From Halomonas sp. CH40 (lineage in GTDB: Bacteria; Pseudomonadota; Gammaproteobacteria; Pseudomonadales; Halomonadaceae), in contig CP112982.1 in assembly GCA_041875495.1 (NCBI GenBank), positions 3,286,001 through 3,350,000 on the forward strand: a stretch of DNA of 64,000 nucleotides, in the 5' to 3' direction. Position 1 is the stretch's first letter, and every line of letters starts with the position of its first letter. This document shows, piece by piece, positions 1-64,000 of the stretch. Below the pieces are notes generated by a model that saw only the letters and a program-made list of their open reading frames with translations, made no database searches and was not told the DNA's origin. A program made the position numbers and the translations under genes.

Positions 1-804
1 TTTGATTACCTGGTGGTGATTGGTGGCGTGCAGGAAGACAAAACCGCCCTTGAAGCGGCGACCAGCGCCTACCTGCGTGAAGTCGATCATGCAGGCATTC
101 CGCTGGTGGGGCTATGTACCGGCGTGTTTGCGCTGATTCAGGCCGGGCTGATGAAAGGGCGACGCTGCTGCGTCAGCTGGTATCACTATCATGAAATGGC
201 CAAACGCTTTCCCACCGCTGAGCCAGTGGCGGATCGGCTGTTCATTGATGACGGTGATCGTATCACCTGCGCCGGTGGGGCCGCCGCCGCCGACCTGGCA
301 GCGTTTCTGATCGAGCGGCATATCGGCAAGGCCTGGGCGATGAAAAGCCTGCATATCATGCTGCTGGATGAAGCCCGGCAGGGCGCGTCGCCTCAGCCCC
401 AGCCGGTGGTATTTGGGCGGGTGGAAGACCGCATCGTCAGGCGCGCCATCCTGGTGCTTGAGCAGCATCTTGGCCAGGTGATCAGCATGGATGCCCTGGC
501 CGAGCGGGTAGGTACCTCGCGGCGCAATCTGGAACGCCGTTTCAAGGCGACGCTGGACGTCAGCCCTCAGCAGTTCGCCCGTGAGCTGCGCCTGCGTTAC
601 GGCCTGTGGTTGTTGAATTATACCGGCAAGAGCGTCACTGATATTGGCGCCCGCTGTGGGTTTGCCGATACCGCACACTTTTCGCGCCAGTTTCGCGCCT
701 GTTTTGGCGCTTCCCCTTCAGAGCTGCGCAAAAACGCAACGCTGCCCAATGGCCATCAGGTCGACCCTTTCTTTCTGCATGTTGACGGCCAGCCAGCGCT
801 TTAG
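1..804 (+). CDS. GlxA-family AraC-type transcriptional regulator (5' partial)
   Basis: The reading frame is open from base 1, so the N-terminus lies outside the window. The visible first half is a DJ-1/PfpI-like (class I glutamine amidotransferase) domain with a nucleophile-elbow-like 'GLCTGVFALIQAG' and a 'CAGGAAAADL' stretch. The C-terminal ~100 residues are an AraC double helix-turn-helix ('LAERVGTSRRNLERRFK', 'IGARCGFADTAHFSRQFR'). This architecture is that of GbdR/SouR, which activate glycine-betaine and sarcosine catabolic genes in Pseudomonas. The position directly upstream of soxBDAG, same strand, supports a role as its activator. Family is secure; the ligand and exact orthology are inference. 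Confidence 0.87.
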   Translation, partial: FDYLVVIGGVQEDKTALEAATSAYLREVDHAGIPLVGLCTGVFALIQAGLMKGRRCCVSWYHYHEMAKRFPTAEPVADRLFIDDGDRITCAGGAAAADLAAFLIERHIGKAWAMKSLHIMLLDEARQGASPQPQPVVFGRVEDRIVRRAILVLEQHLGQVISMDALAERVGTSRRNLERRFKATLDVSPQQFARELRLRYGLWLLNYTGKSVTDIGARCGFADTAHFSRQFRACFGASPSELRKNATLPNGHQVDPFFLHVDGQPAL

Positions 805-1015
805 CGGTGGCTTGCGGCTGGGAGCTGTTTTGCTCCAGGGTCGTTAATATTTGAAATGTTCATGCGTTTTGTCGCATTCGTTCAATTCGTGGCGCGCGTA
901 ATCGCCTTTAATCAAATACTACAGAAATCCCTATTACTCACCAACAATAATGACGTAGGGCTGTCGGGGTGGCGTACACCGCCCGCAGAAAGCCTGACGC
1001 ATTCAGGAGCCTTCC
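805..1015 (+). promoter_or_regulatory. Leader/promoter region of the sox operon
   Basis: This 211-bp gap separates the AraC-type regulator from soxB. It holds an AT-richer segment around 890-955 and ends with a good Shine-Dalgarno AGGAG at 1005-1009, six bases before the soxB ATG. No -35/-10 pair is convincing by eye. An activator site for the upstream regulator would be expected here but no motif was recognised. Confidence 0.4.
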
Positions 1016-2266
1016 ATGCAACGCTATTCTGGCTTCGGGCTGGTCAAGCATGCGCTCAGCCATCACGAAAACTGGCAGCGCCAGTGGCGCAACCCTACTC
1101 CCAAACCGGCCTACGACGTCATTATTGTCGGCGGCGGCGGCCATGGGCTAGCCACTGCCTACTATCTGGCCAAGGAATTCGGTATCACCAATGTCGCGGT
1201 GATCGAGAAAGGCTGGTTGGGCGGCGGCAATACTGCGCGCAACACCACCATCGTGCGTTCCAACTACCTGTGGGACGAATCGGCCTTCCTTTATGAACAT
1301 GCCATGAAGCTCTGGGAAGGGCTGTCCCAGGATTTGAACTATAACGTCATGTTCTCCCAGCGCGGGGTCATGAACCTGGGACATACCCTGCAGGATATGC
1401 GCGACATTCAGCGCCGGGTCAACGCCAACCGCCTCAACGGCATCGACAGTGAAGTGCTCGATACCGCCGGGGTGCAGAAAATCGTCCCCATCATGGATTG
1501 CTCCAAGAATGCCCGTTACCCGGTGCTGGGGGCCTCCTGGCAGCCGCGTGCCGGGGTGGCCCGCCATGATGCCGTGGCCTGGGGCTATGCTCGGGGCGCC
1601 GACGCGCTAGGCGTAGACATCCTGCAGCAGACAGAAGTCATCGGCTTCAAGATCCGTGACGGCCAGATCTACGGCGTGCACACCAACCGCGGCGATATCG
1701 AAGCCAAGACGGTGGGCTGCGTAGCGGCCGGCAACTCCGGGGTGCTGGCAGGAATGGCGGGCTTCAGACTGCCGCTGGAATCCCATCCGCTGCAGGCGCT
1801 GGTCTCCGAGCCGATCAAGCCGGTGCTGGATACCGTGGTCATGTCCAACCATGTGCACGGCTATGTCAGCCAGTCGGACAAGGGCGATCTGGTCATCGGT
1901 GCCGGTATCGACGGCTACAACGGCTACGGCCAGCGCGGTAGCTACCCGACGGTGGAGCACACCCTGCAAGCCATTGTGGAAATGTTCCCGATCTTCTCGC
2001 GGGTGCGCATGAACCGTCAGTGGGGCGGTGTGGTAGATACCTGCCCGGATGCCTGCCCGATTCTGTCGAAGACGCCGGTCAAAGGCCTCTACTTCAACTG
2101 CGGTTGGGGCACCGGCGGCTTCAAGGCCACGCCCGGTTCGGGCCATGTGTTTGCCGCCAGCCTTGCCAAGGGCGAGATGCATCCGATTGCAGCGCCTTTC
2201 TCCATCGACCGCTTCCACAGCGGTGCGCTCATCGATGAACACGGCGCGGCCGGCGTCGCGCACTGA
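1016..2266 (+). CDS. soxB: Sarcosine oxidase subunit beta
   Basis: The 416-aa flavoprotein subunit of heterotetrameric sarcosine oxidase oxidatively demethylates sarcosine to glycine. An N-terminal FAD Rossmann motif '[19 protein letters not shown]' lies at about residues 33-51, followed by the DAO fold. His184 in '[10 protein letters not shown]' lies in the region that carries the covalent FMN histidine in characterised enzymes (alignment from memory). A C-terminal '[18 protein letters not shown]' closes the FAD site. Length is typical. The start is fixed by AGGAG six bases upstream. It leads the soxB-D-A-G order and is 12 bp from soxD, so it is clearly one operon. Confidence 0.97.
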
Positions 2267-2278
2267 GGAGTTTTCGTC

Positions 2279-2620
2279 ATGTTCATTATTTATTGCCCGT
2301 ATTGCTGCGAATATCGCGAAGAAGAAGAGTTTCACCCCAAGGGCCAGGCGCACATTGAACGCCCCAAGGATCCTGAGGCCTGCAGCGACGAAGAGTGGGG
2401 CGATTACCTGTTCTTCCGCGATAACCCGCGCGGTGTTCACCATGAAATGTGGGTGCATGCCGTTGGTTGCCGCAAGTTCTTCAACGTGACCCGCCACACG
2501 GTGAGCTACAAGATTCTGGAAACCTACAAGATGGGCGAAAAGCCCTCGGTGACCGCCGAGAGCGTTGCAGCCACCACCGCCACCCCGGAAAGCGTTCAGA
2601 AAGAAGGAGTCCGCGCATGA
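2279..2620 (+). CDS. soxD: Sarcosine oxidase subunit delta
   Basis: The 113-aa zinc-binding small subunit of heterotetrameric sarcosine oxidase. The expected ligand set is visible: Cys6 and Cys9 in 'IYCPYCCEYR', then His60 and Cys64 in 'WVHAVGC', one residue shifted from the Cys/Cys/His/Cys set known for the family. The C-terminal ~20 residues are Ala/Thr/Glu-rich and probably disordered. The stop overlaps the soxA start (ATGA, 2617-2620), indicating translational coupling. Confidence 0.96.
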   Translation: MFIIYCPYCCEYREEEEFHPKGQAHIERPKDPEACSDEEWGDYLFFRDNPRGVHHEMWVHAVGCRKFFNVTRHTVSYKILETYKMGEKPSVTAESVAATTATPESVQKEGVRA

Positions 2621-5600
2621 GCCAGCATCAGGATACTGCCGGTCGCCGGCTCAAGGCAGGCGGGCAGATTGACCGCTCCCGTTCCCTGAACTTCACCTTT
2701 AATGGCAAGGCTTACCAGGGCTATGCCGGTGATACCCTGGCCTCGGCGCTACTGGCCAATGGCGTTGATATCGTCAACCGCAGCTTCAAGTACTCGCGTC
2801 CGCGCGGCATTGTCACCACTGGGGCCGCCGAGCCCAACGCGGTTGTCCAGCTGGGCGCGAGCGAAGCGGCCCAGGTGCCTAACGTGCGGGCCACCCAGCA
2901 GGCCCTCTATGCAGGCCTGAGCGCGGCCAGCACCAACGGCTGGCCGAACGTCCAGCTCGATATGATGGGCATGATTGGTAAGCTCGGCGGCAAGTTCATG
3001 CCGCCAGGGTTCTATTACAAGACCTTCATGGCCCCGGCCTCGATGTGGATGACCTATGAAAAATACATCCGCAAGGCCGCCGGCCTGGGCCGCAGCCCGA
3101 TGGAGCCGGATGCCGACATTTACGATCATCTTCACCAGCATTGCGACATCCTGGTGGTGGGCGCTGGCCCAGCGGGCCTGGCAACCGCGCTATTGGCTGC
3201 CCGCAGTGGTGCTCGGGTCATTGTCGCTGACGAGCAGGAAGCGCTGGGTGGCTCGCTGCTCGATGCGCCCTATACTCTGGATGGCGAGCCTGCCGAGCAG
3301 TGGGTGGCACGCGTGGTCGAAGAGCTAGCCGGCATGCCACACGTGACCCTGCTGCCGCGCACCACCGCCAACGGCTACCACGATCACCACTTCGTGACCT
3401 TGCACGAGCGGCGCACCGAGCACCTGGCCGATACCGCGCCAAACGTCAACGGCCGTCGTCAGGTGCGCTCGCGCATGCACCGCGTGCGGGCCGGTCAGGT
3501 GGTGCTTGCCACTGGTGCTCATGAGCGGCCGCTGGTGTACGCCAGTAACGATGTTCCCGGCAACATGGTGGCTAGCGCCGTGACCGCCTACATTCATCGC
3601 TATGCCGTGGTGCCGGGCAAGACGCTGGTGGTCTCCACCGCCAACGACGAGGGTTACCGTGCTGCTATTGCCTGGAAGCAGGCCGGCCATGCAGTCGCCG
3701 CCATTGCCGACGTGCGTGACACCCCGGACGGTGACCTGGTTGAAAAAGCCCGCGAACTGGGTATCCGCATCATCACCGGCAGTGCTGTGATCGAAGCCAA
3801 GGGCAGCAACCGGGTCAGCGGCGCGCGGATTGCCAAGGTCGACCTGCAGCGTTTCTGTGTCAGCGGCGCGGTGGAAGAGCTGGCCTGTGACACCATCGCC
3901 ACCAGCGGTGGTTTCAGCCCGGTCATTCACCTGGCCTCACACACTGGTGCCCGCCCGACCTGGCGCGATGACCTGATCAGCTTTGTGCCCGGCCTGGTGG
4001 AAGGCGTGCATGCCTGCGGCGGCGCCAATGCCAACTATGCCCTTGGCTCGCTGTTCTCTGAGGCTGTCGACGTTGCCGCCCGCGCTGTAGCTGCCCTTGG
4101 CATGAGCCCTGAGCCGATCACCCTGCCGACAACTGATGAGCCGCGCATTGGCAAGGCGGTGGCACTTTTCCAGGTGCCCCATGAAAAGGACACCCTCAAG
4201 GCACCCAAGCAGTTCGTTGACCTGCAAAATGACGTCACCGCTTCTGCCATCGAGATTGCCACTCGCGAAGGTTTCGAGTCGATTGAGCACGTCAAGCGCT
4301 ACACCGCGCTGGGTTTTGGGACCGATCAGGGCAAGCTGGGTAATATCAACGGCATGGCGATTGCTGCGCGCTGCCTGAAGCGCCCGATTCCCGAGGTCGG
4401 CACCACCGTTTTCCGGCCCAACTACACCCCGGTCACCTTTGGCGCCATTGTCGGCCGTCATTGCGGCAGCCTGTTTGACCCTGAGCGTTACACCGCCATG
4501 CACGACTGGCACGTGGCACGCGGCGCTGAATTCGAGGAAGTCGGCCAGTGGATGCGCCCCTGGTACTATCCACAGAAAGTGAATGGCAAGCTGGAAAGCA
4601 TGCACGAGGCCGTCCAGCGTGAATGCCTGGCGGTGCGTGAAAAGGTCGGTATTCTTGACGCCTCGACCCTGGGCAAGATTGATATCCAGGGCCCCGATGC
4701 GCGCGAATTTATCGGCCGGGTTTACACCAACAAGTGGGCCCAGCTGCCGGTCGGCAAATGCCGCTATGGCCTGATGTGCAAGGACGACGGCATGGTCACC
4801 GATGACGGTGTCACCAGCTGCCTGGGTGAAAACCACTTCCTGATGACCACCACCACCGGCGGCGCCGCGGCGGTACTGGAGTGGCTGGAGCTATGGCATC
4901 AGACCGAATGGCCGGAGCTGGATGTCTACTTCACCTCAGTTACCGATCACTGGGCGACCATGACGGTGACCGGGCCTGAAGCCCGCAAGCTGGTTAGCGA
5001 ACTGACCGATATCGACCTCGACCGCGATGCCTTCAAGTTTATGGAATGGCGTTCCGGTAAGGTGGCCGGCGTTCCGGCGCGTATTTTCCGGATCTCGTTC
5101 ACCGGTGAGCTGAGCTTTGAAATCAACGTTCAAGCCAACTACGCCGAACACGTCTGGAAAACCCTGTTTGAGCACGGTGAGAAGTACGGCCTGACCCCCT
5201 ACGGCACCGAAACCATGCACGTGCTGCGCGCCGAAAAGGGCTTCATCATCGTCGGCCAGGACACCGATGCCTCGGTGACCCCGGAAGATCTCGGTATGCA
5301 GTGGTGCGTCGGCTACGACAAGCCGTTCTCCTGGATCGGCAAGCGTGCGCTGACCCGTTCGGATACGGCGCGCCGTGACCGCAAGCAGTTTGTCGGCCTC
5401 AAGCCCAAGGACCCCAGCGTGGTGTTGGGAGAAGGCGACCAGATCGTTCGTGATCCCAACCATGCCATCCCGATGCCGATGGTCGGTCACGTGACGTCCA
5501 GCTACTACAGCCCGACCCTCAAGAGCGGCTTTGCGCTGGCCGTCGTCAAGGATGGCCATCAGCGGATGGGCGAGAGCGTCTTCCTGCCTACCGTCGATGG

Positions 5601-5670
5601 CACGGTTCACGAAGCTGAAATTGTCAGCCCGATTTTCTATGACCCCAAGGGAGAGCGCCAGCATGTCTAA
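2617..5670 (+). CDS. soxA: Sarcosine oxidase subunit alpha
   Basis: The 1017-aa large subunit binds NAD+ and tetrahydrofolate and channels the formaldehyde equivalent to THF. An N-terminal Fer2_4-like fold without iron-sulfur cysteines (about 20-100) is followed by a dinucleotide-binding motif 'DILVVGAGPAGLATALLAA' near residue 177 and a second nucleotide-binding half. A GcvT-like aminomethyltransferase domain begins near residue 640 ('REKVGILDASTLGKIDIQGP'). The frame is open 168 bp further upstream, but the ATG at 2617, preceded by AAGGAG (2604-2609) and overlapping the soxD stop, is the true start. It overlaps soxG by 8 bp. Confidence 0.97.
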   Translation: MSQHQDTAGRRLKAGGQIDRSRSLNFTFNGKAYQGYAGDTLASALLANGVDIVNRSFKYSRPRGIVTTGAAEPNAVVQLGASEAAQVPNVRATQQALYAGLSAASTNGWPNVQLDMMGMIGKLGGKFMPPGFYYKTFMAPASMWMTYEKYIRKAAGLGRSPMEPDADIYDHLHQHCDILVVGAGPAGLATALLAARSGARVIVADEQEALGGSLLDAPYTLDGEPAEQWVARVVEELAGMPHVTLLPRTTANGYHDHHFVTLHERRTEHLADTAPNVNGRRQVRSRMHRVRAGQVVLATGAHERPLVYASNDVPGNMVASAVTAYIHRYAVVPGKTLVVSTANDEGYRAAIAWKQAGHAVAAIADVRDTPDGDLVEKARELGIRIITGSAVIEAKGSNRVSGARIAKVDLQRFCVSGAVEELACDTIATSGGFSPVIHLASHTGARPTWRDDLISFVPGLVEGVHACGGANANYALGSLFSEAVDVAARAVAALGMSPEPITLPTTDEPRIGKAVALFQVPHEKDTLKAPKQFVDLQNDVTASAIEIATREGFESIEHVKRYTALGFGTDQGKLGNINGMAIAARCLKRPIPEVGTTVFRPNYTPVTFGAIVGRHCGSLFDPERYTAMHDWHVARGAEFEEVGQWMRPWYYPQKVNGKLESMHEAVQRECLAVREKVGILDASTLGKIDIQGPDAREFIGRVYTNKWAQLPVGKCRYGLMCKDDGMVTDDGVTSCLGENHFLMTTTTGGAAAVLEWLELWHQTEWPELDVYFTSVTDHWATMTVTGPEARKLVSELTDIDLDRDAFKFMEWRSGKVAGVPARIFRISFTGELSFEINVQANYAEHVWKTLFEHGEKYGLTPYGTETMHVLRAEKGFIIVGQDTDASVTPEDLGMQWCVGYDKPFSWIGKRALTRSDTARRDRKQFVGLKPKDPSVVLGEGDQIVRDPNHAIPMPMVGHVTSSYYSPTLKSGFALAVVKDGHQRMGESVFLPTVDGTVHEAEIVSPIFYDPKGERQHV

Positions 5671-6298
5671 GGTCGCGACTTTCGATACCCGTGCCGAGGC
5701 CGACCTGCCGGTCGCCACCCCCATGGCCTACAGCTTTGCGCACAGCGGTGCGCCTGCCGTCACCCCGCAAAGCCGCGTGGTGCTGCGCGAACGCCCGCTG
5801 CAGGGGCATCTGATCCTGCGCGGCGGCGCCATCGTCCTTGATGAAGCCGTGCGCAAGGTGCTGGGCATCAACCTGCCCGGCGAGCCCCAAGGCCTTACCA
5901 TTGATGAGTCCGGCCAGCGCTCGGTGCAGTGGCTATCCCCGGATGAATGGCTGGTCATCGTGCCCGACGGCGAAGCCTTCGAGCTTGAAACCGCCCTGCG
6001 CCACGAGCTCGCCGATGCCCACTACGCCATCAGCGACGTCAGCGGCGGCCAGACCCTGCTAGAGCTGGAAGGCGAAGGCGCCACCGAGGTACTGATGAAA
6101 AGCGTCATCTACGACGTTCACCCATCGCACTTCAAGGTCGGCAAGGGCGTGACCACGGTGTTCGCCAAGGCCACCGTGATCCTGCGCCGCCCCAGCGACA
6201 CCCGCTGGGAGCTGGTCGTCCGCCGCAGCTTCGCCGACTACACCTACCGCTGGCTGCTCGACGCCGGCGACGAGTTCGCCATCGGCGTGGAGCGCTGA
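5663..6298 (+). CDS. soxG: Sarcosine oxidase subunit gamma
   Basis: The 211-aa gamma subunit, GcvT-related, is a structural subunit of the heterotetramer without its own cofactor. Family features are 'RGGAIVLDEAVRKVLGINLP', 'WLSPDEWLVIVPDGEA' and the terminal 'SFADYTYRWLLDAGDEFAIG'. The frame extends upstream inside soxA, but the ATG at 5663, overlapping the soxA stop by 8 bp and preceded by a purine-rich 'GGGAGAG' (5649-5655), gives the normal start (MSKVATFD). It is the last gene of the operon, followed 32 bp later by an intrinsic terminator. Confidence 0.95.
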   Translation: MSKVATFDTRAEADLPVATPMAYSFAHSGAPAVTPQSRVVLRERPLQGHLILRGGAIVLDEAVRKVLGINLPGEPQGLTIDESGQRSVQWLSPDEWLVIVPDGEAFELETALRHELADAHYAISDVSGGQTLLELEGEGATEVLMKSVIYDVHPSHFKVGKGVTTVFAKATVILRRPSDTRWELVVRRSFADYTYRWLLDAGDEFAIGVER

Positions 6299-6330
6299 GC
6301 CTCGGCTAGACGCAGGGTAGGTTAACGACA

Positions 6331-6368
6331 CCGGCCTGGCAGAGACTTCTCTGCCAGGCCGGTTTTTT
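6331..6368 (+). terminator. Rho-independent terminator of soxBDAG
   Basis: A perfect 14-bp stem (arms 6331-6344 and 6349-6362, CCGGCCTGGCAGAG paired with its complement), a 4-nt loop and six T residues (6363-6368). It sits 32 bp after the soxG stop codon. Confidence 0.95.
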
Positions 6369-6433
6369 ATGAGTGTTGTTTATGGTGGAAGGGCGCTGCC
6401 CACTAGCGAACAAAGCGACCCTCCCGCAGGCTG

Positions 6434-6495
6434 GTTCAGTGCAGGGGTTGATCCGGGAATGACAGTTCAGCGCAGAGATTGATCCGGGAATGACA
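6434..6495. repeat. Two tandem copies of a 31-bp repeat
   Basis: Copies at 6434-6464 and 6465-6495 differ at only a few positions; both end in GATCCGGGAATGACA. The GGGAATGAC core is the same as in the palindromes and the array at 8.3-8.5 kb on the other side of the adjacent ATPase gene, so these belong to one intergenic repeat family. Confidence 0.8.
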
Positions 6496-6511
6496 GCCCC
6501 CCACACCCGTC

Positions 6512-6536
6512 ATTCCCGCATGCCTTTAGCGGGAAT
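6512..6536. repeat. GGGAAT-core palindrome (REP-like), copy 1
   Basis: Inverted repeat ATTCCCGC - 9 nt - GCGGGAAT (arms 6512-6519 and 6529-6536), preceded by CGTC. The same arm length and 9-nt loop recur at 8300-8324 and 8372-8396. It resembles dispersed REP-type or Neisseria-like GGGAAT elements; dispersion in the genome cannot be shown from one window. Confidence 0.75.
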
Positions 6537-6551
6537 CTGTGTTGAACCTGG

Positions 6552-8153
6552 CTACGCCCCCCAGGTACCGATTCGCCAGCCATGGCAGTGCGCTTCGCTC
6601 TGCCAGATCTTATCGTCCCACGGCACCTGTTCATCGCGGTTGAAGATCACCAGATGCGCTTCATCTGCCCCCACACGATCGGCGTAGTCGGCGGTCTGCT
6701 CCAGCCCCTTGGCCAGCACTGCCTCGCGGCTTTGATGCTGGAGTTTAAGCTCAATCACCACACGCTGCACCGGGCCGGTAAAGCCTTGGGTCTCATCCAG
6801 CGGCCACTCGATAAACAGATCCGTGCGCTTGCGCCCCAGGCCATATTCACGGCTGATACGCCCGCCGCCATTGATGATTCGCTGCAAAAACGCCTGCATC
6901 AACAGCTGCGGCCCGGCCTCCTTATACTGAAAGCGCTCCAGCCAGCTCTCGGCGTGTTCACGGAAAAACTGCTGAAACCCGGCCAGTAGTTTTGGGATAT
7001 CTAGCCGGTGCTCAGGGGTTAAATACCACACCTGCTCCTGGTTGGGGATGCGCGTCTGCATGATCCAGGTGAGATCTCGCGGAATCACTTCACGATAGAT
7101 CCGGTTGCTGATGCGTAGCGACGGCGTGGTCTCGATCAAGCCCAAGTCTTCCACATACTGCTGATCGTCCGGCGCGATATTCTGGATATCCAGACTCTCC
7201 TCACTGGAGAGCAGCGCACTCATCACCCGCTGTACCCGCGGCTCGCGCAGTTTATCGGTCAATTGGTCCAGGTGGGTGGCGCGAGATTGAATCAGCTTTT
7301 CGCGCGCGCTGCGGTAATCTTCCAGTGTCAATAGACGAGAGCGTTCCCGGGCGGGCTTGAAACGCCACGTCAGCTCGTAGCCCAAGGCATTGACCAGCCA
7401 CGGCTGGCCACGGGTATCCTCCCACAGTTCAGGGAAGATACGGGAATCGAAAGGCTGCCCGGTGGCTTCCGTATGCTGGCACCAAAGCTGCTCGCATTCT
7501 TCATACATAAAACTGCCCATACGCAGGGATTCAGCCTTAATATTGAAAGCGCTACCACCGGTAATCACCTCGGCGCCTTCCTGATGAAGGCGGTAGTCGC
7601 GTACATCGCGGACGCCACACAGGATAATCGACTGTGGGAACGCCGCCGGGCGCTGGGCATAGCCAGCACGGATCTGGCGCAACAACGAGATAAGGGTATC
7701 CCCCACCAACGCATCCACTTCATCCAGAAACAGCACCGTGGGTCTATCCATCAATGCCACCCACGCCTCCAGCAAACGGGTGAGAAGATCCTGCGGACTG
7801 CTTCCCCGTTGGGCGGTAAGCCACACTTCCAACGACGTCTCACCAAGGTAAAGCCGAATAGAACGCACGATGGCGCTACACACAGCGGGAATCCCTTGCG
7901 TCTCATCCCCGCGCGCTGCCTGCGCCCCTTCGATATTGGCGTAAGCGCAGGCGTAATCCCCCTGTTCGTTAAGCGCCTGCATCATCGCCAACAGCGTGGT
8001 GGTCTTACCCGTCTGGCGCGGGGCATGAAGAACAAAATAGCGCTCCTGATCAATCAGATGCTTAATATCCTCCCAGTCTACGCGGCTAAGCGGGTCAATG
8101 TGGTAGTGCTTACTTGGCTTAGTCGGGCCAGCGTTATTAAAGAAGCGTTCCAT
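6552..8153 (-). CDS. AAA-type ATPase with C-terminal PD-(D/E)XK-like domain
   Basis: A 533-aa protein. Near residue 35 is a Walker A motif 'APRQTGKTTTLLAM' and further on a Walker B 'PTVLFLDEVDALVG', placing it among the AAA-like ATPases of unknown role. The C-terminal ~100 residues contain 'GRKRTDLFIEW' and 'VVIELKLQ', matching the D...(E)xK pattern of restriction-like nucleases often fused to such ATPases. The frame is open to 8267, but the ATG at 8153 (MERFFNNAG) has a GGGG-type ribosome site and marks where homology-like sequence starts. It stands alone, opposite to sox, bracketed by repeat elements. Function is unknown; defence or mobile-element association is a guess. Confidence 0.75.
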   Translation of the reverse strand: MERFFNNAGPTKPSKHYHIDPLSRVDWEDIKHLIDQERYFVLHAPRQTGKTTTLLAMMQALNEQGDYACAYANIEGAQAARGDETQGIPAVCSAIVRSIRLYLGETSLEVWLTAQRGSSPQDLLTRLLEAWVALMDRPTVLFLDEVDALVGDTLISLLRQIRAGYAQRPAAFPQSIILCGVRDVRDYRLHQEGAEVITGGSAFNIKAESLRMGSFMYEECEQLWCQHTEATGQPFDSRIFPELWEDTRGQPWLVNALGYELTWRFKPARERSRLLTLEDYRSAREKLIQSRATHLDQLTDKLREPRVQRVMSALLSSEESLDIQNIAPDDQQYVEDLGLIETTPSLRISNRIYREVIPRDLTWIMQTRIPNQEQVWYLTPEHRLDIPKLLAGFQQFFREHAESWLERFQYKEAGPQLLMQAFLQRIINGGGRISREYGLGRKRTDLFIEWPLDETQGFTGPVQRVVIELKLQHQSREAVLAKGLEQTADYADRVGADEAHLVIFNRDEQVPWDDKIWQSEAHCHGWRIGTWGA

Positions 8154-8269
8154 ATGGTAATCCCCTGCTTGGCGCAGCCTTGGTGTTGCCTTCAGATTAA
8201 CATAGCCAGTCTCATCAGCACGGCCATCGACTTCCTCAGCCATATATGCCCAAGAGCTAGGTTTCACTC

Positions 8270-8324
8270 GTCATTCTCGCGTGCTGTCCCACGCCCGTCA
8301 TTCCCGCGTGCTCTTGGCGGGAAT
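8270..8324. repeat. GGGAAT-core palindrome, copy 2, with a degenerate partial copy
   Basis: ATTCCCGC (8300-8307), 9-nt loop, GCGGGAAT (8317-8324). A decayed partial copy (CGTCATTCTCGCGTGCTG) starts at 8270 just upstream. Arm and loop lengths are identical to copy 1 at 6512-6536. Confidence 0.75.
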
Positions 8325-8371
8325 CCATGGTGATGCAAACATGCCGGCATCATCAGGCAAGGTCAAACTGG

Positions 8372-8396
8372 ATTCCCGATAACCCCATTCGGGAAT
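8372..8396. repeat. GGGAAT-core palindrome, copy 3
   Basis: ATTCCCGA (8372-8379), 9-nt loop, TCGGGAAT (8389-8396). The right arm is also the beginning of the tandem array that follows, so the array seems to have grown by duplicating one arm of a palindrome. Confidence 0.7.
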
Positions 8397-8493
8397 GACG
8401 GTGCGGTGGTTATTGTATTCGGGAATGACGGTGCGGTGGTTGTCGTATTCGGGAATGAAGGTGCAGTGGTAGTACACTCGGGAATGACGGTGT
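8387..8493. repeat. Short tandem array, about four units of 30 bp
   Basis: Units begin at 8387, 8417, 8447 and 8476 (last spacing 29 bp), each with ATTCGGGAATGACGGTGCGG or a close variant. Units are contiguous with no spacers. The stretch from 8154 to 8606 carries no gene; beyond these repeats nothing else was recognised in it. Confidence 0.8.
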
Positions 8494-8606
8494 TGAGCGC
8501 CAATAATCGGTACAGTTGGAACGCATCATTATTGCTGAAAGAACTTTAACATATAACCTTATGCCATTAATCACGATGCGTGAGATTGTCACACCCAGCA
8601 TGTGCC

Positions 8607-9374
8607 TCAGTCGTTGTCGTTGACACCTGCTCCGGCGCCGCCTCGGGAGGCGTCTGAAGACTCGACCAGAATACGATGCGCCAGCGCCTTCAGGCGTGAC
8701 CATATAGCATCATCTACGTCGATGCCTTCCTGCAGCGAGCGCTCGCGACAGGCCATCAGGTCGGATTCTGAATGGCGCGCCAGCAGGTCAAGATCGTGGT
8801 CTGCGCCCAGGGAAGGCAGTAGCTCAACGTGGTTGGCCATCACCAGGGTAATGCCGTCGTTGGGTTCGTTTTCTTCCGGCACATCGCGCACCGAATAGAT
8901 GCGTACTTCAGGCGTCGGATGACCGGCCCGAAAACCTACGACCTGCTCGGTCAGCGGCACCTGGGCATTGCGCCAGAAAGCCGTGATATTGATGCCTCGC
9001 CCGGCCAGGCGGGAAAGATAGCCCATGATCAGCTGGCGGTTGTGGCAGCGGCGGATCTTGACCACTGAAAGCCCCCGCGCTCGGGCCTTGGCAAAGCCCA
9101 GCTCGGTAGCCAGGCTGATACTGCGCAGCACGCTCTGGCCATGGCCGTCGAGTACCGCCAGGTCGTCATCCTGATAGATGACTTTGGGCAGGGATTCCGG
9201 GTCTTCTTCAAGCAGGAAATCCAGCCCGCGGTTAAGCTGGTCAATCGCGTTGAAGCCATGGCACTGCATCCAGGCCACCATGTCAGCAGCATCGGCGGCA
9301 TCGCCATCTTCAAAACCAATCCCGGTGAAGGCTTTGCGGCACAACCCCTGTAGCTCGTTGAAGGAGACTTTCAT
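8607..9374 (-). CDS. DUF3726-like protein, related to the N-terminal part of Ldh_2 dehydrogenases
   Basis: A 255-aa soluble protein. The N-terminal 60 residues ('MKVSFNELQGLCRKAFTGIG', 'DAADMVAWMQCHGFNAIDQL') resemble the helical start of the malate/L-lactate dehydrogenase-2 (YlbC/AllD) family. It is much shorter than a full dehydrogenase, so catalytic activity is doubtful. I recall DUF3726 proteins beside glycine-betaine catabolism genes in Pseudomonas; that label is from memory. The ATG (9374) overlaps the stop of the preceding 602-aa gene by 4 bp (ATGA), with AAGGAG-like bases in neither obvious position, so translational coupling is likely. The extreme C-terminus is Gly/Ala/Asn/Asp-rich. 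Confidence 0.6.
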   Translation of the reverse strand: MKVSFNELQGLCRKAFTGIGFEDGDAADAADMVAWMQCHGFNAIDQLNRGLDFLLEEDPESLPKVIYQDDDLAVLDGHGQSVLRSISLATELGFAKARARGLSVVKIRRCHNRQLIMGYLSRLAGRGINITAFWRNAQVPLTEQVVGFRAGHPTPEVRIYSVRDVPEENEPNDGITLVMANHVELLPSLGADHDLDLLARHSESDLMACRERSLQEGIDVDDAIWSRLKALAHRILVESSDASRGGAGAGVNDND

Positions 9375-11179
9375 GATGTTTCTCCACGCGCAGAAGGATG
9401 AACGGAAGGCACTACTGCGCTGGCATGGGGCGATAGCCCGGCCGCGCCAACGACACCGTTTTCAAGCGTTGGCTGCAGCGGAAAGCTCCAGTCATCAAAG
9501 TGGCTGAGATCCTGCGGCTCGGCGTTGAGTTCTTCCACCAGCGGTGCGCCCTGGAACAGTGTAATGCGCACCCAGCGGTCAGATTTCGGGTCAAAGCGGC
9601 TGGCCCCGAAAAACGCAAGTTTGGTGCGCAGCAGGTGCATGGGTTTCATATCCTGGTGCCACAGATTGGCGTGGATATCGCCGTAGGTATCCTTTACCAG
9701 GGTCTGTACCCGGCGGATGATTTCCTTGTGGCGCGGCTTGGCGAGCAGAAAATCCACCACCTTCGCCTTGGGGTTGCCTTCAAGAAATTCGCAGATGGCC
9801 TCATGGCTATGGGCGACCCTTGGCCCCATGGCAATCAGCATTTCCTTCTCGGCGCCGGATTCTTCATGACGCACCCCTAGCCGTGGCTCTTCCTTTTCCA
9901 CTGAGCGGTACCAGAACCAGTAGCTGCCTTCGCGGCTTTGGTAGTCATGCGCCAGCGCCCAGCTGTAATGGGTCTCGATCAGCTGACGCAGGCGAATCAG
10001 CGGCATATCCGGTTGAAGATCCAGGTTTTCGGTTACCCCCATCTGCTCTTCCAAAGGGTCTACCAGCTCAGGATATAGCTCAATCAACAGGGTATTGATC
10101 AGCTCCTGGGCCTCAAGTGACAGCGTGCGCTCACTCCAGGCTGTCAGCTGCGCCCAGAGGTCATCTTCCAGGGGTGCACTTTCCAGCCAGGCGAGTACAT
10201 CCGGCAGGCTGGCGACTGTCTCAGCATTGCGCTCGGTCTGCTCAGCATCTTCGGTCACGGTTTCCGTCAGATGCTGCAGGGCGCGCCGGGTCAGCGCTAT
10301 CATCCGCTGGCGATCTTCCTCGCTGGGCGCCTGGCGCTGAGCAAGCGCCAGGGCGGTTTCGCGCTGGTTGACCCACTGGGCAATCAGCTGAGGATGATTG
10401 ATCAGAAACGGGGCCATCCCCAGCCCGGTGGAGTTGCCAATGCCCAGATAGCGGCGCAGCTCGGTGGCCAATGCGCAGGCGCTTTCCGGCGCCTGGCTGC
10501 GGGCCAGATGTTCGACCTGCTCAATCGAAAAATGGCGCAGCAGATAGACACCGGCCATCTGCGGCGAAAAAGGCCGCCGAAAATCCGGGTTTTCATACAG
10601 GCGAGCAAAATCGGCAATGCCGAATTTGCCGTTGCCGTAAACCGCAGTAGTGCGATACAGGTAGCCAACTCGGGTCAACCACTGGGGGTCAGGCTGCTCC
10701 CCTTTGGCCAACGCTTCCACAAAGTGAGCAAAGTTGCGCAGGCTTTTATTGGCGCGGGAAAGCACCAGCACTCTGGGGTGCTGGCGGCCAGCCTCCTGCA
10801 GCGGCACATTGGCCGCCATCTGCTCCAGCAGGCTCTCATCCACATCACCTTCCACCAGGCCAAAGGTAACGTCCCAGGCCTCCGCAATCACTCGGTCGGA
10901 GCGGCGTGAGTCGTCCAGCGCCTGGGCAAACATCACCCCGTGGTAGCGCCCGTAGGGCGTCTGCAAGCGGTAGATGGCAGTGCCATAACCGTTTTCATCC
11001 AGATCAAAGCGCTCGCGGCTGACCTGCCAGCGCTGGCGCCCCATCTGGCGCATCAGAGTACGCACAAAACTCAAGCGGCAGGCATGCAGGCTCCCCAGAC
11101 GCTCAAGCTGCATAACATCATCGGCACAGCGCAGGTTAAGAGGGGCCAGCGGCGCCAGCCCCCAATCGCGGTTATTCAT
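9371..11179 (-). CDS. Conserved-looking protein of unknown function, 602 aa
   Basis: I do not recognise a domain. It is soluble with no signal peptide or membrane segment. It has regular structure throughout: a basic N-terminal part ('FVRTLMRQMGRQRWQVSRERF'-like region), a central helical acidic segment around residues 290-360 ('VTEDAEQTERNAETVASLPD'), a 'SYWFWYRSVEKEEPRLGVRH' stretch near residue 440, and a low-complexity Ser/Ala/Pro tail. It is translationally coupled on both sides: its ATG overlaps the BCCT stop by 8 bp and its stop overlaps the DUF3726-like start by 4 bp. It therefore probably works with the transporter in uptake or breakdown of the same compound. Confidence 0.6.
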   Translation of the reverse strand: MNNRDWGLAPLAPLNLRCADDVMQLERLGSLHACRLSFVRTLMRQMGRQRWQVSRERFDLDENGYGTAIYRLQTPYGRYHGVMFAQALDDSRRSDRVIAEAWDVTFGLVEGDVDESLLEQMAANVPLQEAGRQHPRVLVLSRANKSLRNFAHFVEALAKGEQPDPQWLTRVGYLYRTTAVYGNGKFGIADFARLYENPDFRRPFSPQMAGVYLLRHFSIEQVEHLARSQAPESACALATELRRYLGIGNSTGLGMAPFLINHPQLIAQWVNQRETALALAQRQAPSEEDRQRMIALTRRALQHLTETVTEDAEQTERNAETVASLPDVLAWLESAPLEDDLWAQLTAWSERTLSLEAQELINTLLIELYPELVDPLEEQMGVTENLDLQPDMPLIRLRQLIETHYSWALAHDYQSREGSYWFWYRSVEKEEPRLGVRHEESGAEKEMLIAMGPRVAHSHEAICEFLEGNPKAKVVDFLLAKPRHKEIIRRVQTLVKDTYGDIHANLWHQDMKPMHLLRTKLAFFGASRFDPKSDRWVRITLFQGAPLVEELNAEPQDLSHFDDWSFPLQPTLENGVVGAAGLSPHASAVVPSVHPSARGETS

Positions 11180-12761
11180 GAACGATGACCTTCTTACGCG
11201 TTGTCAGCCCCTGTTCGCGCGCCATGGCATAAGCCGCTTTTGGCCCTAACCACAGCGACGGCAACAACACCAGCGAGACAGGAATGGCCGTAATCACGAT
11301 AAACTGCTGCAGCACACCAATCTGCCCGGACCCCATGTAAAGCAGAATGGCCGCCATCAGCGCCATGGTGATACCCCAGAAGATACGCACGGCCGTATGC
11401 GGCTCATCATGGCCGGTACACACCACGGCAATCGCGTAGCTCATGGAGTCACCAGTGGTCGCCACGAAGATGGTGGTCAGCATCAAAACCGCCAGCGCCA
11501 TGAAGGTGCCACCCGGTAGCGCCTGAGCCACGGTCAGGGTTGCGACATCAAACTGGAAATTATTCAGGGCTTCTGCCAGATCAATCGCGCCGCTCATCTG
11601 ATAGTAGATGCCGGACCCGCCAAGCAGGGTAAACCATACGGTGGTGGCAATCGGTGCCATCACGGCAACGGCCAGAATCATCTCGCGAATGGTACGACCA
11701 CGGGAAATACGCGCTACGAAAATCGCCATCAGCGGGCCGTAACCGATAAACCAGGCAAAGAAGAACACCGTCCACCACTGCATCCACCAGCCCGGCGCGG
11801 TTTCCGAGGTCACGGTGGCCATGGCGAAGAACGAAGTAATGTACTGGCCAAACCCTTGCAGGTAGGCATTGGTGAAAAACAGCGTTGGGCCGAAGACGAA
11901 GATCACCGCCGCAATCGCTAGCGCCAGAAAGACATTAAAACGGCTGAGGATCTGAATGCCTTTATGAATACCGGTGGCCGCCGAGGTCACGTAAACCGCC
12001 CCCAGGCCAATCAGAATGATCAACTGAGTGATATAGCCTTCACTGATACCAAACAGCTCATGCAGGCCAAAGCTGACCTGAGTGGCCAGAAAGCCGATCG
12101 GGCCCACGGTGCCCGCCACGACGGCAATCACACAGCAGGCATCGACCACACCGCCCAGCCAACCACGCATCAAACGCTCACCCAGTACCGGGGTCAGCAG
12201 GGTGCGCGGCTGCAGCGGCAGGCCACGGTCGTAGTGCCAGTAGGCCAACACAATCGCGGTCAGTGAACCCAGCACCGCCCAGGCCAGAAAGCCCCAGTGC
12301 ATAAATGACTGCGCCAGCGCGCTGGCAATCGCTTCCACCGTGCCGGCTTCGCTATCAAAGGCAGGCGGCGTCACCACAAAGTGATACACCGGCTCACCGG
12401 CAGCAAAGAACACGCCACCCCCGGCCAGCAGGGTACACATGATGATGGAGAGCCATTTGAAGGTGCTCAACTCTGGCTTGTTCAGCCCACCAATCTTGGC
12501 GCTGGCCGCCGGGGAAATGGCAAGCCCAATGGCAATAAAGAACGTCAGCAACAGAAACAGCTGAAAGTAGGAGCCAAGCACTGCCGCCGTCCAGGCGAAC
12601 CCGGTGGAAATGACGCTGGCCACCCCCTCGATATTAACCAGAGAAAGCAGTACAAAAAGAATCACGAAGCCGCCACTCAGGGCGAGTACGATCGGGTCGC
12701 CGAACTTGCCAAGCCCGGAGGCATCGTCCTTGTTGGGGGGCTGATGGGAGGAAGAGTCCAT
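11172..12761 (-). CDS. BCCT-family transporter (betaine/carnitine/choline type)
   Basis: A 529-aa inner-membrane carrier with about 12 hydrophobic segments. The family hallmark is visible in the TM8 region: 'GWWMQWWTVFFFAWFIGYGP' followed by 'FVARISRGRTIREM'. The usual glycine-rich TM3 motif is altered here ('LLAGGGVFFAAGEPVYHF'), which marks a divergent subgroup and may mean a substrate or coupling ion other than Na+/betaine. There is no long C-terminal osmosensory tail, so a catabolic rather than purely osmoprotective role is favoured. The start is supported by GAGGT. It is coupled to the 602-aa gene downstream and follows the dipeptidase and aldehyde dehydrogenase. Confidence 0.9.
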   Translation of the reverse strand: MDSSSHQPPNKDDASGLGKFGDPIVLALSGGFVILFVLLSLVNIEGVASVISTGFAWTAAVLGSYFQLFLLLTFFIAIGLAISPAASAKIGGLNKPELSTFKWLSIIMCTLLAGGGVFFAAGEPVYHFVVTPPAFDSEAGTVEAIASALAQSFMHWGFLAWAVLGSLTAIVLAYWHYDRGLPLQPRTLLTPVLGERLMRGWLGGVVDACCVIAVVAGTVGPIGFLATQVSFGLHELFGISEGYITQLIILIGLGAVYVTSAATGIHKGIQILSRFNVFLALAIAAVIFVFGPTLFFTNAYLQGFGQYITSFFAMATVTSETAPGWWMQWWTVFFFAWFIGYGPLMAIFVARISRGRTIREMILAVAVMAPIATTVWFTLLGGSGIYYQMSGAIDLAEALNNFQFDVATLTVAQALPGGTFMALAVLMLTTIFVATTGDSMSYAIAVVCTGHDEPHTAVRIFWGITMALMAAILLYMGSGQIGVLQQFIVITAIPVSLVLLPSLWLGPKAAYAMAREQGLTTRKKVIVHE

Positions 12762-12821
12762 GTTTAAACCTCATTATTGATTGTTGTGGGTATTAGTCGT
12801 TGTGACTGTTGTGTGATGGGC

Positions 12822-12847
12822 GAGGCACTGCAGCCAGCCAGTGCCTC
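12822..12847 (-). terminator. Hairpin between the dipeptidase and BCCT genes
   Basis: 9-bp perfect stem GAGGCACTG/CAGTGCCTC with an 8-nt loop, 14 bp after the dipeptidase stop. No T-tract follows on the minus strand, so it is not a canonical terminator; it may attenuate or stabilise the transcript. The remaining ~60 bp up to the BCCT start could hold a second promoter. Confidence 0.4.
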
Positions 12848-12860
12848 CTGAAGTGTCAAC

Positions 12861-13850
12861 TCACCTCATTGGGGTCGTCGTGCGCTCCAGCAATTCGACC
12901 CAGTTGCGCCCCATAATGCGGGCGACATCTTGCTCAGCGAAGCCTTTAGCGCGCAGGGCTTCAATCAGGTTGGGGAAGTCGCGGCTATCGCGTAGCCAGG
13001 CCAGCGGCTTGGGCCAGCCCGCGTTATTAGCGCTGCCTTCGCCGTAATCCATCTCTTTTGACCAGCGCCCGTTGCGCATCCATTCCAGCACCGAGGTTGG
13101 CTGGTTCTGGCACAGGTCGGTTCCCAGGCCGACATGCTCGATACCCATCAGGTCAACGGTGCGGGCAATCATGTCGCAGTAATCTTCCAGGGTGCAGTCC
13201 GGGCCGTTCTTCAGGTGGAACGGATAGGCCGAAAAGCCCAGCAGGCCGTCGTTCTCGGCAATCGCCTTGAGCACCTTGTCAGACTTGTTGCGCTTGGCGT
13301 CATGGAAGAAGCTCGGATTGGCGTGGGAGATAATCACCGGCCGCTCGGAAATCTCGATGGCGTCAAGGGTCGAACGCTCGCTACTGTGCGACATATCGAT
13401 CACCATGCCGACCCGGTTCATCTCGCGGATCACCTGGCGGCCAAAGCGGGTAATGCCGCTGTCTTCGCTTTCATAACAACCGCAGGCCAGCAGGCTCTGG
13501 TTGTTATAGGTGAGCTGCATGATCAAAAGCCCCAGCTGACGCAGCACCGCCACCATGTCGATATCATCTTCGATTGGCGAGCAGTTCTGGGCGCCAAAAA
13601 AGATACCCACTTTGCCCGCCTCACGGGCGCGCTCGATATCCCCCGGCGCATGAACGGGCATGATCAGGTCGCCGTGGGCTTCAAAACGGCGATTCCATTC
13701 GCCGATGCGGGTCAGGGTCTCGCGCAGGGTTTCGTGGTAGACCAGAGTGGCGTGGACGGCATCCACACCGCCCTCGCGCATCTGTTCAAAAATTTCCCGG
13801 GACCAGTTGGAGTACTGCAACCCATCCACGGTCAGCATCTGTCTGGACAT
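12861..13850 (-). CDS. Membrane-dipeptidase (M19) family protein with an altered metal site
   Basis: 329 aa, amidohydrolase fold of the renal/membrane dipeptidase family. Family landmarks are 'VIDMSHSSERSTLDAI', 'PVIISHANPSFF' and 'HVGLGTDL'. Two zinc-ligand positions differ from classical enzymes: the N-terminal HxD motif is replaced ('VDGLQYSNW') and the bridging Glu region reads 'FFGAQNCSP'. I recall similar variants beside dgcAB in Pseudomonas glycine-betaine clusters. The chosen ATG (13850) has a textbook AAGGAG; the frame runs on to 13955 without support. It lies 10 bp downstream of the aldehyde dehydrogenase gene. Substrate is unknown and may not be a dipeptide. Confidence 0.85.
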   Translation of the reverse strand: MSRQMLTVDGLQYSNWSREIFEQMREGGVDAVHATLVYHETLRETLTRIGEWNRRFEAHGDLIMPVHAPGDIERAREAGKVGIFFGAQNCSPIEDDIDMVAVLRQLGLLIMQLTYNNQSLLACGCYESEDSGITRFGRQVIREMNRVGMVIDMSHSSERSTLDAIEISERPVIISHANPSFFHDAKRNKSDKVLKAIAENDGLLGFSAYPFHLKNGPDCTLEDYCDMIARTVDLMGIEHVGLGTDLCQNQPTSVLEWMRNGRWSKEMDYGEGSANNAGWPKPLAWLRDSRDFPNLIEALRAKGFAEQDVARIMGRNWVELLERTTTPMR

Positions 13851-13860
13851 GCGCGACTCC

Positions 13861-15300
13861 TTACGCCTTGACGTAGCAGGTCTTGACCACGGTGTAGAAC
13901 TCACGCGCATAGCGCCCCTGTTCACGCGGACCAAAGCTTGAATCCTTACGCCCACCGAAGGGCACGTGGTAGTCCGTTCCCGCCGTCGGCAGGTTGACCA
14001 TCACGCAGCCGGTCTCGGCTTGTGCCTTGAAACGGGTGGCCAGGGCCAGGGAATCGGTAATAATGCCTGCGGTCAGGCCGAAGTTAGTGTCATTCAGGGT
14101 GGCAATCGCCTCGTCCATATCCGCCACCTTGATCACACAGGCAATCGGGCCGAAGACTTCTTCACGGTTAATCGCCATCTCATTGGTGGTATCCACAAAC
14201 AGGGTCGGCGCCATGAAGTAACCGTCGCTGGCACACTCAACCCGCTCACCGCCGAAGGCCAGTTTGGCACCCTCGGCCTGGGCGCGCTCGATCCAGTTCA
14301 GGTTGGATTCAAGCTGACGGGCATCGGCCACCGGGCCAATCTGTACGCCGTCTTCCAGCGCTGGGCCGACCTTGGCTTTCGCCAAACGCGCGCTGAGCTT
14401 GTCGACAAACGCATCGTGAACCGCCGTGTGGACAATCAGACGCGACGAGGCGGTACATTTCTGCCCGGTGCCGGAATAGGCGCCGTTGAAGGCGGCTTCC
14501 ACGGCCAGATCCAGATCGGCATCCTCGGCCACAATCAAGGCGTTCTTGGAGCCCATTTCCAGCTGGCACTTGACCAGATTGCCGGCGGTGGCAGCGGCGA
14601 CGCGGCGGCCGACTTCCAGCGAGCCGGTAAAGGTCAGCGCATTGATGGCGGGGCTGGTGATCAGCGCTTCACCGACGCTGCCGCCGCTGCCCATCAGCAG
14701 GTTGAAGGTACCTGCCGGTAGCGCCTGACGGCTGATGATCTCGGTCAGCGCCCAGGCGCTGGCGGGCACCAGATTGGCGGGTTTGAAGATCACGGCGTTA
14801 CCGAACGCCAGCGCCGGGGCAATCTTCCATACCGCCGTTGCCATGGGGAAGTTCCAGGGGCTGATAATCCCCACAATGCCCACCGGTTCACGGCGGGTCT
14901 CGACTTCCACACCAGGGCGCACGGAATCGACCCGCTCATCCAGCTGGCGCAGCACTTCGGCGGCATAGTAGTGGAAGAACTGCGCCGAGCGGGCGACTTC
15001 GCCCATACCTTCTGCCAGCGGCTTGCCTTCCTCACGCGACAGCAGGCGCCCAAGCTCTTCCTTGCGTGCCATCAGCTCATCGCCAATCGCCATCAGCACG
15101 CCGTAGCGCTGCTCTAGCCCGGTTTTGGCCCACTCCCGCTGCCCAAGGCGCGCAGCATCAATGGCTTCTTTTACCTGAACGGCACTGGCCTGGGCATAAT
15201 CACCGATCACATCCGTCAGATCAGAGGGGTTGGCATTGGTAATGTGGCTTGTACCGTCGACCCATTGACCGTTGATATAAAGCGCGTGCGGGGATGACAT
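13861..15300 (-). CDS. NAD(P)-dependent aldehyde dehydrogenase
   Basis: 479 aa, standard length for the ALDH superfamily. Seen motifs: 'GIISPWNFPMATAVWKIAPA' (cofactor binding), 'FTGSLEVGRRVAA', the general-base region 'LEMGSKNALIV' and the catalytic cysteine in 'GTGQKCTASSR', then 'EEVFGPIACV' and 'PFGGRKDSSFGPREQG'. The pattern is closest to semialdehyde dehydrogenases (ketoglutarate-, succinate- or aspartate-semialdehyde type), but the substrate cannot be read from sequence. GGAA lies 7 bp before the ATG at 15300. It is the first gene of the minus-strand catabolic operon and is divergent from a LysR regulator that probably controls it. Confidence 0.92.
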   Translation of the reverse strand: MSSPHALYINGQWVDGTSHITNANPSDLTDVIGDYAQASAVQVKEAIDAARLGQREWAKTGLEQRYGVLMAIGDELMARKEELGRLLSREEGKPLAEGMGEVARSAQFFHYYAAEVLRQLDERVDSVRPGVEVETRREPVGIVGIISPWNFPMATAVWKIAPALAFGNAVIFKPANLVPASAWALTEIISRQALPAGTFNLLMGSGGSVGEALITSPAINALTFTGSLEVGRRVAAATAGNLVKCQLEMGSKNALIVAEDADLDLAVEAAFNGAYSGTGQKCTASSRLIVHTAVHDAFVDKLSARLAKAKVGPALEDGVQIGPVADARQLESNLNWIERAQAEGAKLAFGGERVECASDGYFMAPTLFVDTTNEMAINREEVFGPIACVIKVADMDEAIATLNDTNFGLTAGIITDSLALATRFKAQAETGCVMVNLPTAGTDYHVPFGGRKDSSFGPREQGRYAREFYTVVKTCYVKA

Positions 15301-15432
15301 AAAGATTTCCTTCAGCAGGGTGAATAACAAGCGTTTGACGTCATGCTAAAGAAGACGTGAAGATAAGGATAATCAATAATACAGATAAAATGATCAGCAA
15401 AACTTACCACCTTAAACGGTTGATAACAGACC
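15301..15432. promoter_or_regulatory. Divergent promoter region, aldehyde dehydrogenase / LysR
   Basis: 132 bp between two divergent start codons. It is notably AT-rich between about 15340 and 15425, as expected for back-to-back promoters. A LysR-type T-N11-A box is expected here, but no single candidate stands out by eye. Confidence 0.5.
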
Positions 15433-16323
15433 ATGCTCCCCGACCTGAAACTGGCGCCCATGCGCTATGTGCTGGCGATTCTTGATGCCGGTGGTTTTCA
15501 TGCCGCCGCCCGTCAGCTGCACCGCAGCCAGCCGGCCATTTCCATGGCCGTGCGCGACCTGGAAGAGCGGCTTGGCCAGCCGCTGTTTGAGAAAGGCGGC
15601 GGTAAGGCCCTGCTGACCCCTTTCGGCCACTGGTGCGTGCCGCGCTTTCGCGAGCTGGTGGCCCACCATGACCGCGTCTGCCGGGATGCCCTGGCGATTG
15701 CCCGCCAGCAGCACGGCCGGGTAGATATTGCCGCCGTGCCTTCGGTGGCCAGCCGCCTGATGCCCGCGCTGCTGGCCGGGTTTCTGCAACGCTACCCAGG
15801 GATTGATATCAGCCTCCAGGACGGCCATTCCGAACGGGTCAACGAAATGGTGCTCAAGGGTGAAGTCGAACTCGGCATCACCAGCCTATGGCTGCCCGAC
15901 GAGGCGCTGAGCTTTGAAGCCCTGCTGCACGATGATGTTGGCGTGGTCTGTCGCGACGACCACCCGTTGGCGCAGCAGAAGGCGTTGCACTGGCGGGCCC
16001 TCAAGCCCTATACGCTGATTCGCAATGGCACCTCGCGCTTGCTGGAAGGCTCACCGGCGGCAGAGCTTCTCACCCATAGCAGCCTGTATATTTCCAATAT
16101 GATCTCGCTCACCGCCATGCTGGAAGCCGGTATCGGCGTCACCACGCTGCCCCGGCTGGCCTTTCAGGAAGAGCACAAGCGGCTGTGCTTTATCCCCCTG
16201 GCTACTCCCCACCTTGAACGTCAGATGGGCCTGTTGCGCCGTTCAGGGCAGAGCCTTTCCCCCGCCGCTGACGCCATGTACCACTATCTGATGGCTCAGC
16301 TGGGGGAAGATGAAAAGCGTTGA
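15433..16323 (+). CDS. LysR-family transcriptional regulator
   Basis: 296 aa. N-terminal winged helix-turn-helix (residues 7-66: 'AILDAGGFHAAARQLHRSQP', 'LEERLGQPLFEKGG') followed by a periplasmic-binding-protein-like effector domain. The sequence is typical of regulators that sense a catabolic intermediate. It is divergent from the aldehyde dehydrogenase operon and just upstream of the M24 hydrolase gene, so it probably regulates one or both. The ribosome site is weak, as is common for autoregulated LysR genes. An imperfect stem (16324-16331 with 16358-16365) lies just after the stop but has no T-tract. Confidence 0.93.
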   Translation: MLPDLKLAPMRYVLAILDAGGFHAAARQLHRSQPAISMAVRDLEERLGQPLFEKGGGKALLTPFGHWCVPRFRELVAHHDRVCRDALAIARQQHGRVDIAAVPSVASRLMPALLAGFLQRYPGIDISLQDGHSERVNEMVLKGEVELGITSLWLPDEALSFEALLHDDVGVVCRDDHPLAQQKALHWRALKPYTLIRNGTSRLLEGSPAAELLTHSSLYISNMISLTAMLEAGIGVTTLPRLAFQEEHKRLCFIPLATPHLERQMGLLRRSGQSLSPAADAMYHYLMAQLGEDEKR

Positions 16324-16420
16324 AAGCCGCCGTTAACACCCGTGTCGCAACGGGGCAGGCGGCTTGCAGCCTTTAAGTCTAGACTCGGCAAGGTTGACTG
16401 TTTTTTGCCCTGGAGGCCCC

Positions 16421-17608
16421 ATGGATTACCACGCTTACCGCCACGCCCTTGCCGCCGAACTGCAAGGCGCTGAGCTGCCCTTCCCGCGCGCAGAATTTGC
16501 CGCCCGCCTGGCACGTACCCGCAGCCTGATGCAGGCAGCTGGCCGTGATGCCCTGCTGCTCACCGACCCGGCAGATATTTTTTACCTGACCGGTTATCAC
16601 ACCTTTGAAGTCTCGGTGCATACCGCCCTGGTGGTCACCGCTGAACGCGTCACCTTACAGGTGCCCTCAATAGAAACCGGCCCGGCCGTGGTCACTGCCA
16701 CCGTGGATGAGATTCTTGGCTATCGCTGGGAAGGCATTGATGAGGTGATCGCTCCGCTGGCCGACCTGCTGGCGCCGTGTCACGCCATCGGGCTGGATGC
16801 ATTCAGCGCGGGCCTGCGTTTTGGTGTTATCCAGCCATTACAGGAACGCCTGGGCAGCGAGCGTTTCCACCCGGACGGCGGCAACATTCTTGACGGCCAG
16901 CGGCTGGTCAAGCGTGAGCTTGAGCTGGATTGCCTGCGTGAAAGCGCCCGGATTACCGCTGCGGGCCTGGCGGCGGCAGAAGCCATCATTGCCCCGGGCA
17001 TGACCGATAATGATATCGCCGCCGAAGGCGCCCGCGCCCTGATTGCCGAAGGCAGCGAATTCATGAGCCTGCAGCCGATTGTCACCAGCGGGCGGCGGAT
17101 CAGTGTGATTCACGTCAACCACAAGCGCACCCCGATTGCCCCAGGCGACCCGGTGTTTCTGGAATTCGGTTCCGCTTACCAACGCTACACCGCGCCCATG
17201 ATGCGCACTGCTGTGGCGGGTCGGGCCAGCACTGAAATGCAGGCAGTGCGAGATACCTGCCGAGGCATTTATGAGGCGCTGATCAGCACCATGCGCCCCG
17301 GCAACACCTTTGATGATGCCGCCAAAGCCGCTGAAGCCGTGTTGGCACCTCATGCGCAACGGCTGTTTTTCTCCGGGGTGTTTGGTTATGCGGTGGGTGC
17401 CCAGTTCCCGCCCAGCTGGGTGGAAGGCACCGGCTATATTGCCCGTGGCCAACAGCGAGTCTTCGAGGAAAACATGGTGTTCCATCTGCCCATCTGCCTG
17501 CGCCTGCCCGGCCAGTGGGGGATCGGCATCAGTGATACCGTGCGGGTCACCGCCCAAGGCGGCGTGGCGCTGACCAACAATGATTGGCAGATCAATCAGA
17601 AACTGTGA
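16421..17608 (+). CDS. Creatinase/DoeA-like M24B-family hydrolase lacking metal ligands
   Basis: 395 aa with the 'pita-bread' layout: N-terminal creatinase domain (about 20-150; 'FYLTGYHTFEVSVHTALVV') and C-terminal M24 domain. The five metal-binding residues of true M24 peptidases are not seen: the first Asp region reads 'VFLEFGSAYQRYTAPMMRT', the His region 'GVFGYAVGAQFPPSW', and the Glu regions 'ENMVFHLPI' and 'GIGISDTVRV'. This resembles metal-independent members such as creatinase and ectoine hydrolase (DoeA). 'VIHVNHKRTPI' supplies candidate catalytic histidines. The ATG at 16421 has GGAGG 4 bp upstream; an in-frame ATG at 16364 lacks one. Amidohydrolysis of a small solute is plausible; the substrate is unknown. 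Confidence 0.8.
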   Translation: MDYHAYRHALAAELQGAELPFPRAEFAARLARTRSLMQAAGRDALLLTDPADIFYLTGYHTFEVSVHTALVVTAERVTLQVPSIETGPAVVTATVDEILGYRWEGIDEVIAPLADLLAPCHAIGLDAFSAGLRFGVIQPLQERLGSERFHPDGGNILDGQRLVKRELELDCLRESARITAAGLAAAEAIIAPGMTDNDIAAEGARALIAEGSEFMSLQPIVTSGRRISVIHVNHKRTPIAPGDPVFLEFGSAYQRYTAPMMRTAVAGRASTEMQAVRDTCRGIYEALISTMRPGNTFDDAAKAAEAVLAPHAQRLFFSGVFGYAVGAQFPPSWVEGTGYIARGQQRVFEENMVFHLPICLRLPGQWGIGISDTVRVTAQGGVALTNNDWQINQKL

Positions 17609-17630
17609 CTAGCATAAGGGGTTACCCAAA

Positions 17631-17667
17631 ACGCCGCCTACCTGATAAAGGTAGGCGGCGTTTTTTT
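17631..17667 (+). terminator. Rho-independent terminator after the M24 hydrolase
   Basis: 13-bp perfect stem (17631-17643 with 17649-17661), 5-nt loop GATAA, and a T-tract at 17661-17667. It lies 22 bp after the stop codon. Confidence 0.95.
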
Positions 17668-17917
17668 ACAGCCTCAATGCTTGTGATATCGCCACTTGGG
17701 CGCGTGTATCTTGAAAGGCTTGTAGATACCTTATGCTTTCTGACCTTCGCTGGTTGAGTTTTCGCTTACCAAATGCCTGGTCGTGAGGTACTGGTTCGTC
17801 GGGTTGTTGCTTGTTGAGGCGGATAAATGTAAATTTTTGATAAGGTTTATTCTAGGACGACCAAGCTGCAGGTACATTGTCAGGCAAATATTCTAATGAC
17901 CGACAGGGCAGACAAAG
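17668..17917 (+). other. Non-coding upstream region of the GAF-EAL gene
   Basis: About 250 bp with no plausible gene. It contains a small inverted repeat (GTATCT at 17706-17711, AGATAC at 17724-17729) and an AT-rich stretch near 17825-17850. Presumably it carries the promoter of the downstream signalling genes; no confident -35/-10 pair was found. Confidence 0.35.
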
Positions 17918-19789
17918 ATGATGTCCAACCCACTACTGAAGACTGACTTCGACTACCTCAACGACCCGGCCCGCCTTGAAGCGCTTTATAGGCTCAATAT
18001 TATAGATACACGCAGTGAAAAGGTTTTTGACACTATCACCCATTTGACAGCCTCCCTTTTTGGGGTGCAGCTGGCCACCATTCATCTGGTGGATGACCAT
18101 CGTCAATGGGTAAAGGCGTCGTCGAATGGCACTCGTGCGCCGGATACTCCTGTGGGTAAAACCTTCTGTGAGCGCACCGTGGCGCAAAAAGCCATGGTTC
18201 TCATACCAGACTTGCAGCAGGACCCTGATTTCCGCAGCAGTCATTTCGTCACTGGGCCATCAGGGTTGCGTTTTTACGCCGGTATGCCCTTGATCACCAA
18301 AGATAATCAGGTGATTGGCACTCTTTGTCTGCTGGATTCACGCGCCAATCTCTTTGAATCCTTTTCTGACCGCGACATCAGTCTGTATCGCTACCTGGCC
18401 GATATCGTGATTCGCACCATGGAGCTTCGAGAGAGCCACATAAGTGCCCAAAGACGTTTTATCCAGGCGAGCGAGGAGGATGGTATTACTGGCCTGGTTA
18501 ACAACCGGGGCGTCCTAGCACATTTAAATGAGAAATTCAATCATCATGGTGGGTCTGAGAGCATTGCTGGAATGATCGAGATTCGCTTACAAGGCCTCGA
18601 ACGCATTCGTCATGCCTATGGAACCGTGTTCACTAATCAATTGTTGCAACAGGCCGCCAGGCGAATTCAGATGGCAATTCAACCTGAGGATCTTTTGGCA
18701 AGAAGCACGGATATCAGTTTTCTGGTCTCCAGGGTGTCTGTCGCTTCAACGGAAAAGCGCGCCAGAAACCTGATTACCACCTGGGCCGAGGAGCAGGCTC
18801 AAAAGCTGCTGGAGGCGTTCCAACCGCCTTTCGTTAATGACGGGGAAAACTTTTACCTTCTGGCCCACCTGGGCCTGGCATACTCCCTTAGCAGCGACAC
18901 AAGCGGATACTCTGTTCTGGAAAGGGCAGAGAGTGCTGCTGTGCAGGCTCAGAAAGACAGCAGCGTCAGCTCGATGTGCTGGAGTGATCCAGAACTTAGA
19001 GAAGAATATAAACATGCTGTGGCCATCGAATCTCGTTTGCGCAAAGCCATTGAGGATCAGCAGCTGGCAGTTGTTTTTCAGCCGATTGTGGATCTGCATG
19101 CCAACAATAAGATTGTAGGCGCGGAGGCACTGGTCAGGTGGCCGCAGTCGGGAGAGCCAGCCAGTGGGCCGGACATCTTTGTGCCCTTGGCGGAAGAACT
19201 GGGCCTGATTGGCCAAATGGGATCATGGGTATTTGAAAATGCCTGCCAGACACTCAACTACTGGAATGACGTCTGTGGCCAGGATCTGTGGATGTCGCTC
19301 AACGTATCACCCAGGCAACTACAGGACCCTACTCTGGTTTCCCAGCTCGAAACCATTACCTTGAAGGCTGGCCTGACGCCCGCCCAGATAAAGCTGGAAA
19401 TCACCGAAAGCGGGCTAATAGAGCAATTTGATCAGGTCGCGCACCTTCTCAATGAGCTTTCCAGCTGCGGCTTCAAGCTCGCCCTGGATGATTTTGGCAC
19501 AGGGCATTCGTCATTAAGCCGTCTGATCCATCTTCCCTTTAACATCCTGAAAGTTGATCGGGCATTTGTCTCTGACAGCCCCGACGGGCCAGGTGCCGCC
19601 GTTGTGGCCAGCTTATCCAGCCTGGCCACATCCTTGAACCTGGAAACGGTCGGCGAAGGAATCGAAACAGGCGCTCAGGAACGTTTTCTCCAGCAGCATG
19701 ATTACCGCTATGCACAGGGTTACCGCTATGCAAAGCCGCTGACAGCCGACGATTTTCTGAAAAAGTTGAATCAACAAATCAATTGTTAG
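17918..19789 (+). CDS. GAF - degenerate GGDEF - EAL c-di-GMP phosphodiesterase
   Basis: 623 aa, soluble. The GAF domain (about 25-170) has the 'FYAGMPLITKDNQVIGTLCL' signature. The GGDEF domain (about 185-345) has lost the active site: the GGDEF position reads 'ARSTDISFLV'. The EAL domain (about 365-615) is intact, with 'GAEALVRWP', 'LEITESGLIE', 'LALDDFGTGHSSLS', 'ETVGEGIET' and 'AQGYRYAKPL'. It should therefore hydrolyse c-di-GMP under control of a ligand or redox signal at the GAF domain. Two ATGs occur in tandem (17918 and 17921); either may be used. A hybrid kinase follows 85 bp downstream on the same strand. Confidence 0.92.
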   Translation: MMSNPLLKTDFDYLNDPARLEALYRLNIIDTRSEKVFDTITHLTASLFGVQLATIHLVDDHRQWVKASSNGTRAPDTPVGKTFCERTVAQKAMVLIPDLQQDPDFRSSHFVTGPSGLRFYAGMPLITKDNQVIGTLCLLDSRANLFESFSDRDISLYRYLADIVIRTMELRESHISAQRRFIQASEEDGITGLVNNRGVLAHLNEKFNHHGGSESIAGMIEIRLQGLERIRHAYGTVFTNQLLQQAARRIQMAIQPEDLLARSTDISFLVSRVSVASTEKRARNLITTWAEEQAQKLLEAFQPPFVNDGENFYLLAHLGLAYSLSSDTSGYSVLERAESAAVQAQKDSSVSSMCWSDPELREEYKHAVAIESRLRKAIEDQQLAVVFQPIVDLHANNKIVGAEALVRWPQSGEPASGPDIFVPLAEELGLIGQMGSWVFENACQTLNYWNDVCGQDLWMSLNVSPRQLQDPTLVSQLETITLKAGLTPAQIKLEITESGLIEQFDQVAHLLNELSSCGFKLALDDFGTGHSSLSRLIHLPFNILKVDRAFVSDSPDGPGAAVVASLSSLATSLNLETVGEGIETGAQERFLQQHDYRYAQGYRYAKPLTADDFLKKLNQQINC

Positions 19790-19874
19790 CTTGAAAGGGT
19801 ATGACAAAGATTGACACTTTCCCTTTAACAGGCACGATACTATTAATGGAGAGTTTACAATTAGGCGGTAGTTA

Positions 19875-21785
19875 ATGAGCGATAGGCACGTTGAAGGGCT
19901 CCCTGAAGGCAAAAATGACAGAGCTGCTCTACATAGCGACTTGGAGGCGTTTTTTGCAGTATCGCTTTCCCTGATGGCCATTACCGATCTCGACGGGCGC
20001 ATCTTGCGGGTTAATCAGGCCTTTTATGAACTTCTCGGCCATGATCCCGCTAGCCTGGTGGGCCAACATGCCTTTGATTACCTCCACCCTGACGATACCC
20101 CTCAGACAGCTGAAGCCTTTACCCGCATGGCGGAAGGCGCCACCGTTATCAACTTTGTTCACCGTTTTCGCGCGGCAGATGGCCGTTATCACTCATTGGA
20201 GTGGCAGGCCCGCGCCCGTGATGGCAGGGTCTTCGCCTCCGGCGTTGATGCCACCGAGCGGCTGGCGCTGGAAAACCAGGCCGATGAAGACCGCGAGTTC
20301 CTGCAGGACGTGATTGATGCCTTGCCAACGCCGATTTTTGTCAAGGATTGGCATGGCCACTTCAGCATGGTCAACCAGACGCTGGCCTCCGTTTTTGGCG
20401 CTTCACCTGAGGCAATCATCGGTAAGACCGACGTTGACTTTTCACCGCGCCCGGAAGAAGTCAAAGCCTTTTTGCTTGACGACCAGGAAGTGTTGAGCAG
20501 CGGAAAAATCAAGTTTATTCCTGAAGAGCCGGTAACCGACAGTACCGGCCAGCAGCGCTGGTTCCAGACCACCAAGATTCCCTTGCAGCTAAATCTGCCA
20601 CGCGAAAAGCGGCGGCTGGTAGGCGTCGCCACCGATATTACCCATCGAAAACAGCGTCAGGACAAAGCGGAACAGGCCAGCCAGGCCAAAAGCCTGTTTG
20701 TGGCCAATATGAGCCATGAAATCCGTACCCCACTCAATGCCATCATCGGCTTTGGTGATCTGCTCAGCCAATCTTCATTAAACGCCTCACAGCGAGAATG
20801 CCTGGATAATATTCAGTCGTCCTCGCAGTTGCTGCTGGGCATCATCAACGATGTGCTCGACTTTTCCAAGATCGAATCCGGCAAACTGGAAATGGAAAAT
20901 CAGCCTTTCCGCCTGGAAGATCTGCTTGCCCAGCAGCGAGCGCTGTTTTCACGTCATGCCGATGAAAAGGGCCTGGCCTTTGTGTTGCGCAGTGACCCCC
21001 GCTTACCGGAGGCCGCCTACGGTGATGCCTTGCGCCTAAAGCAGGTCATGACCAATCTGGTCAGCAATGCCATCAAGTTCACCACTCGCGGAACGGTCAG
21101 CGTTGAACTGAGCGGTGAATGCGATACAAACCGGCAGTGCCAGCTATGTATTGATGTGACTGACACCGGTATCGGTATGTCCGAAGACCAGCTTGCCAAC
21201 CTGTTCAATGCCTTTACCCAGGCTGATGTATCAACCACCCGGCGCTATGGCGGCACCGGGCTTGGGCTAGTGATCAGCCGCCAGTTGACCGAATTGATGG
21301 GCGGCCAGCTGTCGGTGGACAGCGAGCCGGGTAAGGGCACACGCTTCAGGGTCACGCTGCCCTTGAGCGTTGCCAACATGCCAGAAAACGCCGCTGCGCT
21401 GGAAACAGACAATATATCGCTTGAAGGCAGTCGGATTCTGGTGGCCGAAGATAACAGGATCAACCAGAAGCTGATCAAGCGCATCCTGACCCGTTTTGAC
21501 GCTGAGGTGACCCTGGTCAATAACGGCCAGGAAGCACTTGACGCCTGCTGGACACAGACGTTCGACGCCATCCTGATGGATCTGCAAATGCCACTGATGG
21601 ATGGCTTTGACGCCACCCGGGCCATACGCATAAACGGTTTCAGGATGCCGATTATTGCCGTTTCCGCTTCCGTATTTGCCGAAGAAAAACAGCGCGCCGA
21701 GGTGGCCGGGGTTAACGCCCACCTCGCCAAGCCGGTCAATGCTGATGAGTTAGGCCGCCTGCTGCGCTTTTATCTGGCCGGCTAG
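19875..21785 (+). CDS. Hybrid sensor histidine kinase (PAS-PAS-HisKA-HATPase-REC)
   Basis: 636 aa without membrane segments. Two PAS domains (about 17-130 and 145-258), an H-box '[20 protein letters not shown]' near residue 280, ATPase boxes 'NLVSNAIKF', '[11 protein letters not shown]' and '[11 protein letters not shown]', and a C-terminal receiver with the acceptor Asp in '[18 protein letters not shown]'. There is no Hpt domain, so a separate phosphotransfer protein is needed; the free Hpt at 49337-49687 is a candidate. It converges on the minus-strand signalling operon with only 10 bp between stop codons. Confidence 0.93.
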
Positions 21786-21795
21786 TCTGCCTGCT

Positions 21796-22173
21796 TCATG
21801 CCGCTATTCCCAATCCAGCAAGCGCCCGGGTCAACTCATCCTGGGTGAAGGGTTTGGGCAGGATAGCGTTGGCGCCCGCCATCTTGGCGGAATCCAGCGA
21901 GAATGTTTTCGAAAGCGTGCGGCTGCCGCCAGACATCGCCAACACCGGCAGCTGCGGATAACGCTTATGGATCTCGACAACCCCTTCAACGCCGGTACGT
22001 CCAGGCATCACAATATCGGTGATTACCAGGGCAATCTCGCGATGCTGTTCCAGATGGGTCAACCCGCTTTCCACGCTCTCTGCGCTGTGTACGCGGTAGC
22101 CAAGGCGTTCCAGCATACGGGTCAGCATGCTGCGTAAGGCGCTATCGTCATCAATAATCAAGACTGTCGTCAT
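21796..22173 (-). CDS. Single-domain response regulator
   Basis: 125 aa receiver domain only. Acidic pocket 'IIDDDSALRSM', acceptor Asp in 'LVITDIVMPGRTGVEG', conserved Ser in 'LAMSGGSRTLSK' and Lys in 'ILPKPFTQDEL'. The ATG at 22173 has GGAG; the longer frame starting at 22197 overlaps the previous stop but begins without a good ribosome site. It is the last gene of the long minus-strand run and sits directly behind four histidine kinases. It closely resembles the response regulator at 26934-27323 ('AISGGQRALKS', 'ARMAGADQSLQKPFG'), suggesting duplication. Confidence 0.93.
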   Translation of the reverse strand: MTTVLIIDDDSALRSMLTRMLERLGYRVHSAESVESGLTHLEQHREIALVITDIVMPGRTGVEGVVEIHKRYPQLPVLAMSGGSRTLSKTFSLDSAKMAGANAILPKPFTQDELTRALAGLGIAA

Positions 22174-22193
22174 GGGCGCTCCTGTGGTGTGTC

Positions 22194-23756
22194 TCAACTA
22201 GGGGTGTATTCATGCACCAGCGGTAGTGTCAGGGTCATGTCCGTGCCCTCGCCGAGCTGGCTTTTGACGTGAATCCGCCCCTGCTGGCGCTGTATCAAGG
22301 TGTTGACAATGGCAAGCCCGAGCCCTGTGCCCTTGCCAGCACTACGGTTGGTGAAGAAAGGGGCAAATATCGTATCCAGATGTTCAGGGGCAATGCCCTG
22401 GCCGGTATCGCTGACCCGCAAACGGGCGGTGGCCCCTTGCTGCCAGCTGGAGAGGGTGAGCAAGCCACCGTCTGGCATCGCCTTGGCGGCGTTTTGGCAC
22501 AGATTGTCCATGACCCGCATCATCTGCGATGGGTGAATCAGGACAGTGACGTTGGCATCGTTATGCACCACACAATGAACATCGCTCGGCAGGCGTTTTT
22601 TCAAGCCCTCGGCATAGTTTTCCAGCCAGTCAGCAAGATTGACCGCCTGACATTCCAGCGGCTGCTCGCTGGCATAGAGCAACATTTCTTCAACCAGATC
22701 GGCACCGCGCTGACCCGCCATCTGAATCTGCTCAATATTGTCAAACAGCGTTGGCTGGGCCTGCAGCTCTTCGTTAAGCAGGTCAGCATGGCCGTTGATG
22801 ACCTGCAGGATATTATTGAAGTCATGGGCAATCCCGGCGGCCATCTGGCCTAGCGCACGCATCTTTTCCTGGTGATGAGCCTGCTGGCGGCGCTGGGCAA
22901 GCTCAGCTTCCTTGTGCTTCAGCGCGGTAATATCCATTACCGTCCCGACGATCTGCACCGTCTTGCCCGCCACTACCTGTGGTTGGCCGCTGACATCTAC
23001 CCAGACAGGGCGGCAGCCTGGCCCCTGGCTTTCCAGGGGCAGCTGAATATTGAAGGCGCATTGGGTATCGATACTACGGGTCAACTGCTCGCGTATCTGC
23101 TGCTCGGCTTGCGGCATGTAACGCCCTAACCAGACATCAATGTGGGCCTGACCTTCAACGCCAAAGATCGTATTGACGACTTCATTACACCAGAGATTGC
23201 CTGATTCAATATCCCAGTCGTAAAGGCCAATATCGGCGCTATTAACCGCCTGATGCAGGCGCTGATCATAGCGGCGCATCAAGCATCCCATTACCTGAGC
23301 GGCCAGGGTCGGCAGATGCTGCAACTGCGCGCGGGAGAGATCGCGTACCTTGTGATCAATCAGGCACAGGCTGCCAATCCGGTCACCGTCCGGGGTGATC
23401 AGGGGGGCACCCGCGTAGTAGCGGATATAGGGTTCCCCTGTGACCAGAGGATTATCGACAAAGCGCGGATCCTGCCAAGCATCCGGCACCTCGAAAATAT
23501 CTTCGCTTGCGGTGATGGCATAGCCGCAGAATGAAATATTACGCGCTGTTTCCATCAGCTCGGTGCCGGGGTGGCTTTTGAAACGCTGCCACTCCTTGTC
23601 GAGAAAGGCCACCAGCACTATCGGCACCTGAAAAAACGCCCGCGTCAGCGCCGTTAGCGCTTCGATCTCGGGATCCTGATCCATATCGCGCAGGGTGTAG
23701 CGCCACATGGCTGACAGGCGCTGGTCTTCATCATCTGGTAGCGGTGGTGCTTGCAT
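22194..23756 (-). CDS. Soluble sensor histidine kinase (GAF-PAS-HisKA-HATPase)
   Basis: 520 aa. An N-terminal GAF domain (about 25-165; 'IRYYAGAPLITPDGDRIGSL') is of the same type as the GAF of the EAL protein at 17918. A PAS-like segment follows (about 170-290), then the H-box 'GQMAAGIAHDFNNILQVING' near residue 310 and ATPase boxes 'VMDNLCQNAAKAM', 'VSDTGQGIAPEHLDTIFAPF' and '[11 protein letters not shown]'. No membrane segment, no receiver. It is the last of four consecutive kinases in the operon and is followed by a single-domain response regulator, the likely partner. Confidence 0.92.
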   Translation of the reverse strand: MQAPPLPDDEDQRLSAMWRYTLRDMDQDPEIEALTALTRAFFQVPIVLVAFLDKEWQRFKSHPGTELMETARNISFCGYAITASEDIFEVPDAWQDPRFVDNPLVTGEPYIRYYAGAPLITPDGDRIGSLCLIDHKVRDLSRAQLQHLPTLAAQVMGCLMRRYDQRLHQAVNSADIGLYDWDIESGNLWCNEVVNTIFGVEGQAHIDVWLGRYMPQAEQQIREQLTRSIDTQCAFNIQLPLESQGPGCRPVWVDVSGQPQVVAGKTVQIVGTVMDITALKHKEAELAQRRQQAHHQEKMRALGQMAAGIAHDFNNILQVINGHADLLNEELQAQPTLFDNIEQIQMAGQRGADLVEEMLLYASEQPLECQAVNLADWLENYAEGLKKRLPSDVHCVVHNDANVTVLIHPSQMMRVMDNLCQNAAKAMPDGGLLTLSSWQQGATARLRVSDTGQGIAPEHLDTIFAPFFTNRSAGKGTGLGLAIVNTLIQRQQGRIHVKSQLGEGTDMTLTLPLVHEYTPS

Positions 23757-23850
23757 AACGGACTACTCGAATTATGTGAGCGTGGGATGACGCGCACTGG
23801 GTACTACCCGTTGTTATATTGATTACTTGATTGATTACTCAACGTGCTCA

Positions 23851-24945
23851 TCAACCAGGCTGAACCAGCGGCAGCGTGACAGTCATACGGGTACCGCGCC
23901 TCAGTTGGCTTTCCACCTCGATACGCCCCCCATGGTTATCCAGAATACTGTCTACCACGGCAAGCCCCAGGCCATGGCCATCGCCTACGTCTCGCGTGGT
24001 GAAAAAGGGGTCGAAAATAGTATCAAGATGTTCACCTGCAATACCGCAGCCGTTATCGGTTATCCGAATACCGCCCCATTCACCTGCCTGCCAGGTGGCC
24101 AATATCAGCCGGGCATCTGGCTGTGCCGACATGGCTTTGACGGCATTGCCGCACAGGTTATCCATAACCCGTTCAAGCTGGTCGGCATTGGCCATCACCC
24201 AAGGTGCAACGGGCTGATTCACCTGCAAGACAAGCCCAGCAGGCAGCTGCGGGCGCAGCGCCTCGGCATAGCCTGCCAGCCAGGTGCTTAACTCAAGCGG
24301 CTCACGCGGCGGCGGTTGGTCGCGCACGTAAAGCATCATTTCATCCACCAGTTGGCGCCCGCGCTGGCCTGCACGGCCAATTTCACTGATGCTTTCAAGC
24401 AGTTGCGGCGCATCGCCAGCATCCTGCGCCAGCATTTCCGCATTGCCATTGATGGTTTGCAGTATGTTATTGAAATCATGCGCTATCCCCGCAGCCATCT
24501 GGCCAAGCGCGCGCATTTTACGGGTACGCTTGATTTCCATATAGCCATGGTAAAGCCTGGCCATAATGGCAACCTTGCTGATTAGCTGGTGCGGTTTAAC
24601 CGGTTTTGTCAGGTAATCATCGGCACCGCATTGGCTGGCCAGCTGCCAGTCTTCAGGCGTATCGTTGGAGGTCAGGATAATCACCGGATGCCAGCGCTGT
24701 TCAGGCGTTTCTGCCTCCCAGTCACGCAGCGTCCGGGTGGCGGCATAGCCATCCATACCCGGCAGCATGATATCCATCAGCACCATATCAATCGGTTCAG
24801 CGGCCAGTCGACGTAGCCCTTCTTCGGCGCTACCGGACGTGACCACCCGGTATCCCGCGCCTTCTAACAAGCGGCAGATCAGGCGCTGCTGAAGCGGGTC
24901 GTCCTCGACACTGAGCAGGGTTAATGGCGTAACCGGCGGCGTCAC
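23851..24945 (-). CDS. Receiver-histidine kinase (REC-HisKA-HATPase)
   Basis: 364 aa with a receiver at the N-terminus (about 8-125; acceptor Asp in 'MVLMDIMLPGMDGYAATR', 'YLTKPVKPHQL') followed directly by a kinase core: H-box 'GQMAAGIAHDFNNILQTING', 'VMDNLCGNAVKAM', 'ITDNGCGIAGEHLDTIFDPF', 'GHGLGLAVV'. REC-HK proteins are usually controlled by phosphorylation from another kinase, so it probably works in a relay with its neighbours. The start is GTG (24945), overlapping the upstream gene's TGA by 3 bp. The kinase core is very similar to the 22194 gene, indicating tandem duplication. Confidence 0.9.
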   Translation of the reverse strand: MTPPVTPLTLLSVEDDPLQQRLICRLLEGAGYRVVTSGSAEEGLRRLAAEPIDMVLMDIMLPGMDGYAATRTLRDWEAETPEQRWHPVIILTSNDTPEDWQLASQCGADDYLTKPVKPHQLISKVAIMARLYHGYMEIKRTRKMRALGQMAAGIAHDFNNILQTINGNAEMLAQDAGDAPQLLESISEIGRAGQRGRQLVDEMMLYVRDQPPPREPLELSTWLAGYAEALRPQLPAGLVLQVNQPVAPWVMANADQLERVMDNLCGNAVKAMSAQPDARLILATWQAGEWGGIRITDNGCGIAGEHLDTIFDPFFTTRDVGDGHGLGLAVVDSILDNHGGRIEVESQLRRGTRMTVTLPLVQPG

Positions 24946-25721
24946 TTGCCACTCTCACGGTGTATCACCATTAGATCAATTTCAGGGGCAGCTACCAGCG
25001 GCAAGCGTAAGATAACCTCAGTACCGCGACCCGGTGCGGTTTCAACCCGCACGTCACCACCGTGCTGAAAGGCACACATTTCAACCGTCACCATTCCCAG
25101 CCCGCGCCCTTGCCCAGGGGGCTTGGTGGTAAAAAAGGCATCAAAGATATAGGCTTGGGTGGTGCTGTCCATACCCATACCGTTATCACTGACACATAGC
25201 TTCAGGCAGGGGGTAGTGGCGTCAAAAGTGTCCTGAGTCATTGTGATAAGCAGCCGCGGCGCGGGCGTATCGCTCAAGGCATCCAATGCGTTGTCGATAA
25301 GGTGTGTCACAGCACGCGTGACAAAGGTGGTGTCGAGTTCCACCCGGGCGGGCGCCTGCTGATCAATGATTTCCAACGTCAGCGGCGCAGCCAGCGTCGC
25401 CATCTTTGCCTGGCAGCCCGCCAGAGTAGCCTCTAACAACTCGCATGGATCAAAGGCATTATACTCCAGCGCAAAACCACCGGCACAAAGCGTCATATCA
25501 TGGATCAGGTCAGCGGCCCGGTCACTGGCCAGATGTATCTGGCAAGAGTTTTCATAAGCCGGATGCTCCGGGTTCAACAGGTACTGGTTGAGCTCAGATA
25601 GGCCATGGATAGAACCCAACAGGTTATTGAACTCATGGGCAACGCCCGCCATCAGTGTCATCATGGCACGCATGTGCCCCTGGCGCTCTTGCCGGGCACG
25701 GGATATTACAGGTGTGTTCAT
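24942..25721 (-). CDS. Minimal soluble histidine kinase
   Basis: 259 aa; essentially only HisKA and HATPase. H-box 'MTLMAGVAHEFNNLLGSIHG' near residue 25, N-box 'AVTHLIDNALDAL', G1 'VSDNGMGMDSTTQAYIFDAF', G2 'GQGRGLGMVTV'. No input domain is visible, so its signal must come through a partner protein. GGAG precedes the ATG at 25721. The stop overlaps the GTG of the next kinase. Confidence 0.88.
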   Translation of the reverse strand: MNTPVISRARQERQGHMRAMMTLMAGVAHEFNNLLGSIHGLSELNQYLLNPEHPAYENSCQIHLASDRAADLIHDMTLCAGGFALEYNAFDPCELLEATLAGCQAKMATLAAPLTLEIIDQQAPARVELDTTFVTRAVTHLIDNALDALSDTPAPRLLITMTQDTFDATTPCLKLCVSDNGMGMDSTTQAYIFDAFFTTKPPGQGRGLGMVTVEMCAFQHGGDVRVETAPGRGTEVILRLPLVAAPEIDLMVIHRESGK

Positions 25722-25817
25722 AGCGTGTCTCCAACAAGGTGCCAGTCAACATACATAGATCACCATTGCACAGGATATATCGGTGTTTTTTATGTCATGT
25801 GTAGTCAAGACCCCTCC

Positions 25818-26915
25818 TTAACAGATTGCGCATTTGGATACATTCAGCGGCAGGGTGACCTTCATGGTCGTGCCCTCGCCAAGTGTGCTTTCAACGTCAA
25901 AACTGGCTGAATGGGTTTCGAGGAAATGCTTGACCTGCAGCATGCCAAGCCCTGTGCCGCCACGGCTGCTTTTGGTGGTAAACAATGGGGTAAACAGGTT
26001 TTGTTGCACTTCCTCGGACATACCACAGCCGTTGTCTTCGACCATCAGAGTCACCGCACCCGCTGCACCGACCTGGCTCAGCGTCAGTGTTACCTGAGGC
26101 CTTGGTGTTCCATGGGTGGCCTCACCGGCATTTTTCAGCAGATTGACCAACATCAGCAGCAGATAGGTTTCGTCAATATTAACGAAAACAGGCGTATCCG
26201 GAGTCGCAAGCTCCAGCATCAAGGGCTTGGGTAGCGTTTTACTCAGTACCGGTTGCATGGTGCGTAGTAGGCGCGTTAAGTCTAAACACTGTGGCGTCGG
26301 CGCCTGGAGGCCGCCACGCAGCCGCTTCACCATTGCTTCCGCTTCCTGGCAGGCATGCAGAATCGCCTGCAGGTTCTCGCGGCGGTCAGCCACCATGGTT
26401 TTTTCACCAAAGGTAACGAGATTGACCTCTGCCAGCCCGTGAATCACCCCTAGCATATTATTGAGCTCGTGGGTCGCCGAAGAGGCCAGTACGTACTGGC
26501 TTTCCAGAGTGACCAGCCGCTCGGTACTGGGCTCGATATCTTCGACGTTGTACCCCATGGACAAGTAGCCGATCACACTGGCATCCGGCGCGAACAGCGG
26601 CTGCACGGTGCGCTCCTCCACCCACAGGTCGCCATATTTGGTGCGATTGGTATAGCGCCCCACCCAGGCGCGACCTTCGGCCAGCGCGGTTTTTACCTTT
26701 TCATGGGTGCTGTAGGGCGTGTAGATGCTGCTCCAGGTTCTGGGATGCGCACCTTGCACTTCATCGGCACTGTAGCCAGAAATTTTACAAAAGGCCGGGT
26801 TGGCATACACCACTCGCTTGTCGACATTCGTCGCAACAACAAGGGCGTCGGAAAGATCAAACAGGTCACGCAACGAGAACTGCTTTTCCAGGCTCAGCGG
26901 TTCAGCGGTCGACAT
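25818..26915 (-). CDS. Soluble PAS histidine kinase
   Basis: 365 aa. An N-terminal PAS domain (about 15-130; 'VVYANPAFCKISGYSADEVQ', plus a PAC-like 'VIGYLSMGYNVEDI') resembles Aer-type PAS sensors. The H-box is slightly unusual, 'LASSATHELNNMLGVIHGLA', and the ATPase boxes are 'LVNLLKNAGEATHG', 'VEDNGCGMSEEVQQNLFTPL' and 'GGTGLGMLQV'. It is first of the four-kinase set, 18 bp after the response regulator at 26934-27323. The ribosome site is weak (GGGGG 8 bp upstream). Confidence 0.9.
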   Translation of the reverse strand: MSTAEPLSLEKQFSLRDLFDLSDALVVATNVDKRVVYANPAFCKISGYSADEVQGAHPRTWSSIYTPYSTHEKVKTALAEGRAWVGRYTNRTKYGDLWVEERTVQPLFAPDASVIGYLSMGYNVEDIEPSTERLVTLESQYVLASSATHELNNMLGVIHGLAEVNLVTFGEKTMVADRRENLQAILHACQEAEAMVKRLRGGLQAPTPQCLDLTRLLRTMQPVLSKTLPKPLMLELATPDTPVFVNIDETYLLLMLVNLLKNAGEATHGTPRPQVTLTLSQVGAAGAVTLMVEDNGCGMSEEVQQNLFTPLFTTKSSRGGTGLGMLQVKHFLETHSASFDVESTLGEGTTMKVTLPLNVSKCAIC

Positions 26916-26933
26916 TTATTCACATACCCCCGA

Positions 26934-27323
26934 TTACCCATTTTCAAGCGGCCTGCTGGCCAGCGCGATTTGCACGGCATCACGCAATGCGGCCAGGCCG
27001 AAAGGCTTCTGCAGCGACTGGTCGGCCCCGGCCATACGCGCCGAACCAAGCGCAAAGTTGCTTTTAAGCGCCCGCTGCCCGCCTGAGATGGCAATGACCG
27101 GCATAGTCGGCAGGTCTTCACGCAGCTTGAGGATGAACTCGGTACCATCCATCACCGGCATACAGATATCTGTGACCACTAGATCGACCTGCTGCTGTTC
27201 AGACAGGTTCAACGCCTGCTGGCCGTCAGCGGCTTCCAACACCTGGTGCTTGTCAACTGCCAGCATCTGCTTGACGGTGTAGCGCATCTGATCATCGTCA
27301 TCCACCAAAAGAATCTTGGCCAT
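26934..27323 (-). CDS. Single-domain response regulator
   Basis: 129 aa receiver. 'LLVDDDDQMRYTV', acceptor Asp in '[17 protein letters not shown]', 'AISGGQRAL' and 'SLQKPFGLAAL'. GGAGG lies 6 bp before the ATG. It sits between the membrane MCP/CheZ-like gene and the kinase set. Compared with CheY there is no aromatic switch of the usual kind visible, so it is more likely a phosphorelay partner of the soluble kinases than a motor-binding CheY. Confidence 0.92.
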   Translation of the reverse strand: MAKILLVDDDDQMRYTVKQMLAVDKHQVLEAADGQQALNLSEQQQVDLVVTDICMPVMDGTEFILKLREDLPTMPVIAISGGQRALKSNFALGSARMAGADQSLQKPFGLAALRDAVQIALASRPLENG

Positions 27324-27350
27324 AGGTGCCTCCTGTTCAACACGACAAAG

Positions 27351-28568
27351 TTAAAAAAGCTCAATTTTAGCGTTCGCCCCATTGCTAGGCTGGCCGCTGT
27401 TAGCATCAGCGGCTGTGCCTGCAAGGTTGGCGTGAGTGTGATGATGGGCATCTTTTTCAGCGTACTCAGCGCTGATCGCGGTCATCAGCTCCCAAGGGGG
27501 TGGAGCACCCTGTTCCAGCGCATCAAGAATCTCGCGTAAGGCGTCGTTGCGGGTGAGTATGCTGTCGCGGATGCGCTCGGTGATCTGGCGCGTCACATCC
27601 TGGAACTGGATATTGCCAAGGGCGTCATTGACTTCATTGGCCAACCCCTGATGATGCTGGGTGATGGCGCTGAGCAACATGCGGTAAAACAGCCGCATGT
27701 CGGTGTAGCCATCGTACAGCTCCTGGGTCTGTACCATTAGCCGTTTGACCTCGTGGATATCTTTCTGGATACGCTCTTCCATCTCAGGGCCGAAATAGCT
27801 TTCCACCGCTGCCTGTACCTCGTGAATCCCCTCTGTAATGGAACGCGCCGCTTCCGAGGAACTGGCCGCCAGGGCACGAACCTCCTTGGCGACCACTGCA
27901 AAGCTACGCCCGGCCTCACCAGCATGAGCCGCTTCAATCGCCGCATTCAGGGAGAGCAGCGCGGTGCGCTGGCTGATTTCCTGAATCGATTCAACCCGTT
28001 TATTCAGGTCGCTGATGCGGTTCCCCAGCAGGCGAAAGTCCTGGCGCTGCTCTTCAATATGTTCAGGCAGGGTGTGAATAAACTCGGCCAGCTCCTTGAT
28101 CACATAGCTGCTGTCTTCAAACGAACGCTGCATCTGCTCGCTTTGCTCACCCGCCTCACCCAGGTAAGTCATCAGCTCGTCGGCCAGGCCATTAACGCTG
28201 ACCAGGCTGTCTATCAGGGTGTTGGCAGCCTCTTCGGTAAAATCGATGGTTTCTGTCAGCCGATCCATGGCCAGCTGGTCATGTTCGGCCAGCGCATAGA
28301 CCCCCTGGGCCACCGGGGTGCTGCCTGTGCTATACGCGGCCTCGCGAGATGCCGCTGACGATGCCTTCGACATGGCTAGACGCTCCCTTGCCAGCCACAG
28401 CGCAACGGCCAGCGCTGCCCACACCAGCCCCCAGCCGAAGGTGGGTAACGGGGTGCGCTGAGCCAGCCAGCCCGATGCTGCCGACAGCAACGCCAGGACA
28501 GTCAACAACAGCGGTATGCTTAAACGCGGTATCTGCCGACGGCACCACCGCAATGACGCGCGCCACAT
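27351..28568 (-). CDS. Membrane-anchored MCP-like protein with C-terminal CheZ-like segment
   Basis: 405 aa. Two adjacent hydrophobic segments (about 18-38 and 44-60) form a hairpin anchor with no periplasmic sensor domain. The MCP signalling tip is at about 196-235 ('RTALLSLNAAIEAAHAGEAG', 'SFAVVAKEVRALA'). After a long helical stretch, residues 318-330 read 'GNIQFQDVTRQIT', very like the CheZ active-site helix (D-L-T-G-Q); Asp324 and Gln328 would be the catalytic pair. The protein ends in a disordered tail finishing KIELF, reminiscent of the CheY-binding tail of CheZ. Seen: both motifs. Inferred: a receptor that also dephosphorylates CheY. No free cheZ gene is in the window. Confidence 0.8.
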   Translation of the reverse strand: MWRASLRWCRRQIPRLSIPLLLTVLALLSAASGWLAQRTPLPTFGWGLVWAALAVALWLARERLAMSKASSAASREAAYSTGSTPVAQGVYALAEHDQLAMDRLTETIDFTEEAANTLIDSLVSVNGLADELMTYLGEAGEQSEQMQRSFEDSSYVIKELAEFIHTLPEHIEEQRQDFRLLGNRISDLNKRVESIQEISQRTALLSLNAAIEAAHAGEAGRSFAVVAKEVRALAASSSEAARSITEGIHEVQAAVESYFGPEMEERIQKDIHEVKRLMVQTQELYDGYTDMRLFYRMLLSAITQHHQGLANEVNDALGNIQFQDVTRQITERIRDSILTRNDALREILDALEQGAPPPWELMTAISAEYAEKDAHHHTHANLAGTAADANSGQPSNGANAKIELF

Positions 28569-28569
28569 A

Positions 28570-28947
28570 TCAGGCTCCTGGTACCACTTGTTTGATCACA
28601 TTAATAAGCTCGGTGCCCTGCACCGGCTTGACCAGCCAGCCAGTCGCCCCGGCCTTCTTGGCTTCGTCACGGCGCGCCTGCTGGGATTCAGTGGTCAACA
28701 CCAGAATCGGCACGAAACGATAGCCGGACAGCGCCTTGACCGCCTGAATCAGCTCCAGGCCATTCATTTTGGGCATATTGATATCCGTGATGATCAGGTC
28801 AGGCTTCTGGCTGAGACCTTTGAGTTTTTCCAGCGCCGCCTGGCCGTCAGGCGCTGTGCCCACGGCGTAGCCTGACTGTTTGAGAATGTTGCTCAGGCTC
28901 ATCAGAATGGTGCTGGAGTCGTCAACGAGAAAGATACGCTTGGCCAT
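28570..28947 (-). CDS. CheY-like response regulator
   Basis: 125 aa receiver. 'FLVDDSSTILMSLSNIL', acceptor Asp in 'LIITDINMPKMNGLEL', Thr in 'LVLTTESQQ' and Lys in 'GWLVKPVQGTEL'. The DDSSTIL opening and INMPKMNG are characteristic of chemotaxis CheY proteins. GGAGA is 7 bp upstream. One base separates its stop from the ATG of the MCP/CheZ-like gene, implying tight coupling with a likely regulator of its phosphorylation. Confidence 0.93.
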   Translation of the reverse strand: MAKRIFLVDDSSTILMSLSNILKQSGYAVGTAPDGQAALEKLKGLSQKPDLIITDINMPKMNGLELIQAVKALSGYRFVPILVLTTESQQARRDEAKKAGATGWLVKPVQGTELINVIKQVVPGA

Positions 28948-28958
28948 TTTACTTCTCC

Positions 28959-29747
28959 TTAAAGTGGGTCAGAAATCCGTGGGTCAGACATTGCAGCCTG
29001 CTGTGGTTTAAGCGACGCCGCCAGGGCACGGTAGTCCCGCGCGCCTGCGCTGTTTGGCGCATGGCGATGGATCGGCAGGCCGTAGGCAAAGGCTTCGGCC
29101 AGCTTGATGTTGTTACGAATCCCCGCCAGCATACGCGCTTCGCCAAACTGACGACTCAGCCGCTCAACCGTCTGACGATGCACCTGCAGCCGCCTATCCA
29201 CCATGACCGGCAATAGCCCCAGCATGCTCAGTGAAGGGTTATGCTGAGTAGCAACACGGTAGAAAAGCCGCGCTAACTGCTGTACCCCGACTTCCCCCAG
29301 GTGATGGGGCAGAAACGGTACCAGTACGCCATCGGCGGCGCTCATGGCACTGATCAGCAAACCATCCTGGGTGGGCGGCGTATCAATGATCACGGCGTCA
29401 AAGTGGGCGCGAATGTCGGCGGCTTCCAGTGCCCGGCGCAAGCCGCTTAACGGCCACTGCTGGCCATGCCCGCTAAAGCGGGTATCCGCCGGTATCAGGC
29501 TCACCCCCTCACAGCCAGTCGGGCGCCACAGCGGGGCCAACGGCGTGGTGGGGTGCGTCAACAGGTAATGCGTTGTGGCGTTGGCGGCAGGCGTATCACT
29601 CACCCCCAGGCCAATCGCTGCGTGACCCTGACTGTCCAGGTCAATCACCAGCACGCGGTAGCCCTGGCTGCCCCATAGGGCGGCCAGGTTCACGGTGGTG
29701 GTGGTTTTACCCGTGCCGCCTTTACGGTTGGCCAGCGTCAGAATCAC
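28959..29747 (-). CDS. ParA/Soj-family ATPase in a chemosensory operon
   Basis: 262 aa. Deviant Walker A with signature lysine 'NRKGGTGKTTTTVNLA' (Lys9 and Lys14), 'VLVIDLDSQGHA' (A') and 'FDAVIIDTPPTQDGLL' (Walker B). ParA-like proteins of this kind position protein arrays (for example ParC of Vibrio and PpfA of Rhodobacter for chemotaxis clusters); no ParB or parS-like site is seen nearby, which argues against plasmid or chromosome partition. Start is GTG at 29747 with an AGGGG site, 4 bp after the STAS gene. Role inferred: placement or inheritance of the chemosensory array encoded by this operon. Confidence 0.9.
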   Translation of the reverse strand: MILTLANRKGGTGKTTTTVNLAALWGSQGYRVLVIDLDSQGHAAIGLGVSDTPAANATTHYLLTHPTTPLAPLWRPTGCEGVSLIPADTRFSGHGQQWPLSGLRRALEAADIRAHFDAVIIDTPPTQDGLLISAMSAADGVLVPFLPHHLGEVGVQQLARLFYRVATQHNPSLSMLGLLPVMVDRRLQVHRQTVERLSRQFGEARMLAGIRNNIKLAEAFAYGLPIHRHAPNSAGARDYRALAASLKPQQAAMSDPRISDPL

Positions 29748-29751
29748 CGGG

Positions 29752-30021
29752 TTACCCCTGCCCTTGAGTACTGCCTGGCGTCAGTGCGCTTTCCAGCACG
29801 CTGGCAAGCCAGGGGTCACCGGGCAGCGGATCAAGCTTGGTGCCCGCCATTTGATGAGCGGCCAGGATCACCTGTAATACAGCACTGTGCAGGTAATCAC
29901 AGTGGCGTAGGTTCAGGCTCGCAGTGGGGTGCTCCAGCAGCCAGCCGTGCAGGGTTTCGGCATCCTCGACTTCGCAGGCGCCGCTTAGCACCGCGCTGCG
30001 GCGTTTGAATTCAATCGGCAT
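29752..30021 (-). CDS. Small STAS-domain protein
   Basis: 89 aa. The pattern 'LNLRHCDYLHSAVLQVILAA' matches the STAS core in which a Ser at the start of the helix is the phosphorylation site in anti-anti-sigma proteins; here Ser in 'LHSAV' would be that residue. It lies between cheA (2 bp) and the parA-like gene (4 bp). No anti-sigma kinase or PP2C gene is in the window, so its partner is probably CheA or ParA. Short and somewhat divergent, hence moderate confidence. Confidence 0.75.
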   Translation of the reverse strand: MPIEFKRRSAVLSGACEVEDAETLHGWLLEHPTASLNLRHCDYLHSAVLQVILAAHQMAGTKLDPLPGDPWLASVLESALTPGSTQGQG

Positions 30022-30023
30022 GT

Positions 30024-32729
30024 TTATACGTCTCCTTGAGCGCTGGCCAGAGCCGGTGGCGACAGCAAGGCCGCCAGGTTGATGATCAGCAATACCCGGC
30101 CATCGCCCATCAGGGCGCTGCCGGAATACAACGAGTAACCGGCCATGATGCCTTCCATGGGCTTTTGCACGATATCCATCCCCTGGCGGAAGTCATCAAT
30201 CACCAGCCCCACCTGCTCACCGTTGTGTTCAACAATCAGCACGGCCTCTTCCTGGCCCGCCTCGGCGGCTTCCAGGCCGAGCAGTGAGCGCATGCGCTTG
30301 AGCGGAATCAGCTTGTCGCGCAGAACGATATTTTCGCTGCGCTTGATGCGATGGATGGCACTGGCGGGCACCCGCACGGTTTCGCGAATGCTGGTCATGG
30401 CGATGCCATAGTCCTGCTCGCCAATCTTCACCATCATCACCCGCGCTACCGCCATGGAAAGCGGTAGCAGAATACGCAGCGTGGAGCCCTTACCAGGCTC
30501 GCTGGCCACGCTGATGGTGCCCCCTGAGGCGGCAACGGCGGTGCGCACTGCATCCATCCCCACGCCCCGCCCGGAAATATCCGAGACTTGTTCAGCCGTC
30601 GACAGGCCGGCGGCAAAGATCAGCTGCAGCGCTTCCTGATGGGTGATGGAGTCAAGCTTCTGTTCATCGATCAGCCCGCGCTGATAGGCTTTGTGCTTGA
30701 GCTTTTCGGCATCAATACCGCGTCCGTCGTCGATCACTTCAATCAGCACCTGATCATCCAGCGCCTGGGCGCGCAGCTTGATCATGCCTTTGGCGGGCTT
30801 ACCCGCCGCCTGGCGCTCAGCCGGGCTTTCCAGGGCATGATCCAGGCTGTTACGCACCAGATGCACCAGCGGATCGGCCAGATGATCGACCACGTGCTTG
30901 TCGGCCTCGACGTCTTCGCCTTCAAGCACCAGCTCGGCGTTTTTGTCGAGCTTGCGGGTCATATCGCGCACCAGCCGTGGGAAGCGCTGGAAAACCACTG
31001 ATAGCGGCACCATGCGCGCGCCCATCACCGCCTGCTGCATACGGTCAGCGATGCGGTCAATATTGGCGTAGTGGCTGGTCAGTTCCTTGGCAACCGCCTT
31101 GGACGTCATGCCTTCGCTGGCATGCTTGGCCAGAAATGGCAGTGCATTTTTGGCCACCACCAGCTCACCGGCCAGGGTCATCAGCTCATCAATGCGCTGT
31201 TGTTCAACCCGAATGGTATGGCTTGGCGCATGGGCTTTTTCAGCTTTTTCAACAGGCTCAGAAGAGCGATCTGGCAAGGCGCTGGGCGCAGGTTTGCTCG
31301 CTGCCAGCGGCGGCGCAGCGGCAGACGTGGGCTGCGCTGGCGGCACCAGCCTGCCTTCCAGCCAGCTGGCCAGAGGCTGGCTGTGCTGCTGTTCCCGCGC
31401 CGCTTGCAGGGCCGCCTCAAAACCGGCTCCCGGTGCCTGTTCCAAGTGCCCCAGCATACGCCGTATTACCTCTTCCACTGCGGCCAGGCGCGGGGCGAAA
31501 AGCGCTTCGCTTGCCGAGGTTTGCAACACTTCCACTTGCTGCTGGAGTACCTGATAGACCATGGCGATATGATCATCAGCTGCCTCAAGAGTCGGCGGCT
31601 GCTCTGACGATGCCGTTTGGCTCAACGGGCCTGCCTGACGCGGCTCACGAGGCTGGTAATCATCGCCAGTGGCAAGGGCATCAAGCAGGCCGAGAATCAC
31701 TTTCTGCGGTGGCGCAGGCAGGCGCAGGGCCAGCGCCAGCCAGTGGACAATACTGTGTTGATAAAGGCGTTCACCGCACAGTTCACGCAGCGGAGCAAGC
31801 CGCTGGCCCAGCGCCTGCCAGTCGGCGGCTTCCGCCAGCGGCAGGGCCTCATCAGCAAAGGGCACAAACAGCTCATCGTCGCTTTCGCCCTGTTCACCTT
31901 CTGGGTGGATCAGCACCTCAGCGGGCAGCGTGGAGACCTGAAGCGATTCTGCCAGGTAACGAAAATGATGCTGAACAGCCACTTCGTCAGCCAGCGCCAG
32001 CAGCCTGATATCCAGCACGCAGCGAAACGGATCCAGTGCTTCCAGGAGTGGCCATGGCTCGCGCGGGGTGATGTGGAGCGCTTGCAGGCCGTCCAGGGTC
32101 TTGACGCTTTGCAGCGGGTCGTGGCCCTGGAAGAAACACTCTTCAGGCGGCGTAAAGACCACTTCCAGCAGAGAGGTTTCAGCCTTGGCAAGATAGCCCT
32201 CAAACAGTGCCCGGCGGCGGGCATCAGGCAGCTCACGCACCCACAGCGGTGCGCTGGCAGCAGGTAATGTGACGGCCGCTGCCGTATCAGGCGCGATGTG
32301 AACACTTGGTTCAGGCGTGGCGGTGGGCGCTCCGCCGGGGGCGGCCTGAAACGCCTGATTCAAGGCACCAAGCTGCTCAGCCAGCTGCACCGGGGCCGAG
32401 GCCGGTAGCGCCTCGCTGGCTTCGATGCTGTCAAGCCACTGGGTGGCGACATCCAGGGCATCGAAGATGCAATCGGTCAGTTCCGGCGTCAGCGCCAGGG
32501 TGTGGTCGCGCACCTTATCCAGACCATCTTCAATCACATGCAGCAGGCGGCTGAAATCACTCAGGTTGTCAAATAGCCCCGATGCGCCCTTGATGGTATG
32601 CATGGCGCGAAACAGCTCATCCAGCAGTTCGCTGTCAGCAGGTGTCTTTTCAAGCGCTAATAGGCAGCGGCTGGCCACTTCAAGGTTATCCCGGGCCTCG
32701 TTGATAAACGACTGCAGCAAGGGGTTCAT
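30024..32729 (-). CDS. cheA: Chemotaxis-type histidine kinase CheA
   Basis: 901 aa. P1/Hpt domain at the N-terminus with the phospho-His44 in 'AMHTIKGASGLF'. A long middle region (about 165-470) is unlike the CheY-binding P2 of E. coli CheA and includes 'FFQGHDPLQSVKTL' and 'LDPFRCVLDIRLLALA'. P3 starts at 'TIRVEQQRIDELMTLAGELV', the kinase domain has 'HLVRNSLDHALESP', 'IEVIDDGRGID' and 'DISGRGVGMDAVRTAV', and P5 is a CheW-like domain. No C-terminal receiver. The size and middle region resemble CheA of alternative (non-flagellar) systems. It overlaps the preceding response regulator by ATGA. Confidence 0.95.
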   Translation of the reverse strand: MNPLLQSFINEARDNLEVASRCLLALEKTPADSELLDELFRAMHTIKGASGLFDNLSDFSRLLHVIEDGLDKVRDHTLALTPELTDCIFDALDVATQWLDSIEASEALPASAPVQLAEQLGALNQAFQAAPGGAPTATPEPSVHIAPDTAAAVTLPAASAPLWVRELPDARRRALFEGYLAKAETSLLEVVFTPPEECFFQGHDPLQSVKTLDGLQALHITPREPWPLLEALDPFRCVLDIRLLALADEVAVQHHFRYLAESLQVSTLPAEVLIHPEGEQGESDDELFVPFADEALPLAEAADWQALGQRLAPLRELCGERLYQHSIVHWLALALRLPAPPQKVILGLLDALATGDDYQPREPRQAGPLSQTASSEQPPTLEAADDHIAMVYQVLQQQVEVLQTSASEALFAPRLAAVEEVIRRMLGHLEQAPGAGFEAALQAAREQQHSQPLASWLEGRLVPPAQPTSAAAPPLAASKPAPSALPDRSSEPVEKAEKAHAPSHTIRVEQQRIDELMTLAGELVVAKNALPFLAKHASEGMTSKAVAKELTSHYANIDRIADRMQQAVMGARMVPLSVVFQRFPRLVRDMTRKLDKNAELVLEGEDVEADKHVVDHLADPLVHLVRNSLDHALESPAERQAAGKPAKGMIKLRAQALDDQVLIEVIDDGRGIDAEKLKHKAYQRGLIDEQKLDSITHQEALQLIFAAGLSTAEQVSDISGRGVGMDAVRTAVAASGGTISVASEPGKGSTLRILLPLSMAVARVMMVKIGEQDYGIAMTSIRETVRVPASAIHRIKRSENIVLRDKLIPLKRMRSLLGLEAAEAGQEEAVLIVEHNGEQVGLVIDDFRQGMDIVQKPMEGIMAGYSLYSGSALMGDGRVLLIINLAALLSPPALASAQGDV

Positions 32730-33124
32730 CGGGCACCTCCCTCAGCGCTAAGCGGTTCAGGCGGCGTCAGCAAAAGCGTTACCAGCTGCTGAAGGTACTC
32801 GGGTTCCGTCGGCTTGATGAGGTACAGGTTGGCACCGGCGCTAAAGGCCCGCGCGCGGTCATGGTACTGCGCTTCGGTGCTGATCATGACAATCGGCACC
32901 TGGCCCAGACGGGCATCACCGCGCACGGCCTGTACAAAACGGTAGCCGTCCATCTTGGGCATGTTAACGTCCACCAGCATCAGGTCTATGTCTGCGCTGG
33001 TCATACGCTCCAGGCCTTCCACGCCGTTTTCCGCCTCAATGACGGCATGGCCCAGCGCTTCCATAAGTTCGCGGTGGTAGAGGCGAACCGTGACGGCATC
33101 ATCGACGATCAATACGGTTTTCAC
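32726..33124 (-). CDS. Single-domain response regulator (GTG start)
   Basis: 132 aa receiver. 'VLIVDDAVTVRLYHRELM', acceptor Asp in 'LMLVDVNMPKMDGYRF', 'MISTEAQYHDRA', 'LYLIKPTEPEYL'. The GTG at 33124 is preceded by a perfect AAGGAG seven bases upstream and gives a normal receiver length; the alternative ATG at 33190 would add 22 residues with no ribosome site inside cheR. The gene overlaps the end of cheR by 26 bp and cheA by 4 bp. It likely accepts phosphate from this CheA. Confidence 0.92.
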   Translation of the reverse strand: MKTVLIVDDAVTVRLYHRELMEALGHAVIEAENGVEGLERMTSADIDLMLVDVNMPKMDGYRFVQAVRGDARLGQVPIVMISTEAQYHDRARAFSAGANLYLIKPTEPEYLQQLVTLLLTPPEPLSAEGGAR

Positions 33125-34013
33125 CCGGCACTCCTTGAGGTTGGTTGAGATGGCCACTGACAGGCTTTTGATAGGCCAGCGCCTGGGCAAATTTGCGCAC
33201 GGTAAATAGCGACGAAATGCGGCTCATGGATTCCGAGTGGCCAAGAAAGATCAGCCCACCGGGTGTGAGCGCATCAAAGAATACTTCTGCGGCGCGTCGC
33301 CGTGCGGCGTCGTCAAAGTAGATCAACAGGTTGCGGCAGAAGATAATGTCGAAATCGCGGTAGCTGCGCGTCTGTTCCAGGTCAGACAGATTGACCTTGG
33401 TGAAGGCAATAGCATCGCGCACCTCAGCATTCAGCTGCCAGCGCTCGCCTTCCAGCGCGGTAAAGTAGCGCTTGCGGATGCGGTCATCGACGTGCATCAG
33501 CGAGCGCTTGCTGTAAATCCCGGCCTGGGCCTTGGCCAGCACTCGGGTATCAATATCCGAGGCGACAATTTCAACATCCGTATTGGCCAGCGCCGGCCAG
33601 TGCTCCAGCAGCATCAGGGCAATGGAATAGGGCTCTTCACCGGTGCTTGAAGGTATCGACCAGATCTTCAGCGTCTCGCCGTGCCCACGCGCTCGGCGGC
33701 GTTCTTCCAGCGCTTCGCTGACCAGACATTCAAACTGGTACTTTTCGCGCATGAAGTAGGTCTCGTTGACCGTCATCACGTTCACCAGGTGCTGGAACTC
33801 ATCGCCCCTGGCCTCAAAGCGCACAAAGGTAAAGTAGCTGCGAAAGCTGTCATGGCCGGTCATACGCATGCGTTCAAACAATCGCTTATCGACGAAATAG
33901 CGCTTGCTGTCTTCGAAGAACAGCCCAGTGCGGCGGTAGAAATAATCGCGAAAGCGGGCAAATTCTGCTGGCGTTATCGGCTGGGTGGCCGTGTGTCGAA
34001 CCGTTTCAACCAT
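33099..34013 (-). CDS. cheR: Chemoreceptor methyltransferase CheR
   Basis: 304 aa from the chosen ATG (34013; AAGGA about 9 bp upstream; in-frame ATGs also at 34022 and 34031). N-terminal helical CheR domain ('MTVNETYFMREKYQFECLV'), then the SAM-dependent methyltransferase fold. SAM motif I reads 'IWSIPSSTGEEPYSIALML' where most CheR proteins have W-S-A-G-C-S-T-G-E-E, so the Ala-Gly-Cys is replaced by Ile-Pro-Ser. 'IVASDIDTRVLAKAQAGIY', 'FDIIFCRNLLIYFDD' and 'LGHSESM' are conserved. It methylates glutamates on the MCPs of this cluster. Confidence 0.94.
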   Translation of the reverse strand: MVETVRHTATQPITPAEFARFRDYFYRRTGLFFEDSKRYFVDKRLFERMRMTGHDSFRSYFTFVRFEARGDEFQHLVNVMTVNETYFMREKYQFECLVSEALEERRRARGHGETLKIWSIPSSTGEEPYSIALMLLEHWPALANTDVEIVASDIDTRVLAKAQAGIYSKRSLMHVDDRIRKRYFTALEGERWQLNAEVRDAIAFTKVNLSDLEQTRSYRDFDIIFCRNLLIYFDDAARRRAAEVFFDALTPGGLIFLGHSESMSRISSLFTVRKFAQALAYQKPVSGHLNQPQGVPGENRIDRR

Positions 34014-34680
34014 GCGGTGCATCCTTGTCATCGGCAGGAGGATCCATACGCTCCAGCGCTATCCGGGTGGCAAAACGCAGATAGGTGGGCAGGTCGGGGC
34101 GCGCCAGCAGCCGTTCCAAGGCAGGCCGCATCTCGGCGGTGCCCAGCTCGGTGGCCCGGTCTACGGCGGCACCCAGCACGTTGGCATGGGATTCCTGCAT
34201 CAACACCCGGGTGATCCACGCCGGTGCCTGCGGATGCGGTAGCGCCCGTAGAATATCCAGCGCAAAGATGCGCACATCGGCATCGTCATCTTCCAGTAAC
34301 TGATCCAGATGCGGTGCTACCTGCTCCGGTAGTGACTGCAGAAGGTCAATGGCTTCGTTGCGCAGCACGGCACTTTCCGAACGCAGCAAAGTGATCAGGC
34401 CGTGAGTGACGGTGGCAGAAGCCTCAGAGGACGGCGCGCGGTGGGCAATCTGCTCCAGGCTGCAGAACAGGGCTTCGCGCACACTTTCATCATTCTCGAC
34501 TTCCAGCGCCGCCAGTAAGTGTTCGGCTGTCTCGGGGGCGTTGCCCAGGTCGCGGGCTGCCCAGCGGCGGATGGGAGCCTGTTCAGCGCTGAGTTCCACC
34601 AGCAGATGGGCAGCGTCACGCGGGGCGTGGCGTAGTTCCTGGGGATCGGGCTTTGCTGTATCGGGACGTTTTAGCGCCAT
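34006..34680 (-). CDS. HEAT-repeat protein in the chemosensory operon
   Basis: 224 aa, soluble and entirely helical. Several degenerate HEAT/ARM-type repeats are visible ('PIRRWAARDLGNAPETAEHL', 'SVREALFCSLEQIAH', 'VLRNEAIDLLQSLPE', 'DVRIFALDILRALPH', 'NVLGAAVDRATELG'). Such repeats make protein-binding solenoids. Position between cheB (19 bp gap) and cheR (8-bp overlap) suggests a scaffold for the adaptation enzymes or the array; HEAT proteins are known beside other alternative Che systems. GAGGT precedes the ATG. Exact function unknown. Confidence 0.85.
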   Translation of the reverse strand: MALKRPDTAKPDPQELRHAPRDAAHLLVELSAEQAPIRRWAARDLGNAPETAEHLLAALEVENDESVREALFCSLEQIAHRAPSSEASATVTHGLITLLRSESAVLRNEAIDLLQSLPEQVAPHLDQLLEDDDADVRIFALDILRALPHPQAPAWITRVLMQESHANVLGAAVDRATELGTAEMRPALERLLARPDLPTYLRFATRIALERMDPPADDKDAPHG

Positions 34681-34699
34681 GCTACACCTCGTATGATTG

Positions 34700-35779
34700 T
34701 CATCCCGCCGCGCTGACCCAATCGATCAACTGCTCGGCTATCGCCTCCTGCGGCAACACCGCAGTGGCACCCTGGCGCTCAACGAGCGCACGCGGCATGC
34801 CGTACACCACGGCACTGTCTTCGTTCTCGGCAATCGTCAACGCACCGCGACGATGCGCCTGAGCCATTTCTTCGGCACCGTCGTCGCCCATGCCGGTCAG
34901 TTGTACGCAGATCAGCTCGCGGTCACGAAACACCTCGCGGGCGGACGCCATCAAGCGGGTAATACTCGGATGCCAGAGATGCCCGTCTGAGGCGGGTATG
35001 CTGATCATGCGTACATTACCCGCGCGTTTGACAATACGCGCATCGGCATCGCCACGGGCGATATACACATGGCCCGGCTCCAGCAGCGCCGGGCCACGCA
35101 CTTCCCTGACCTCCAGCGCGCACTGACGATCAAGGCGCTCGGCAAATGGCTTGGTGAAATGCGCGGGCATATGCTGGGCCACGACAATCGGCACCGGAAA
35201 ATCTTCTGGCAGCTCACGCAATATGCTTTCAAGAGTACTTGGCCCGCCGGTCGAGACGCCGACCACCATCAGCTTGTAGCGGCAGCCCAGGCTGTGTCTC
35301 AGCGAGCGGCGCGGCGCTGGCGGCTGGGCATCACGCGCTTGGCGACGCTGCACCTTGCTGGCAATCGGGCGCCGCTGCTGGGCTGCCGCACGGACTTTTG
35401 CCTGCAGTTCCTGCTCCACATCGCGCAGGTTGAGCGAGACGGTGCCGTCGGGTTTGTTGACGTAGTCAAAGGCGCCCAGTTCCAGCGCTTCAAAGGTGGC
35501 AAGTGCGCCTTTTTCGGTCAGCGACGAGACCATGATCACCGGCAGGGGGGATTCCACCATGATGTGGCTCAGGCAGGTCAGCCCATCCATGACCGGCATA
35601 TTGATATCCAGCGTGACCACGTGCGGCGCAAAGCTTTTCAGCTGCTCAAGGGCGTCCTGGCCATCTCGCGCCGTCGCGGTGATGATGTCGCCGACGCTTT
35701 CCAGCATCTGCCTGAGCTGACGCCGCATCAGCGCCGAATCATCCACGATCAATACCTTGAGCGGCTCGTCTAACGGCAT
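34700..35779 (-). CDS. cheB: Chemotaxis methylesterase/deamidase CheB
   Basis: 359 aa. N-terminal receiver with acceptor Asp58 in 'VVTLDINMPVMDGLTCL' and C-terminal methylesterase with the Ser-His-Asp triad visible: 'GVSTGGPSTL', 'VAQHMPAHFTKPFAERL' and 'TGMGDDGAEEM'. It removes methyl groups from MCP glutamates when phosphorylated by CheA. The frame also allows a GTG at 35785, but the ATG at 35779 is preferred. It lies 18 bp after the triple-CheW gene. Confidence 0.95.
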   Translation of the reverse strand: MPLDEPLKVLIVDDSALMRRQLRQMLESVGDIITATARDGQDALEQLKSFAPHVVTLDINMPVMDGLTCLSHIMVESPLPVIMVSSLTEKGALATFEALELGAFDYVNKPDGTVSLNLRDVEQELQAKVRAAAQQRRPIASKVQRRQARDAQPPAPRRSLRHSLGCRYKLMVVGVSTGGPSTLESILRELPEDFPVPIVVAQHMPAHFTKPFAERLDRQCALEVREVRGPALLEPGHVYIARGDADARIVKRAGNVRMISIPASDGHLWHPSITRLMASAREVFRDRELICVQLTGMGDDGAEEMAQAHRRGALTIAENEDSAVVYGMPRALVERQGATAVLPQEAIAEQLIDWVSAAG

Positions 35780-35797
35780 AAACACATATCCTGCAGG

Positions 35798-37369
35798 TTA
35801 GGTGCTGGCACCTGAAATGTCGGCGTTGTCACCGGCGTCGGCGCTGTCCAGCAGCGCCTGCTGTTCATCGTGGCTCATCAGGGCATCGATATTCAGCAGC
35901 TGGATCAGCTGGTTGTCCGGCGTGCGCACGACCTCGCCCAACAGCCGCTGCTGGGCTGCGGAAAGGCGCGGTGCCGGTTCGATAGTGTGGCGCTGCAAGC
36001 GGCGCACTTCGCTGACGGTATCGACCACAAAGCCGGTGGTCACGCCATCAAGATTAAGCACCAGGATGCGCTGACGCTCATTATTGGTGATCCGCGACAG
36101 GCCAAAACGGGCGCGCATATCCACTACAGGCAGCACGCTACCGCGCAGATTGATCATCCCTTCGATAAAGTCCGGGCTCTTCGGCACATGATAGAAACGC
36201 TCGGGCAGGCGGGTGATTTCCTGTACCTGTTCAATCGAAATGCCGTATTGCTGATCGTTCAGGGTGAAGACCACCAGTTGGCACTCATCGGAAATTTCAT
36301 CGACAGCAGATTCTTCTGACATGACATCCTGCTCCTGGTGTGAGTTCGACGGATCCTGGCGATTGTCCAGCGCCAGGGCGCCCGCGTCGGCGAATAACGG
36401 GTCGGTTGCCAGCAGGCTAAGCAGCCTCTGCCCTTCATCCAGACGACAGATGGCGGCGACATCCTGCATATCAGGGTCACGGGCCAGCACCTCGGGCACC
36501 GGCTCCAGGCGTTTTTCTTCCAGGCGAACCACTTCCTTGACCTGATCGACGGCCAGCGCCAGGCGCACACTGCCACGCCGCAGAACAACCACTACCTGGT
36601 CGCTGGCAACCTCAATCTGCGCCAGCGCCAACAGGGTGCGCAGCGAAAACAGCGGGAATGTCTTGCCACGCCGCGACATCAGCCCCAGCACATGCGGCGG
36701 CGCCTTGGGCGTGTGGCTAATCTGCTCGGGGTAACGCAGCACTTCCTGAACATCGCCAAGGCGGAAGGCATACTCCTGGCCATCAACCTCAATGCTGACC
36801 AGCTGGGTCAACTCTTCACTCTCGCCGTTGGCGGCCAGCGCCTGATTGGCCGCGCTGCCCACACTGGCCAGGGCGCCCGCCACGCTGCTGTCATCGCCGC
36901 TGAATTCGCGCGCCATCAGCGCTTCCAGGTCAAGCAGCTGCAAAAGGCTCTGCTGCTCGCCTTCCAGGCGGTAGATACCGGTCAGCAGTTCAGTGTCCAC
37001 ACTGCCAATATCGGCCGCCGCTTCAATGCGCTGGCTGTCCAGCGTCAGCACCCGGTCAACGTGATCCACCACCATGCCCACGCTCTGGCCCATGTCCAAC
37101 AGCAGCACGCGGCTGGCGTCGTCGATCTCAGTGCGCCCCATGCCCAGCAGCGCACGCAGATCAATAATCGGCGAAACGCTGCCCCTAAGCCCGGCCAACC
37201 CCAGCAGCGACGGGGGAGTTAACGGCACCTCAACCGGCGTCTGATAGCGCATGATCTCCAGCACCTGGGACATAGGCAGCGCGAAAAGCTCGTCTCCCAA
37301 TGCAAAACTGACGACCTGCACCAGAGCATCTTCCGCGCTGGAAGCGTCTTGTTGCGGTATTGCAGCCAT
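35798..37369 (-). CDS. Triple CheW-domain coupling protein
   Basis: 523 aa made of three consecutive CheW domains, about 15-160, 190-335 and 360-510. Each has the signature opening and loop: 'VVSFALGDELFALPMSQVLE', 'LVSIEVDGQEYAFRLGDVQE' and 'LVVFTLNDQQYGISIEQVQE', with 'GLAGLRGSVSPIIDLRALLG', 'GLMSRRGKTFPLFSLRTLL' and 'GMINLRGSVLPVVDMRARFG'. CheW links receptors to CheA. No separate single-domain cheW exists in the cluster, so this protein must do all coupling. The Ala/Ser-rich linkers suggest flexible beads on a string. GGAGG precedes the ATG. Confidence 0.95.
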   Translation of the reverse strand: MAAIPQQDASSAEDALVQVVSFALGDELFALPMSQVLEIMRYQTPVEVPLTPPSLLGLAGLRGSVSPIIDLRALLGMGRTEIDDASRVLLLDMGQSVGMVVDHVDRVLTLDSQRIEAAADIGSVDTELLTGIYRLEGEQQSLLQLLDLEALMAREFSGDDSSVAGALASVGSAANQALAANGESEELTQLVSIEVDGQEYAFRLGDVQEVLRYPEQISHTPKAPPHVLGLMSRRGKTFPLFSLRTLLALAQIEVASDQVVVVLRRGSVRLALAVDQVKEVVRLEEKRLEPVPEVLARDPDMQDVAAICRLDEGQRLLSLLATDPLFADAGALALDNRQDPSNSHQEQDVMSEESAVDEISDECQLVVFTLNDQQYGISIEQVQEITRLPERFYHVPKSPDFIEGMINLRGSVLPVVDMRARFGLSRITNNERQRILVLNLDGVTTGFVVDTVSEVRRLQRHTIEPAPRLSAAQQRLLGEVVRTPDNQLIQLLNIDALMSHDEQQALLDSADAGDNADISGAST

Positions 37370-37395
37370 ACTCTGCCCTCCTGTCGGCGCGGCGA

Positions 37396-39306
37396 TCAGT
37401 TGCTCTGCATCTCATCGGCGATGGAGGCAATTTCCTCAACTGATGCAGCCAGTTCTTCAATGCCCTGGCTTTGCTGGTCAGCAGCGGTCGATGCTTCACG
37501 CACACTTGAAGCGGACTGCTCCGCGGCAGTGGCAATCTGCTCCATGCCTTTTTTGCTTTGAGTCACTGCGACGATAATCTCGCTGCCGGTTTCATCCACG
37601 CGGGTGGCGGCATCCTGCAGTTCGCGGCGCAGTTTGCCCAGCGCATCAATATCGTTGAGCACCTGTTCAGTCCGCGCCACGTCGGCTTCCACGGTAGCCA
37701 GCGAAGCGTCCAGGTCACTGGCAACCGCGTCGGCCTGGTCCTGAATACGGCGCACCAGATCCTGCACCTGTTCAACATTGGTAGAGGCGTCATCAGCAAG
37801 GTTCTGGATATCTCCGGACACCACCGCAAAGCCCTTGCCGTATTCCCCGGCACGGGCGGCTTCCACCGCGCCGTTCACCGCCAGCATGCCGGTCTTGATG
37901 GCAATATTGGCGATGGCATTGGCAATCTTGTCGATCTGGCGGTTGAGGCGCTGCACATCGCGCACGTTTTCCAGGTTGCGCCGCGACGCGGCCAGGTCGT
38001 CGCGGATCGCTTCAAACATGGTGTTGACGTTGGTCTGGTTCTCGTCAAGCTGCTCGCTGATCGCGGTGATGCTGGTAGACGCCTGATTGGCGCGCTTATC
38101 GCTGACCTTGACCGCCTCTTCAATCTGGCTGATCGCTGCCAGGCCCTGCTCTGCCGCTGAGGCGCCCTGCTCGGCACCGGCCAGAATTTCCTTCAACGCG
38201 GTTCCCACTTCCCGGGCGCCGCGGTTGAGCTCTTCAATCGAAGCGGACAGTTCTTCTGCGGTTGAGGCGACGTTCTCGGCGCTCTTGGCCACATCGGTGC
38301 TGCCACGCAGTTCATCAGCCACTTCTTCAAGCTCGGTCGCCGCTTCTTCAGCACCGTGCAGCGCCCGGCCCTGTTCAGACAGCGAGTTCACCACTTCTTC
38401 GGCAGCGGCGGCCTGCTGATCAGACGCTGAGGCCACGCTTTCAGACCCCTGCTCAAGGTCGTCCACTGCGCGGCTGACTTCCTCAACGCTTTCATTGACA
38501 TCCCGGGCGCCGCGATTGACGTTGCGGATTTCCTTGAGAATGTCGTCGAAGCCTTTCTCAATGACGTCGCCGTTTTTAATCTGCTCTTTAGCTGAGGCTG
38601 CTGAATGCTTGACGGCACTGCCTGCCGCGTCGCTCTTCTCGCGAATCTTGTTGACCAGATCGGTGATTTCGGTGGCGCTACGCTCAGCGCCTTCTGCCAG
38701 GGTACGCACCGTATCGGCGACGACCGCAAAGCCCTTGCCGTGACGCCCGGCACGCCCTGCCTCGATAGCCGCATTGAGCGCCAGCAGGTTGGTCTGGTCA
38801 GCAATCCGCATGACCTGGCGCGCAGCTTCATTGATCTCACCGGCCTGCTCTTCCAGGCGTTCCATCAATCCCTGAGAGCTTTCCTGACGCTTTGCAGTGG
38901 CACGCAGGCTTTCCACCAGCGAGAGAATTTTCTCACCGGCTTCATCAGCGCGCTGATTGGCCTGTTCGGCCAGTTTGCGCGCCGAGACCGCTGCTTCGGA
39001 TTGCATTTTGACCTGTTGGGCAATACTGCGTACCGCGGCCAGGCTTTCCTGGCTCGCCGATGACCCCTGTTCCGCACCGGAGGCAATTTCCTGCACCGCT
39101 TCACTCAGCTGATCCCGCGCCCGGCCGGATTCCGTAATACCCGCCGCCAGCTGCTGGGCGGCACTGGCCACACGCTCGGCAGACTGTTGCTGCTTAGCCA
39201 GCGTGCGGGCACGCCGACGGTGCTGCTCTGTCGCCCGGGAGGCGTCATTCTCTTGGGGAAGGGACGTAGAAGACGTGCGGGTCGTCATACTCTTTTTCAG
39301 GGCCAT
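37396..39306 (-). CDS. Cytoplasmic methyl-accepting chemotaxis protein with two signalling tips
   Basis: 636 aa, no membrane segment and no recognisable sensor domain; nearly all coiled coil. Two MCP hairpin tips are present about 300 residues apart: one near residue 170 ('[20 protein letters not shown]', '[16 protein letters not shown]') and one near 468 ('[20 protein letters not shown]', '[16 protein letters not shown]'). Repeats of '[13 protein letters not shown]'-type and '[13 protein letters not shown]' before each tip indicate internal duplication. The N-terminal 40 residues are basic and Ser/Thr-rich. The ATG at 39306 has AAGGTGG at proper spacing; the one at 39312 is too close to it. 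First gene of the che operon. Confidence 0.93.
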
Positions 39307-39614
39307 GGGCATGCCACCTTATAGCTATACGATTAGGGCGCTACAAAAGCTCGGACAGAACAGGGTGCACAGCCCAAGCCAAAGCAAAATTCACGTCAGT
39401 TATGGATCAGCGCAACTCATGTCAGCCACTTTTTCAGGACGACTGGATGATGGAAGCGCGCAGTAAAATTATGTTAATTGAGGGGATTGTAAAACAATAT
39501 TTCTGTTGTGAATGTCACGAATTGTCAAAATTGCTCCACGCACATCGTGTCGATGATGCGCTCAGTCAAGGCCACGTACGCCAGCAGGTGGACACACGCC
39601 ATGCACCACCTTGT
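39307..39614 (-). promoter_or_regulatory. Upstream region of the chemosensory operon
   Basis: About 308 bp without a gene. On the minus strand a possible sigma-70 promoter is TTTACA (39493-39488), 16-bp spacer, TAATTT (39471-39466), within an AT-rich patch; it would give a leader of about 150 nt. No flagellar sigma-28 type sequence was seen. No terminator was found after the EAL-HDOD gene, so read-through from upstream signalling genes is possible. Confidence 0.3.
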
Positions 39615-40829
39615 CTAACGCGTCTCACTCAGCAGCGTTTCGGCCCAGGCAACGGCGGCCAGGTAGTCTTCATTCAGCAGGGCGATGATCTTGGCGCTGA
39701 GCTGGCCAAGCTCTCCACGTTCAAAACGCTCCACCAGTAAAAGCAGTTTTCCCAGGCTGCCTTCACGGGTGAGAAGTGCCTGTTTAACCTCGTCTGCCAG
39801 AGGAATCGACCCGATCAGCGACTGCATGCTTTCACCTTCTACCTGCCCAATCAGCGACAGCAGCCCGAGAGTAAAGGCGGTACTCTCGTCAACATCTTTC
39901 AGGCGTTGGGCAACCTGACGACAGACCCCAGCGCGAATCACCACTTGCCTGAGCTGAAGGCTCTGCACCGGGTCGTTGCGCGACAGCGATAGTGCTGCGG
40001 CCATGGAGGTCAAACGCTGGGTGCCAAGCAGCTGGATGGCTTCGCGCAGGCTGCTGATCGGCCGCACCAGGTTGGCATGAGCGGCGGAATTCAGCTGACG
40101 AAACACCAGATTGCATAAATGCGGGTGCTGGGCCAGCAGGCTTTCAAGCCGGGCGTGATCCGGTTCGGTCAGGGCCAGTTCCGCCAGCAACTGCATTTCT
40201 GCCGCGGGGTTGCTGGAGCGCCGACGGTTAAGCGGCTGCACATGGTTGGGCGGTGAAAATACATAGCCCTGAAACAGATCAAAGCCTGCCAGGCGCGCCT
40301 GCTTCAACTGGGCACGGCTTTCCACGAAGGTGGCTATCAGCTGCAAGCCGCTACGGCGGTAGCGGGCTGGCCAATCCTTCGCGTCCTCACGGCGGATATC
40401 AACCTTGAGAAAATCAGCCGCCTGCAGCACCCCATCACCGTCGCTGAGCAGCAAGGTGTCATCAATACAGATGCGATAGCCTTGCGCGCGCAGCGTTTCA
40501 AGACGCGCCAGTATGTCCTGCTCACTCAGCAGATGGAGCGGAATTTCCGCCACCAGGCGCTGAGTGGGCAAAGGCATGATATCCGGGTTGGCAACCCACT
40601 CAGCGGTGGCATTGAAAAACAGGCAGCGCTCACCGACCAGCGCCTGCAGGCCCACTTCGTAGAAGGCCGTGGCACAGGCTCTGGCCGTTGCCAGCAGCGG
40701 GTCGTCAATCCGGACGCTATCTGCCCCCGGAGACGCGCGATATAAAAGCTCATCTGCCACATGGTGAAACTGTCTGTCGCAGATAGGCTGAATCGCTACG
40801 CTGTAACCGGATTCAGCGGTCTTATCCAA
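39615..40829 (-). CDS. Degenerate EAL-HDOD (YuxH-like) signalling protein
   Basis: 404 aa. The N-terminal EAL-like domain has lost catalytic residues (EAL position reads 'DELLYRA', DDFGTG position 'CIDDTLLLSD') but keeps 'FDLFQGYVFSPP'. The C-terminal ~200 residues are an HDOD domain ('SLREAIQLLGTQRLTSMAAA', 'STAFTLGLLSLIGQ'). Such proteins act by protein interaction rather than c-di-GMP hydrolysis. The start is most likely TTG at 40829, preceded by AAGGAGG; another TTG at 40853 lacks a site and no ATG occurs in the first 90 codons. It follows the hybrid kinase at 40956 on the same strand. Confidence 0.88.
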   Translation of the reverse strand: MDKTAESGYSVAIQPICDRQFHHVADELLYRASPGADSVRIDDPLLATARACATAFYEVGLQALVGERCLFFNATAEWVANPDIMPLPTQRLVAEIPLHLLSEQDILARLETLRAQGYRICIDDTLLLSDGDGVLQAADFLKVDIRREDAKDWPARYRRSGLQLIATFVESRAQLKQARLAGFDLFQGYVFSPPNHVQPLNRRRSSNPAAEMQLLAELALTEPDHARLESLLAQHPHLCNLVFRQLNSAAHANLVRPISSLREAIQLLGTQRLTSMAAALSLSRNDPVQSLQLRQVVIRAGVCRQVAQRLKDVDESTAFTLGLLSLIGQVEGESMQSLIGSIPLADEVKQALLTREGSLGKLLLLVERFERGELGQLSAKIIALLNEDYLAAVAWAETLLSETR

Positions 40830-40955
40830 GGCGCCTCCTTGTCGTTTTTCCAATCATCAATCATCGGTGAGGGCTGCATCAGAGTCTCGCAACACCAAGG
40901 GCGAGCCCTTTATACAGTGGCAAACCACCACGGCCCCCCTCGGCTGGGTAGGTAT

Positions 40956-42773
40956 TTACGATCTTGCAACCGTCAGGTAATGGTTAATGGTATTGCGCAG
41001 CTCAGTGACCTTGACGGGTTTGGTGATCACCGCCTGCATCCCCGAATCAAGGCAGCGCAAGGCATCTTCCGGCATGGCGTTGGCGGTCATTGCCAGTATC
41101 GGCAGGGTTTCACCCCGTGCGCGCAGCTGCCGGGTGGCTTCGGTGCCATCCATCACCGGCATCTGCATATCCATCAGTACCAGGTCAAAGTGTTGGATCG
41201 CCAGGATATCGAGCGCTTCCTGGCCGTTCTCCACCACGCTAACGGCGTGGCCAAGCTTGGTGAGCTGCTTGCGCGCCAACATCTGGTTAACCGGGTTATC
41301 TTCCACAACCAGTATGTTGGCACACAGGCTGGGGGCTTCCGGCTCGCTAGGAGCGACAGGCGCCATGGGCTCGGCGGTTTTAAAGGTTAGCTGGAAGGAA
41401 AACCGGCTGCCGCCATTTGGTTTGCTTTGCAGCTCGATATGGCCGCCCATGGCTTCGACCAACTGCTGGCTGATCACCAGCCCCAATCCTGTGCCTTGGC
41501 GGCGCCGGGATAATGAGCTGTCTACCTGTGAAAATGGTTGGAACAACTTGGACTGCTGCTCTTCAGTCATGCCGCAGCCGGTATCGGTAATGCTGAAGAA
41601 AACGCGCAGCTGATCTGCGTGATGCTGGGCAATCACATCCAGCGCCACGCTGCCTTCATCAGTAAACTTGAAAGCGTTGTTGAGCAGGTTCATCAGCACC
41701 TGGCGCAAACGGTCCGGGTCGGCGACAACGACCCCCAGCTCTTCAGGCCGGTCGCAGTAAAACATCACCGAGGTGTTTTCAGCACGCAGCCGGTAGCTGT
41801 AGCAAAGCGTATGCAAACACTTGTCCAACGAGAACGGCCGCGGCGCCAATGCCAGCTTACCAGCGGCAATACGTGAATAATCGAGAATATCGTTGATCAC
41901 GGTAGAAAGCGCTTCAGTGCTGGCGCGCAGGGTGTTCAGGTAGTCGCGGCCTTTCTCAGTGCGTACCACCTCTTCTTCGAGCAGGTCGGTCAGGCCGACA
42001 ATGCCATTCAGCGGCGTGCGCACTTCATGACTGACCACGGCCATGAAATCAGATTTGGCCTGGCTGGCTTTTTCAGCCTGCTGTTTGGCTTTTTTCAGCT
42101 GAGCATTGGTTTCGCTCAGCGCCCGCTGACGCGACTCCAACGATAGCCGCTGATGGCGCAGCTGAAAGAGCAGAATCAAACCCGCCAGCATGGTCAAAGC
42201 CACCAGCACCAGCGATGAACGTATCAGGGTATACAGGGCTTCGCGGTCACGTTGGCGCTGGCCGGCAAAATACAGATTGGTACGTACCGCCAAGGCACCC
42301 GTCGCCTCCTGTATTTCAGCGAACAGTTGATCAAGCGTTTCGCGCTGTGCAGGCAGGGATTCCGGCGTCAGCGCTTGCATCGTTCCATCCACCGCCTTGA
42401 TATCGGCCAGCATGGTATCAATGCTATGCCCGCGCAATTCGACCCTGTGTATCAGCTCGGCCACTTGCCCTCGCTCTATAACCCTCAAGCGGCTGTAGAG
42501 GATATCGTAGGCAAGCGTTAGCTCTGCCAAGGAGTCCGGGGTCGCCTTGAGCAAGGCAATGCGTACATCCTGCAGTTCACGATCAAGCTGATAGGAAGCC
42601 CACAAGGCGTCTTCCAGCAGGCGCTTGTCCGAGGCCTGGTGCTTGTATAGAGCGATACCTCCCAAGGTCATGGAGGCAAGAAAAAGCACGCTGATTCCCA
42701 GTACAGACCAGAATCGCTCGCGAATCATGGAACACAGAAATGTCTTTATACGACCTATATTCATCCAAGCCAT
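40956..42773 (-). CDS. Membrane hybrid histidine kinase
   Basis: 605 aa. Two transmembrane segments (about 22-43 and 187-205) enclose a ~140-residue periplasmic helical sensor. Then a coiled coil, H-box '[20 protein letters not shown]' near residue 250, ATPase boxes '[14 protein letters not shown]', '[13 protein letters not shown]', '[11 protein letters not shown]', and a C-terminal receiver with '[18 protein letters not shown]'. No Hpt domain. The gene starts 26 bp after a secreted molybdopterin-oxidoreductase-like protein, which is a likely periplasmic ligand-binding partner. The ribosome site is weak; ATGs at 42773 and 42764 are both possible. Confidence 0.9.
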
Positions 42774-42799
42774 TCGGTATTGCCCTCAGCGTGTCAAGT

Positions 42800-43324
42800 T
42801 CAGGGCACCAGCAACCGATTGACCTGCCAGACAGAGCGCGAGTAGATGATTTCCTGGTGCAGGTCAGCGTCACTGTCGAAAGGGTAAATAACAAAGACCG
42901 GACCATGTTCGCGTACGCTCATCGGCTCGCCATTGGCATGGGTGGCCAGAATAACGTCGTATTCATAGAAATCTGCTACCGGAATTTCCGCTTCGTAATC
43001 ATTCAGGGCAATCGCAATCACGCTATCGCCCTGAGCATCAACGGCTTCAAGCACTGACCTTGCCAGCGGGCCACTAAAGGTAATGGTTTCATCATGCCAG
43101 GGTGTTGCCGTCACCGTGGTGTGCATGCCCAGTTCAGAGAACATCGCATGGTCAAACACCGCCCGTTCGCCCTGATTGGTTGCACCGATATCACCGCTGA
43201 CGGTGAGTACCGCCTGGCCGGTGGGCGCCTCCAGCGCGCTACTGGTCGATACCATAGCTGCCCACACGGCAGCGCTATACAGCATGCATAGCGCGGTGCG
43301 CTGGAAAGGCCGTAAAAAAGACAT
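42800..43324 (-). CDS. Secreted molybdopterin-oxidoreductase-like sensor protein
   Basis: 174 aa. A signal peptide is clear ('RTALCMLYSAAVWAAMVSTS', cleavage near 'SSALEA'). The mature part resembles a short oxidoreductase-molybdopterin (SUOX/YedY-type) fold: 'LTVSGDIGATNQGERAVFDH', 'TPWHDETITFSGPLARSVLE', 'GPVFVIYPFDSD'. No cofactor-ligating cysteine is visible where sulfite oxidases have one, so it is probably a binding protein. The ATG at 43324 has GAGGAA; the frame is open upstream to a TTG without support. It directly precedes the membrane hybrid kinase. Confidence 0.72.
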   Translation of the reverse strand: MSFLRPFQRTALCMLYSAAVWAAMVSTSSALEAPTGQAVLTVSGDIGATNQGERAVFDHAMFSELGMHTTVTATPWHDETITFSGPLARSVLEAVDAQGDSVIAIALNDYEAEIPVADFYEYDVILATHANGEPMSVREHGPVFVIYPFDSDADLHQEIIYSRSVWQVNRLLVP

Positions 43325-43349
43325 AGAAGTTTCCTCGTTTGGCACAGTA

Positions 43350-43379
43350 TTTGAAATTGTGTTTGAAATTGCGTTTGAA
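43350..43379. repeat. Three 12-bp direct repeats upstream of the secreted sensor gene
   Basis: TTTGAAATTGTG, TTTGAAATTGCG and TTTGAA... at 43350, 43362 and 43374. The 12-bp period and position about 25-55 bp before the ATG at 43324 allow either an operator or replication slippage. Confidence 0.55.
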
Positions 43380-43505
43380 CATGGCGCTGAAACAGCGTTA
43401 CTGAGGCGTTGATGAAACCACAAAGCAACACTGCTTAACAATTTTCAACGTTTTATCCTACGCGATTTTGAAGGCTGAAATGCAAATTTTTGCAACGTTA
43501 CGCGC

Positions 43506-45797
43506 TCACACCGAGTTCGGACCTGACGACTTTGTATCAGCACTGCGGTGAGAAGATGGTTTGGGGGAGTCAGGGTCCGCAGAAGGCTCGGCCAATGCCA
43601 GGAAATCATCCAGCGTCATGGCGTCAGAGGCAGCCAGCGGCAAGCGTTCTGCCCGTGGTTGATAGACCCGCAGGATCTCACTTTTCAGACGCTGGAAATT
43701 GATCGGCTTGGTGACATAGCCTTGCATACCATCCGCCAGATAACGTTCCTGATCGCCTTTCATGGCGTTGGCCGTCAGGGCAATGATGGGTGTCTGCGGC
43801 AAGTCATTGAGGCGTTCAAACTCACGAATGGCATAGGTCGCCTGCACGCCGTCCATTACCGGCATCATGATATCCATCAGGATAATATCGAAACGGCTGT
43901 CGCGGACTTTTGCCACCGCTTCCTGCCCATTCAGAGCCAGTTCGCACTTTGCGTTGAGTTTATCCAGCAGTTTGAGAGCCAGTTTCTGATTGATCCGATT
44001 GTCTTCCACCAGCAAAACATCCAGTGGCACCTGCGGTTCATGTCCTGCATCCTTTTTCATCGGGGGTAACCCTGCACGGGTCTGGGCATCGCTCTCGGCC
44101 AGCACCTGCTGAAGGTCTCCAAGCGTCAGCGGCTTGGTCAGATACCCTGGGATACCCAACTCCGTGCAGCGCTGGGTATCACCTGCCAGGGCTGAAGAGG
44201 TCGCCAGATACAGGGCTGATGGCGCCACCAGGGATTCATCAAGCAGCTTGGCGGCCAGTTCATAGCCACTCATCCCCGGCATATGTACATCCACCAGTAC
44301 CATGCTGAACGGGCGGTCGTCATCCTGAGCATGGCGCAGGCGGAACAAGGCTTCCGGGCCGCTGCTGCAAAGCTCAAACTCCACACCCAGCGCCTTCATC
44401 ATGGCGCTGAAGACATCACGGTCCACCGGTTCATCTTCCACAAACAGCACCCGGTGGCGCTGCGCATCAAAGGTGGCCTGCATGGCCTTCGCGGGTGGCT
44501 GCGACAGCGTCAAGGGAACATCAAAGGTCACACAGGTGCCCTGCCCCAGCTGGCTGGTGGCAGAAATACTGCCGCCCATCAGCTCCACCAACTGGCGGGT
44601 AATGGCTAACCCAAGGCCGGTGCCTTCAAAACGCCGATTGGCCTTGCTGTCAACCTGTTCAAAGGCTTCAAAGATGCTGTCCACCTGCCCGTCAGGAATG
44701 CCAATGCCGGTATCTGTCACACTGAACGTCAGCCAGGCAAGCTGATCCGGGTGTTCCGCCAGCGCTTGAGGTGTCAGCTTCACATCCAGGCGAACATGGC
44801 CCCTATCAGTAAACTTGAGCGCATTACCCAGCAGATTGTTCAGCACTTGCTGGAAGCGCACCGGGTCTAACCATACGTAGCGCGGCAAGGCGTCGTCGAG
44901 GTGGTAGAACAGCTTGACGTTCTTGACCATGGCTCTGGGTGCCTGCGCTTTAATCACCTGCCCCAAATAGTGGTAGAGATCGGTGCTCTCAAGGCGCAGA
45001 TCCAGCTTGTTGGCTTCGATCTTGGAAATATCCAGCAGCAAGTTGATGATTTCCAATAGATGCTCGGCGCTAACCCGGGCCAGATTCAGGTATTCCTGCT
45101 GCTCTTTTTCCAGTGACGTTTCCAGCACCAGCTCCAGCATGCCCATAACGCCGTTCATCGGCGTGCGGATTTCATGGCTCATGTTGGCCAGAAACTGGCT
45201 TTTGGCCATGTTGGCGGCCCTGGCCTGCTCAATCTGATGCTGCAACTCGCTTTCATACAGGCAGGCACGGGCGGCAACGGCGAGTTTTTCCATCAGCTTG
45301 GCAAGCGACATCAGCAGGCTGTGTGAAAACCCTTCACCTTTGCGATGTAGCAGCAGTACCCCAAATTCCGGCAATGCGAACACGTAGCGCTCGCCCTCCC
45401 CGTTAAGGTTAACAATACGCAGTGGCAGGCTGGCCGAAAAATCAGCCAGTTGCTGGCGGTTTTCAGGCAATTGCAGGCTAGCAATAAACGCTTGATGTTC
45501 AGGGCGCTTATTGAGCGTGCGGGGAATGCATAGCGCATAATTCCAGCTCAGCCGCTCCTGCTCGGCCATGCCCGCCATCAGCCTTTGACCTGGCTCTGGT
45601 GAAGAGGGCGCTGTGAACTGCAGTACACTGGCACTGACACAGTTCAGCGCACGCACCATGGTGCCCACGCTTTGGGTCAGCATGGGCGCAAGGTTCAGGC
45701 TTTGTCCGATCGACAAAGAAATCTCATACAGTAGTTCGGTTTCTGCCAGCTTGTTCACGCCGTTTCCAACCTGTTGTTCTCCACGTGTTGATGCCAT
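43506..45797 (-). CDS. Soluble hybrid histidine kinase with two receivers
   Basis: 763 aa. N-terminal GAF-like domain (about 15-175; '[20 protein letters not shown]'), H-box '[20 protein letters not shown]' near 210, ATPase boxes '[14 protein letters not shown]', '[20 protein letters not shown]', '[11 protein letters not shown]'. First receiver ('[14 protein letters not shown]', Asp in '[16 protein letters not shown]'), second receiver ('[19 protein letters not shown]', Asp in '[17 protein letters not shown]'). The C-terminal tail is Ser/Pro/Asp-rich. The ATG at 45797 has GGGAG; an open frame to 45920 has none. It follows the FIST-domain gene by 55 bp; FIST proteins commonly provide ligand input to such kinases. 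No Hpt of its own. Confidence 0.92.
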
Positions 45798-45852
45798 ACC
45801 TGCTGGCTCCCGGCAGTACCTAGCCGTTCTGACGGCACCCCTGAGCGAATGA

Positions 45853-46980
45853 TCAACCCAGTACGCCCAGTACAATCGTCTTGTTATAGAACTCCAGGTA
45901 ATCGCTACCGCTGTTGGCAATTTCTCCCAGCGTGAAGGCGCCGAATACTGATTCGCCCTGCCCGACAGCCTCCAGCTCCTGGGTCATGTCATCGCCCAGA
46001 AACAGCACGCGGGAGATACAGTCAATCAGCAGCCAGTCAGCTGACGTACGCCTTGAGCCCTGGTGCTCGGCCATGGCCTGCTCGCGGGCATGGGCTGCTG
46101 CGGCAATCAGGGTGCTCGGGTTACCATTAAGCAGCTTGATCATACAGCCTTCCGGCACTTCACCCACACAGGTCAACTCGCCCTGTTCGTTCATCATCAA
46201 GGGGTCGCGCACCACCATTTCAGCCCCTAGCCGCGAAATACCCAACGGGTAGGATTTAGCCACGGAAAAGAAGTTGTCGAGGCTGATATCCTGGCCGCTG
46301 TGGGCATGAATCATTCGTGCGTAGAAGGTCGCAGCAGGCTCCCAGTCAATGCTTTTTACCACATTGCGCTCGCTGGAAGTGACGGTAAACGCTTCGCTGA
46401 CCGGCTCCCAGCCGTGGGTAACGCCAATGCTGCTGGGTACCGGCAGCAGCGCAATCAGCGCCGCGTCTTTTTTCAGGCCCTGCGGGGTGATCACGCAAGG
46501 GCGCTTTTCAAAACTTAACGAACCGGCACCGCCGCCAATAAAATTGTTTTCCAGCCCGAAGGTGTAAAACAGGCTTTCAATCAAGGCGTTGATACGCGAT
46601 GCCAGCCCATCGACAATCACCAGGTAGGTCTGCTCGCCACTGGCTTCAGGCCAGCGCTCGGCCAATGGCAGCAACGCTTCTTCGTACTCGGCGTCCGCAT
46701 CGCTCAACCCTTCAATCACACCAAGTTCGGGCGCTGCCTCCAAGCCTACCAGTAGCGTCCCTTTGATATGGTTACTGCCCTGATAGGCAATCTGCGGAAA
46801 GATACCGCCGGATACCGGCACCTCAGCGGCCTGCAAAAGAGGGTCAACGTCTTCCGGCTGCCAGCCGTTTTCATCGCAGGCCAATACCAGTATGGCGGCG
46901 ACGTCGGCCTGGGATGCCAACGTCTGTAGTGATGCCGCAAACCCCTCCACAGTTCCACTGGAATCAAATTGTAATTGCAT
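45853..46980 (-). CDS. FIST-domain signal-transduction protein
   Basis: 375 aa, soluble. FIST_N ('[20 protein letters not shown]', '[12 protein letters not shown]', '[16 protein letters not shown]') followed by FIST_C ('[20 protein letters not shown]', '[12 protein letters not shown]', '[20 protein letters not shown]'). FIST proteins are sensors for small ligands proposed to include amino acids or metabolites. The ATG at 46980 has GGAA 6 bp upstream; the in-frame ATG at 47004 has no site. Its operon partner is the two-receiver hybrid kinase. Confidence 0.9.
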
Positions 46981-47096
46981 CGTGATTTCCTGTTGGTAAG
47001 CCAAGTCTTAGGGTGGTGATTTTAATGGTGTTGGTGAGCCACTATTTATTAGTTATTGAGTCGCGAGCAGCCGTTGACTTACGCTCCCTGGCCGTA

Positions 47097-49163
47097 TCAG
47101 TTGGCCACGACTGCTTTGACATGGGCCTGCAGGAAAGCCAGGCAGGCTTGCGGTTCCATGGGTCTGGCCAGCAGAAACCCCTGAACGTCATCCACATCAA
47201 GCGCATCGAGATAGTCACGCTGGCGCTGGGTTTCTACGCCTTCGGCCACCGTCTTGAGCCCCAGGCCCTGACTCAGAGCCGTCAGTGAACGCACAATGGC
47301 ACGATTTTGACGCGCTTCAGCGACATCAATGATAAAGCTACGGTCTATCTTTAGCGTATCAAGTGGAAAGCGCAGCAAGTATTCATAGGATGAGTGGCCG
47401 GTGCCAAAATCATCAATGGCAAGCTTGAACCCCAACTTCTTGAGTTCATAGAGGGTCGCAAGTGTGGCTTCCGGATTGCTCATGGCGGTGCTTTCAGTGA
47501 TTTCCAATTCCAGCTGCTGGGGCTTTACATCATACTCAGCCACATACTGAGCAAGACGCTTGGCAAGCCCGGCCTGCTCAAACTGGCGCGCCGAGATATT
47601 GATTGCCATGGCAACCTCAACGCCCTCAGCCTGCCACTGCGCCAACTGGCAACAGGCCTCTTCGGCCACCCAGTCACCTACATCAATAATCAGGCCGCTT
47701 TCTTCCAGCAAAGGAATAAACTCACCGGGCGATACCACCCCACGCGTGGAATGACGCCAACGCAGCAAGGCTTCAACACCGATAAAGCGACCGCTGGAAA
47801 GCTGCTGTTGCGGCTGGTAAACCAGAAAGAACTCCCGGTTGCCCAGCGCTTTGCGCAGGTCATTTTCAAGGCTCAGGGCATTGGTATCGTCAAAGGCTTC
47901 AACATCGTGATAAAGCATCACCTTTTGACTGCCCGCATTATGGCGACAAAAACGCTGAGCCAGCAGGGCCGTTCGCAACAGCTCATCACTGTTACTGCCA
48001 TCCTGAGGATACAGGCTGACACCCGCGGTGAAATCAACGAAGACCTCTTCACCCTTCACCTTGTGGGCGCGGGCCAGCGGCTGCATCCAGTTGTGGTAAT
48101 AGGCCTGCATTTGCTTGCTATCCGTGTGAGGCATTGCCACCGCAAAGGTGTCTGCCTCCAGACGGCAAATCAGAGCCTCGTGGCCCAGGCTTTGTTTGAG
48201 GCGCTGGGCAAACATGGCCAGTACCTGATCACCGGCGTCAATCCCCAGCGCATCGTTAATCCGGTGCAGGCGGCTGATATCAATCACACCGATCGACCAG
48301 GTCACCTGTTTGCTGTCTTCCAGTTGCTCATCCAGCAGGTTCAAAAACAAGCGTCGCTTGGGCAGGTCGGTCAGGCCATCATATTCGGCAAGGTAGAGCG
48401 CTTTATCCTCAAATAACCGCAAAGCAGTGACATCCTGAAAGGCGCCAATCAGGAACCCCTCCTGGGTTTTGGGGCTACTTTGCAGGCGCACAACACGTTC
48501 GGCATGGCCCAGATACAGGGTGACTTCAAGGTTGAGGCCCTCCTGACCTTCCCGGGCAGCTTCCAGCGCGGTATCCAGGCGCAGCCCGTCGGTATCATTC
48601 AGCAGCACCAGCAGGGCCTGGCGATTTTCCGGCAACGCAGTGCAGTTCAGCACTTCGGCGGCATCTTCTGACCATGTCAGCGCATCATTGCTGAAATTCA
48701 GCTGCCAGAACCCCAGACGAGCCAGCTTGCAGGCACTGGCTTGCTCCATCTGTGCCTCGCGCAGGGCTTTTTCGCGCTCAGCCCCGCGCAGGGCATATTT
48801 GACCCGCTCCACCAGCAGCGGCAGATTGATCGGCTTGGTAATAAAGTCGGTGGCTCCCGACGTAAATGCCTGATCAATCGACGTGACATCGTCGGAACCG
48901 GTCAGCATCAAGAGCGGCCGCTCCTGATTGGCAATGCCCGCTTCACCATTACGTACCGCCTGAACAAATTCAAAGCCGTTACGCCCCGGCATACTGACAT
49001 CCACCAGGGCAAGATCCGGGTTGCTTTCTTGCATCAGGCCCAATGCCTGCTCTACATCCGCCGCCTGAATGACCTGATAGCCGCGCTTTTTAAGGCCCGA
49101 CGATGTTAACAGGCGCACGGTCGGGTCATCATCTACAACAAGTAGCGTCTGCGCTGGCGCCAT
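47097..49163 (-). CDS. REC-PAS-degenerate GGDEF-EAL c-di-GMP phosphodiesterase
   Basis: 688 aa. Receiver at the N-terminus ('LLVVDDDPTVRLLTSSGLKK', acceptor Asp in 'LALVDVSMPGRNGFEFVQ'), a PAS-like segment (about 145-260), GGDEF at about 265-425 with the active site degenerate ('CRLEADTFAVAMP' at the GGDEF position) and an intact EAL domain ('GVEALLRWRH', 'LEITESTAMS', 'LAIDDFGTGHSSYE', 'KTVAEGVET', 'VQGFLLARPM'). Predicted c-di-GMP hydrolase switched by phosphorylation, so it could be the output of the neighbouring hybrid kinases. GAGGT precedes the ATG. It is divergent from the Hpt gene. Confidence 0.93.
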   Translation of the reverse strand: MAPAQTLLVVDDDPTVRLLTSSGLKKRGYQVIQAADVEQALGLMQESNPDLALVDVSMPGRNGFEFVQAVRNGEAGIANQERPLLMLTGSDDVTSIDQAFTSGATDFITKPINLPLLVERVKYALRGAEREKALREAQMEQASACKLARLGFWQLNFSNDALTWSEDAAEVLNCTALPENRQALLVLLNDTDGLRLDTALEAAREGQEGLNLEVTLYLGHAERVVRLQSSPKTQEGFLIGAFQDVTALRLFEDKALYLAEYDGLTDLPKRRLFLNLLDEQLEDSKQVTWSIGVIDISRLHRINDALGIDAGDQVLAMFAQRLKQSLGHEALICRLEADTFAVAMPHTDSKQMQAYYHNWMQPLARAHKVKGEEVFVDFTAGVSLYPQDGSNSDELLRTALLAQRFCRHNAGSQKVMLYHDVEAFDDTNALSLENDLRKALGNREFFLVYQPQQQLSSGRFIGVEALLRWRHSTRGVVSPGEFIPLLEESGLIIDVGDWVAEEACCQLAQWQAEGVEVAMAINISARQFEQAGLAKRLAQYVAEYDVKPQQLELEITESTAMSNPEATLATLYELKKLGFKLAIDDFGTGHSSYEYLLRFPLDTLKIDRSFIIDVAEARQNRAIVRSLTALSQGLGLKTVAEGVETQRQRDYLDALDVDDVQGFLLARPMEPQACLAFLQAHVKAVVAN

Positions 49164-49336
49164 GCGGTTACCTCAATGCTGTTATCGCAAATGGGGGTGA
49201 AAATAATAGTTGCGATTAGTGTAAACTCTCTCGACGCGTTATTTGTTAATGTTTGTTAATATTATAACGATAAACATCGTCGCATTCATTAATCTTCAAG
49301 TACATTTTCAAGACGTGCGGTTAGAAGAGAGCACTT
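49164..49336. promoter_or_regulatory. AT-rich divergent promoter with a 10-bp direct repeat
   Basis: 173 bp between divergent starts. Contains two adjacent near-identical 10-mers, ATTTGTTAAT and GTTTGTTAAT (49241-49260), one DNA turn apart, followed by AATATTATAACGATAAAC. Likely a regulated double promoter; the binding protein is unknown, though the OmpR-type regulator downstream, whose family favours such direct repeats, is a candidate. Confidence 0.45.
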
Positions 49337-49687
49337 ATGACCCTGACACTCGACACCCTGCAAGAATTTGATACCAGCGCCGGGCTTGCCTATGCCGATG
49401 GCGATGAGGAACTTTATCGTGAAGTGCTGGCCATGTTCCACGAGCAGCTGAGCGATGAGTTTGCCCAATTACCAGAGCAACTGCGCCAAGGCTGCGATGA
49501 CACTCTCGCCCGTCAGGTGCATACCCTGAAGGGGTCGGCGGGTTCTGTGGGCGCAACGCGTATTGAAGCCGTGGCCAAAGCGATTGATCAGGATTTCAAG
49601 GCAGGCAAGGTGCCCAACGATGAGCTTATAGACACCCTGCAGGCCTCGGTACAGGCGGCCAGCAATGAGCTGGCAGCGCTGGTCTGA
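49337..49687 (+). CDS. Free-standing Hpt phosphotransfer protein
   Basis: 116 aa four-helix Hpt domain. Phospho-His62 in 'RQVHTLKGSAGSVGATRIEA'. Length and layout match single-domain phosphotransferases. None of the three hybrid kinases in the window carries an Hpt domain, so this protein could serve all of them, passing phosphate to the OmpR-type regulator 106 bp downstream or the REC-GGDEF-EAL protein. Confidence 0.92.
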   Translation: MTLTLDTLQEFDTSAGLAYADGDEELYREVLAMFHEQLSDEFAQLPEQLRQGCDDTLARQVHTLKGSAGSVGATRIEAVAKAIDQDFKAGKVPNDELIDTLQASVQAASNELAALV

Positions 49688-49793
49688 TGACGCTGCCCAC
49701 TGAGCGCAGCCTGGCACCAGCCTTCCGGCACTCCCGAGTCACCGACTCGAACGTTAAACATTATCATTCCCTTTCGGGGTAACGAGCAGGCTC

Positions 49794-50492
49794 ATGCATA
49801 TCGGTATACTCGAAGATGATCCGCTGCAACGTCGCTTTCTCACCACATCGCTCAAAAACTGGGGTGATAAACACACCTGCGTTGACGCTTTTGAGCGCGC
49901 TGGCGAGCTGTTAAAAGCACTCCAGAAGCAGACCTTTGATTTGCTGATTATCGACTGGTACCTGCCAGATGCAGACGGGATGCACCTAGTGCAACGGTTA
50001 CGCCAGGATTTTGGCTGGATGGGCCCGGTATTGTTCATTACCGCAAGCCAGGGTGAGAACGATGTGGTGATGGCATTGGAGTGCGGCGCAGATGACTTTC
50101 TGACCAAGCCTATCCGCCCGGCTGAGCTACGAGCGCGCCTTTCCGCCCTGGCACGCCGGGCTGATATCAACAAGGGTATGGTTGCCGAGAATCTGTCCTT
50201 TGGCTCCTATACTCTGGCCCCACACAGTCATAGCATTTTATTGAATGACCAGACTATCCCCTTGACCCCACGGGAATATGACCTGGCAGCGCTGTTTTTA
50301 TCGCATATTGGCCAGCTATTTTCTCGCGAGCATATTCTTGAGATTATCTGGGGAATCAGCGCTGACATTACGACCCGAACGATTGATACTCACCTTAGCC
50401 GGTTACGCAAAAAGCTGGCCTTCAACGGCCAGCATGGCTTGCGTCTCAAGAGTGTTTATCAGTATGGCTATCGCCTGGAGCCCGTCGACTAA
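49794..50492 (+). CDS. OmpR/PhoB-family response regulator
   Basis: 232 aa. Receiver ('IGILEDDPLQRRFLTTSL', acceptor Asp in 'LLIIDWYLPDADGMHLVQ', 'DDFLTKPIRPAELRARL') and a C-terminal winged helix ('LTPREYDLAALFLSHIGQLF', 'TRTIDTHLSRLRKKL', 'YQYGYRLEP'). It binds DNA as a dimer when phosphorylated. The only transcription factor of the 33-kb signalling region, and there is no adjacent classical sensor kinase, so Hpt-mediated input is likely. A small stem (CGAGTC/GACTCG, 49735-49749) lies between it and the hpt gene but has no T-tract. Confidence 0.94.
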   Translation: MHIGILEDDPLQRRFLTTSLKNWGDKHTCVDAFERAGELLKALQKQTFDLLIIDWYLPDADGMHLVQRLRQDFGWMGPVLFITASQGENDVVMALECGADDFLTKPIRPAELRARLSALARRADINKGMVAENLSFGSYTLAPHSHSILLNDQTIPLTPREYDLAALFLSHIGQLFSREHILEIIWGISADITTRTIDTHLSRLRKKLAFNGQHGLRLKSVYQYGYRLEPVD

Positions 50493-50516
50493 CGTCGGAT
50501 CCTCAAGAAAGTAGCC

Positions 50517-50765
50517 TTAGCGGTGTTTCTGCGCCACCTTGGCATCACGCCCCTGACGCCATAGTTTGTGCCCAAACAGGGCGGCGGCGGTGAGCCCCAG
50601 GGCGGCAACGCCCAGCATCAACCACATCATCGGGCTACCCAGATGGCTGTGTACCTGCGTTGGGGCATGGCCTGAATGCGCCTGAACGCTGTTCATCAAT
50701 AGCACAGCGATAAAGCCTGCCAGGCTAACGAGAGTCGTTACGCTATGTTTGCGGGTTAGCAGCAT
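50517..50765 (-). CDS. Small secreted/membrane protein with His-rich mature N-terminus
   Basis: 82 aa. A hydrophobic signal segment (about 9-29) ends at 'NSVQA', followed by 'HSGHAPTQVHSHLGS', a second transmembrane helix (about 46-65) and a basic tail. A His motif just after a signal peptide recalls the mature start of HupE/UreJ nickel permeases, but the protein is far too short to be one. It lies 37 bp downstream of ureG on the same strand with a GGAG ribosome site, so it probably belongs to the urease operon. No family recognised; a metal-related accessory role is inference. Confidence 0.65.
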   Translation of the reverse strand: MLLTRKHSVTTLVSLAGFIAVLLMNSVQAHSGHAPTQVHSHLGSPMMWLMLGVAALGLTAAALFGHKLWRQGRDAKVAQKHR

Positions 50766-50802
50766 TATCTTTCTCCTGAAAGTGATTTAATCTATGGAAA
50801 GT

Positions 50803-51435
50803 TCAAGCACTGGCGGCGGATGGGCGACGCTCATCAAGCATGCCTTTATCGAGAATGAAGCGGATGATCTCTTCAAGTCCGACGCCGTCGTAGAGGTTGG
50901 TAAACACAAAGGGGCGTTCGCCGCGCATCTTTTTCGAATCACGCTCCATCACCTCAAGGGAGGCGTGTACCTGCTCAGCAATATCAATCTTGTTGATAAT
51001 CAACAGGTCTGACTTGGTGATACCCGGCCCGCCCTTGCGTGGGATCTTGTCACCCGCGGACACGTCAATCACGTAAAGGGTCAGGTCGGAAAGCTCAGGG
51101 CTAAAGGTGGCCGACAGGTTATCGCCGCCGGATTCCACCAGCACCAGTTCAAGCTTGGGATGACGCGCCTGGAGGTCATCAATCGCAGCCAGGTTCATCG
51201 AGGCGTCTTCACGGATGGCGGTATGCGGGCAGCCACCGGTTTCCACCCCGAGAATACGATCCGCTGGCAGGGCATCGTGCTTGAGCAGAAAGTCAGCGTC
51301 TTCACGGGTGTAGATATCATTGGTGACCACGGCAATATCGTAGTATTCCCGTAGCGCCAGGCAGAGTTGCTTGAGCAGCGCGGTCTTACCCGAACCAACC
51401 GGGCCGCCGACTCCTACGCGTAAGCAGTGGGTCAT
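50803..51435 (-). CDS. ureG: Urease accessory GTPase UreG
   Basis: 210 aa SIMIBI-class GTPase that drives nickel delivery to urease with UreE, UreF and UreD. P-loop '[18 protein letters not shown]' at the N-terminus, '[13 protein letters not shown]', the metal-binding C-P-H motif '[17 protein letters not shown]', '[17 protein letters not shown]' and guanine-specificity '[10 protein letters not shown]'. The frame is open 177 bp further upstream, but the ATG at 51435 with GGAG gives the standard length. Confidence 0.97.
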
Positions 51436-51469
51436 GGTTGTCTCCTCATTAAAGCGGCTTGTTAAGCGT

Positions 51470-52177
51470 CTAACTTCTGAATAAACGTGAATACTGGGTT
51501 TCGTGCAGGGCACTGGCCAGGGCGACACCGGGCAAGGCCGGGCCAAGGTATTCATCGTCAAGCTGTTGGGCCTGCTCCACCGCCGCGACAAGTTCCATGC
51601 GCAGTACCTCAAGCACCCGCTGGGCAGCGGTATGCCCTAACGGCAACGCCTTGCAGGCCACGGCCAGCTGGTTTTCCAGCCAGGCCCAGCCAAACCCGAG
51701 CTGCGCCTGATGCACCGGCACACCACGGAGGTAGGCGGTATAGGCAAACCAGGTGACGTACCCTGCCTGCTCAGGCAGCAGGTTGTTATCCGGCAGCAAT
51801 GCCAGGCTGCCCGACAGGCGTTTGAGAGAAGCCCCTAGACGGCTGTCTTCGGCTGCCAGCTCGGCAGTTTCGCGAGTCGCCGCTAGCCAATCGTCCCATT
51901 CAGCAACCGCAGCGTGGTCGCCACGCTCAAAGGCACTGTACAAACGCGCAATCAGCGGCAGTTCACAGCGGGTCAGGCCATCTTCCAGCACGCCGGAAAG
52001 CCACTCGGCCAGGCTGGTTTCACCTTCCACCCAGCCGAGTTCAAAGGCACTTTCCAACCCTTGAGAAAACGCAAAAGCGCCAATCGGCAACGCCGGGCTG
52101 ACCAGCTGCATCAGGCCGAGCAGCGCCAGCTGATCATCCTGGTGGGCAGGCACGCCCGGTTCAGTGAGCATGTTCAT
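51470..52177 (-). CDS. ureF: Urease accessory protein UreF
   Basis: 235 aa all-helical accessory protein that couples UreG GTP hydrolysis to urease activation. Signature '[20 protein letters not shown]' then '[14 protein letters not shown]'. The open frame runs far upstream inside ureE in another frame and is spurious there. Candidate ATGs are 52189, 52177 and 52171, none with a strong ribosome site; all overlap the end of ureE (stop 52161), so coupled re-initiation is likely. I chose 52177. Confidence 0.93.
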
Positions 52178-52691
52178 GGTGGTGCTCATGAGGGTGGCTG
52201 TGTGCGTGTTCGTGCTCATGGCCGTGTTCATGATGATGAGCATGTCCACCGACGCCTTGGTAGGCGCCTGACTCGGAGTCGAAGGTGGCATCATGGTGTT
52301 CAAGCCGGGCGCCGAGTAACACCGCCAGCTCCTCCAGGACGTGATCCGGCGGAAAGCGTACCCAGCCGCCGTCGGCATCCTCACCCAGAGCCAGCTGCAC
52401 ATGGCGGTTGCCCAGATGGTAGGCCAGCCGTGCCAGCGGCAGGCCGGCACTGACTCTTGCCGTAACCACCGGTTCAATGGCCGCACGCACCCTGATCACC
52501 TCGCCGCTTTCAGCCTTCAAGCCCTCGCCATCACGCAGCACCGGGCCACGGTCGAGAAACAGCCCCAGCGGCTGGCCGCTGTCGCTTTGCGCTTTCAGGC
52601 GACCGCGAATACGCAGTTCAAACGGCAGTGTCAGGGTATCGCTGGCAGCGCTTGCGTCTATTGGCCCCAGGCGTTCTATCAGTTTCAACAT
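52161..52691 (-). CDS. ureE: Urease nickel metallochaperone UreE
   Basis: 176 aa. N-terminal peptide-binding domain and a ferredoxin-like metal domain ('PLARLAYHLGNRHVQLAL'). The C-terminal tail is strikingly histidine-rich: of the last 27 residues, 16 are His, interspersed with Glu, Ala and Gly. Such tails bind several nickel ions. GGAG precedes the ATG. The 3' end overlaps ureF. Confidence 0.96.
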   Translation of the reverse strand: MLKLIERLGPIDASAASDTLTLPFELRIRGRLKAQSDSGQPLGLFLDRGPVLRDGEGLKAESGEVIRVRAAIEPVVTARVSAGLPLARLAYHLGNRHVQLALGEDADGGWVRFPPDHVLEELAVLLGARLEHHDATFDSESGAYQGVGGHAHHHEHGHEHEHAHSHPHEHHHEHAH

Positions 52692-52732
52692 AGCGGCTCC
52701 TCAAATAAAAACAGGCTTGGGACAAAATGAAC

Positions 52733-54448
52733 CTAGAACAGGTGGTAGCGTTGGGCCAGCGGCAGCTCGGTCGCCGGCTCACAGGTCAGCAGCTCACCAT
52801 TGCAGTGCACTTCATAGGTCTGCGGGTCAACGCTCAGCTCGGGGCAGGCATCGTTGAGCTTCATATCCTGCTTGCGTATCTCGCGCACGTTCTTGCAGGC
52901 GGCCAAGGGGCTTGCAAGCCCCAGCCTTTCTTTGACGCCTGCGTCCAACGCGGCCTGGCTGACAAAGCTCACTCGCGTCTGGCTGGCAGCCCGACCAAAG
53001 GCACCGAACATAGGGCGGTAATGCACCGGCTGGGGCGTGGGGATGGAGGCATTGGGGTCGCCCATGGGGGCAGCGGCAATCATGCCGCCCTTGATAATCA
53101 TCGCTGGCTTGGTGCCGAAAAAGGCCGGTTTCCAGAGCACCAGATCCGCCATCTTGCCGACTTCCACCGAGCCGACTTCATGGGCAATACCGTGGGTCAG
53201 CGCCTGGTTGATGGTGTACTTGGCGATATAACGCTTGGCGCGGAAGTTATCGGCGCCCAAGGCTTCATCTTCCGGCAAGAGGCCACGCTGCACCTTCATC
53301 TTGTGGGCGGTTTGCCAGGTTCGGCAGATCGACTCCCCTACCCGGCCCATGGCCTGTGAATCAGAGGCAATCATCGAGATAACCCCCAGATCATGGAGAA
53401 TATCCTCAGCGGCAATGGTCTCGCGGCGAATGCGCGAGTCGGCAAAGGCCACGTCTTCGGGGATATTGGGGTCGAGGTGGTGACACACCATCAGCATATC
53501 GAGGTGTTCATCCACCGTATTGACCGTGTAAGGCCGGGTCGGGTTGGTGGAGGACGGCAACACATAGGGCTTGGCGCAGGCGGTGATGATATCCGGCGCG
53601 TGGCCGCCGCCAGCGCCCTCGGTGTGGTAGGTGTGAATGCAGCGTTCCTTGAAAGCCGCCAGGGTATCCTCGACAAACCCCGATTCATTAAGGGTATCGG
53701 TGTGGATGGCGATCTGCACATCGTAACGCTCGGCCACGCTCAGGCAGTTATCAATCGACGCCGGGGTGGTTCCCCAGTCTTCGTGCAGTTTAAGGCCTAT
53801 GGCACCCGCTTCCAGCTGGGCTTCCAGCGCTTCCGGCAGGCTGGCGTTGCCCTTGCCCAGAAAACCGATATTCATCGGCATTTCATCCACGGCCTGCAGC
53901 ATCTTGCCAATATGCCATTCGCCCGGCGTACAGGTGGTGGCATTGGAGCCGGTAGCAGGTCCAGTGCCGCCACCCAGCATGGTGGTAATGCCGCTCATCA
54001 ACGCTTCTTCTACCTGCTGGGGGCAGATAAAGTGGATATGCGCATCAATACCACCCGCAGTGAGGATCTTGCCTTCCCCGGCGATGACTTCCGTACCGGG
54101 GCCGATGATCAGCTCCACATCCGGCTGGGTATCCGGGTTACCGGCCTTGCCGATGGCCGCAATGCGCCCCTTCTGCAAGCCAACATCCGCCTTGACGATA
54201 CCCCACCAGTCGAGAATCAAGGCATTGGTGATCACCGTATCCATAACGGCCTCGCTATGCTGCTGGCTTTGCCCCATGCCATCGCGGATCACCTTGCCGC
54301 CGCCAAATTTCACTTCATCGCCGTAGTGGGTAGCGTCCTTCTCGACTTCAATCCACAGCTCGGTATCGCCCAGGCGTACCCGGTCACCCACGGTGGGGCC
54401 ATACATATCGGCGTAGGCCTGACGGCTGATCTTGTTGACCGGCTTCAT
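52733..54448 (-). CDS. ureC: Urease subunit alpha (catalytic)
   Basis: 571 aa; hydrolyses urea to ammonia and carbamate. All nickel and catalytic residues are visible: His137 and His139 ('GGIDAHIHF'), carbamylated Lys220 ('[11 protein letters not shown]'), His249 ('IAIHTDT'), His275 ('[12 protein letters not shown]'), flap Cys322-His323 ('MVCHHLDP') and Asp363 ('[10 protein letters not shown]'). It overlaps ureB by ATGA. Nothing suggests inactivation. Confidence 0.98.
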
Positions 54449-54780
54449 TGGCTGTCTCCTTGCTGAGCATCCATTTCCAGGGGGCCCATGACATCCCCGC
54501 GAAACCCGTAGATATGACGCTTGCCGACAAAGGGAATCAGGGTGACTTCACGGGTCTGGCCTGGCTCAAAGCGGATAGCGGTGCCCGCCGCCACATCCAG
54601 GCGCAGGCCACGCGCTTTACTGCGCTCAAACACCAGTGCCGGATTGGCTTCGGCAAAGTGGTAGTGCGACCCCACCTGAATAGGCCGGTCGCCGGTGTTG
54701 GCTACCTCCAGCGTGATCCGCTCGCGGCCTGCGCACAGCTCAATATCACCGTCCTTTAACTGATACTCACCGGGAATCAT
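54445..54780 (-). CDS. ureB: Urease subunit beta
   Basis: 111 aa. Beta-sandwich subunit: '[20 protein letters not shown]' start, '[20 protein letters not shown]', '[20 protein letters not shown]', '[10 protein letters not shown]'. The ATG at 54780 with GGAGG gives normal length. Separate ureA and ureB genes are the usual bacterial arrangement. Confidence 0.97.
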
Positions 54781-54805
54781 GATGGCCCCTCCTGATTGTT
54801 GATCA

Positions 54806-55108
54806 TTAGCTAATCGGCGTGTGGACGGTGACCAGCTTGGTGCCATCCGGAAAGGTAGCTTCCACCTGAACCTCATCGACCATCTCAGCAACGCCTTCCA
54901 TCACATCGTCACGGCTGAGAATCTCGCGGCCATAACTCATCAGGTCAGCAACGCTTCTGCCGTCGCGGGCACCTTCAATAATCTCAAAGCTGATCAGCGC
55001 CACGGCTTCCGGGTAGTTAAGCTTGAGGCCACGGGCACGGCGGCGCTCGGCAAGCTGGGCGGCTGAAAACAGCAGCAGCTTGTCTTTATCGCGTGGGGTC
55101 AATTCCAT
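54806..55108 (-). CDS. ureA: Urease subunit gamma
   Basis: 100 aa, full length. '[20 protein letters not shown]', '[18 protein letters not shown]', 'GYGRE'-equivalent '[18 protein letters not shown]', '[18 protein letters not shown]'. GGAG lies about 10 bp before the ATG; 27 bp separate it from ureD. Confidence 0.97.
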
Positions 55109-55135
55109 CGGGCATGTCTCCAGCAGTCCATCGGG

Positions 55136-56026
55136 TCAGGTTAACCAGATACGGGGTGTATGGGCGTCGCGCGCTATCCAGCGCGGGCGCAGCAGCTGCC
55201 AGGCCTGTTCGCACAGTGCCCAGGCTTCATTGCGGCAGTGCCCCAGGTAGCGCAGCAGCAGGACACCATGACGCACGGTGACCGCCCAGCGCGGGTTATC
55301 CGGCAAGGTGTTTCTGAGTTCATCAATTGCGCTACTCGCATCACTTACGCCCACCGCCCACAGGGTGGCCTGCACCGTCGCACCGCCTTGCCCCCAGCGC
55401 CCACTGAAACGCGGGTGAAGCGGGTCCAGGGGCTGGCGCTCCAGCCATAGCGGCTTGCCATCCAGGGTGAGGCGAAAATGCTGTTCAATGCGCCCGAAGG
55501 CATAGGGGAGCTGGCTGGCCGGGCGGCCCAGCGCCATGACTTCCCAACCCAGGCAGCGGGCGCTGCCCTGCAGGGCAATATGGGTGCGCTGGGTGCCTTT
55601 GGAGCCATCAAAGGCGATGGTTTCCTGGGGCAGCCATTCAAGAATGCCGCCATCCTCAACGTTAAGCGTTGTCTGCTGATGCCAGGCAACGCCCTGGCTG
55701 TCGGCCTTGTAAAGCTTGTTGGCGGCGGGGGTGGTCAGCAGCGCATGGGCACCGGGTTCGATATCCGCGCGTATGGTCAGGGCATCACCGCTGACCAGGC
55801 CCCCAGGGGGATGGAGGACATAGACATGACACGCCTGGGTGCGGCCTTCCGGATAAAAGGAGCGCTGAACCCGTAAAGGCCCCTGATGGCGCGCCTGCAC
55901 TAAACGGGTGACCTCATCACGGTTAGCAAAGCGCAGCGCCAATGAAGCCGCCCAGTGGCGCTCGCTATCAAAACGATGCCCGGACGTTGGCAATGATGGC
56001 CCACCCGACACAGCCGCTATGCTCAT
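55136..56026 (-). CDS. ureD: Urease accessory protein UreD
   Basis: 296 aa (UreH-type) scaffold that binds apo-urease and forms part of the nickel tunnel with UreF and UreG. 'YVLHPPGGLVSGDALTIRAD', 'GAHALLTTPAANKLYKAD' and 'LEWLPQETIAFDGSK' are diagnostic. It is the first gene of ureDABCEFG. A GGATGGGA ribosome site lies upstream, and a sigma-54-type promoter sits about 37-52 bp before the ATG. Confidence 0.96.
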   Translation of the reverse strand: MSIAAVSGGPSLPTSGHRFDSERHWAASLALRFANRDEVTRLVQARHQGPLRVQRSFYPEGRTQACHVYVLHPPGGLVSGDALTIRADIEPGAHALLTTPAANKLYKADSQGVAWHQQTTLNVEDGGILEWLPQETIAFDGSKGTQRTHIALQGSARCLGWEVMALGRPASQLPYAFGRIEQHFRLTLDGKPLWLERQPLDPLHPRFSGRWGQGGATVQATLWAVGVSDASSAIDELRNTLPDNPRWAVTVRHGVLLLRYLGHCRNEAWALCEQAWQLLRPRWIARDAHTPRIWLT

Positions 56027-56062
56027 AAAAGTCCCATCCGTTGAAGAATCTGACCAGAACAG

Positions 56063-56078
56063 AGCAACCGCTGTACCA
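56063..56078 (-). promoter_or_regulatory. Sigma-54 (RpoN) -24/-12 promoter of the urease operon
   Basis: On the minus strand 56078-56063 reads TGGTACAGCGGTTGCT. Compared with the consensus TGGCACR-N4-TTGCW it differs at one base, and the invariant GG and GC doublets are separated by exactly 10 nt. The transcription start would be near 56052, 26 nt before the ureD ATG. RpoN/NtrC control of urease is well known in enteric bacteria and pseudomonads. Confidence 0.8.
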
Positions 56079-56155
56079 AAACGCCCAATTAAACCTTTTT
56101 TATAATTTATTCAGCAAGTTAGAAACACACACTAGAACGCTTAGACATTGCTTAC

Positions 56156-56203
56156 GCACCAATAAAGGGCAGCAAAAAATTGCCGACGCACCTTTTTGGT
56201 GAA
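56156..56203. promoter_or_regulatory. Possible pair of NtrC binding sites upstream of ureD
   Basis: GCACC-TTTTT-GGTGA (56188-56202) matches nine of ten bases of the dyad GCACC-N5-GGTGC. A weaker copy, GCACC-AATAA-AGGGC, lies at 56156-56170. Their centres are 32 bp apart (three turns), about -143 and -111 relative to the predicted start, the same geometry as the classical glnA enhancers. The second site is weak. Confidence 0.5.
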
Positions 56204-56310
56204 ATGCTGACTAATACTTTCTCTCTGCAAGCTCTCTGCAACTATTATTTTGAAAATATAAATAACAGTTTGATTTTTATAGCTTAATCATTAATCGTTA
56301 AGGTATTTCT

Positions 56311-57993
56311 CTATGTATCTCTTTGAAAGCTCTCTGTCAGGTGCCAGCTTGGCGCGGTATCAGAACCTTTATTGACAATAACGTTACGCCGTCTGAGCTT
56401 TGTCAACAAACTGCTAATTTTATTGTATTTTTGCTTGTCATTTAAGCCATCACTTAATTTATCAAGCAATAATTCATTTATCTCTGCTCGATTCGCCTGC
56501 CCAAACTTCTGGAGATAATCTTTCAGCAGTTTCGCGTAGAATTCATCATCTTGGGCACGGGTCTTGATGTACCCCACTTGTCCTGATGTCGCCCCAGCCA
56601 CTTGAGCAGAAACATAGAAATTAGGCTTACGTCCCTCGATCAAACCCGCTCGTTTAAGGCGATTTATCGCATCATCGGCCACAGGTAATTTTTTTTGGAT
56701 ACGATCAAGCGCCAAGATATCGACTAATGCCAGGTCAGTTTTCTGGATCAGCAAACGGCTGTAGGATGTATCCACTACACTCCCGTATAGCCGCAGCTTC
56801 ACAGCCCCCAACTCACTCAAGTCATAATCGGGCAGTGGCAGATACCGCTTGGCCTGACGGGCAAACATGTCGTGAATGCCGTAGCCCATCGTATCGATCA
56901 TATTCAACTCGGCCATGGCCTGCGTTAGAAAGGGGTTACGGTAGCGCCTGGGAACTCGATGGCCCTCCAGATAATCACTTGGCTGCCCATCAAAAAAGTT
57001 GCCCTCGTTTTCAAACACCAAACGGTCTGCTTTCTCAACCACGACTACCCGCGCATGCCGAGTGTAATCCTGGTGCGCAATGCAGTTATGCAGGGCTTCG
57101 AGCACTATTTTTTGGTCGTACTTAGAGACCTCGACGGGCAGCAAGGCATCCTGCGGCAAAATCCGCAGCTGAATGTTACGGATGCGCTGATACAGTTGGG
57201 TGGTGGTAAGTAAAAAAGGTGGCGAGAAGTGTTCATAAGCACGCTCATGCCCTTCAAGCTTCCAGGTTAATTGAGCTGGATGGGGAGATAGCAAGGGGGC
57301 TGCTTCTTCCTTGCCCACGAGTAATAGTGCTGACCGAGTGATCTTGCCATCGACCGTTAGCTTGGCTCGATCCAGAAAGGTCGCGAGCGGCCACTCTTTC
57401 ACTTCGTCATGCTCAAAACGGTTCGTATACTTCTTGGCAAACGATGCTCTGGCTTTGTCTACCGCGTCGACATCCAAATGTTCAATGGTTGCATTTGGAA
57501 CAACTTGGGCAGACCAATCGGTGTTATCCGTCTGGCGGCGAATGGCATCGAGTTGGTCAAGCCCCAGGCTAGTCAAGCTTTCTCCGGCACGGGCATAGTA
57601 GTGACCTTGCCAGGCAATTGGCATACCCATCGGGGCCGCAGGAATTTTAAACAACACCACACGCCCTTCTGGTAGTACCAACTCATGAATGGCGCTGAAT
57701 GTAATGCCAGGTTCGGTGCCATCCGCAATCTGCATCTTTAATTGCTCAAGCGTGCCCGATGCTTCGCGGTATTCTGAACCTACAACCGCATACGTTTTGT
57801 CGTCAACGCCAAAGATCAGCCAGGCGACATCGCTGTCGTTAAGGTTGGCAGCATTGGCAAGAGCTGAAAAATACTTCCCTAAATCTGAGGTAGAGAATCC
57901 TTTAACGCCACGCTTGAACTCGACCACCTCACCTTCCCAGCGCTCGATCAAGCCATAAAGCGTTTCCTTGAGTGCCTGCTCGTCTTTTACCAT
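56311..57993 (-). CDS. Schlafen/AlbA_2-type ATP-binding protein
   Basis: 560 aa. N-terminal AlbA_2/Schlafen-like domain: 'RWEGEVVEFKRGVKGFSTSD', 'ALANAANLNDSDVAWLIFGV', 'GHYYARAGESLTSL'. The central region has a RecG-like HATPase_c_4 segment ('IVLEALHNCIAHQDYTRHAR', 'LVFENEGNFFDGQ', 'NPFLTQAMAELNMIDTMGYG'), and the C-terminus looks like winged-helix DNA binding ('LDRIQKKLPVADDAINRLKR'). These proteins occur widely as orphan genes and in defence or mobile contexts; function unproven. It stands between the ure and urt operons with AT-rich flanks and a more A/T-rich 3' end, suggesting later insertion. Lies 18 to 285 bp from nothing related. Confidence 0.8.
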   Translation of the reverse strand: MVKDEQALKETLYGLIERWEGEVVEFKRGVKGFSTSDLGKYFSALANAANLNDSDVAWLIFGVDDKTYAVVGSEYREASGTLEQLKMQIADGTEPGITFSAIHELVLPEGRVVLFKIPAAPMGMPIAWQGHYYARAGESLTSLGLDQLDAIRRQTDNTDWSAQVVPNATIEHLDVDAVDKARASFAKKYTNRFEHDEVKEWPLATFLDRAKLTVDGKITRSALLLVGKEEAAPLLSPHPAQLTWKLEGHERAYEHFSPPFLLTTTQLYQRIRNIQLRILPQDALLPVEVSKYDQKIVLEALHNCIAHQDYTRHARVVVVEKADRLVFENEGNFFDGQPSDYLEGHRVPRRYRNPFLTQAMAELNMIDTMGYGIHDMFARQAKRYLPLPDYDLSELGAVKLRLYGSVVDTSYSRLLIQKTDLALVDILALDRIQKKLPVADDAINRLKRAGLIEGRKPNFYVSAQVAGATSGQVGYIKTRAQDDEFYAKLLKDYLQKFGQANRAEINELLLDKLSDGLNDKQKYNKISSLLTKLRRRNVIVNKGSDTAPSWHLTESFQRDT

Positions 57994-58307
57994 GGTTTAC
58001 ATCACCTTCACGTCCATGTTGGGAGATTGCTGCGCGAATATCTGCTCACGGTGATTTTGACACTTTCATTGGCGGAATCACCGTCACGCTGTTCAGATGA
58101 GTCCTGATAACCTTCGGTAGAATTACGACATTCATATTGGCAGGTGAGCTCTCGCACAGCACTATAAATTAAGTGGGTATAAATAACTTATACCATCCCA
58201 ACATAAGTTGCCTGCAACAGGTTTAATACCTCAAGATTATCCCATTCGATAAACAGGTTTTGAGCTCTTCGTTAAAGTGACGCTACATCTGTATAACTTC
58301 GCAACGA
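57994..58307 (-). other. AT-rich intergenic region between urtE and the Schlafen-type gene
   Basis: 314 bp with no supported gene. It contains a small inverted repeat GGTATAA-ATAAC-TTATACC near 58177-58195 and is AT-rich from about 58140. Probably carries the promoter of the 560-aa gene; no T-tract terminator for urtE was found. Confidence 0.35.
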
Positions 58308-59015
58308 TCAAACCGTCAGGTGCTGCTTGATCAGTTCGTTGGACAGCTCGCCAATGTCACCTTTGGCCACCGGGCGGCCGCGATCCATGATCACGAAGCG
58401 GTCGGCGTATTTGCGTGCAAAGGGCAGCTTCTGTTCCACCAGCAGGACTGTCAGGCCGTCCTCCTTTATCAGCTGGCGGATCACCTGACCGATCTGGGCG
58501 ACGATATTGGGTTGAATGCCTTCTCCGGGTTCATCAAGGATCAGCAGGCGCGGTTCAATCACCAGCGCGCGGCCAATCGCCAGCTGTTGCTGTTGACCGC
58601 CGGATAGATCACCACCACGGCGGTGCTTCATTTCCTTGAGCACCGGGAACAGCTCGTAGATGCGTTCGGGAATTTTCTTCTGGCCATCGCTGCGCGCGGC
58701 AAGGCCGGTGCGCAGGTTCTCTTCAACCGTCAGCAGCGGGAATATCTGCCGCCCCTGGGGGACAAAGCCAATGCCGAGCCGCGATCGCGCTTCAATGGCT
58801 TTTTTGGTCAGCTCGATTTCGCCGCTCTTCCCCTGGTAGCGCAGCTGGCCACTTTTGACCGCCACTTCACCCATAATGGCTTTCATCAGGGTGGTCTTGC
58901 CCACGCCGTTACGCCCCATCACGCAGGTGCATTGTCCAGCGGGCACTTCAAGATCCAGATCCCAGAGGGTGTGGCTTTCGCCATAAAACTGGTTGAGTTG
59001 TTCAATTGCCAGCAT
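58308..59015 (-). CDS. urtE: Urea ABC transporter ATPase UrtE
   Basis: 235 aa LivF-like ATPase. Walker A 'CVMGRNGVGKTTLMKAI', Q-loop 'GIGFVPQGRQIFPLLTVEEN', signature 'LSGGQQQQLAIGRAL', Walker B 'LLILDEPGEGIQPNI', then 'VLLVEQKLPFARKYADRFVI'. The sequence R-Q-I-F-P-L-L and GEGIQPNI are typical of UrtE rather than amino-acid LivF. Start and urtD stop overlap (TGATG). Last gene of urtABCDE. Confidence 0.96.
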   Translation of the reverse strand: MLAIEQLNQFYGESHTLWDLDLEVPAGQCTCVMGRNGVGKTTLMKAIMGEVAVKSGQLRYQGKSGEIELTKKAIEARSRLGIGFVPQGRQIFPLLTVEENLRTGLAARSDGQKKIPERIYELFPVLKEMKHRRGGDLSGGQQQQLAIGRALVIEPRLLILDEPGEGIQPNIVAQIGQVIRQLIKEDGLTVLLVEQKLPFARKYADRFVIMDRGRPVAKGDIGELSNELIKQHLTV

Positions 59016-59851
59016 CAGGCCGCCTCCTCGTCGTCCACACCCAGATACACTTCCACCACTTTGGGGTCGCTGGATACCTGATCCATGCTGCCCTCGGCCA
59101 GCACACTGCCCTGGTGGAGCACCGTTACCTTGCGGGCAATCGAGCGCACAAAGCCCATATCGTGCTCGACCACCACCACCGACTGCTGGCCTGCCAGGCT
59201 GGTCAATAGCTCGGCGGTACGCTCCATTTCCTGCTCGGTCATCCCAGCCACGGGTTCATCCACCAGCAGCAGGCGCGGACGCTGCATCAGCAGCATGCCA
59301 ATTTCCAGCCATTGCTTTTGGCCGTGGGAAAGAATCCCCGCGGGCCGATGGCGCAGCTCCATCAGCCCGACAGTGGTCAGCACTTCCTCGATACGGTCCT
59401 TGATCTCACCGCTTAGGCGCGCCGTCAGGGTAGGCAGGATACGCTTGTCGGCAGCCATCGCCAGCTCGAGATTTTCAAACACGCTGAGTGCTTCAAATAC
59501 GGTAGGCTTCTGGAACTTGCGGCCGATGCCCAGGCTGGCGATATCCGGCTCGTTCATCTGCAGCAGGTTATGGCGGCTACCAAACCAGACGCTGCCCTGG
59601 TTGGGGCGCGTCTTGCCGGTGATAATATCCATCATGGTGGTCTTGCCCGCCCCGTTAGGGCCGATAATGCAGCGTAACTCGCCATCATCGATCGTCAGGT
59701 TGAGGTTATTGATGGCCTTGAAGCCATCAAAGCTGACGGTGACATCCTCCATATACAGAATCGGCCCATGGCGCACATCTACTGGCGACGTCTGAGGCGC
59801 CATAAAGTCAAACACCCTGTCCCGGGTGGTAAGCGATTGCAAAAAGCTCAT
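59015..59851 (-). CDS. urtD: Urea ABC transporter ATPase UrtD
   Basis: 278 aa LivG-like ATPase. Walker A 'CIIGPNGAGKTTMMDIITG', signature 'ILSHGQKQWLEIGMLL' (the S-H-G-Q-K-Q-W-L-E form characteristic of UrtD), Walker B 'LLLVDEPVAGMTEQE', H-loop 'VVVEHDMGFVRSIARKVTVL'. A ~30-residue N-terminal extension is typical of UrtD. ATGA overlap with urtC. Confidence 0.96.
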   Translation of the reverse strand: MSFLQSLTTRDRVFDFMAPQTSPVDVRHGPILYMEDVTVSFDGFKAINNLNLTIDDGELRCIIGPNGAGKTTMMDIITGKTRPNQGSVWFGSRHNLLQMNEPDIASLGIGRKFQKPTVFEALSVFENLELAMAADKRILPTLTARLSGEIKDRIEEVLTTVGLMELRHRPAGILSHGQKQWLEIGMLLMQRPRLLLVDEPVAGMTEQEMERTAELLTSLAGQQSVVVVEHDMGFVRSIARKVTVLHQGSVLAEGSMDQVSSDPKVVEVYLGVDDEEAA

Positions 59852-60993
59852 GCGGCTGCCTCCTTGGGTGAGTGGTCGTCACCTTGCTTACGCTTGAGAT
59901 AGCGGAATAACCCTGCCACGCCCTTGGGCAGGAAGACGGTGACCAGCACAAACATGGCCCCCAGGGCAAACAGCCAGGCATCCGGCATAACACCGGTAAA
60001 CACCGTTTTGGCATAGTTGACCAACAATGCCCCGATCACAGCGCCATACAGGGTGGCCCGGCCCCCCAACGCTACCCAGAGAACAATCTCAATCGAGAAA
60101 ATCGGCGAGAACTCGCTGGGGTTGATAATGCCCACCTGAGGCACATAGAGCGCCCCGGCCAGGCCCGCCAGCATGGCGGAGACCACAAACACAAACAGCT
60201 GGAAGCGTTCGACCCGATAGCCCAGAAAGCGCGTGCGTGCCTCGGCATCCCGGGTGGCCACACTGACCCGCCCCAGCTTGCTGGTGACAATCGCCCGGCA
60301 CAGGATATAGCCCAGCGCCAGCGCCACCCCGGTGGCGATAAACAGACCCAGCCGGGTGGCATCGCTGCGCAGATCAAAACCCAGCAGCTCACGAAAATCA
60401 GTCAGGCCATTGTTGCCGCCAAACCCCATCTCGTTGCGGAAGAACGCCAGCATCAGCGCAAAGGTCAGCGCCTGGGTAATAATCGACAGGTAAACCCCGG
60501 TGACCCGGGAGCGAAAGGCCAGAAAGCCGAACACCAGCGCCAGCAGGCCAGGCGCCAACAGCACCATCAGAAACGCAAACCAGGCCATGTCAAAACCCAG
60601 CCAGTACCAGGGCAGGCTGTCCCAACTGAGAAATACCATGAAATCCGGCAGGATGGGGTCGCCATAGGTGCCGCGGTCGCCAATCTGGCGCATCAGGTAC
60701 ATGCCCATGGCGTAGCCCCCGATGGCAAAAAACGCCCCATGGCCGAGGCTGAGAATCCCCAGGTAGCCCCATACCAGATCCACCGACACCGCCAATAGCG
60801 CATAGCTCAAGTACTTGCCCAGCAGGTTGACGGTAAAGGCGCTGACGTAAAGCGGATGCCCCTCGGGCACCATGACGTGCAGCACAGTGACCAGAATCAG
60901 CGCCGCCAGCAATACGCCCAGAAACAGCTGTGTAGCGCGCTCAAAAAACGGGCGGGTCAGCCAGAACCGCTGTGCAGAATCCATCGCTTGCAT
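59848..60993 (-). CDS. urtC: Urea ABC transporter permease UrtC
   Basis: 381 aa LivM-type permease with about 9-10 transmembrane segments. 'YALLAVSVDLVWGYLGILSL' and 'GHGAFFAIGGYAMGMYLMRQ' carry the permease signature; 'SVATRDAEARTRFLGYRVER' is the coupling region for the ATPases. The length and the 'FLSWDSLPWYW' periplasmic loop are usual for UrtC. Starts 3 bp after the urtB stop. Confidence 0.95.
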   Translation of the reverse strand: MQAMDSAQRFWLTRPFFERATQLFLGVLLAALILVTVLHVMVPEGHPLYVSAFTVNLLGKYLSYALLAVSVDLVWGYLGILSLGHGAFFAIGGYAMGMYLMRQIGDRGTYGDPILPDFMVFLSWDSLPWYWLGFDMAWFAFLMVLLAPGLLALVFGFLAFRSRVTGVYLSIITQALTFALMLAFFRNEMGFGGNNGLTDFRELLGFDLRSDATRLGLFIATGVALALGYILCRAIVTSKLGRVSVATRDAEARTRFLGYRVERFQLFVFVVSAMLAGLAGALYVPQVGIINPSEFSPIFSIEIVLWVALGGRATLYGAVIGALLVNYAKTVFTGVMPDAWLFALGAMFVLVTVFLPKGVAGLFRYLKRKQGDDHSPKEAAA

Positions 60994-60996
60994 TGC

Positions 60997-62604
60997 CTAG
61001 CCCTCCGCCGCGCGGCCCTTCTGGGGAAAGAGCCCCTTGGGTCGCTTTTGAATAAACAGGATGATGAATACCAGCACGATTATCTTGGCCAGTACCGCAC
61101 CCGCCCAAGGCTCGATGACCTGATTGATCACACCCAGCGACATGCCTGCCACCAGGGTGCCCCACAGGTTACCGACCCCGCCAAACACCACCACCATGAA
61201 GGAATCAATAATGTAGTTCTGGCCGAGGTTGGGGCCGACATTAGTCAGCTGTGAAAGCGCCACACCGGCAAGCCCGGCCACGCCCGAACCCAGCGCGAAG
61301 GTCATGATATCGACGCGGGTGGCGCGAATGCCCATGGAACGTGCCATGGCACGGTTCTGGGTCACGGCGCGCACTTCAAGGCCCAGACGGGTGCGGCGCA
61401 TGATCAGCATCAGGGCGGCAAACACCACCAGAGCAAAGCCCAGTACATAAAGACGGTTAAGGGTCAGCGAAAGCGCATCGTTGACCACCAGAGAGCCGCT
61501 CATCCATTCCGGGGTGATCACGGTACGGTTCTGCGGGGATATGACGGTGCGCACCAGCTGTTGAAGAATCAGGCTGATACCAAAGGTAGCCAGGAGGGTT
61601 TCCAGCGGGCGACCCTTGAGGAACTGGATCACCCCGCGCTCAATGGCGATACCCGCCAGGGCAGCCACCATAAAACCCGCGGGAATAGACAGGATCAGCG
61701 CCATGCCGGGCTGACCCGGCAGCAGCTGCTGCATCATCCAGGTGGTGTAGGCCCCCAGCATGATCAGCTCGCCATGCGCCATGTTGATGACCCCCATTAC
61801 GCCGAAGGTAATCGCCAGGCCGATGGCCGCCAGCACCAGTACCGAGCCTAGCGACAGCCCGAAGTAAAGGGTTTCCAGGCCACGGTTGATTTTCAGGTTC
61901 TGCTCAATACTTGTCAGGGCGGCCCTGGCGGCTTCAGCCACCTGAGGGTCAGCGCTTTCAGCAGCACGGCCCAGAGCCACACGGGCGCGGGGATGAAGGC
62001 TTCCTGTCAGAGCTTCAACACCTGCCATTTCACCCTGCTCGGCACGATAAATGGCGACGGCCTGGGTTAAGCGGTTGCGGACATAGTCATCGTCCGCCTC
62101 GCTGATAAGTGGCGTCAGGGTATCGACCATGTCGCCATCCACTTCGCCGAGCAGACGATCAGCCGAGGTGCGCCGCCGTTCTACATTCGGCGAATAAAGA
62201 TCCACCACGGCGATGGCACTGCGCAGCTGATTGCGCAAAGCATTGTTGATACCAACACGCTCCAGATCGCGGCGCGACATCTCGCCGAGTGATTCGCCGG
62301 TCAAGGCATCTTCAACCGGCCAATCGCGGCCGCGGTTATTGAGCACCACCACAAAGCGGCCCTCATCGGTGCGCTGCAGCTTGCCGTCAAGCAGTGCCTG
62401 CAGCCAGTCACGGGCGCGCTCGTCATCGCTTTGCAGGATGGCGATAATGGCATCGCTCTTGTCAGCAAAGGAATCCACATCCAGCGCCGTCAGCAAGGCC
62501 AGCGCTGCTTCATCATCGGTTTGAGGGGACTGCTGGGCCTGGGCGGGCAAGGTCACCGCCAGCAAGAGCACACAGCACAGCGCCCAGGAAAGAAATCGCC
62601 GCAT
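60997..62604 (-). CDS. urtB: Urea ABC transporter permease UrtB
   Basis: 535 aa LivH-type permease with an N-terminal extension: a signal peptide (residues 1-24, 'LLLAVTLPAQAQQ') and a ~210-residue periplasmic helical domain with HEAT-like repeats ('RRTSADRLLGEVDGD', 'ARVALGRAAESADPQVAEAA'). The permease part starts near residue 240 ('GLSLGSVLVLAAIGLAITFG', 'GVINMAHGELIMLGAY'). Such long UrtB forms are common in proteobacteria. GAGGAA precedes the ATG. It lies 97 bp downstream of urtA with a hairpin between. Confidence 0.95.
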   Translation of the reverse strand: MRRFLSWALCCVLLLAVTLPAQAQQSPQTDDEAALALLTALDVDSFADKSDAIIAILQSDDERARDWLQALLDGKLQRTDEGRFVVVLNNRGRDWPVEDALTGESLGEMSRRDLERVGINNALRNQLRSAIAVVDLYSPNVERRRTSADRLLGEVDGDMVDTLTPLISEADDDYVRNRLTQAVAIYRAEQGEMAGVEALTGSLHPRARVALGRAAESADPQVAEAARAALTSIEQNLKINRGLETLYFGLSLGSVLVLAAIGLAITFGVMGVINMAHGELIMLGAYTTWMMQQLLPGQPGMALILSIPAGFMVAALAGIAIERGVIQFLKGRPLETLLATFGISLILQQLVRTVISPQNRTVITPEWMSGSLVVNDALSLTLNRLYVLGFALVVFAALMLIMRRTRLGLEVRAVTQNRAMARSMGIRATRVDIMTFALGSGVAGLAGVALSQLTNVGPNLGQNYIIDSFMVVVFGGVGNLWGTLVAGMSLGVINQVIEPWAGAVLAKIIVLVFIILFIQKRPKGLFPQKGRAAEG

Positions 62605-62652
62605 AGGGTTTCTTCCTCAGAAAACAGGATAGGGAAAGGAGAAACAGTGGCT

Positions 62653-62676
62653 TTGCCCCGCACAGCGGCGGGGCAA
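62653..62676 (-). other. Stem-loop between urtA and urtB
   Basis: 9-bp GC-rich stem TTGCCCCGC/GCGGGGCAA with a 6-nt loop, 26 bp after the urtA stop and without a T-tract. Hairpins of this kind after a binding-protein gene commonly protect its mRNA and reduce read-through, giving more UrtA than permease. Confidence 0.7.
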
Positions 62677-62701
62677 GTCACACAGCAGGGTGGGTTAGAA
62701 C

Positions 62702-64000
62702 TTACTCGTCGGCTTCCTCGCCACCGCCGCAGCTGCCTTCCACCACGTTGTAGTTACCGCAGACCAGAGGCTGGCGCCAGTCGCTGATCATGTCGCGGGA
62801 GCCCGGCAGGTAATCAGACCAGGCATCGCCAACCACGGTAGACGGTGTCTGCCAGACGATATCGAACTGGCCGTTATCCTGGATCTCACCAATCAGCACC
62901 GGCTTGGTAATATGATGGTTGGGCATCATGGCTGCATAGCCACCAGAGAGATTGGGCACCGTCACACCGATAATGGCTTCCTTGACCGCATCCACCTCAG
63001 CAGATCCCGCCTTGCGCACCGCTTCGGCCCACATGTTAAAGCCAATATAGTGGGCTTCCATGGGGTCATTGGTAACCGCCATTTCATCGCCGGTGTACTC
63101 GATCCATGCATCGATAAAATCGTAGTTGGCGTCGGTGTCTACGCTCATGAAGTAGTTCCAGGCGGCCAGATGACCTACCAGCGGAGCGGTATCAATACCG
63201 GAAAGCTCCTGCTCGCCCACTGAGAAGGCCACGACAGGAATATCACCTGCATCAATACCCTGGTTGGCCAGCTCACGGTAGAAGGGCACGTTGGCATCGC
63301 CATTGACCGTAGAAACCACTGCCGTACGCTTGCCTTCCTCACCAAAGCGGCGAATTTCGGCAACAATGTTCTGCCAGTCGGAATGGCCGAACGGCGTGTA
63401 GTTGACCATGATGTCGTCTTCGGCAATACCGTGCTCTTCCTGGAGATAGGCATTCAAGATACGGTTGGTGGTACGCGGATAGACATAGTCGGTGCCCACC
63501 AGAGCAAAACGCTCGATACCCACTTCATTGATCAGGTAATCCACCGCCGGAATCGCCTGCTGATTGGGCGCCGCGCCGGTGTAGAAGACGTTGCCAGAAG
63601 ATTCTTCGCCTTCATACTGCACCGGGTAGAACAGCAGGCCATTGAGCTCTTCCACTACCGGCAGCACCGACTTGCGCGAGACTGACGTCCAGTTACCGAA
63701 GATGACATCGACTTCTTCCTGGGCCAGCAGCTCGCGGGCTTTCTCAGCAAACAGCGGCCAATCAGATGCCGGATCCACCACGACGGCCTCAAGTTCACGC
63801 CCCAGCAGGCCGCCCGCTTCATTCTGACGCTCGATGAGCATTTCAACGGTATCCTTGAGTACCGTTTCACTGATCGCCATGGTGCCAGACAGCGAGTGCA
63901 GAATACCCACCTTGATCGGGTCATCATCCTGGGCCAGCGCCTGGGTGCCCGTTGCGGCAATTGCAGCCGCCAGCAGCGTCATGGAAAGCTTACGCTTGAC
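62702..64000 (-). CDS. urtA: Urea ABC transporter substrate-binding protein UrtA (5' partial)
   Basis: The reading frame is still open at the window end: six codons upstream of the first in-window ATG (63982) read V-K-R-K-L-S, the basic start of a signal peptide, so the true start is outside. Signal peptide then 'ALAQDDDPIKVGILHSLSGT', and UrtA landmarks 'FGNWTSVSRKSVLPVVEELN', 'LLFYPVQYEGEESSGNVFYT', 'GTDYVYPRTTNRIL', 'AWNYFMSVD'. Periplasmic high-affinity urea binding. The C-terminus ends in a short Cys/Gly/Glu-rich tail ('GNYNVVEGSCGGGEEADE'). Confidence 0.96.
   Translation of the reverse strand, partial: VKRKLSMTLLAAAIAATGTQALAQDDDPIKVGILHSLSGTMAISETVLKDTVEMLIERQNEAGGLLGRELEAVVVDPASDWPLFAEKARELLAQEEVDVIFGNWTSVSRKSVLPVVEELNGLLFYPVQYEGEESSGNVFYTGAAPNQQAIPAVDYLINEVGIERFALVGTDYVYPRTTNRILNAYLQEEHGIAEDDIMVNYTPFGHSDWQNIVAEIRRFGEEGKRTAVVSTVNGDANVPFYRELANQGIDAGDIPVVAFSVGEQELSGIDTAPLVGHLAAWNYFMSVDTDANYDFIDAWIEYTGDEMAVTNDPMEAHYIGFNMWAEAVRKAGSAEVDAVKEAIIGVTVPNLSGGYAAMMPNHHITKPVLIGEIQDNGQFDIVWQTPSTVVGDAWSDYLPGSRDMISDWRQPLVCGNYNVVEGSCGGGEEADE

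Follow-up and report, generated by a model that had tools for sequence, protein, structure and literature searches.

The combination of a receptor with two signalling tips (DosM) and a protein containing three CheW domains (CheW3) has been published as the signature of chemosensory class F9 (PMC9321776, PMC7534058). F9 is a rare class of bacterial sensor array, and little is understood about it. Arrays of F9 and of the ancestral F7 class have already been imaged, but in the accounts given of them neither the output nor the purpose of a conserved accessory receptor is established (PMC7534058, PMC7184735). The conserved C-terminus of the McpA-like receptors is described as having an 'unclear biological role', and it has been reported that the McpA-like genes were lost at the F7 stage where the F6 cheY/cheZ pair was kept instead of the rest of F6, and that McpA of Pseudomonas aeruginosa joins the F6 array (PMC7184735). 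The same receptor, CttP/McpA, has been reported to mediate trichloroethylene taxis (PMC7534058). The phosphatase motif of CheZ is given as DXXXQ, with a conserved FQ ahead of it (PMC7750401). Furthermore, PpfA of Rhodobacter is described as a precedent for a ParA serving a cytoplasmic array, and ppfA-like genes are known from che operons (PMC2829493, PMC3964821).

The locus analyzed here lies in a 64,000-nucleotide stretch of the Halomonas sp. CH40 genome (the window) and comprises 17 genes, all on the minus strand, at 21796..39306. The ORF coordinates and the Pfam searches confirmed the 17 minus-strand genes and the domain content given for them in a preliminary description, as follows:

37396..39306, minus strand: DosM, double-tip receptor, soluble (two MCPsignal stretches in Pfam)
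35798..37369, minus strand: CheW3, three CheW domains in a single protein (three CheW stretches, 2.1e-95)
34700..35785, minus strand: CheB methylesterase with a receiver (domain search)
34006..34680, minus strand: HEAT-repeat protein (HEAT_2, 2.3e-12)
33099..34031, minus strand: CheR methyltransferase (domain search)
32726..33190, minus strand: CheYa, CheY-type receiver (Response_reg, 3.2e-25)
30024..32729, minus strand: CheA kinase with four domains (Hpt, dimerisation, HATPase, CheW)
29752..30021, minus strand: predicted STAS-fold protein of 89 aa (weak Pfam STAS_2 match and predicted structure)
28959..29747, minus strand: ParA-type ATPase with the deviant Walker A KGGTGKT (AAA_31, 2.7e-30)
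28570..28947, minus strand: CheYb, CheY-type receiver (domain search), 1 bp from MCPz
27351..28568, minus strand: MCPz, membrane MCP with two N-terminal TM segments and one tip (Pfam, hydrophobicity, alignment)
26934..27323, minus strand: RRc, single receiver (Pfam)
25818..26915, minus strand: HK1, PAS histidine kinase (Pfam)
24942..25721, minus strand: HK2, histidine kinase with no recognised sensor domain (Pfam)
23851..24945, minus strand: HK3, receiver followed by kinase, a CheS3-like layout (Pfam)
22194..23756, minus strand: HK4, kinase with an N-terminal GAF-like domain (GAF below cut-off; Pfam)
21796..22197, minus strand: RRd, single receiver (Pfam)

By ORF coordinates, the junctions range from a 26 bp overlap between the HEAT gene and cheR to gaps of 94 bp between HK3 and HK4 and 96 bp between HK1 and HK2, the largest in the run. 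The overlap of cheR and CheYa varies with the start chosen for CheYa, whose true start, judged by the alignment, probably lies some 22 codons into the ORF. DosM contains no hydrophobic or TM segment and no recognised sensor domain; the ATG at 39312 comes first, but 39306 fits better as its start, since relatives share the N-terminus MALKK. The HEAT protein starts with MALKR, which resembles it. In CheA, approximately 400 residues separate the Hpt from the dimerisation domain, and HATPase is present in all four of the kinases HK1 to HK4. As had been stated before, Pfam found no cheV, cheD, flagellar or pilus gene among the 17, and in none of them did CheZ exceed the cut-off. Promoter and terminator scans gave fewer sites than in shuffled sequence.

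The preliminary description had held that this arrangement matches no known layout. That claim was given up, since DosM with CheW3 is the F9 signature cited above and the CheA of the window groups with F9 CheAs. It had also suggested a search for the neighbourhood across genomes and a phylogeny of CheA. The same gene order recurs in other genomes, and thus the arrangement is more than chance. In the tree, the CheAs of 17 F9 loci, window included, were separated from 17 other CheAs with a branch support of 100/100, where the reference is the CheAs of the DosM/CheW3 loci sampled here rather than a published set. We found 24 other F9-positive genomes and took 20 regions; G459, G554 and G733 (fragments) and the later-found G1016 were left out, as was L019, which is from the same genome as L007. 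Judged by the sequences of its double-tip receptor and triple CheW and by its CheA grouping, the locus is an F9-class chemosensory cluster. An ancestral F7 identity was dropped, as the F7 layout is described without HEAT or triple CheW (PMC7184735); neither CheD nor a PAS/HAMP receptor was found among the 17 genes, and the CheA lies apart from the McpA-neighbour CheAs in the tree.

The layout itself is therefore already known, and the main new point is MCPz, which we propose, from its sequence, as a membrane-tied CheY-P phosphatase. Residues 320-329 of MCPz read IQFQDVTRQI, in which D324 and Q328 belong to an FQDxxxQ motif. Across 14 F9 orthologues the mean entropy of this block is 0.63 bit, compared with 0.5-0.8 for the tip and 1.5-2.8 for other blocks within 60-399, and outside the tip it is the sole strongly conserved internal block of the protein. 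The form [FY]QDxxRQ is carried by 14 of 15 F9 candidates; the remaining one, from L038, was left out of the MCPz counts, its best match having no motif and being no evident orthologue. The CheZ proteins of relatives read QDFQDLTGQ (QDYQDLTGQ in three), and the MCPz block matches their F, Q, D and Q at identical spacing. None of the 14 other receptors of the genome whose tip was read has FQDxxxQ. One of these contains a stray LHDHPVQ far before its tip. The genes of CheYb and MCPz adjoin within 21 bp in all 13 F9 loci listing both, window included, and are neighbours in L030 as well. The four C-terminal residues of MCPz, IELF, are also conserved in the 14 orthologues; the CheZ tail differs from them, and the MCPz model is of low confidence at the C-terminus. 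The invariance of the motif in a 45-sequence alignment is not independent evidence, because the set was picked after the motif had been noticed. In the open-licence literature, judged by titles and the beginnings of abstracts, no description of the motif or of a receptor-CheZ combination was found.

By profile, the similarity of MCPz to CheZ is weak. Membership of the Pfam CheZ family was rejected, with a score of 22.6 bits against a cut-off of 30.7 and a best stretch lying off the motif, and hhalign of CheZ against MCPz was non-significant (probabilities of 0.24% and 0.09%). A CheZ-only HMM, whose CheZ proteins had themselves been chosen for carrying the motif (27 of 30 loci), gave 23.4 bits for the MCPz of the window, and medians of 0.7 bit for F9 orthologues, 4.7 for McpA-type receptors, 6.0 for homologues and -4.5 for controls; none of the 15 control rows, which are 14 receptors with DosM entered twice, exceeded -1.0 bit, and one had a stray D/Q. 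In the alignments to this HMM, the D and Q fell on the motif for 10 of 14 F9 orthologues (11 by script count, that of L033 being at another place), for 15 of the 17 McpA-type receptors and, counted by script among the matches listed, for 96 of 120 homologues; the motif count missed 13 of the 120, some of them owing to the tip pattern used. Of 442 Foldseek matches to the MCPz model, which has a pTM of 0.38, the 50 listed were MCPs, coiled coils and further proteins with long helices, with no CheZ among them, and a PDB sequence search returned MCPs, one designed component (E 0.0017) and then noise. The remark 'MCP/CheZ-like' in the preliminary description, below the Pfam cut-off as a CheZ label, proved to be its most productive part.

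The signature, in three cases with FED in place of FQD, recurs in a related family of 17 McpA-type receptors, which from their context we infer to be the published McpA-like family. Their genes adjoin cheY in 14 cases and cheB in three, and the three beside cheB are those with FED. CheA was present in 16 of the 17 fetched stretches (L098 has no CheA there) and CheZ in none, and FQDxxxQ was absent from all 19 other receptors of these clusters.

We consider it likely, though by little, that the 17 genes form an F9 cluster with its own ParA and a four-kinase tail in which MCPz removes the phosphate from the CheY encoded next to it and so terminates the signal. As in V. cholerae, a cytoplasmic plate of two layers would be built from DosM and CheW3 and would contain CheA in both faces; CheR and CheB would adjust it, and its placing or sharing out would fall to ParA. 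CheYa and CheYb would both receive phosphate from CheA, and MCPz, held in the membrane by its TM hairpin, would be a local sink for CheY-P, so that the plate (kinase) and the membrane (phosphatase) would be separate source and sink. An off-switch of this kind would explain the lack of a CheZ gene in such clusters. Alternatively, the F9 cluster might be ordinary and MCPz a plain receptor, with docking or structural rather than catalytic roles for FQDxxxQ and IELF, for instance towards CheR, CheB or CheY. We regard this as a possible but less probable explanation. The normal tip of MCPz, its best Foldseek matches to MCPs, the weak CheZ profile match and the taxis reported for CttP/McpA are consistent with it, and the two free CheZ proteins encoded elsewhere in the genome could serve this CheY. 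Against it stand the repetition of the F, Q, D and Q of CheZ at the same spacing and the position beside cheY in 14 of 17 McpA-type and 13 of 13 F9 loci, in stretches where no CheZ was found.

The HEAT and STAS genes are regular parts of F9 loci. The STAS protein scores 18.8 bits with Pfam STAS_2, below the cut-off of 29.2, and its earlier label, weak by sequence, appears right from the predicted structure (mean pLDDT 90), which matches RsbV/SpoIIAA; H45 and Q50 are invariant across 16 loci, whereas S, T or A occupies the usual phospho-Ser position. In the loci compared, ParA marks one branch of F9, as it lies between STAS and cheY in eight loci, window included, seven of which fall in one supported CheA branch. 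This position, the absence of a ParB domain from the 17 genes by Pfam, and the PpfA precedent argue against the view that ParA serves other cargo, or assists assembly with STAS/HEAT, instead of positioning the array, which we think unlikely. This view would fit the similar basic DosM start in F9 loci with and without ParA, because of which no ParA-specific partner peptide is evident. This comparison was a crude charge count with several uncertain starts, in which net charges over the N-terminal 30 residues, taken for ten operon proteins from seven ParA-plus and seven ParA-minus loci, gave no clear ParA-linked difference. The self-positioning array proposed earlier is a prediction backed by analogy with PpfA. 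As for the kinases, CheA may also phosphorylate the HK3 receiver, like CheA3 with CheS3 in Rhodospirillum centenum, and the kinases would then merge internal signals with those of the array. It is rather doubtful, in our opinion, that they are an independent two-component network located downstream by chance. Of the 15 F9 loci whose downstream end is visible, eight have no kinases after the core and seven, window included, have them within the run (L026, L027, L030, L036 and L037, with short or unclear contigs, and L038 were left out); HK3 and HK4 (48% identity over 254 residues) and RRc and RRd (39% over 109) are related pairs of their own, and the cross-phosphorylation is a prediction. In contrast, the block follows MCPz on the same strand after a 27 bp gap with no minus-strand terminator-like site, and may be co-transcribed with the core; kinases persist, three in one case and two in the other, in the pair of loci whose CheA is nearest, L007 and L020 keep the same receiver-kinases-receiver frame, and CheS3 is a precedent. 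Thus, the kinase network that had been tied to the array is favoured by its retention in these relatives and by kinases after some other F9 clusters, but not by the eight loci without them, and its wiring is predicted.

More tentatively, and with slightly less than even confidence, we suggest that the McpA-like and VC1394-like receptors of F9 and ancestral F7 are unrecognised membrane-anchored receptor-phosphatases, which unite the tip of an MCP and the active site of CheZ within a single helical bundle, terminate signals in CheZ-less Che systems and were lost from enteric-type F7 when the F6 CheY/CheZ took over. If so, a single receptor molecule could set both kinase activity and phosphate removal. 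A phosphatase activity of MCPz-type receptors on CheY-P would account for how CheZ-less clusters reset, and for McpA-like genes travelling with cheY and vanishing when CheZ arrives. In addition, the ParA-bearing F9 branch is a compact case for studying the positioning of cytoplasmic arrays, and the tails of two, three and four kinases are a series for how a Che core gains partners.

Compared with known systems, the chemosensory cluster 2 of Halomonas titanicae is likewise a second Che system in Halomonadaceae; it was dropped as an identity for this locus because it is Wsp-like (PMC5907407), whereas the Wsp/ACF traits, a C-terminal receiver on CheA, a TPR on CheR and a diguanylate cyclase, are absent from the 17 genes of the window. 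The present locus resembles PpfA/TlpT of Rhodobacter sphaeroides in that the operon for a cytoplasmic array, described there (PMC2829493, PMC3964821) and predicted here from the genes, encodes a ParA-type ATPase but no ParB; a receptor partner peptide is a feature of that system, and none was picked out in the window. The CheA3-CheS3-CheY3 system of R. centenum is reported to associate a Che cluster with a single receiver and with a kinase that begins with a receiver domain (PMC3868531), but the locus here has four kinases and a CheA without its own receiver. CheZ has in common with MCPz the FQDxxxQ signature and the position adjoining cheY, although MCPz carries an MCP tip and sits in the membrane as a receptor, and profile-profile alignment of the two gave no significant match. 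The McpA-like/CttP receptors of F7 clusters have one tip, FQDxxxQ, a hydrophobic C-terminal tail and usually an adjoining cheY, as does MCPz, but they belong to another cluster type and their tail is mostly xxFF instead of IELF. Cluster I of V. cholerae (VC1394-VC1403) agrees in its double-tip receptor, triple CheW, CheR, CheB, a CheA between two CheYs and an end receptor with a TM region, and its gene order, compared by description alone, agrees according to the published tags and order (PMC7534058, PMC11940527); in contrast, ParA and the tail of a receiver, four kinases and a receiver are features of the window.

The 3.67-Mb genome containing the window carries, by ORF and domain reading, a cluster of 17 genes, all on the minus strand, that runs from DosM, a soluble two-tip receptor, to the single receiver RRd. 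Judged by ORF coordinates, neighbouring genes either overlap, HEAT and CheR by 26 bp, or are separated by up to 96 bp, as between the kinases HK1 and HK2, and the upstream neighbour of DosM ends about 300 bp away. Because fewer promoter- and terminator-like sites were counted than in shuffles, we infer co-transcription of the 17 genes from spacing alone. Upstream on the same strand, the stretch 39615-49163 as a whole contains the gene of an EAL-HDOD protein, which also precedes the F9 cluster of Vreelandella massiliensis (L007), and these further genes:

40956-42773, minus strand, first of two hybrid histidine kinases (by sequence)
43506-45920, minus strand, second hybrid histidine kinase
45853-47004, minus strand, FIST protein
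47097-49163, minus strand, receiver-GGDEF-EAL protein

On the plus strand at 17918-21785, a GAF-GGDEF-EAL gene and a PAS-kinase-receiver (hybrid kinase) gene both head towards the cluster end, the latter with its 3' end 10 bp from RRd. The gene at 56311-57993, where the local G+C is lower (0.52), codes for a protein in which Schlafen AlbA_2 is combined with RecG-type C-terminal domains.

DosM, encoded by the first cluster gene, contains two MCP signalling stretches and lacks TM segments, and CheW3, encoded by the second, contains three CheW stretches; these are the defining proteins of chemosensory class F9, for which full clusters were reported in 64 of 2781 species (PMC9321776). CheW3 searches gave 7 matches, including the own genome, among 201 genomes of the family, 11 among 369 of the class, 9 among 398 of the phylum, 3 among 82 of the genus, and, for the families of two other genomes, 2 among 4 (G316) and 3 among 98 (G823), in sets that overlap and with cut-offs of 1e-60 or 1e-40 depending on the set. 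Regions were fetched for 20 of the 24 other CheW3-positive genomes, and the closest with a full cluster was V. massiliensis (CheA identity 70%). The order DosM-CheW3-CheB-HEAT-CheR-CheY-CheA-STAS-(ParA)-CheY-MCPz recurred among the fetched loci. Not counting the window, HEAT was found in 17 loci and STAS in 16, some matches being weak (29-30 bits), and the remaining contigs were cut short or divergent. ParA directly follows STAS in seven other loci and occupies another position in L038. In the CheA tree, a branch with support 100/100 separates the 17 F9 rows from 16 CheAs of McpA-type clusters and the flagellar-type CheA of this genome, and seven of the eight ParA loci fall within one eight-row branch (98/94) whose eighth row is a locus without ParA. 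One locus, L024, is nested among the nearest CheA relatives of the window and has neither ParA nor kinases. From the recurrent gene order and the tree, therefore, HEAT and STAS are parts of F9 clusters and ParA is a marker of one F9 branch. The CheA of the window (30024-32729) has about 400 residues without a Pfam match separating Hpt from the dimerisation domain.

At least one kinase was found in the same-strand run at 7 of the 15 F9 loci with a visible downstream end (the window, L007, L020, L023, L029, L031 and L034). The block consists of a receiver, three kinases and a receiver in L007 and of a receiver, two kinases and a receiver in L020; in L029 the kinase comes after five other genes, and L035 has a receiver alone. 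A simple hydropathy scan showed one hydrophobic stretch in HK4 (residues 33-52) and no TM segment in HK1-HK3. The identities of HK3 to HK4 (48% over 254 residues) and of RRc, the other flanking receiver, to RRd (39% over 109 residues) suggest that each pair arose by duplication. CheS3 of R. centenum, which has an N-terminal receiver as HK3 does, was reported to be phosphorylated by CheA3 (PMC3868531), and because of this likeness CheA might act on the HK3 receiver, which would wire HK3 to the array.

The STAS protein gave a weak Pfam match (STAS_2, 18.8 bits), and 7 of 16 members matched at E up to 1; its predicted structure (pLDDT 90) matched antagonists, among them RsbV and SpoIIAA. Two residues, H45 and Q50, do not vary across 16 loci. 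A conserved phospho-serine switch is unlikely, because the position that normally carries the Ser varies among S, T and A. At two F9 loci with STAS, a downstream histidine kinase with an RsbU_N domain adjoins a single receiver, which hints at a partner-switch link:

L029:15849-16922, RsbU_N histidine kinase behind the F9 cluster
L031:13106-14266, RsbU_N histidine kinase behind the F9 cluster

DosM and HEAT, which are otherwise unrelated proteins, have a common N-terminal M-A-L-(V)-K-K-like start (window regions 39306 and 34680). Across F9 loci, this pattern, which was also used for choosing among possible starts within 45 residues, was met in 17 of 19 DosM rows, 14 of 17 HEAT rows and 0-2 rows for each of nine other operon proteins, in loci with and without ParA. 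In the window the codons of the two starts differ, which favours a peptide over a DNA signal, and we read the start as a putative shared docking peptide.

MCPz, the product of the last core gene, has two TM segments and a single MCP tip, together with a long C-terminal part. Among 14 F9 orthologues (a further candidate, L038, was left out because it lacks the FQDxxxQ motif), identity in at least 13 was seen outside the tip region at T111, E112, A241, Q321, Q323, D324, R327, Q328, Y369 and the terminal I402-E-L-F405. DXXXQ, with FQ ahead of it, is described as the CheZ phosphatase motif (PMC7750401), and CheZ of relatives reads QDFQDLTGQ, or QDYQDLTGQ in three, at the 27 loci, out of 30, that were usable and were selected by that pattern. 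A CheZ-only profile placed its D and Q on FQDxxxQ in 10 of 14 F9 orthologues, 15 of 17 McpA-type receptors and 96 of the 120 homologues listed (script count); the 15 control rows, drawn from 14 receptors, gave one stray D/Q case. The window MCPz scored 23.4 bits and controls at most -1.0 (medians: F9 0.7, McpA-type 4.7, homologues 6.0, controls -4.5); these results are comparisons, short of homology proof. Among the 120 homologues listed of 795 found, the motif lies behind the tip in 107 by pattern, an IELF-like end is present in 97, and both occur together in 94.

An MCPz homologue with the variant FQDRVSQ, used as the McpA-type query, matched in 17 of 229 genomes. The receptor adjoins cheY in 14 of the 17 regions and cheB in three, the latter being the three with a FED variant; D and Q are kept in all 17, and the motif was found in none of 19 other receptors of these clusters. 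CheA is present in 16 stretches (the exception, L098, shows cheY only), and a CheZ query matched in none of the 17.

We consider it about evenly balanced whether MCPz and the McpA-type receptors are CheY-P phosphatases. Against a phosphatase role, the profile evidence is weak in every single test, the MCPz structure model is unable to show the CheZ fold, a conserved FQDxxxQ motif can also be a docking site, and two CheZ proteins are encoded elsewhere in this genome:

G000:C1:127010-127648, free CheZ gene near the other CheA cluster (about 121-127 kb)
G000:C1:2313162-2313779, free CheZ gene far from that cluster

No paper announcing such a role was found in the open-licence literature, judged from listings. 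A short MCP fragment with an internal stop (G000:C1:3257343-3257534) is likely a gene remnant.

In the account of Ortega et al. 2020, McpA-like receptors, with a conserved C-terminus of unclear role, go with early F7 systems, whose clusters are described as lacking cheZ; they disappear at stage 3, when the F6 cheY/cheZ pair stays while the rest of F6 decays, and this pair joins F7 at a later stage (PMC7184735). A phosphatase role of McpA-like receptors, if true, would explain this pattern. The F9 array of V. cholerae is reported as a cytoplasmic plate of two layers, which DosM holds, and VC1394, at the cluster position of MCPz, is described as belonging to the 24H receptors and having a TM region (PMC7534058). 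Compared through published tags (VC1394 receptor, VC1397 CheA, VC1402 CheW3, VC1403 DosM; PMC7534058) and published order (cheY1, cheA1, cheY2, cheR1, cheB1, cheW; PMC11940527) only, the V. cholerae cluster has a gene order consistent with that of the window, and its tag numbering fits one unnamed gene at each of the slots occupied here by STAS and HEAT.
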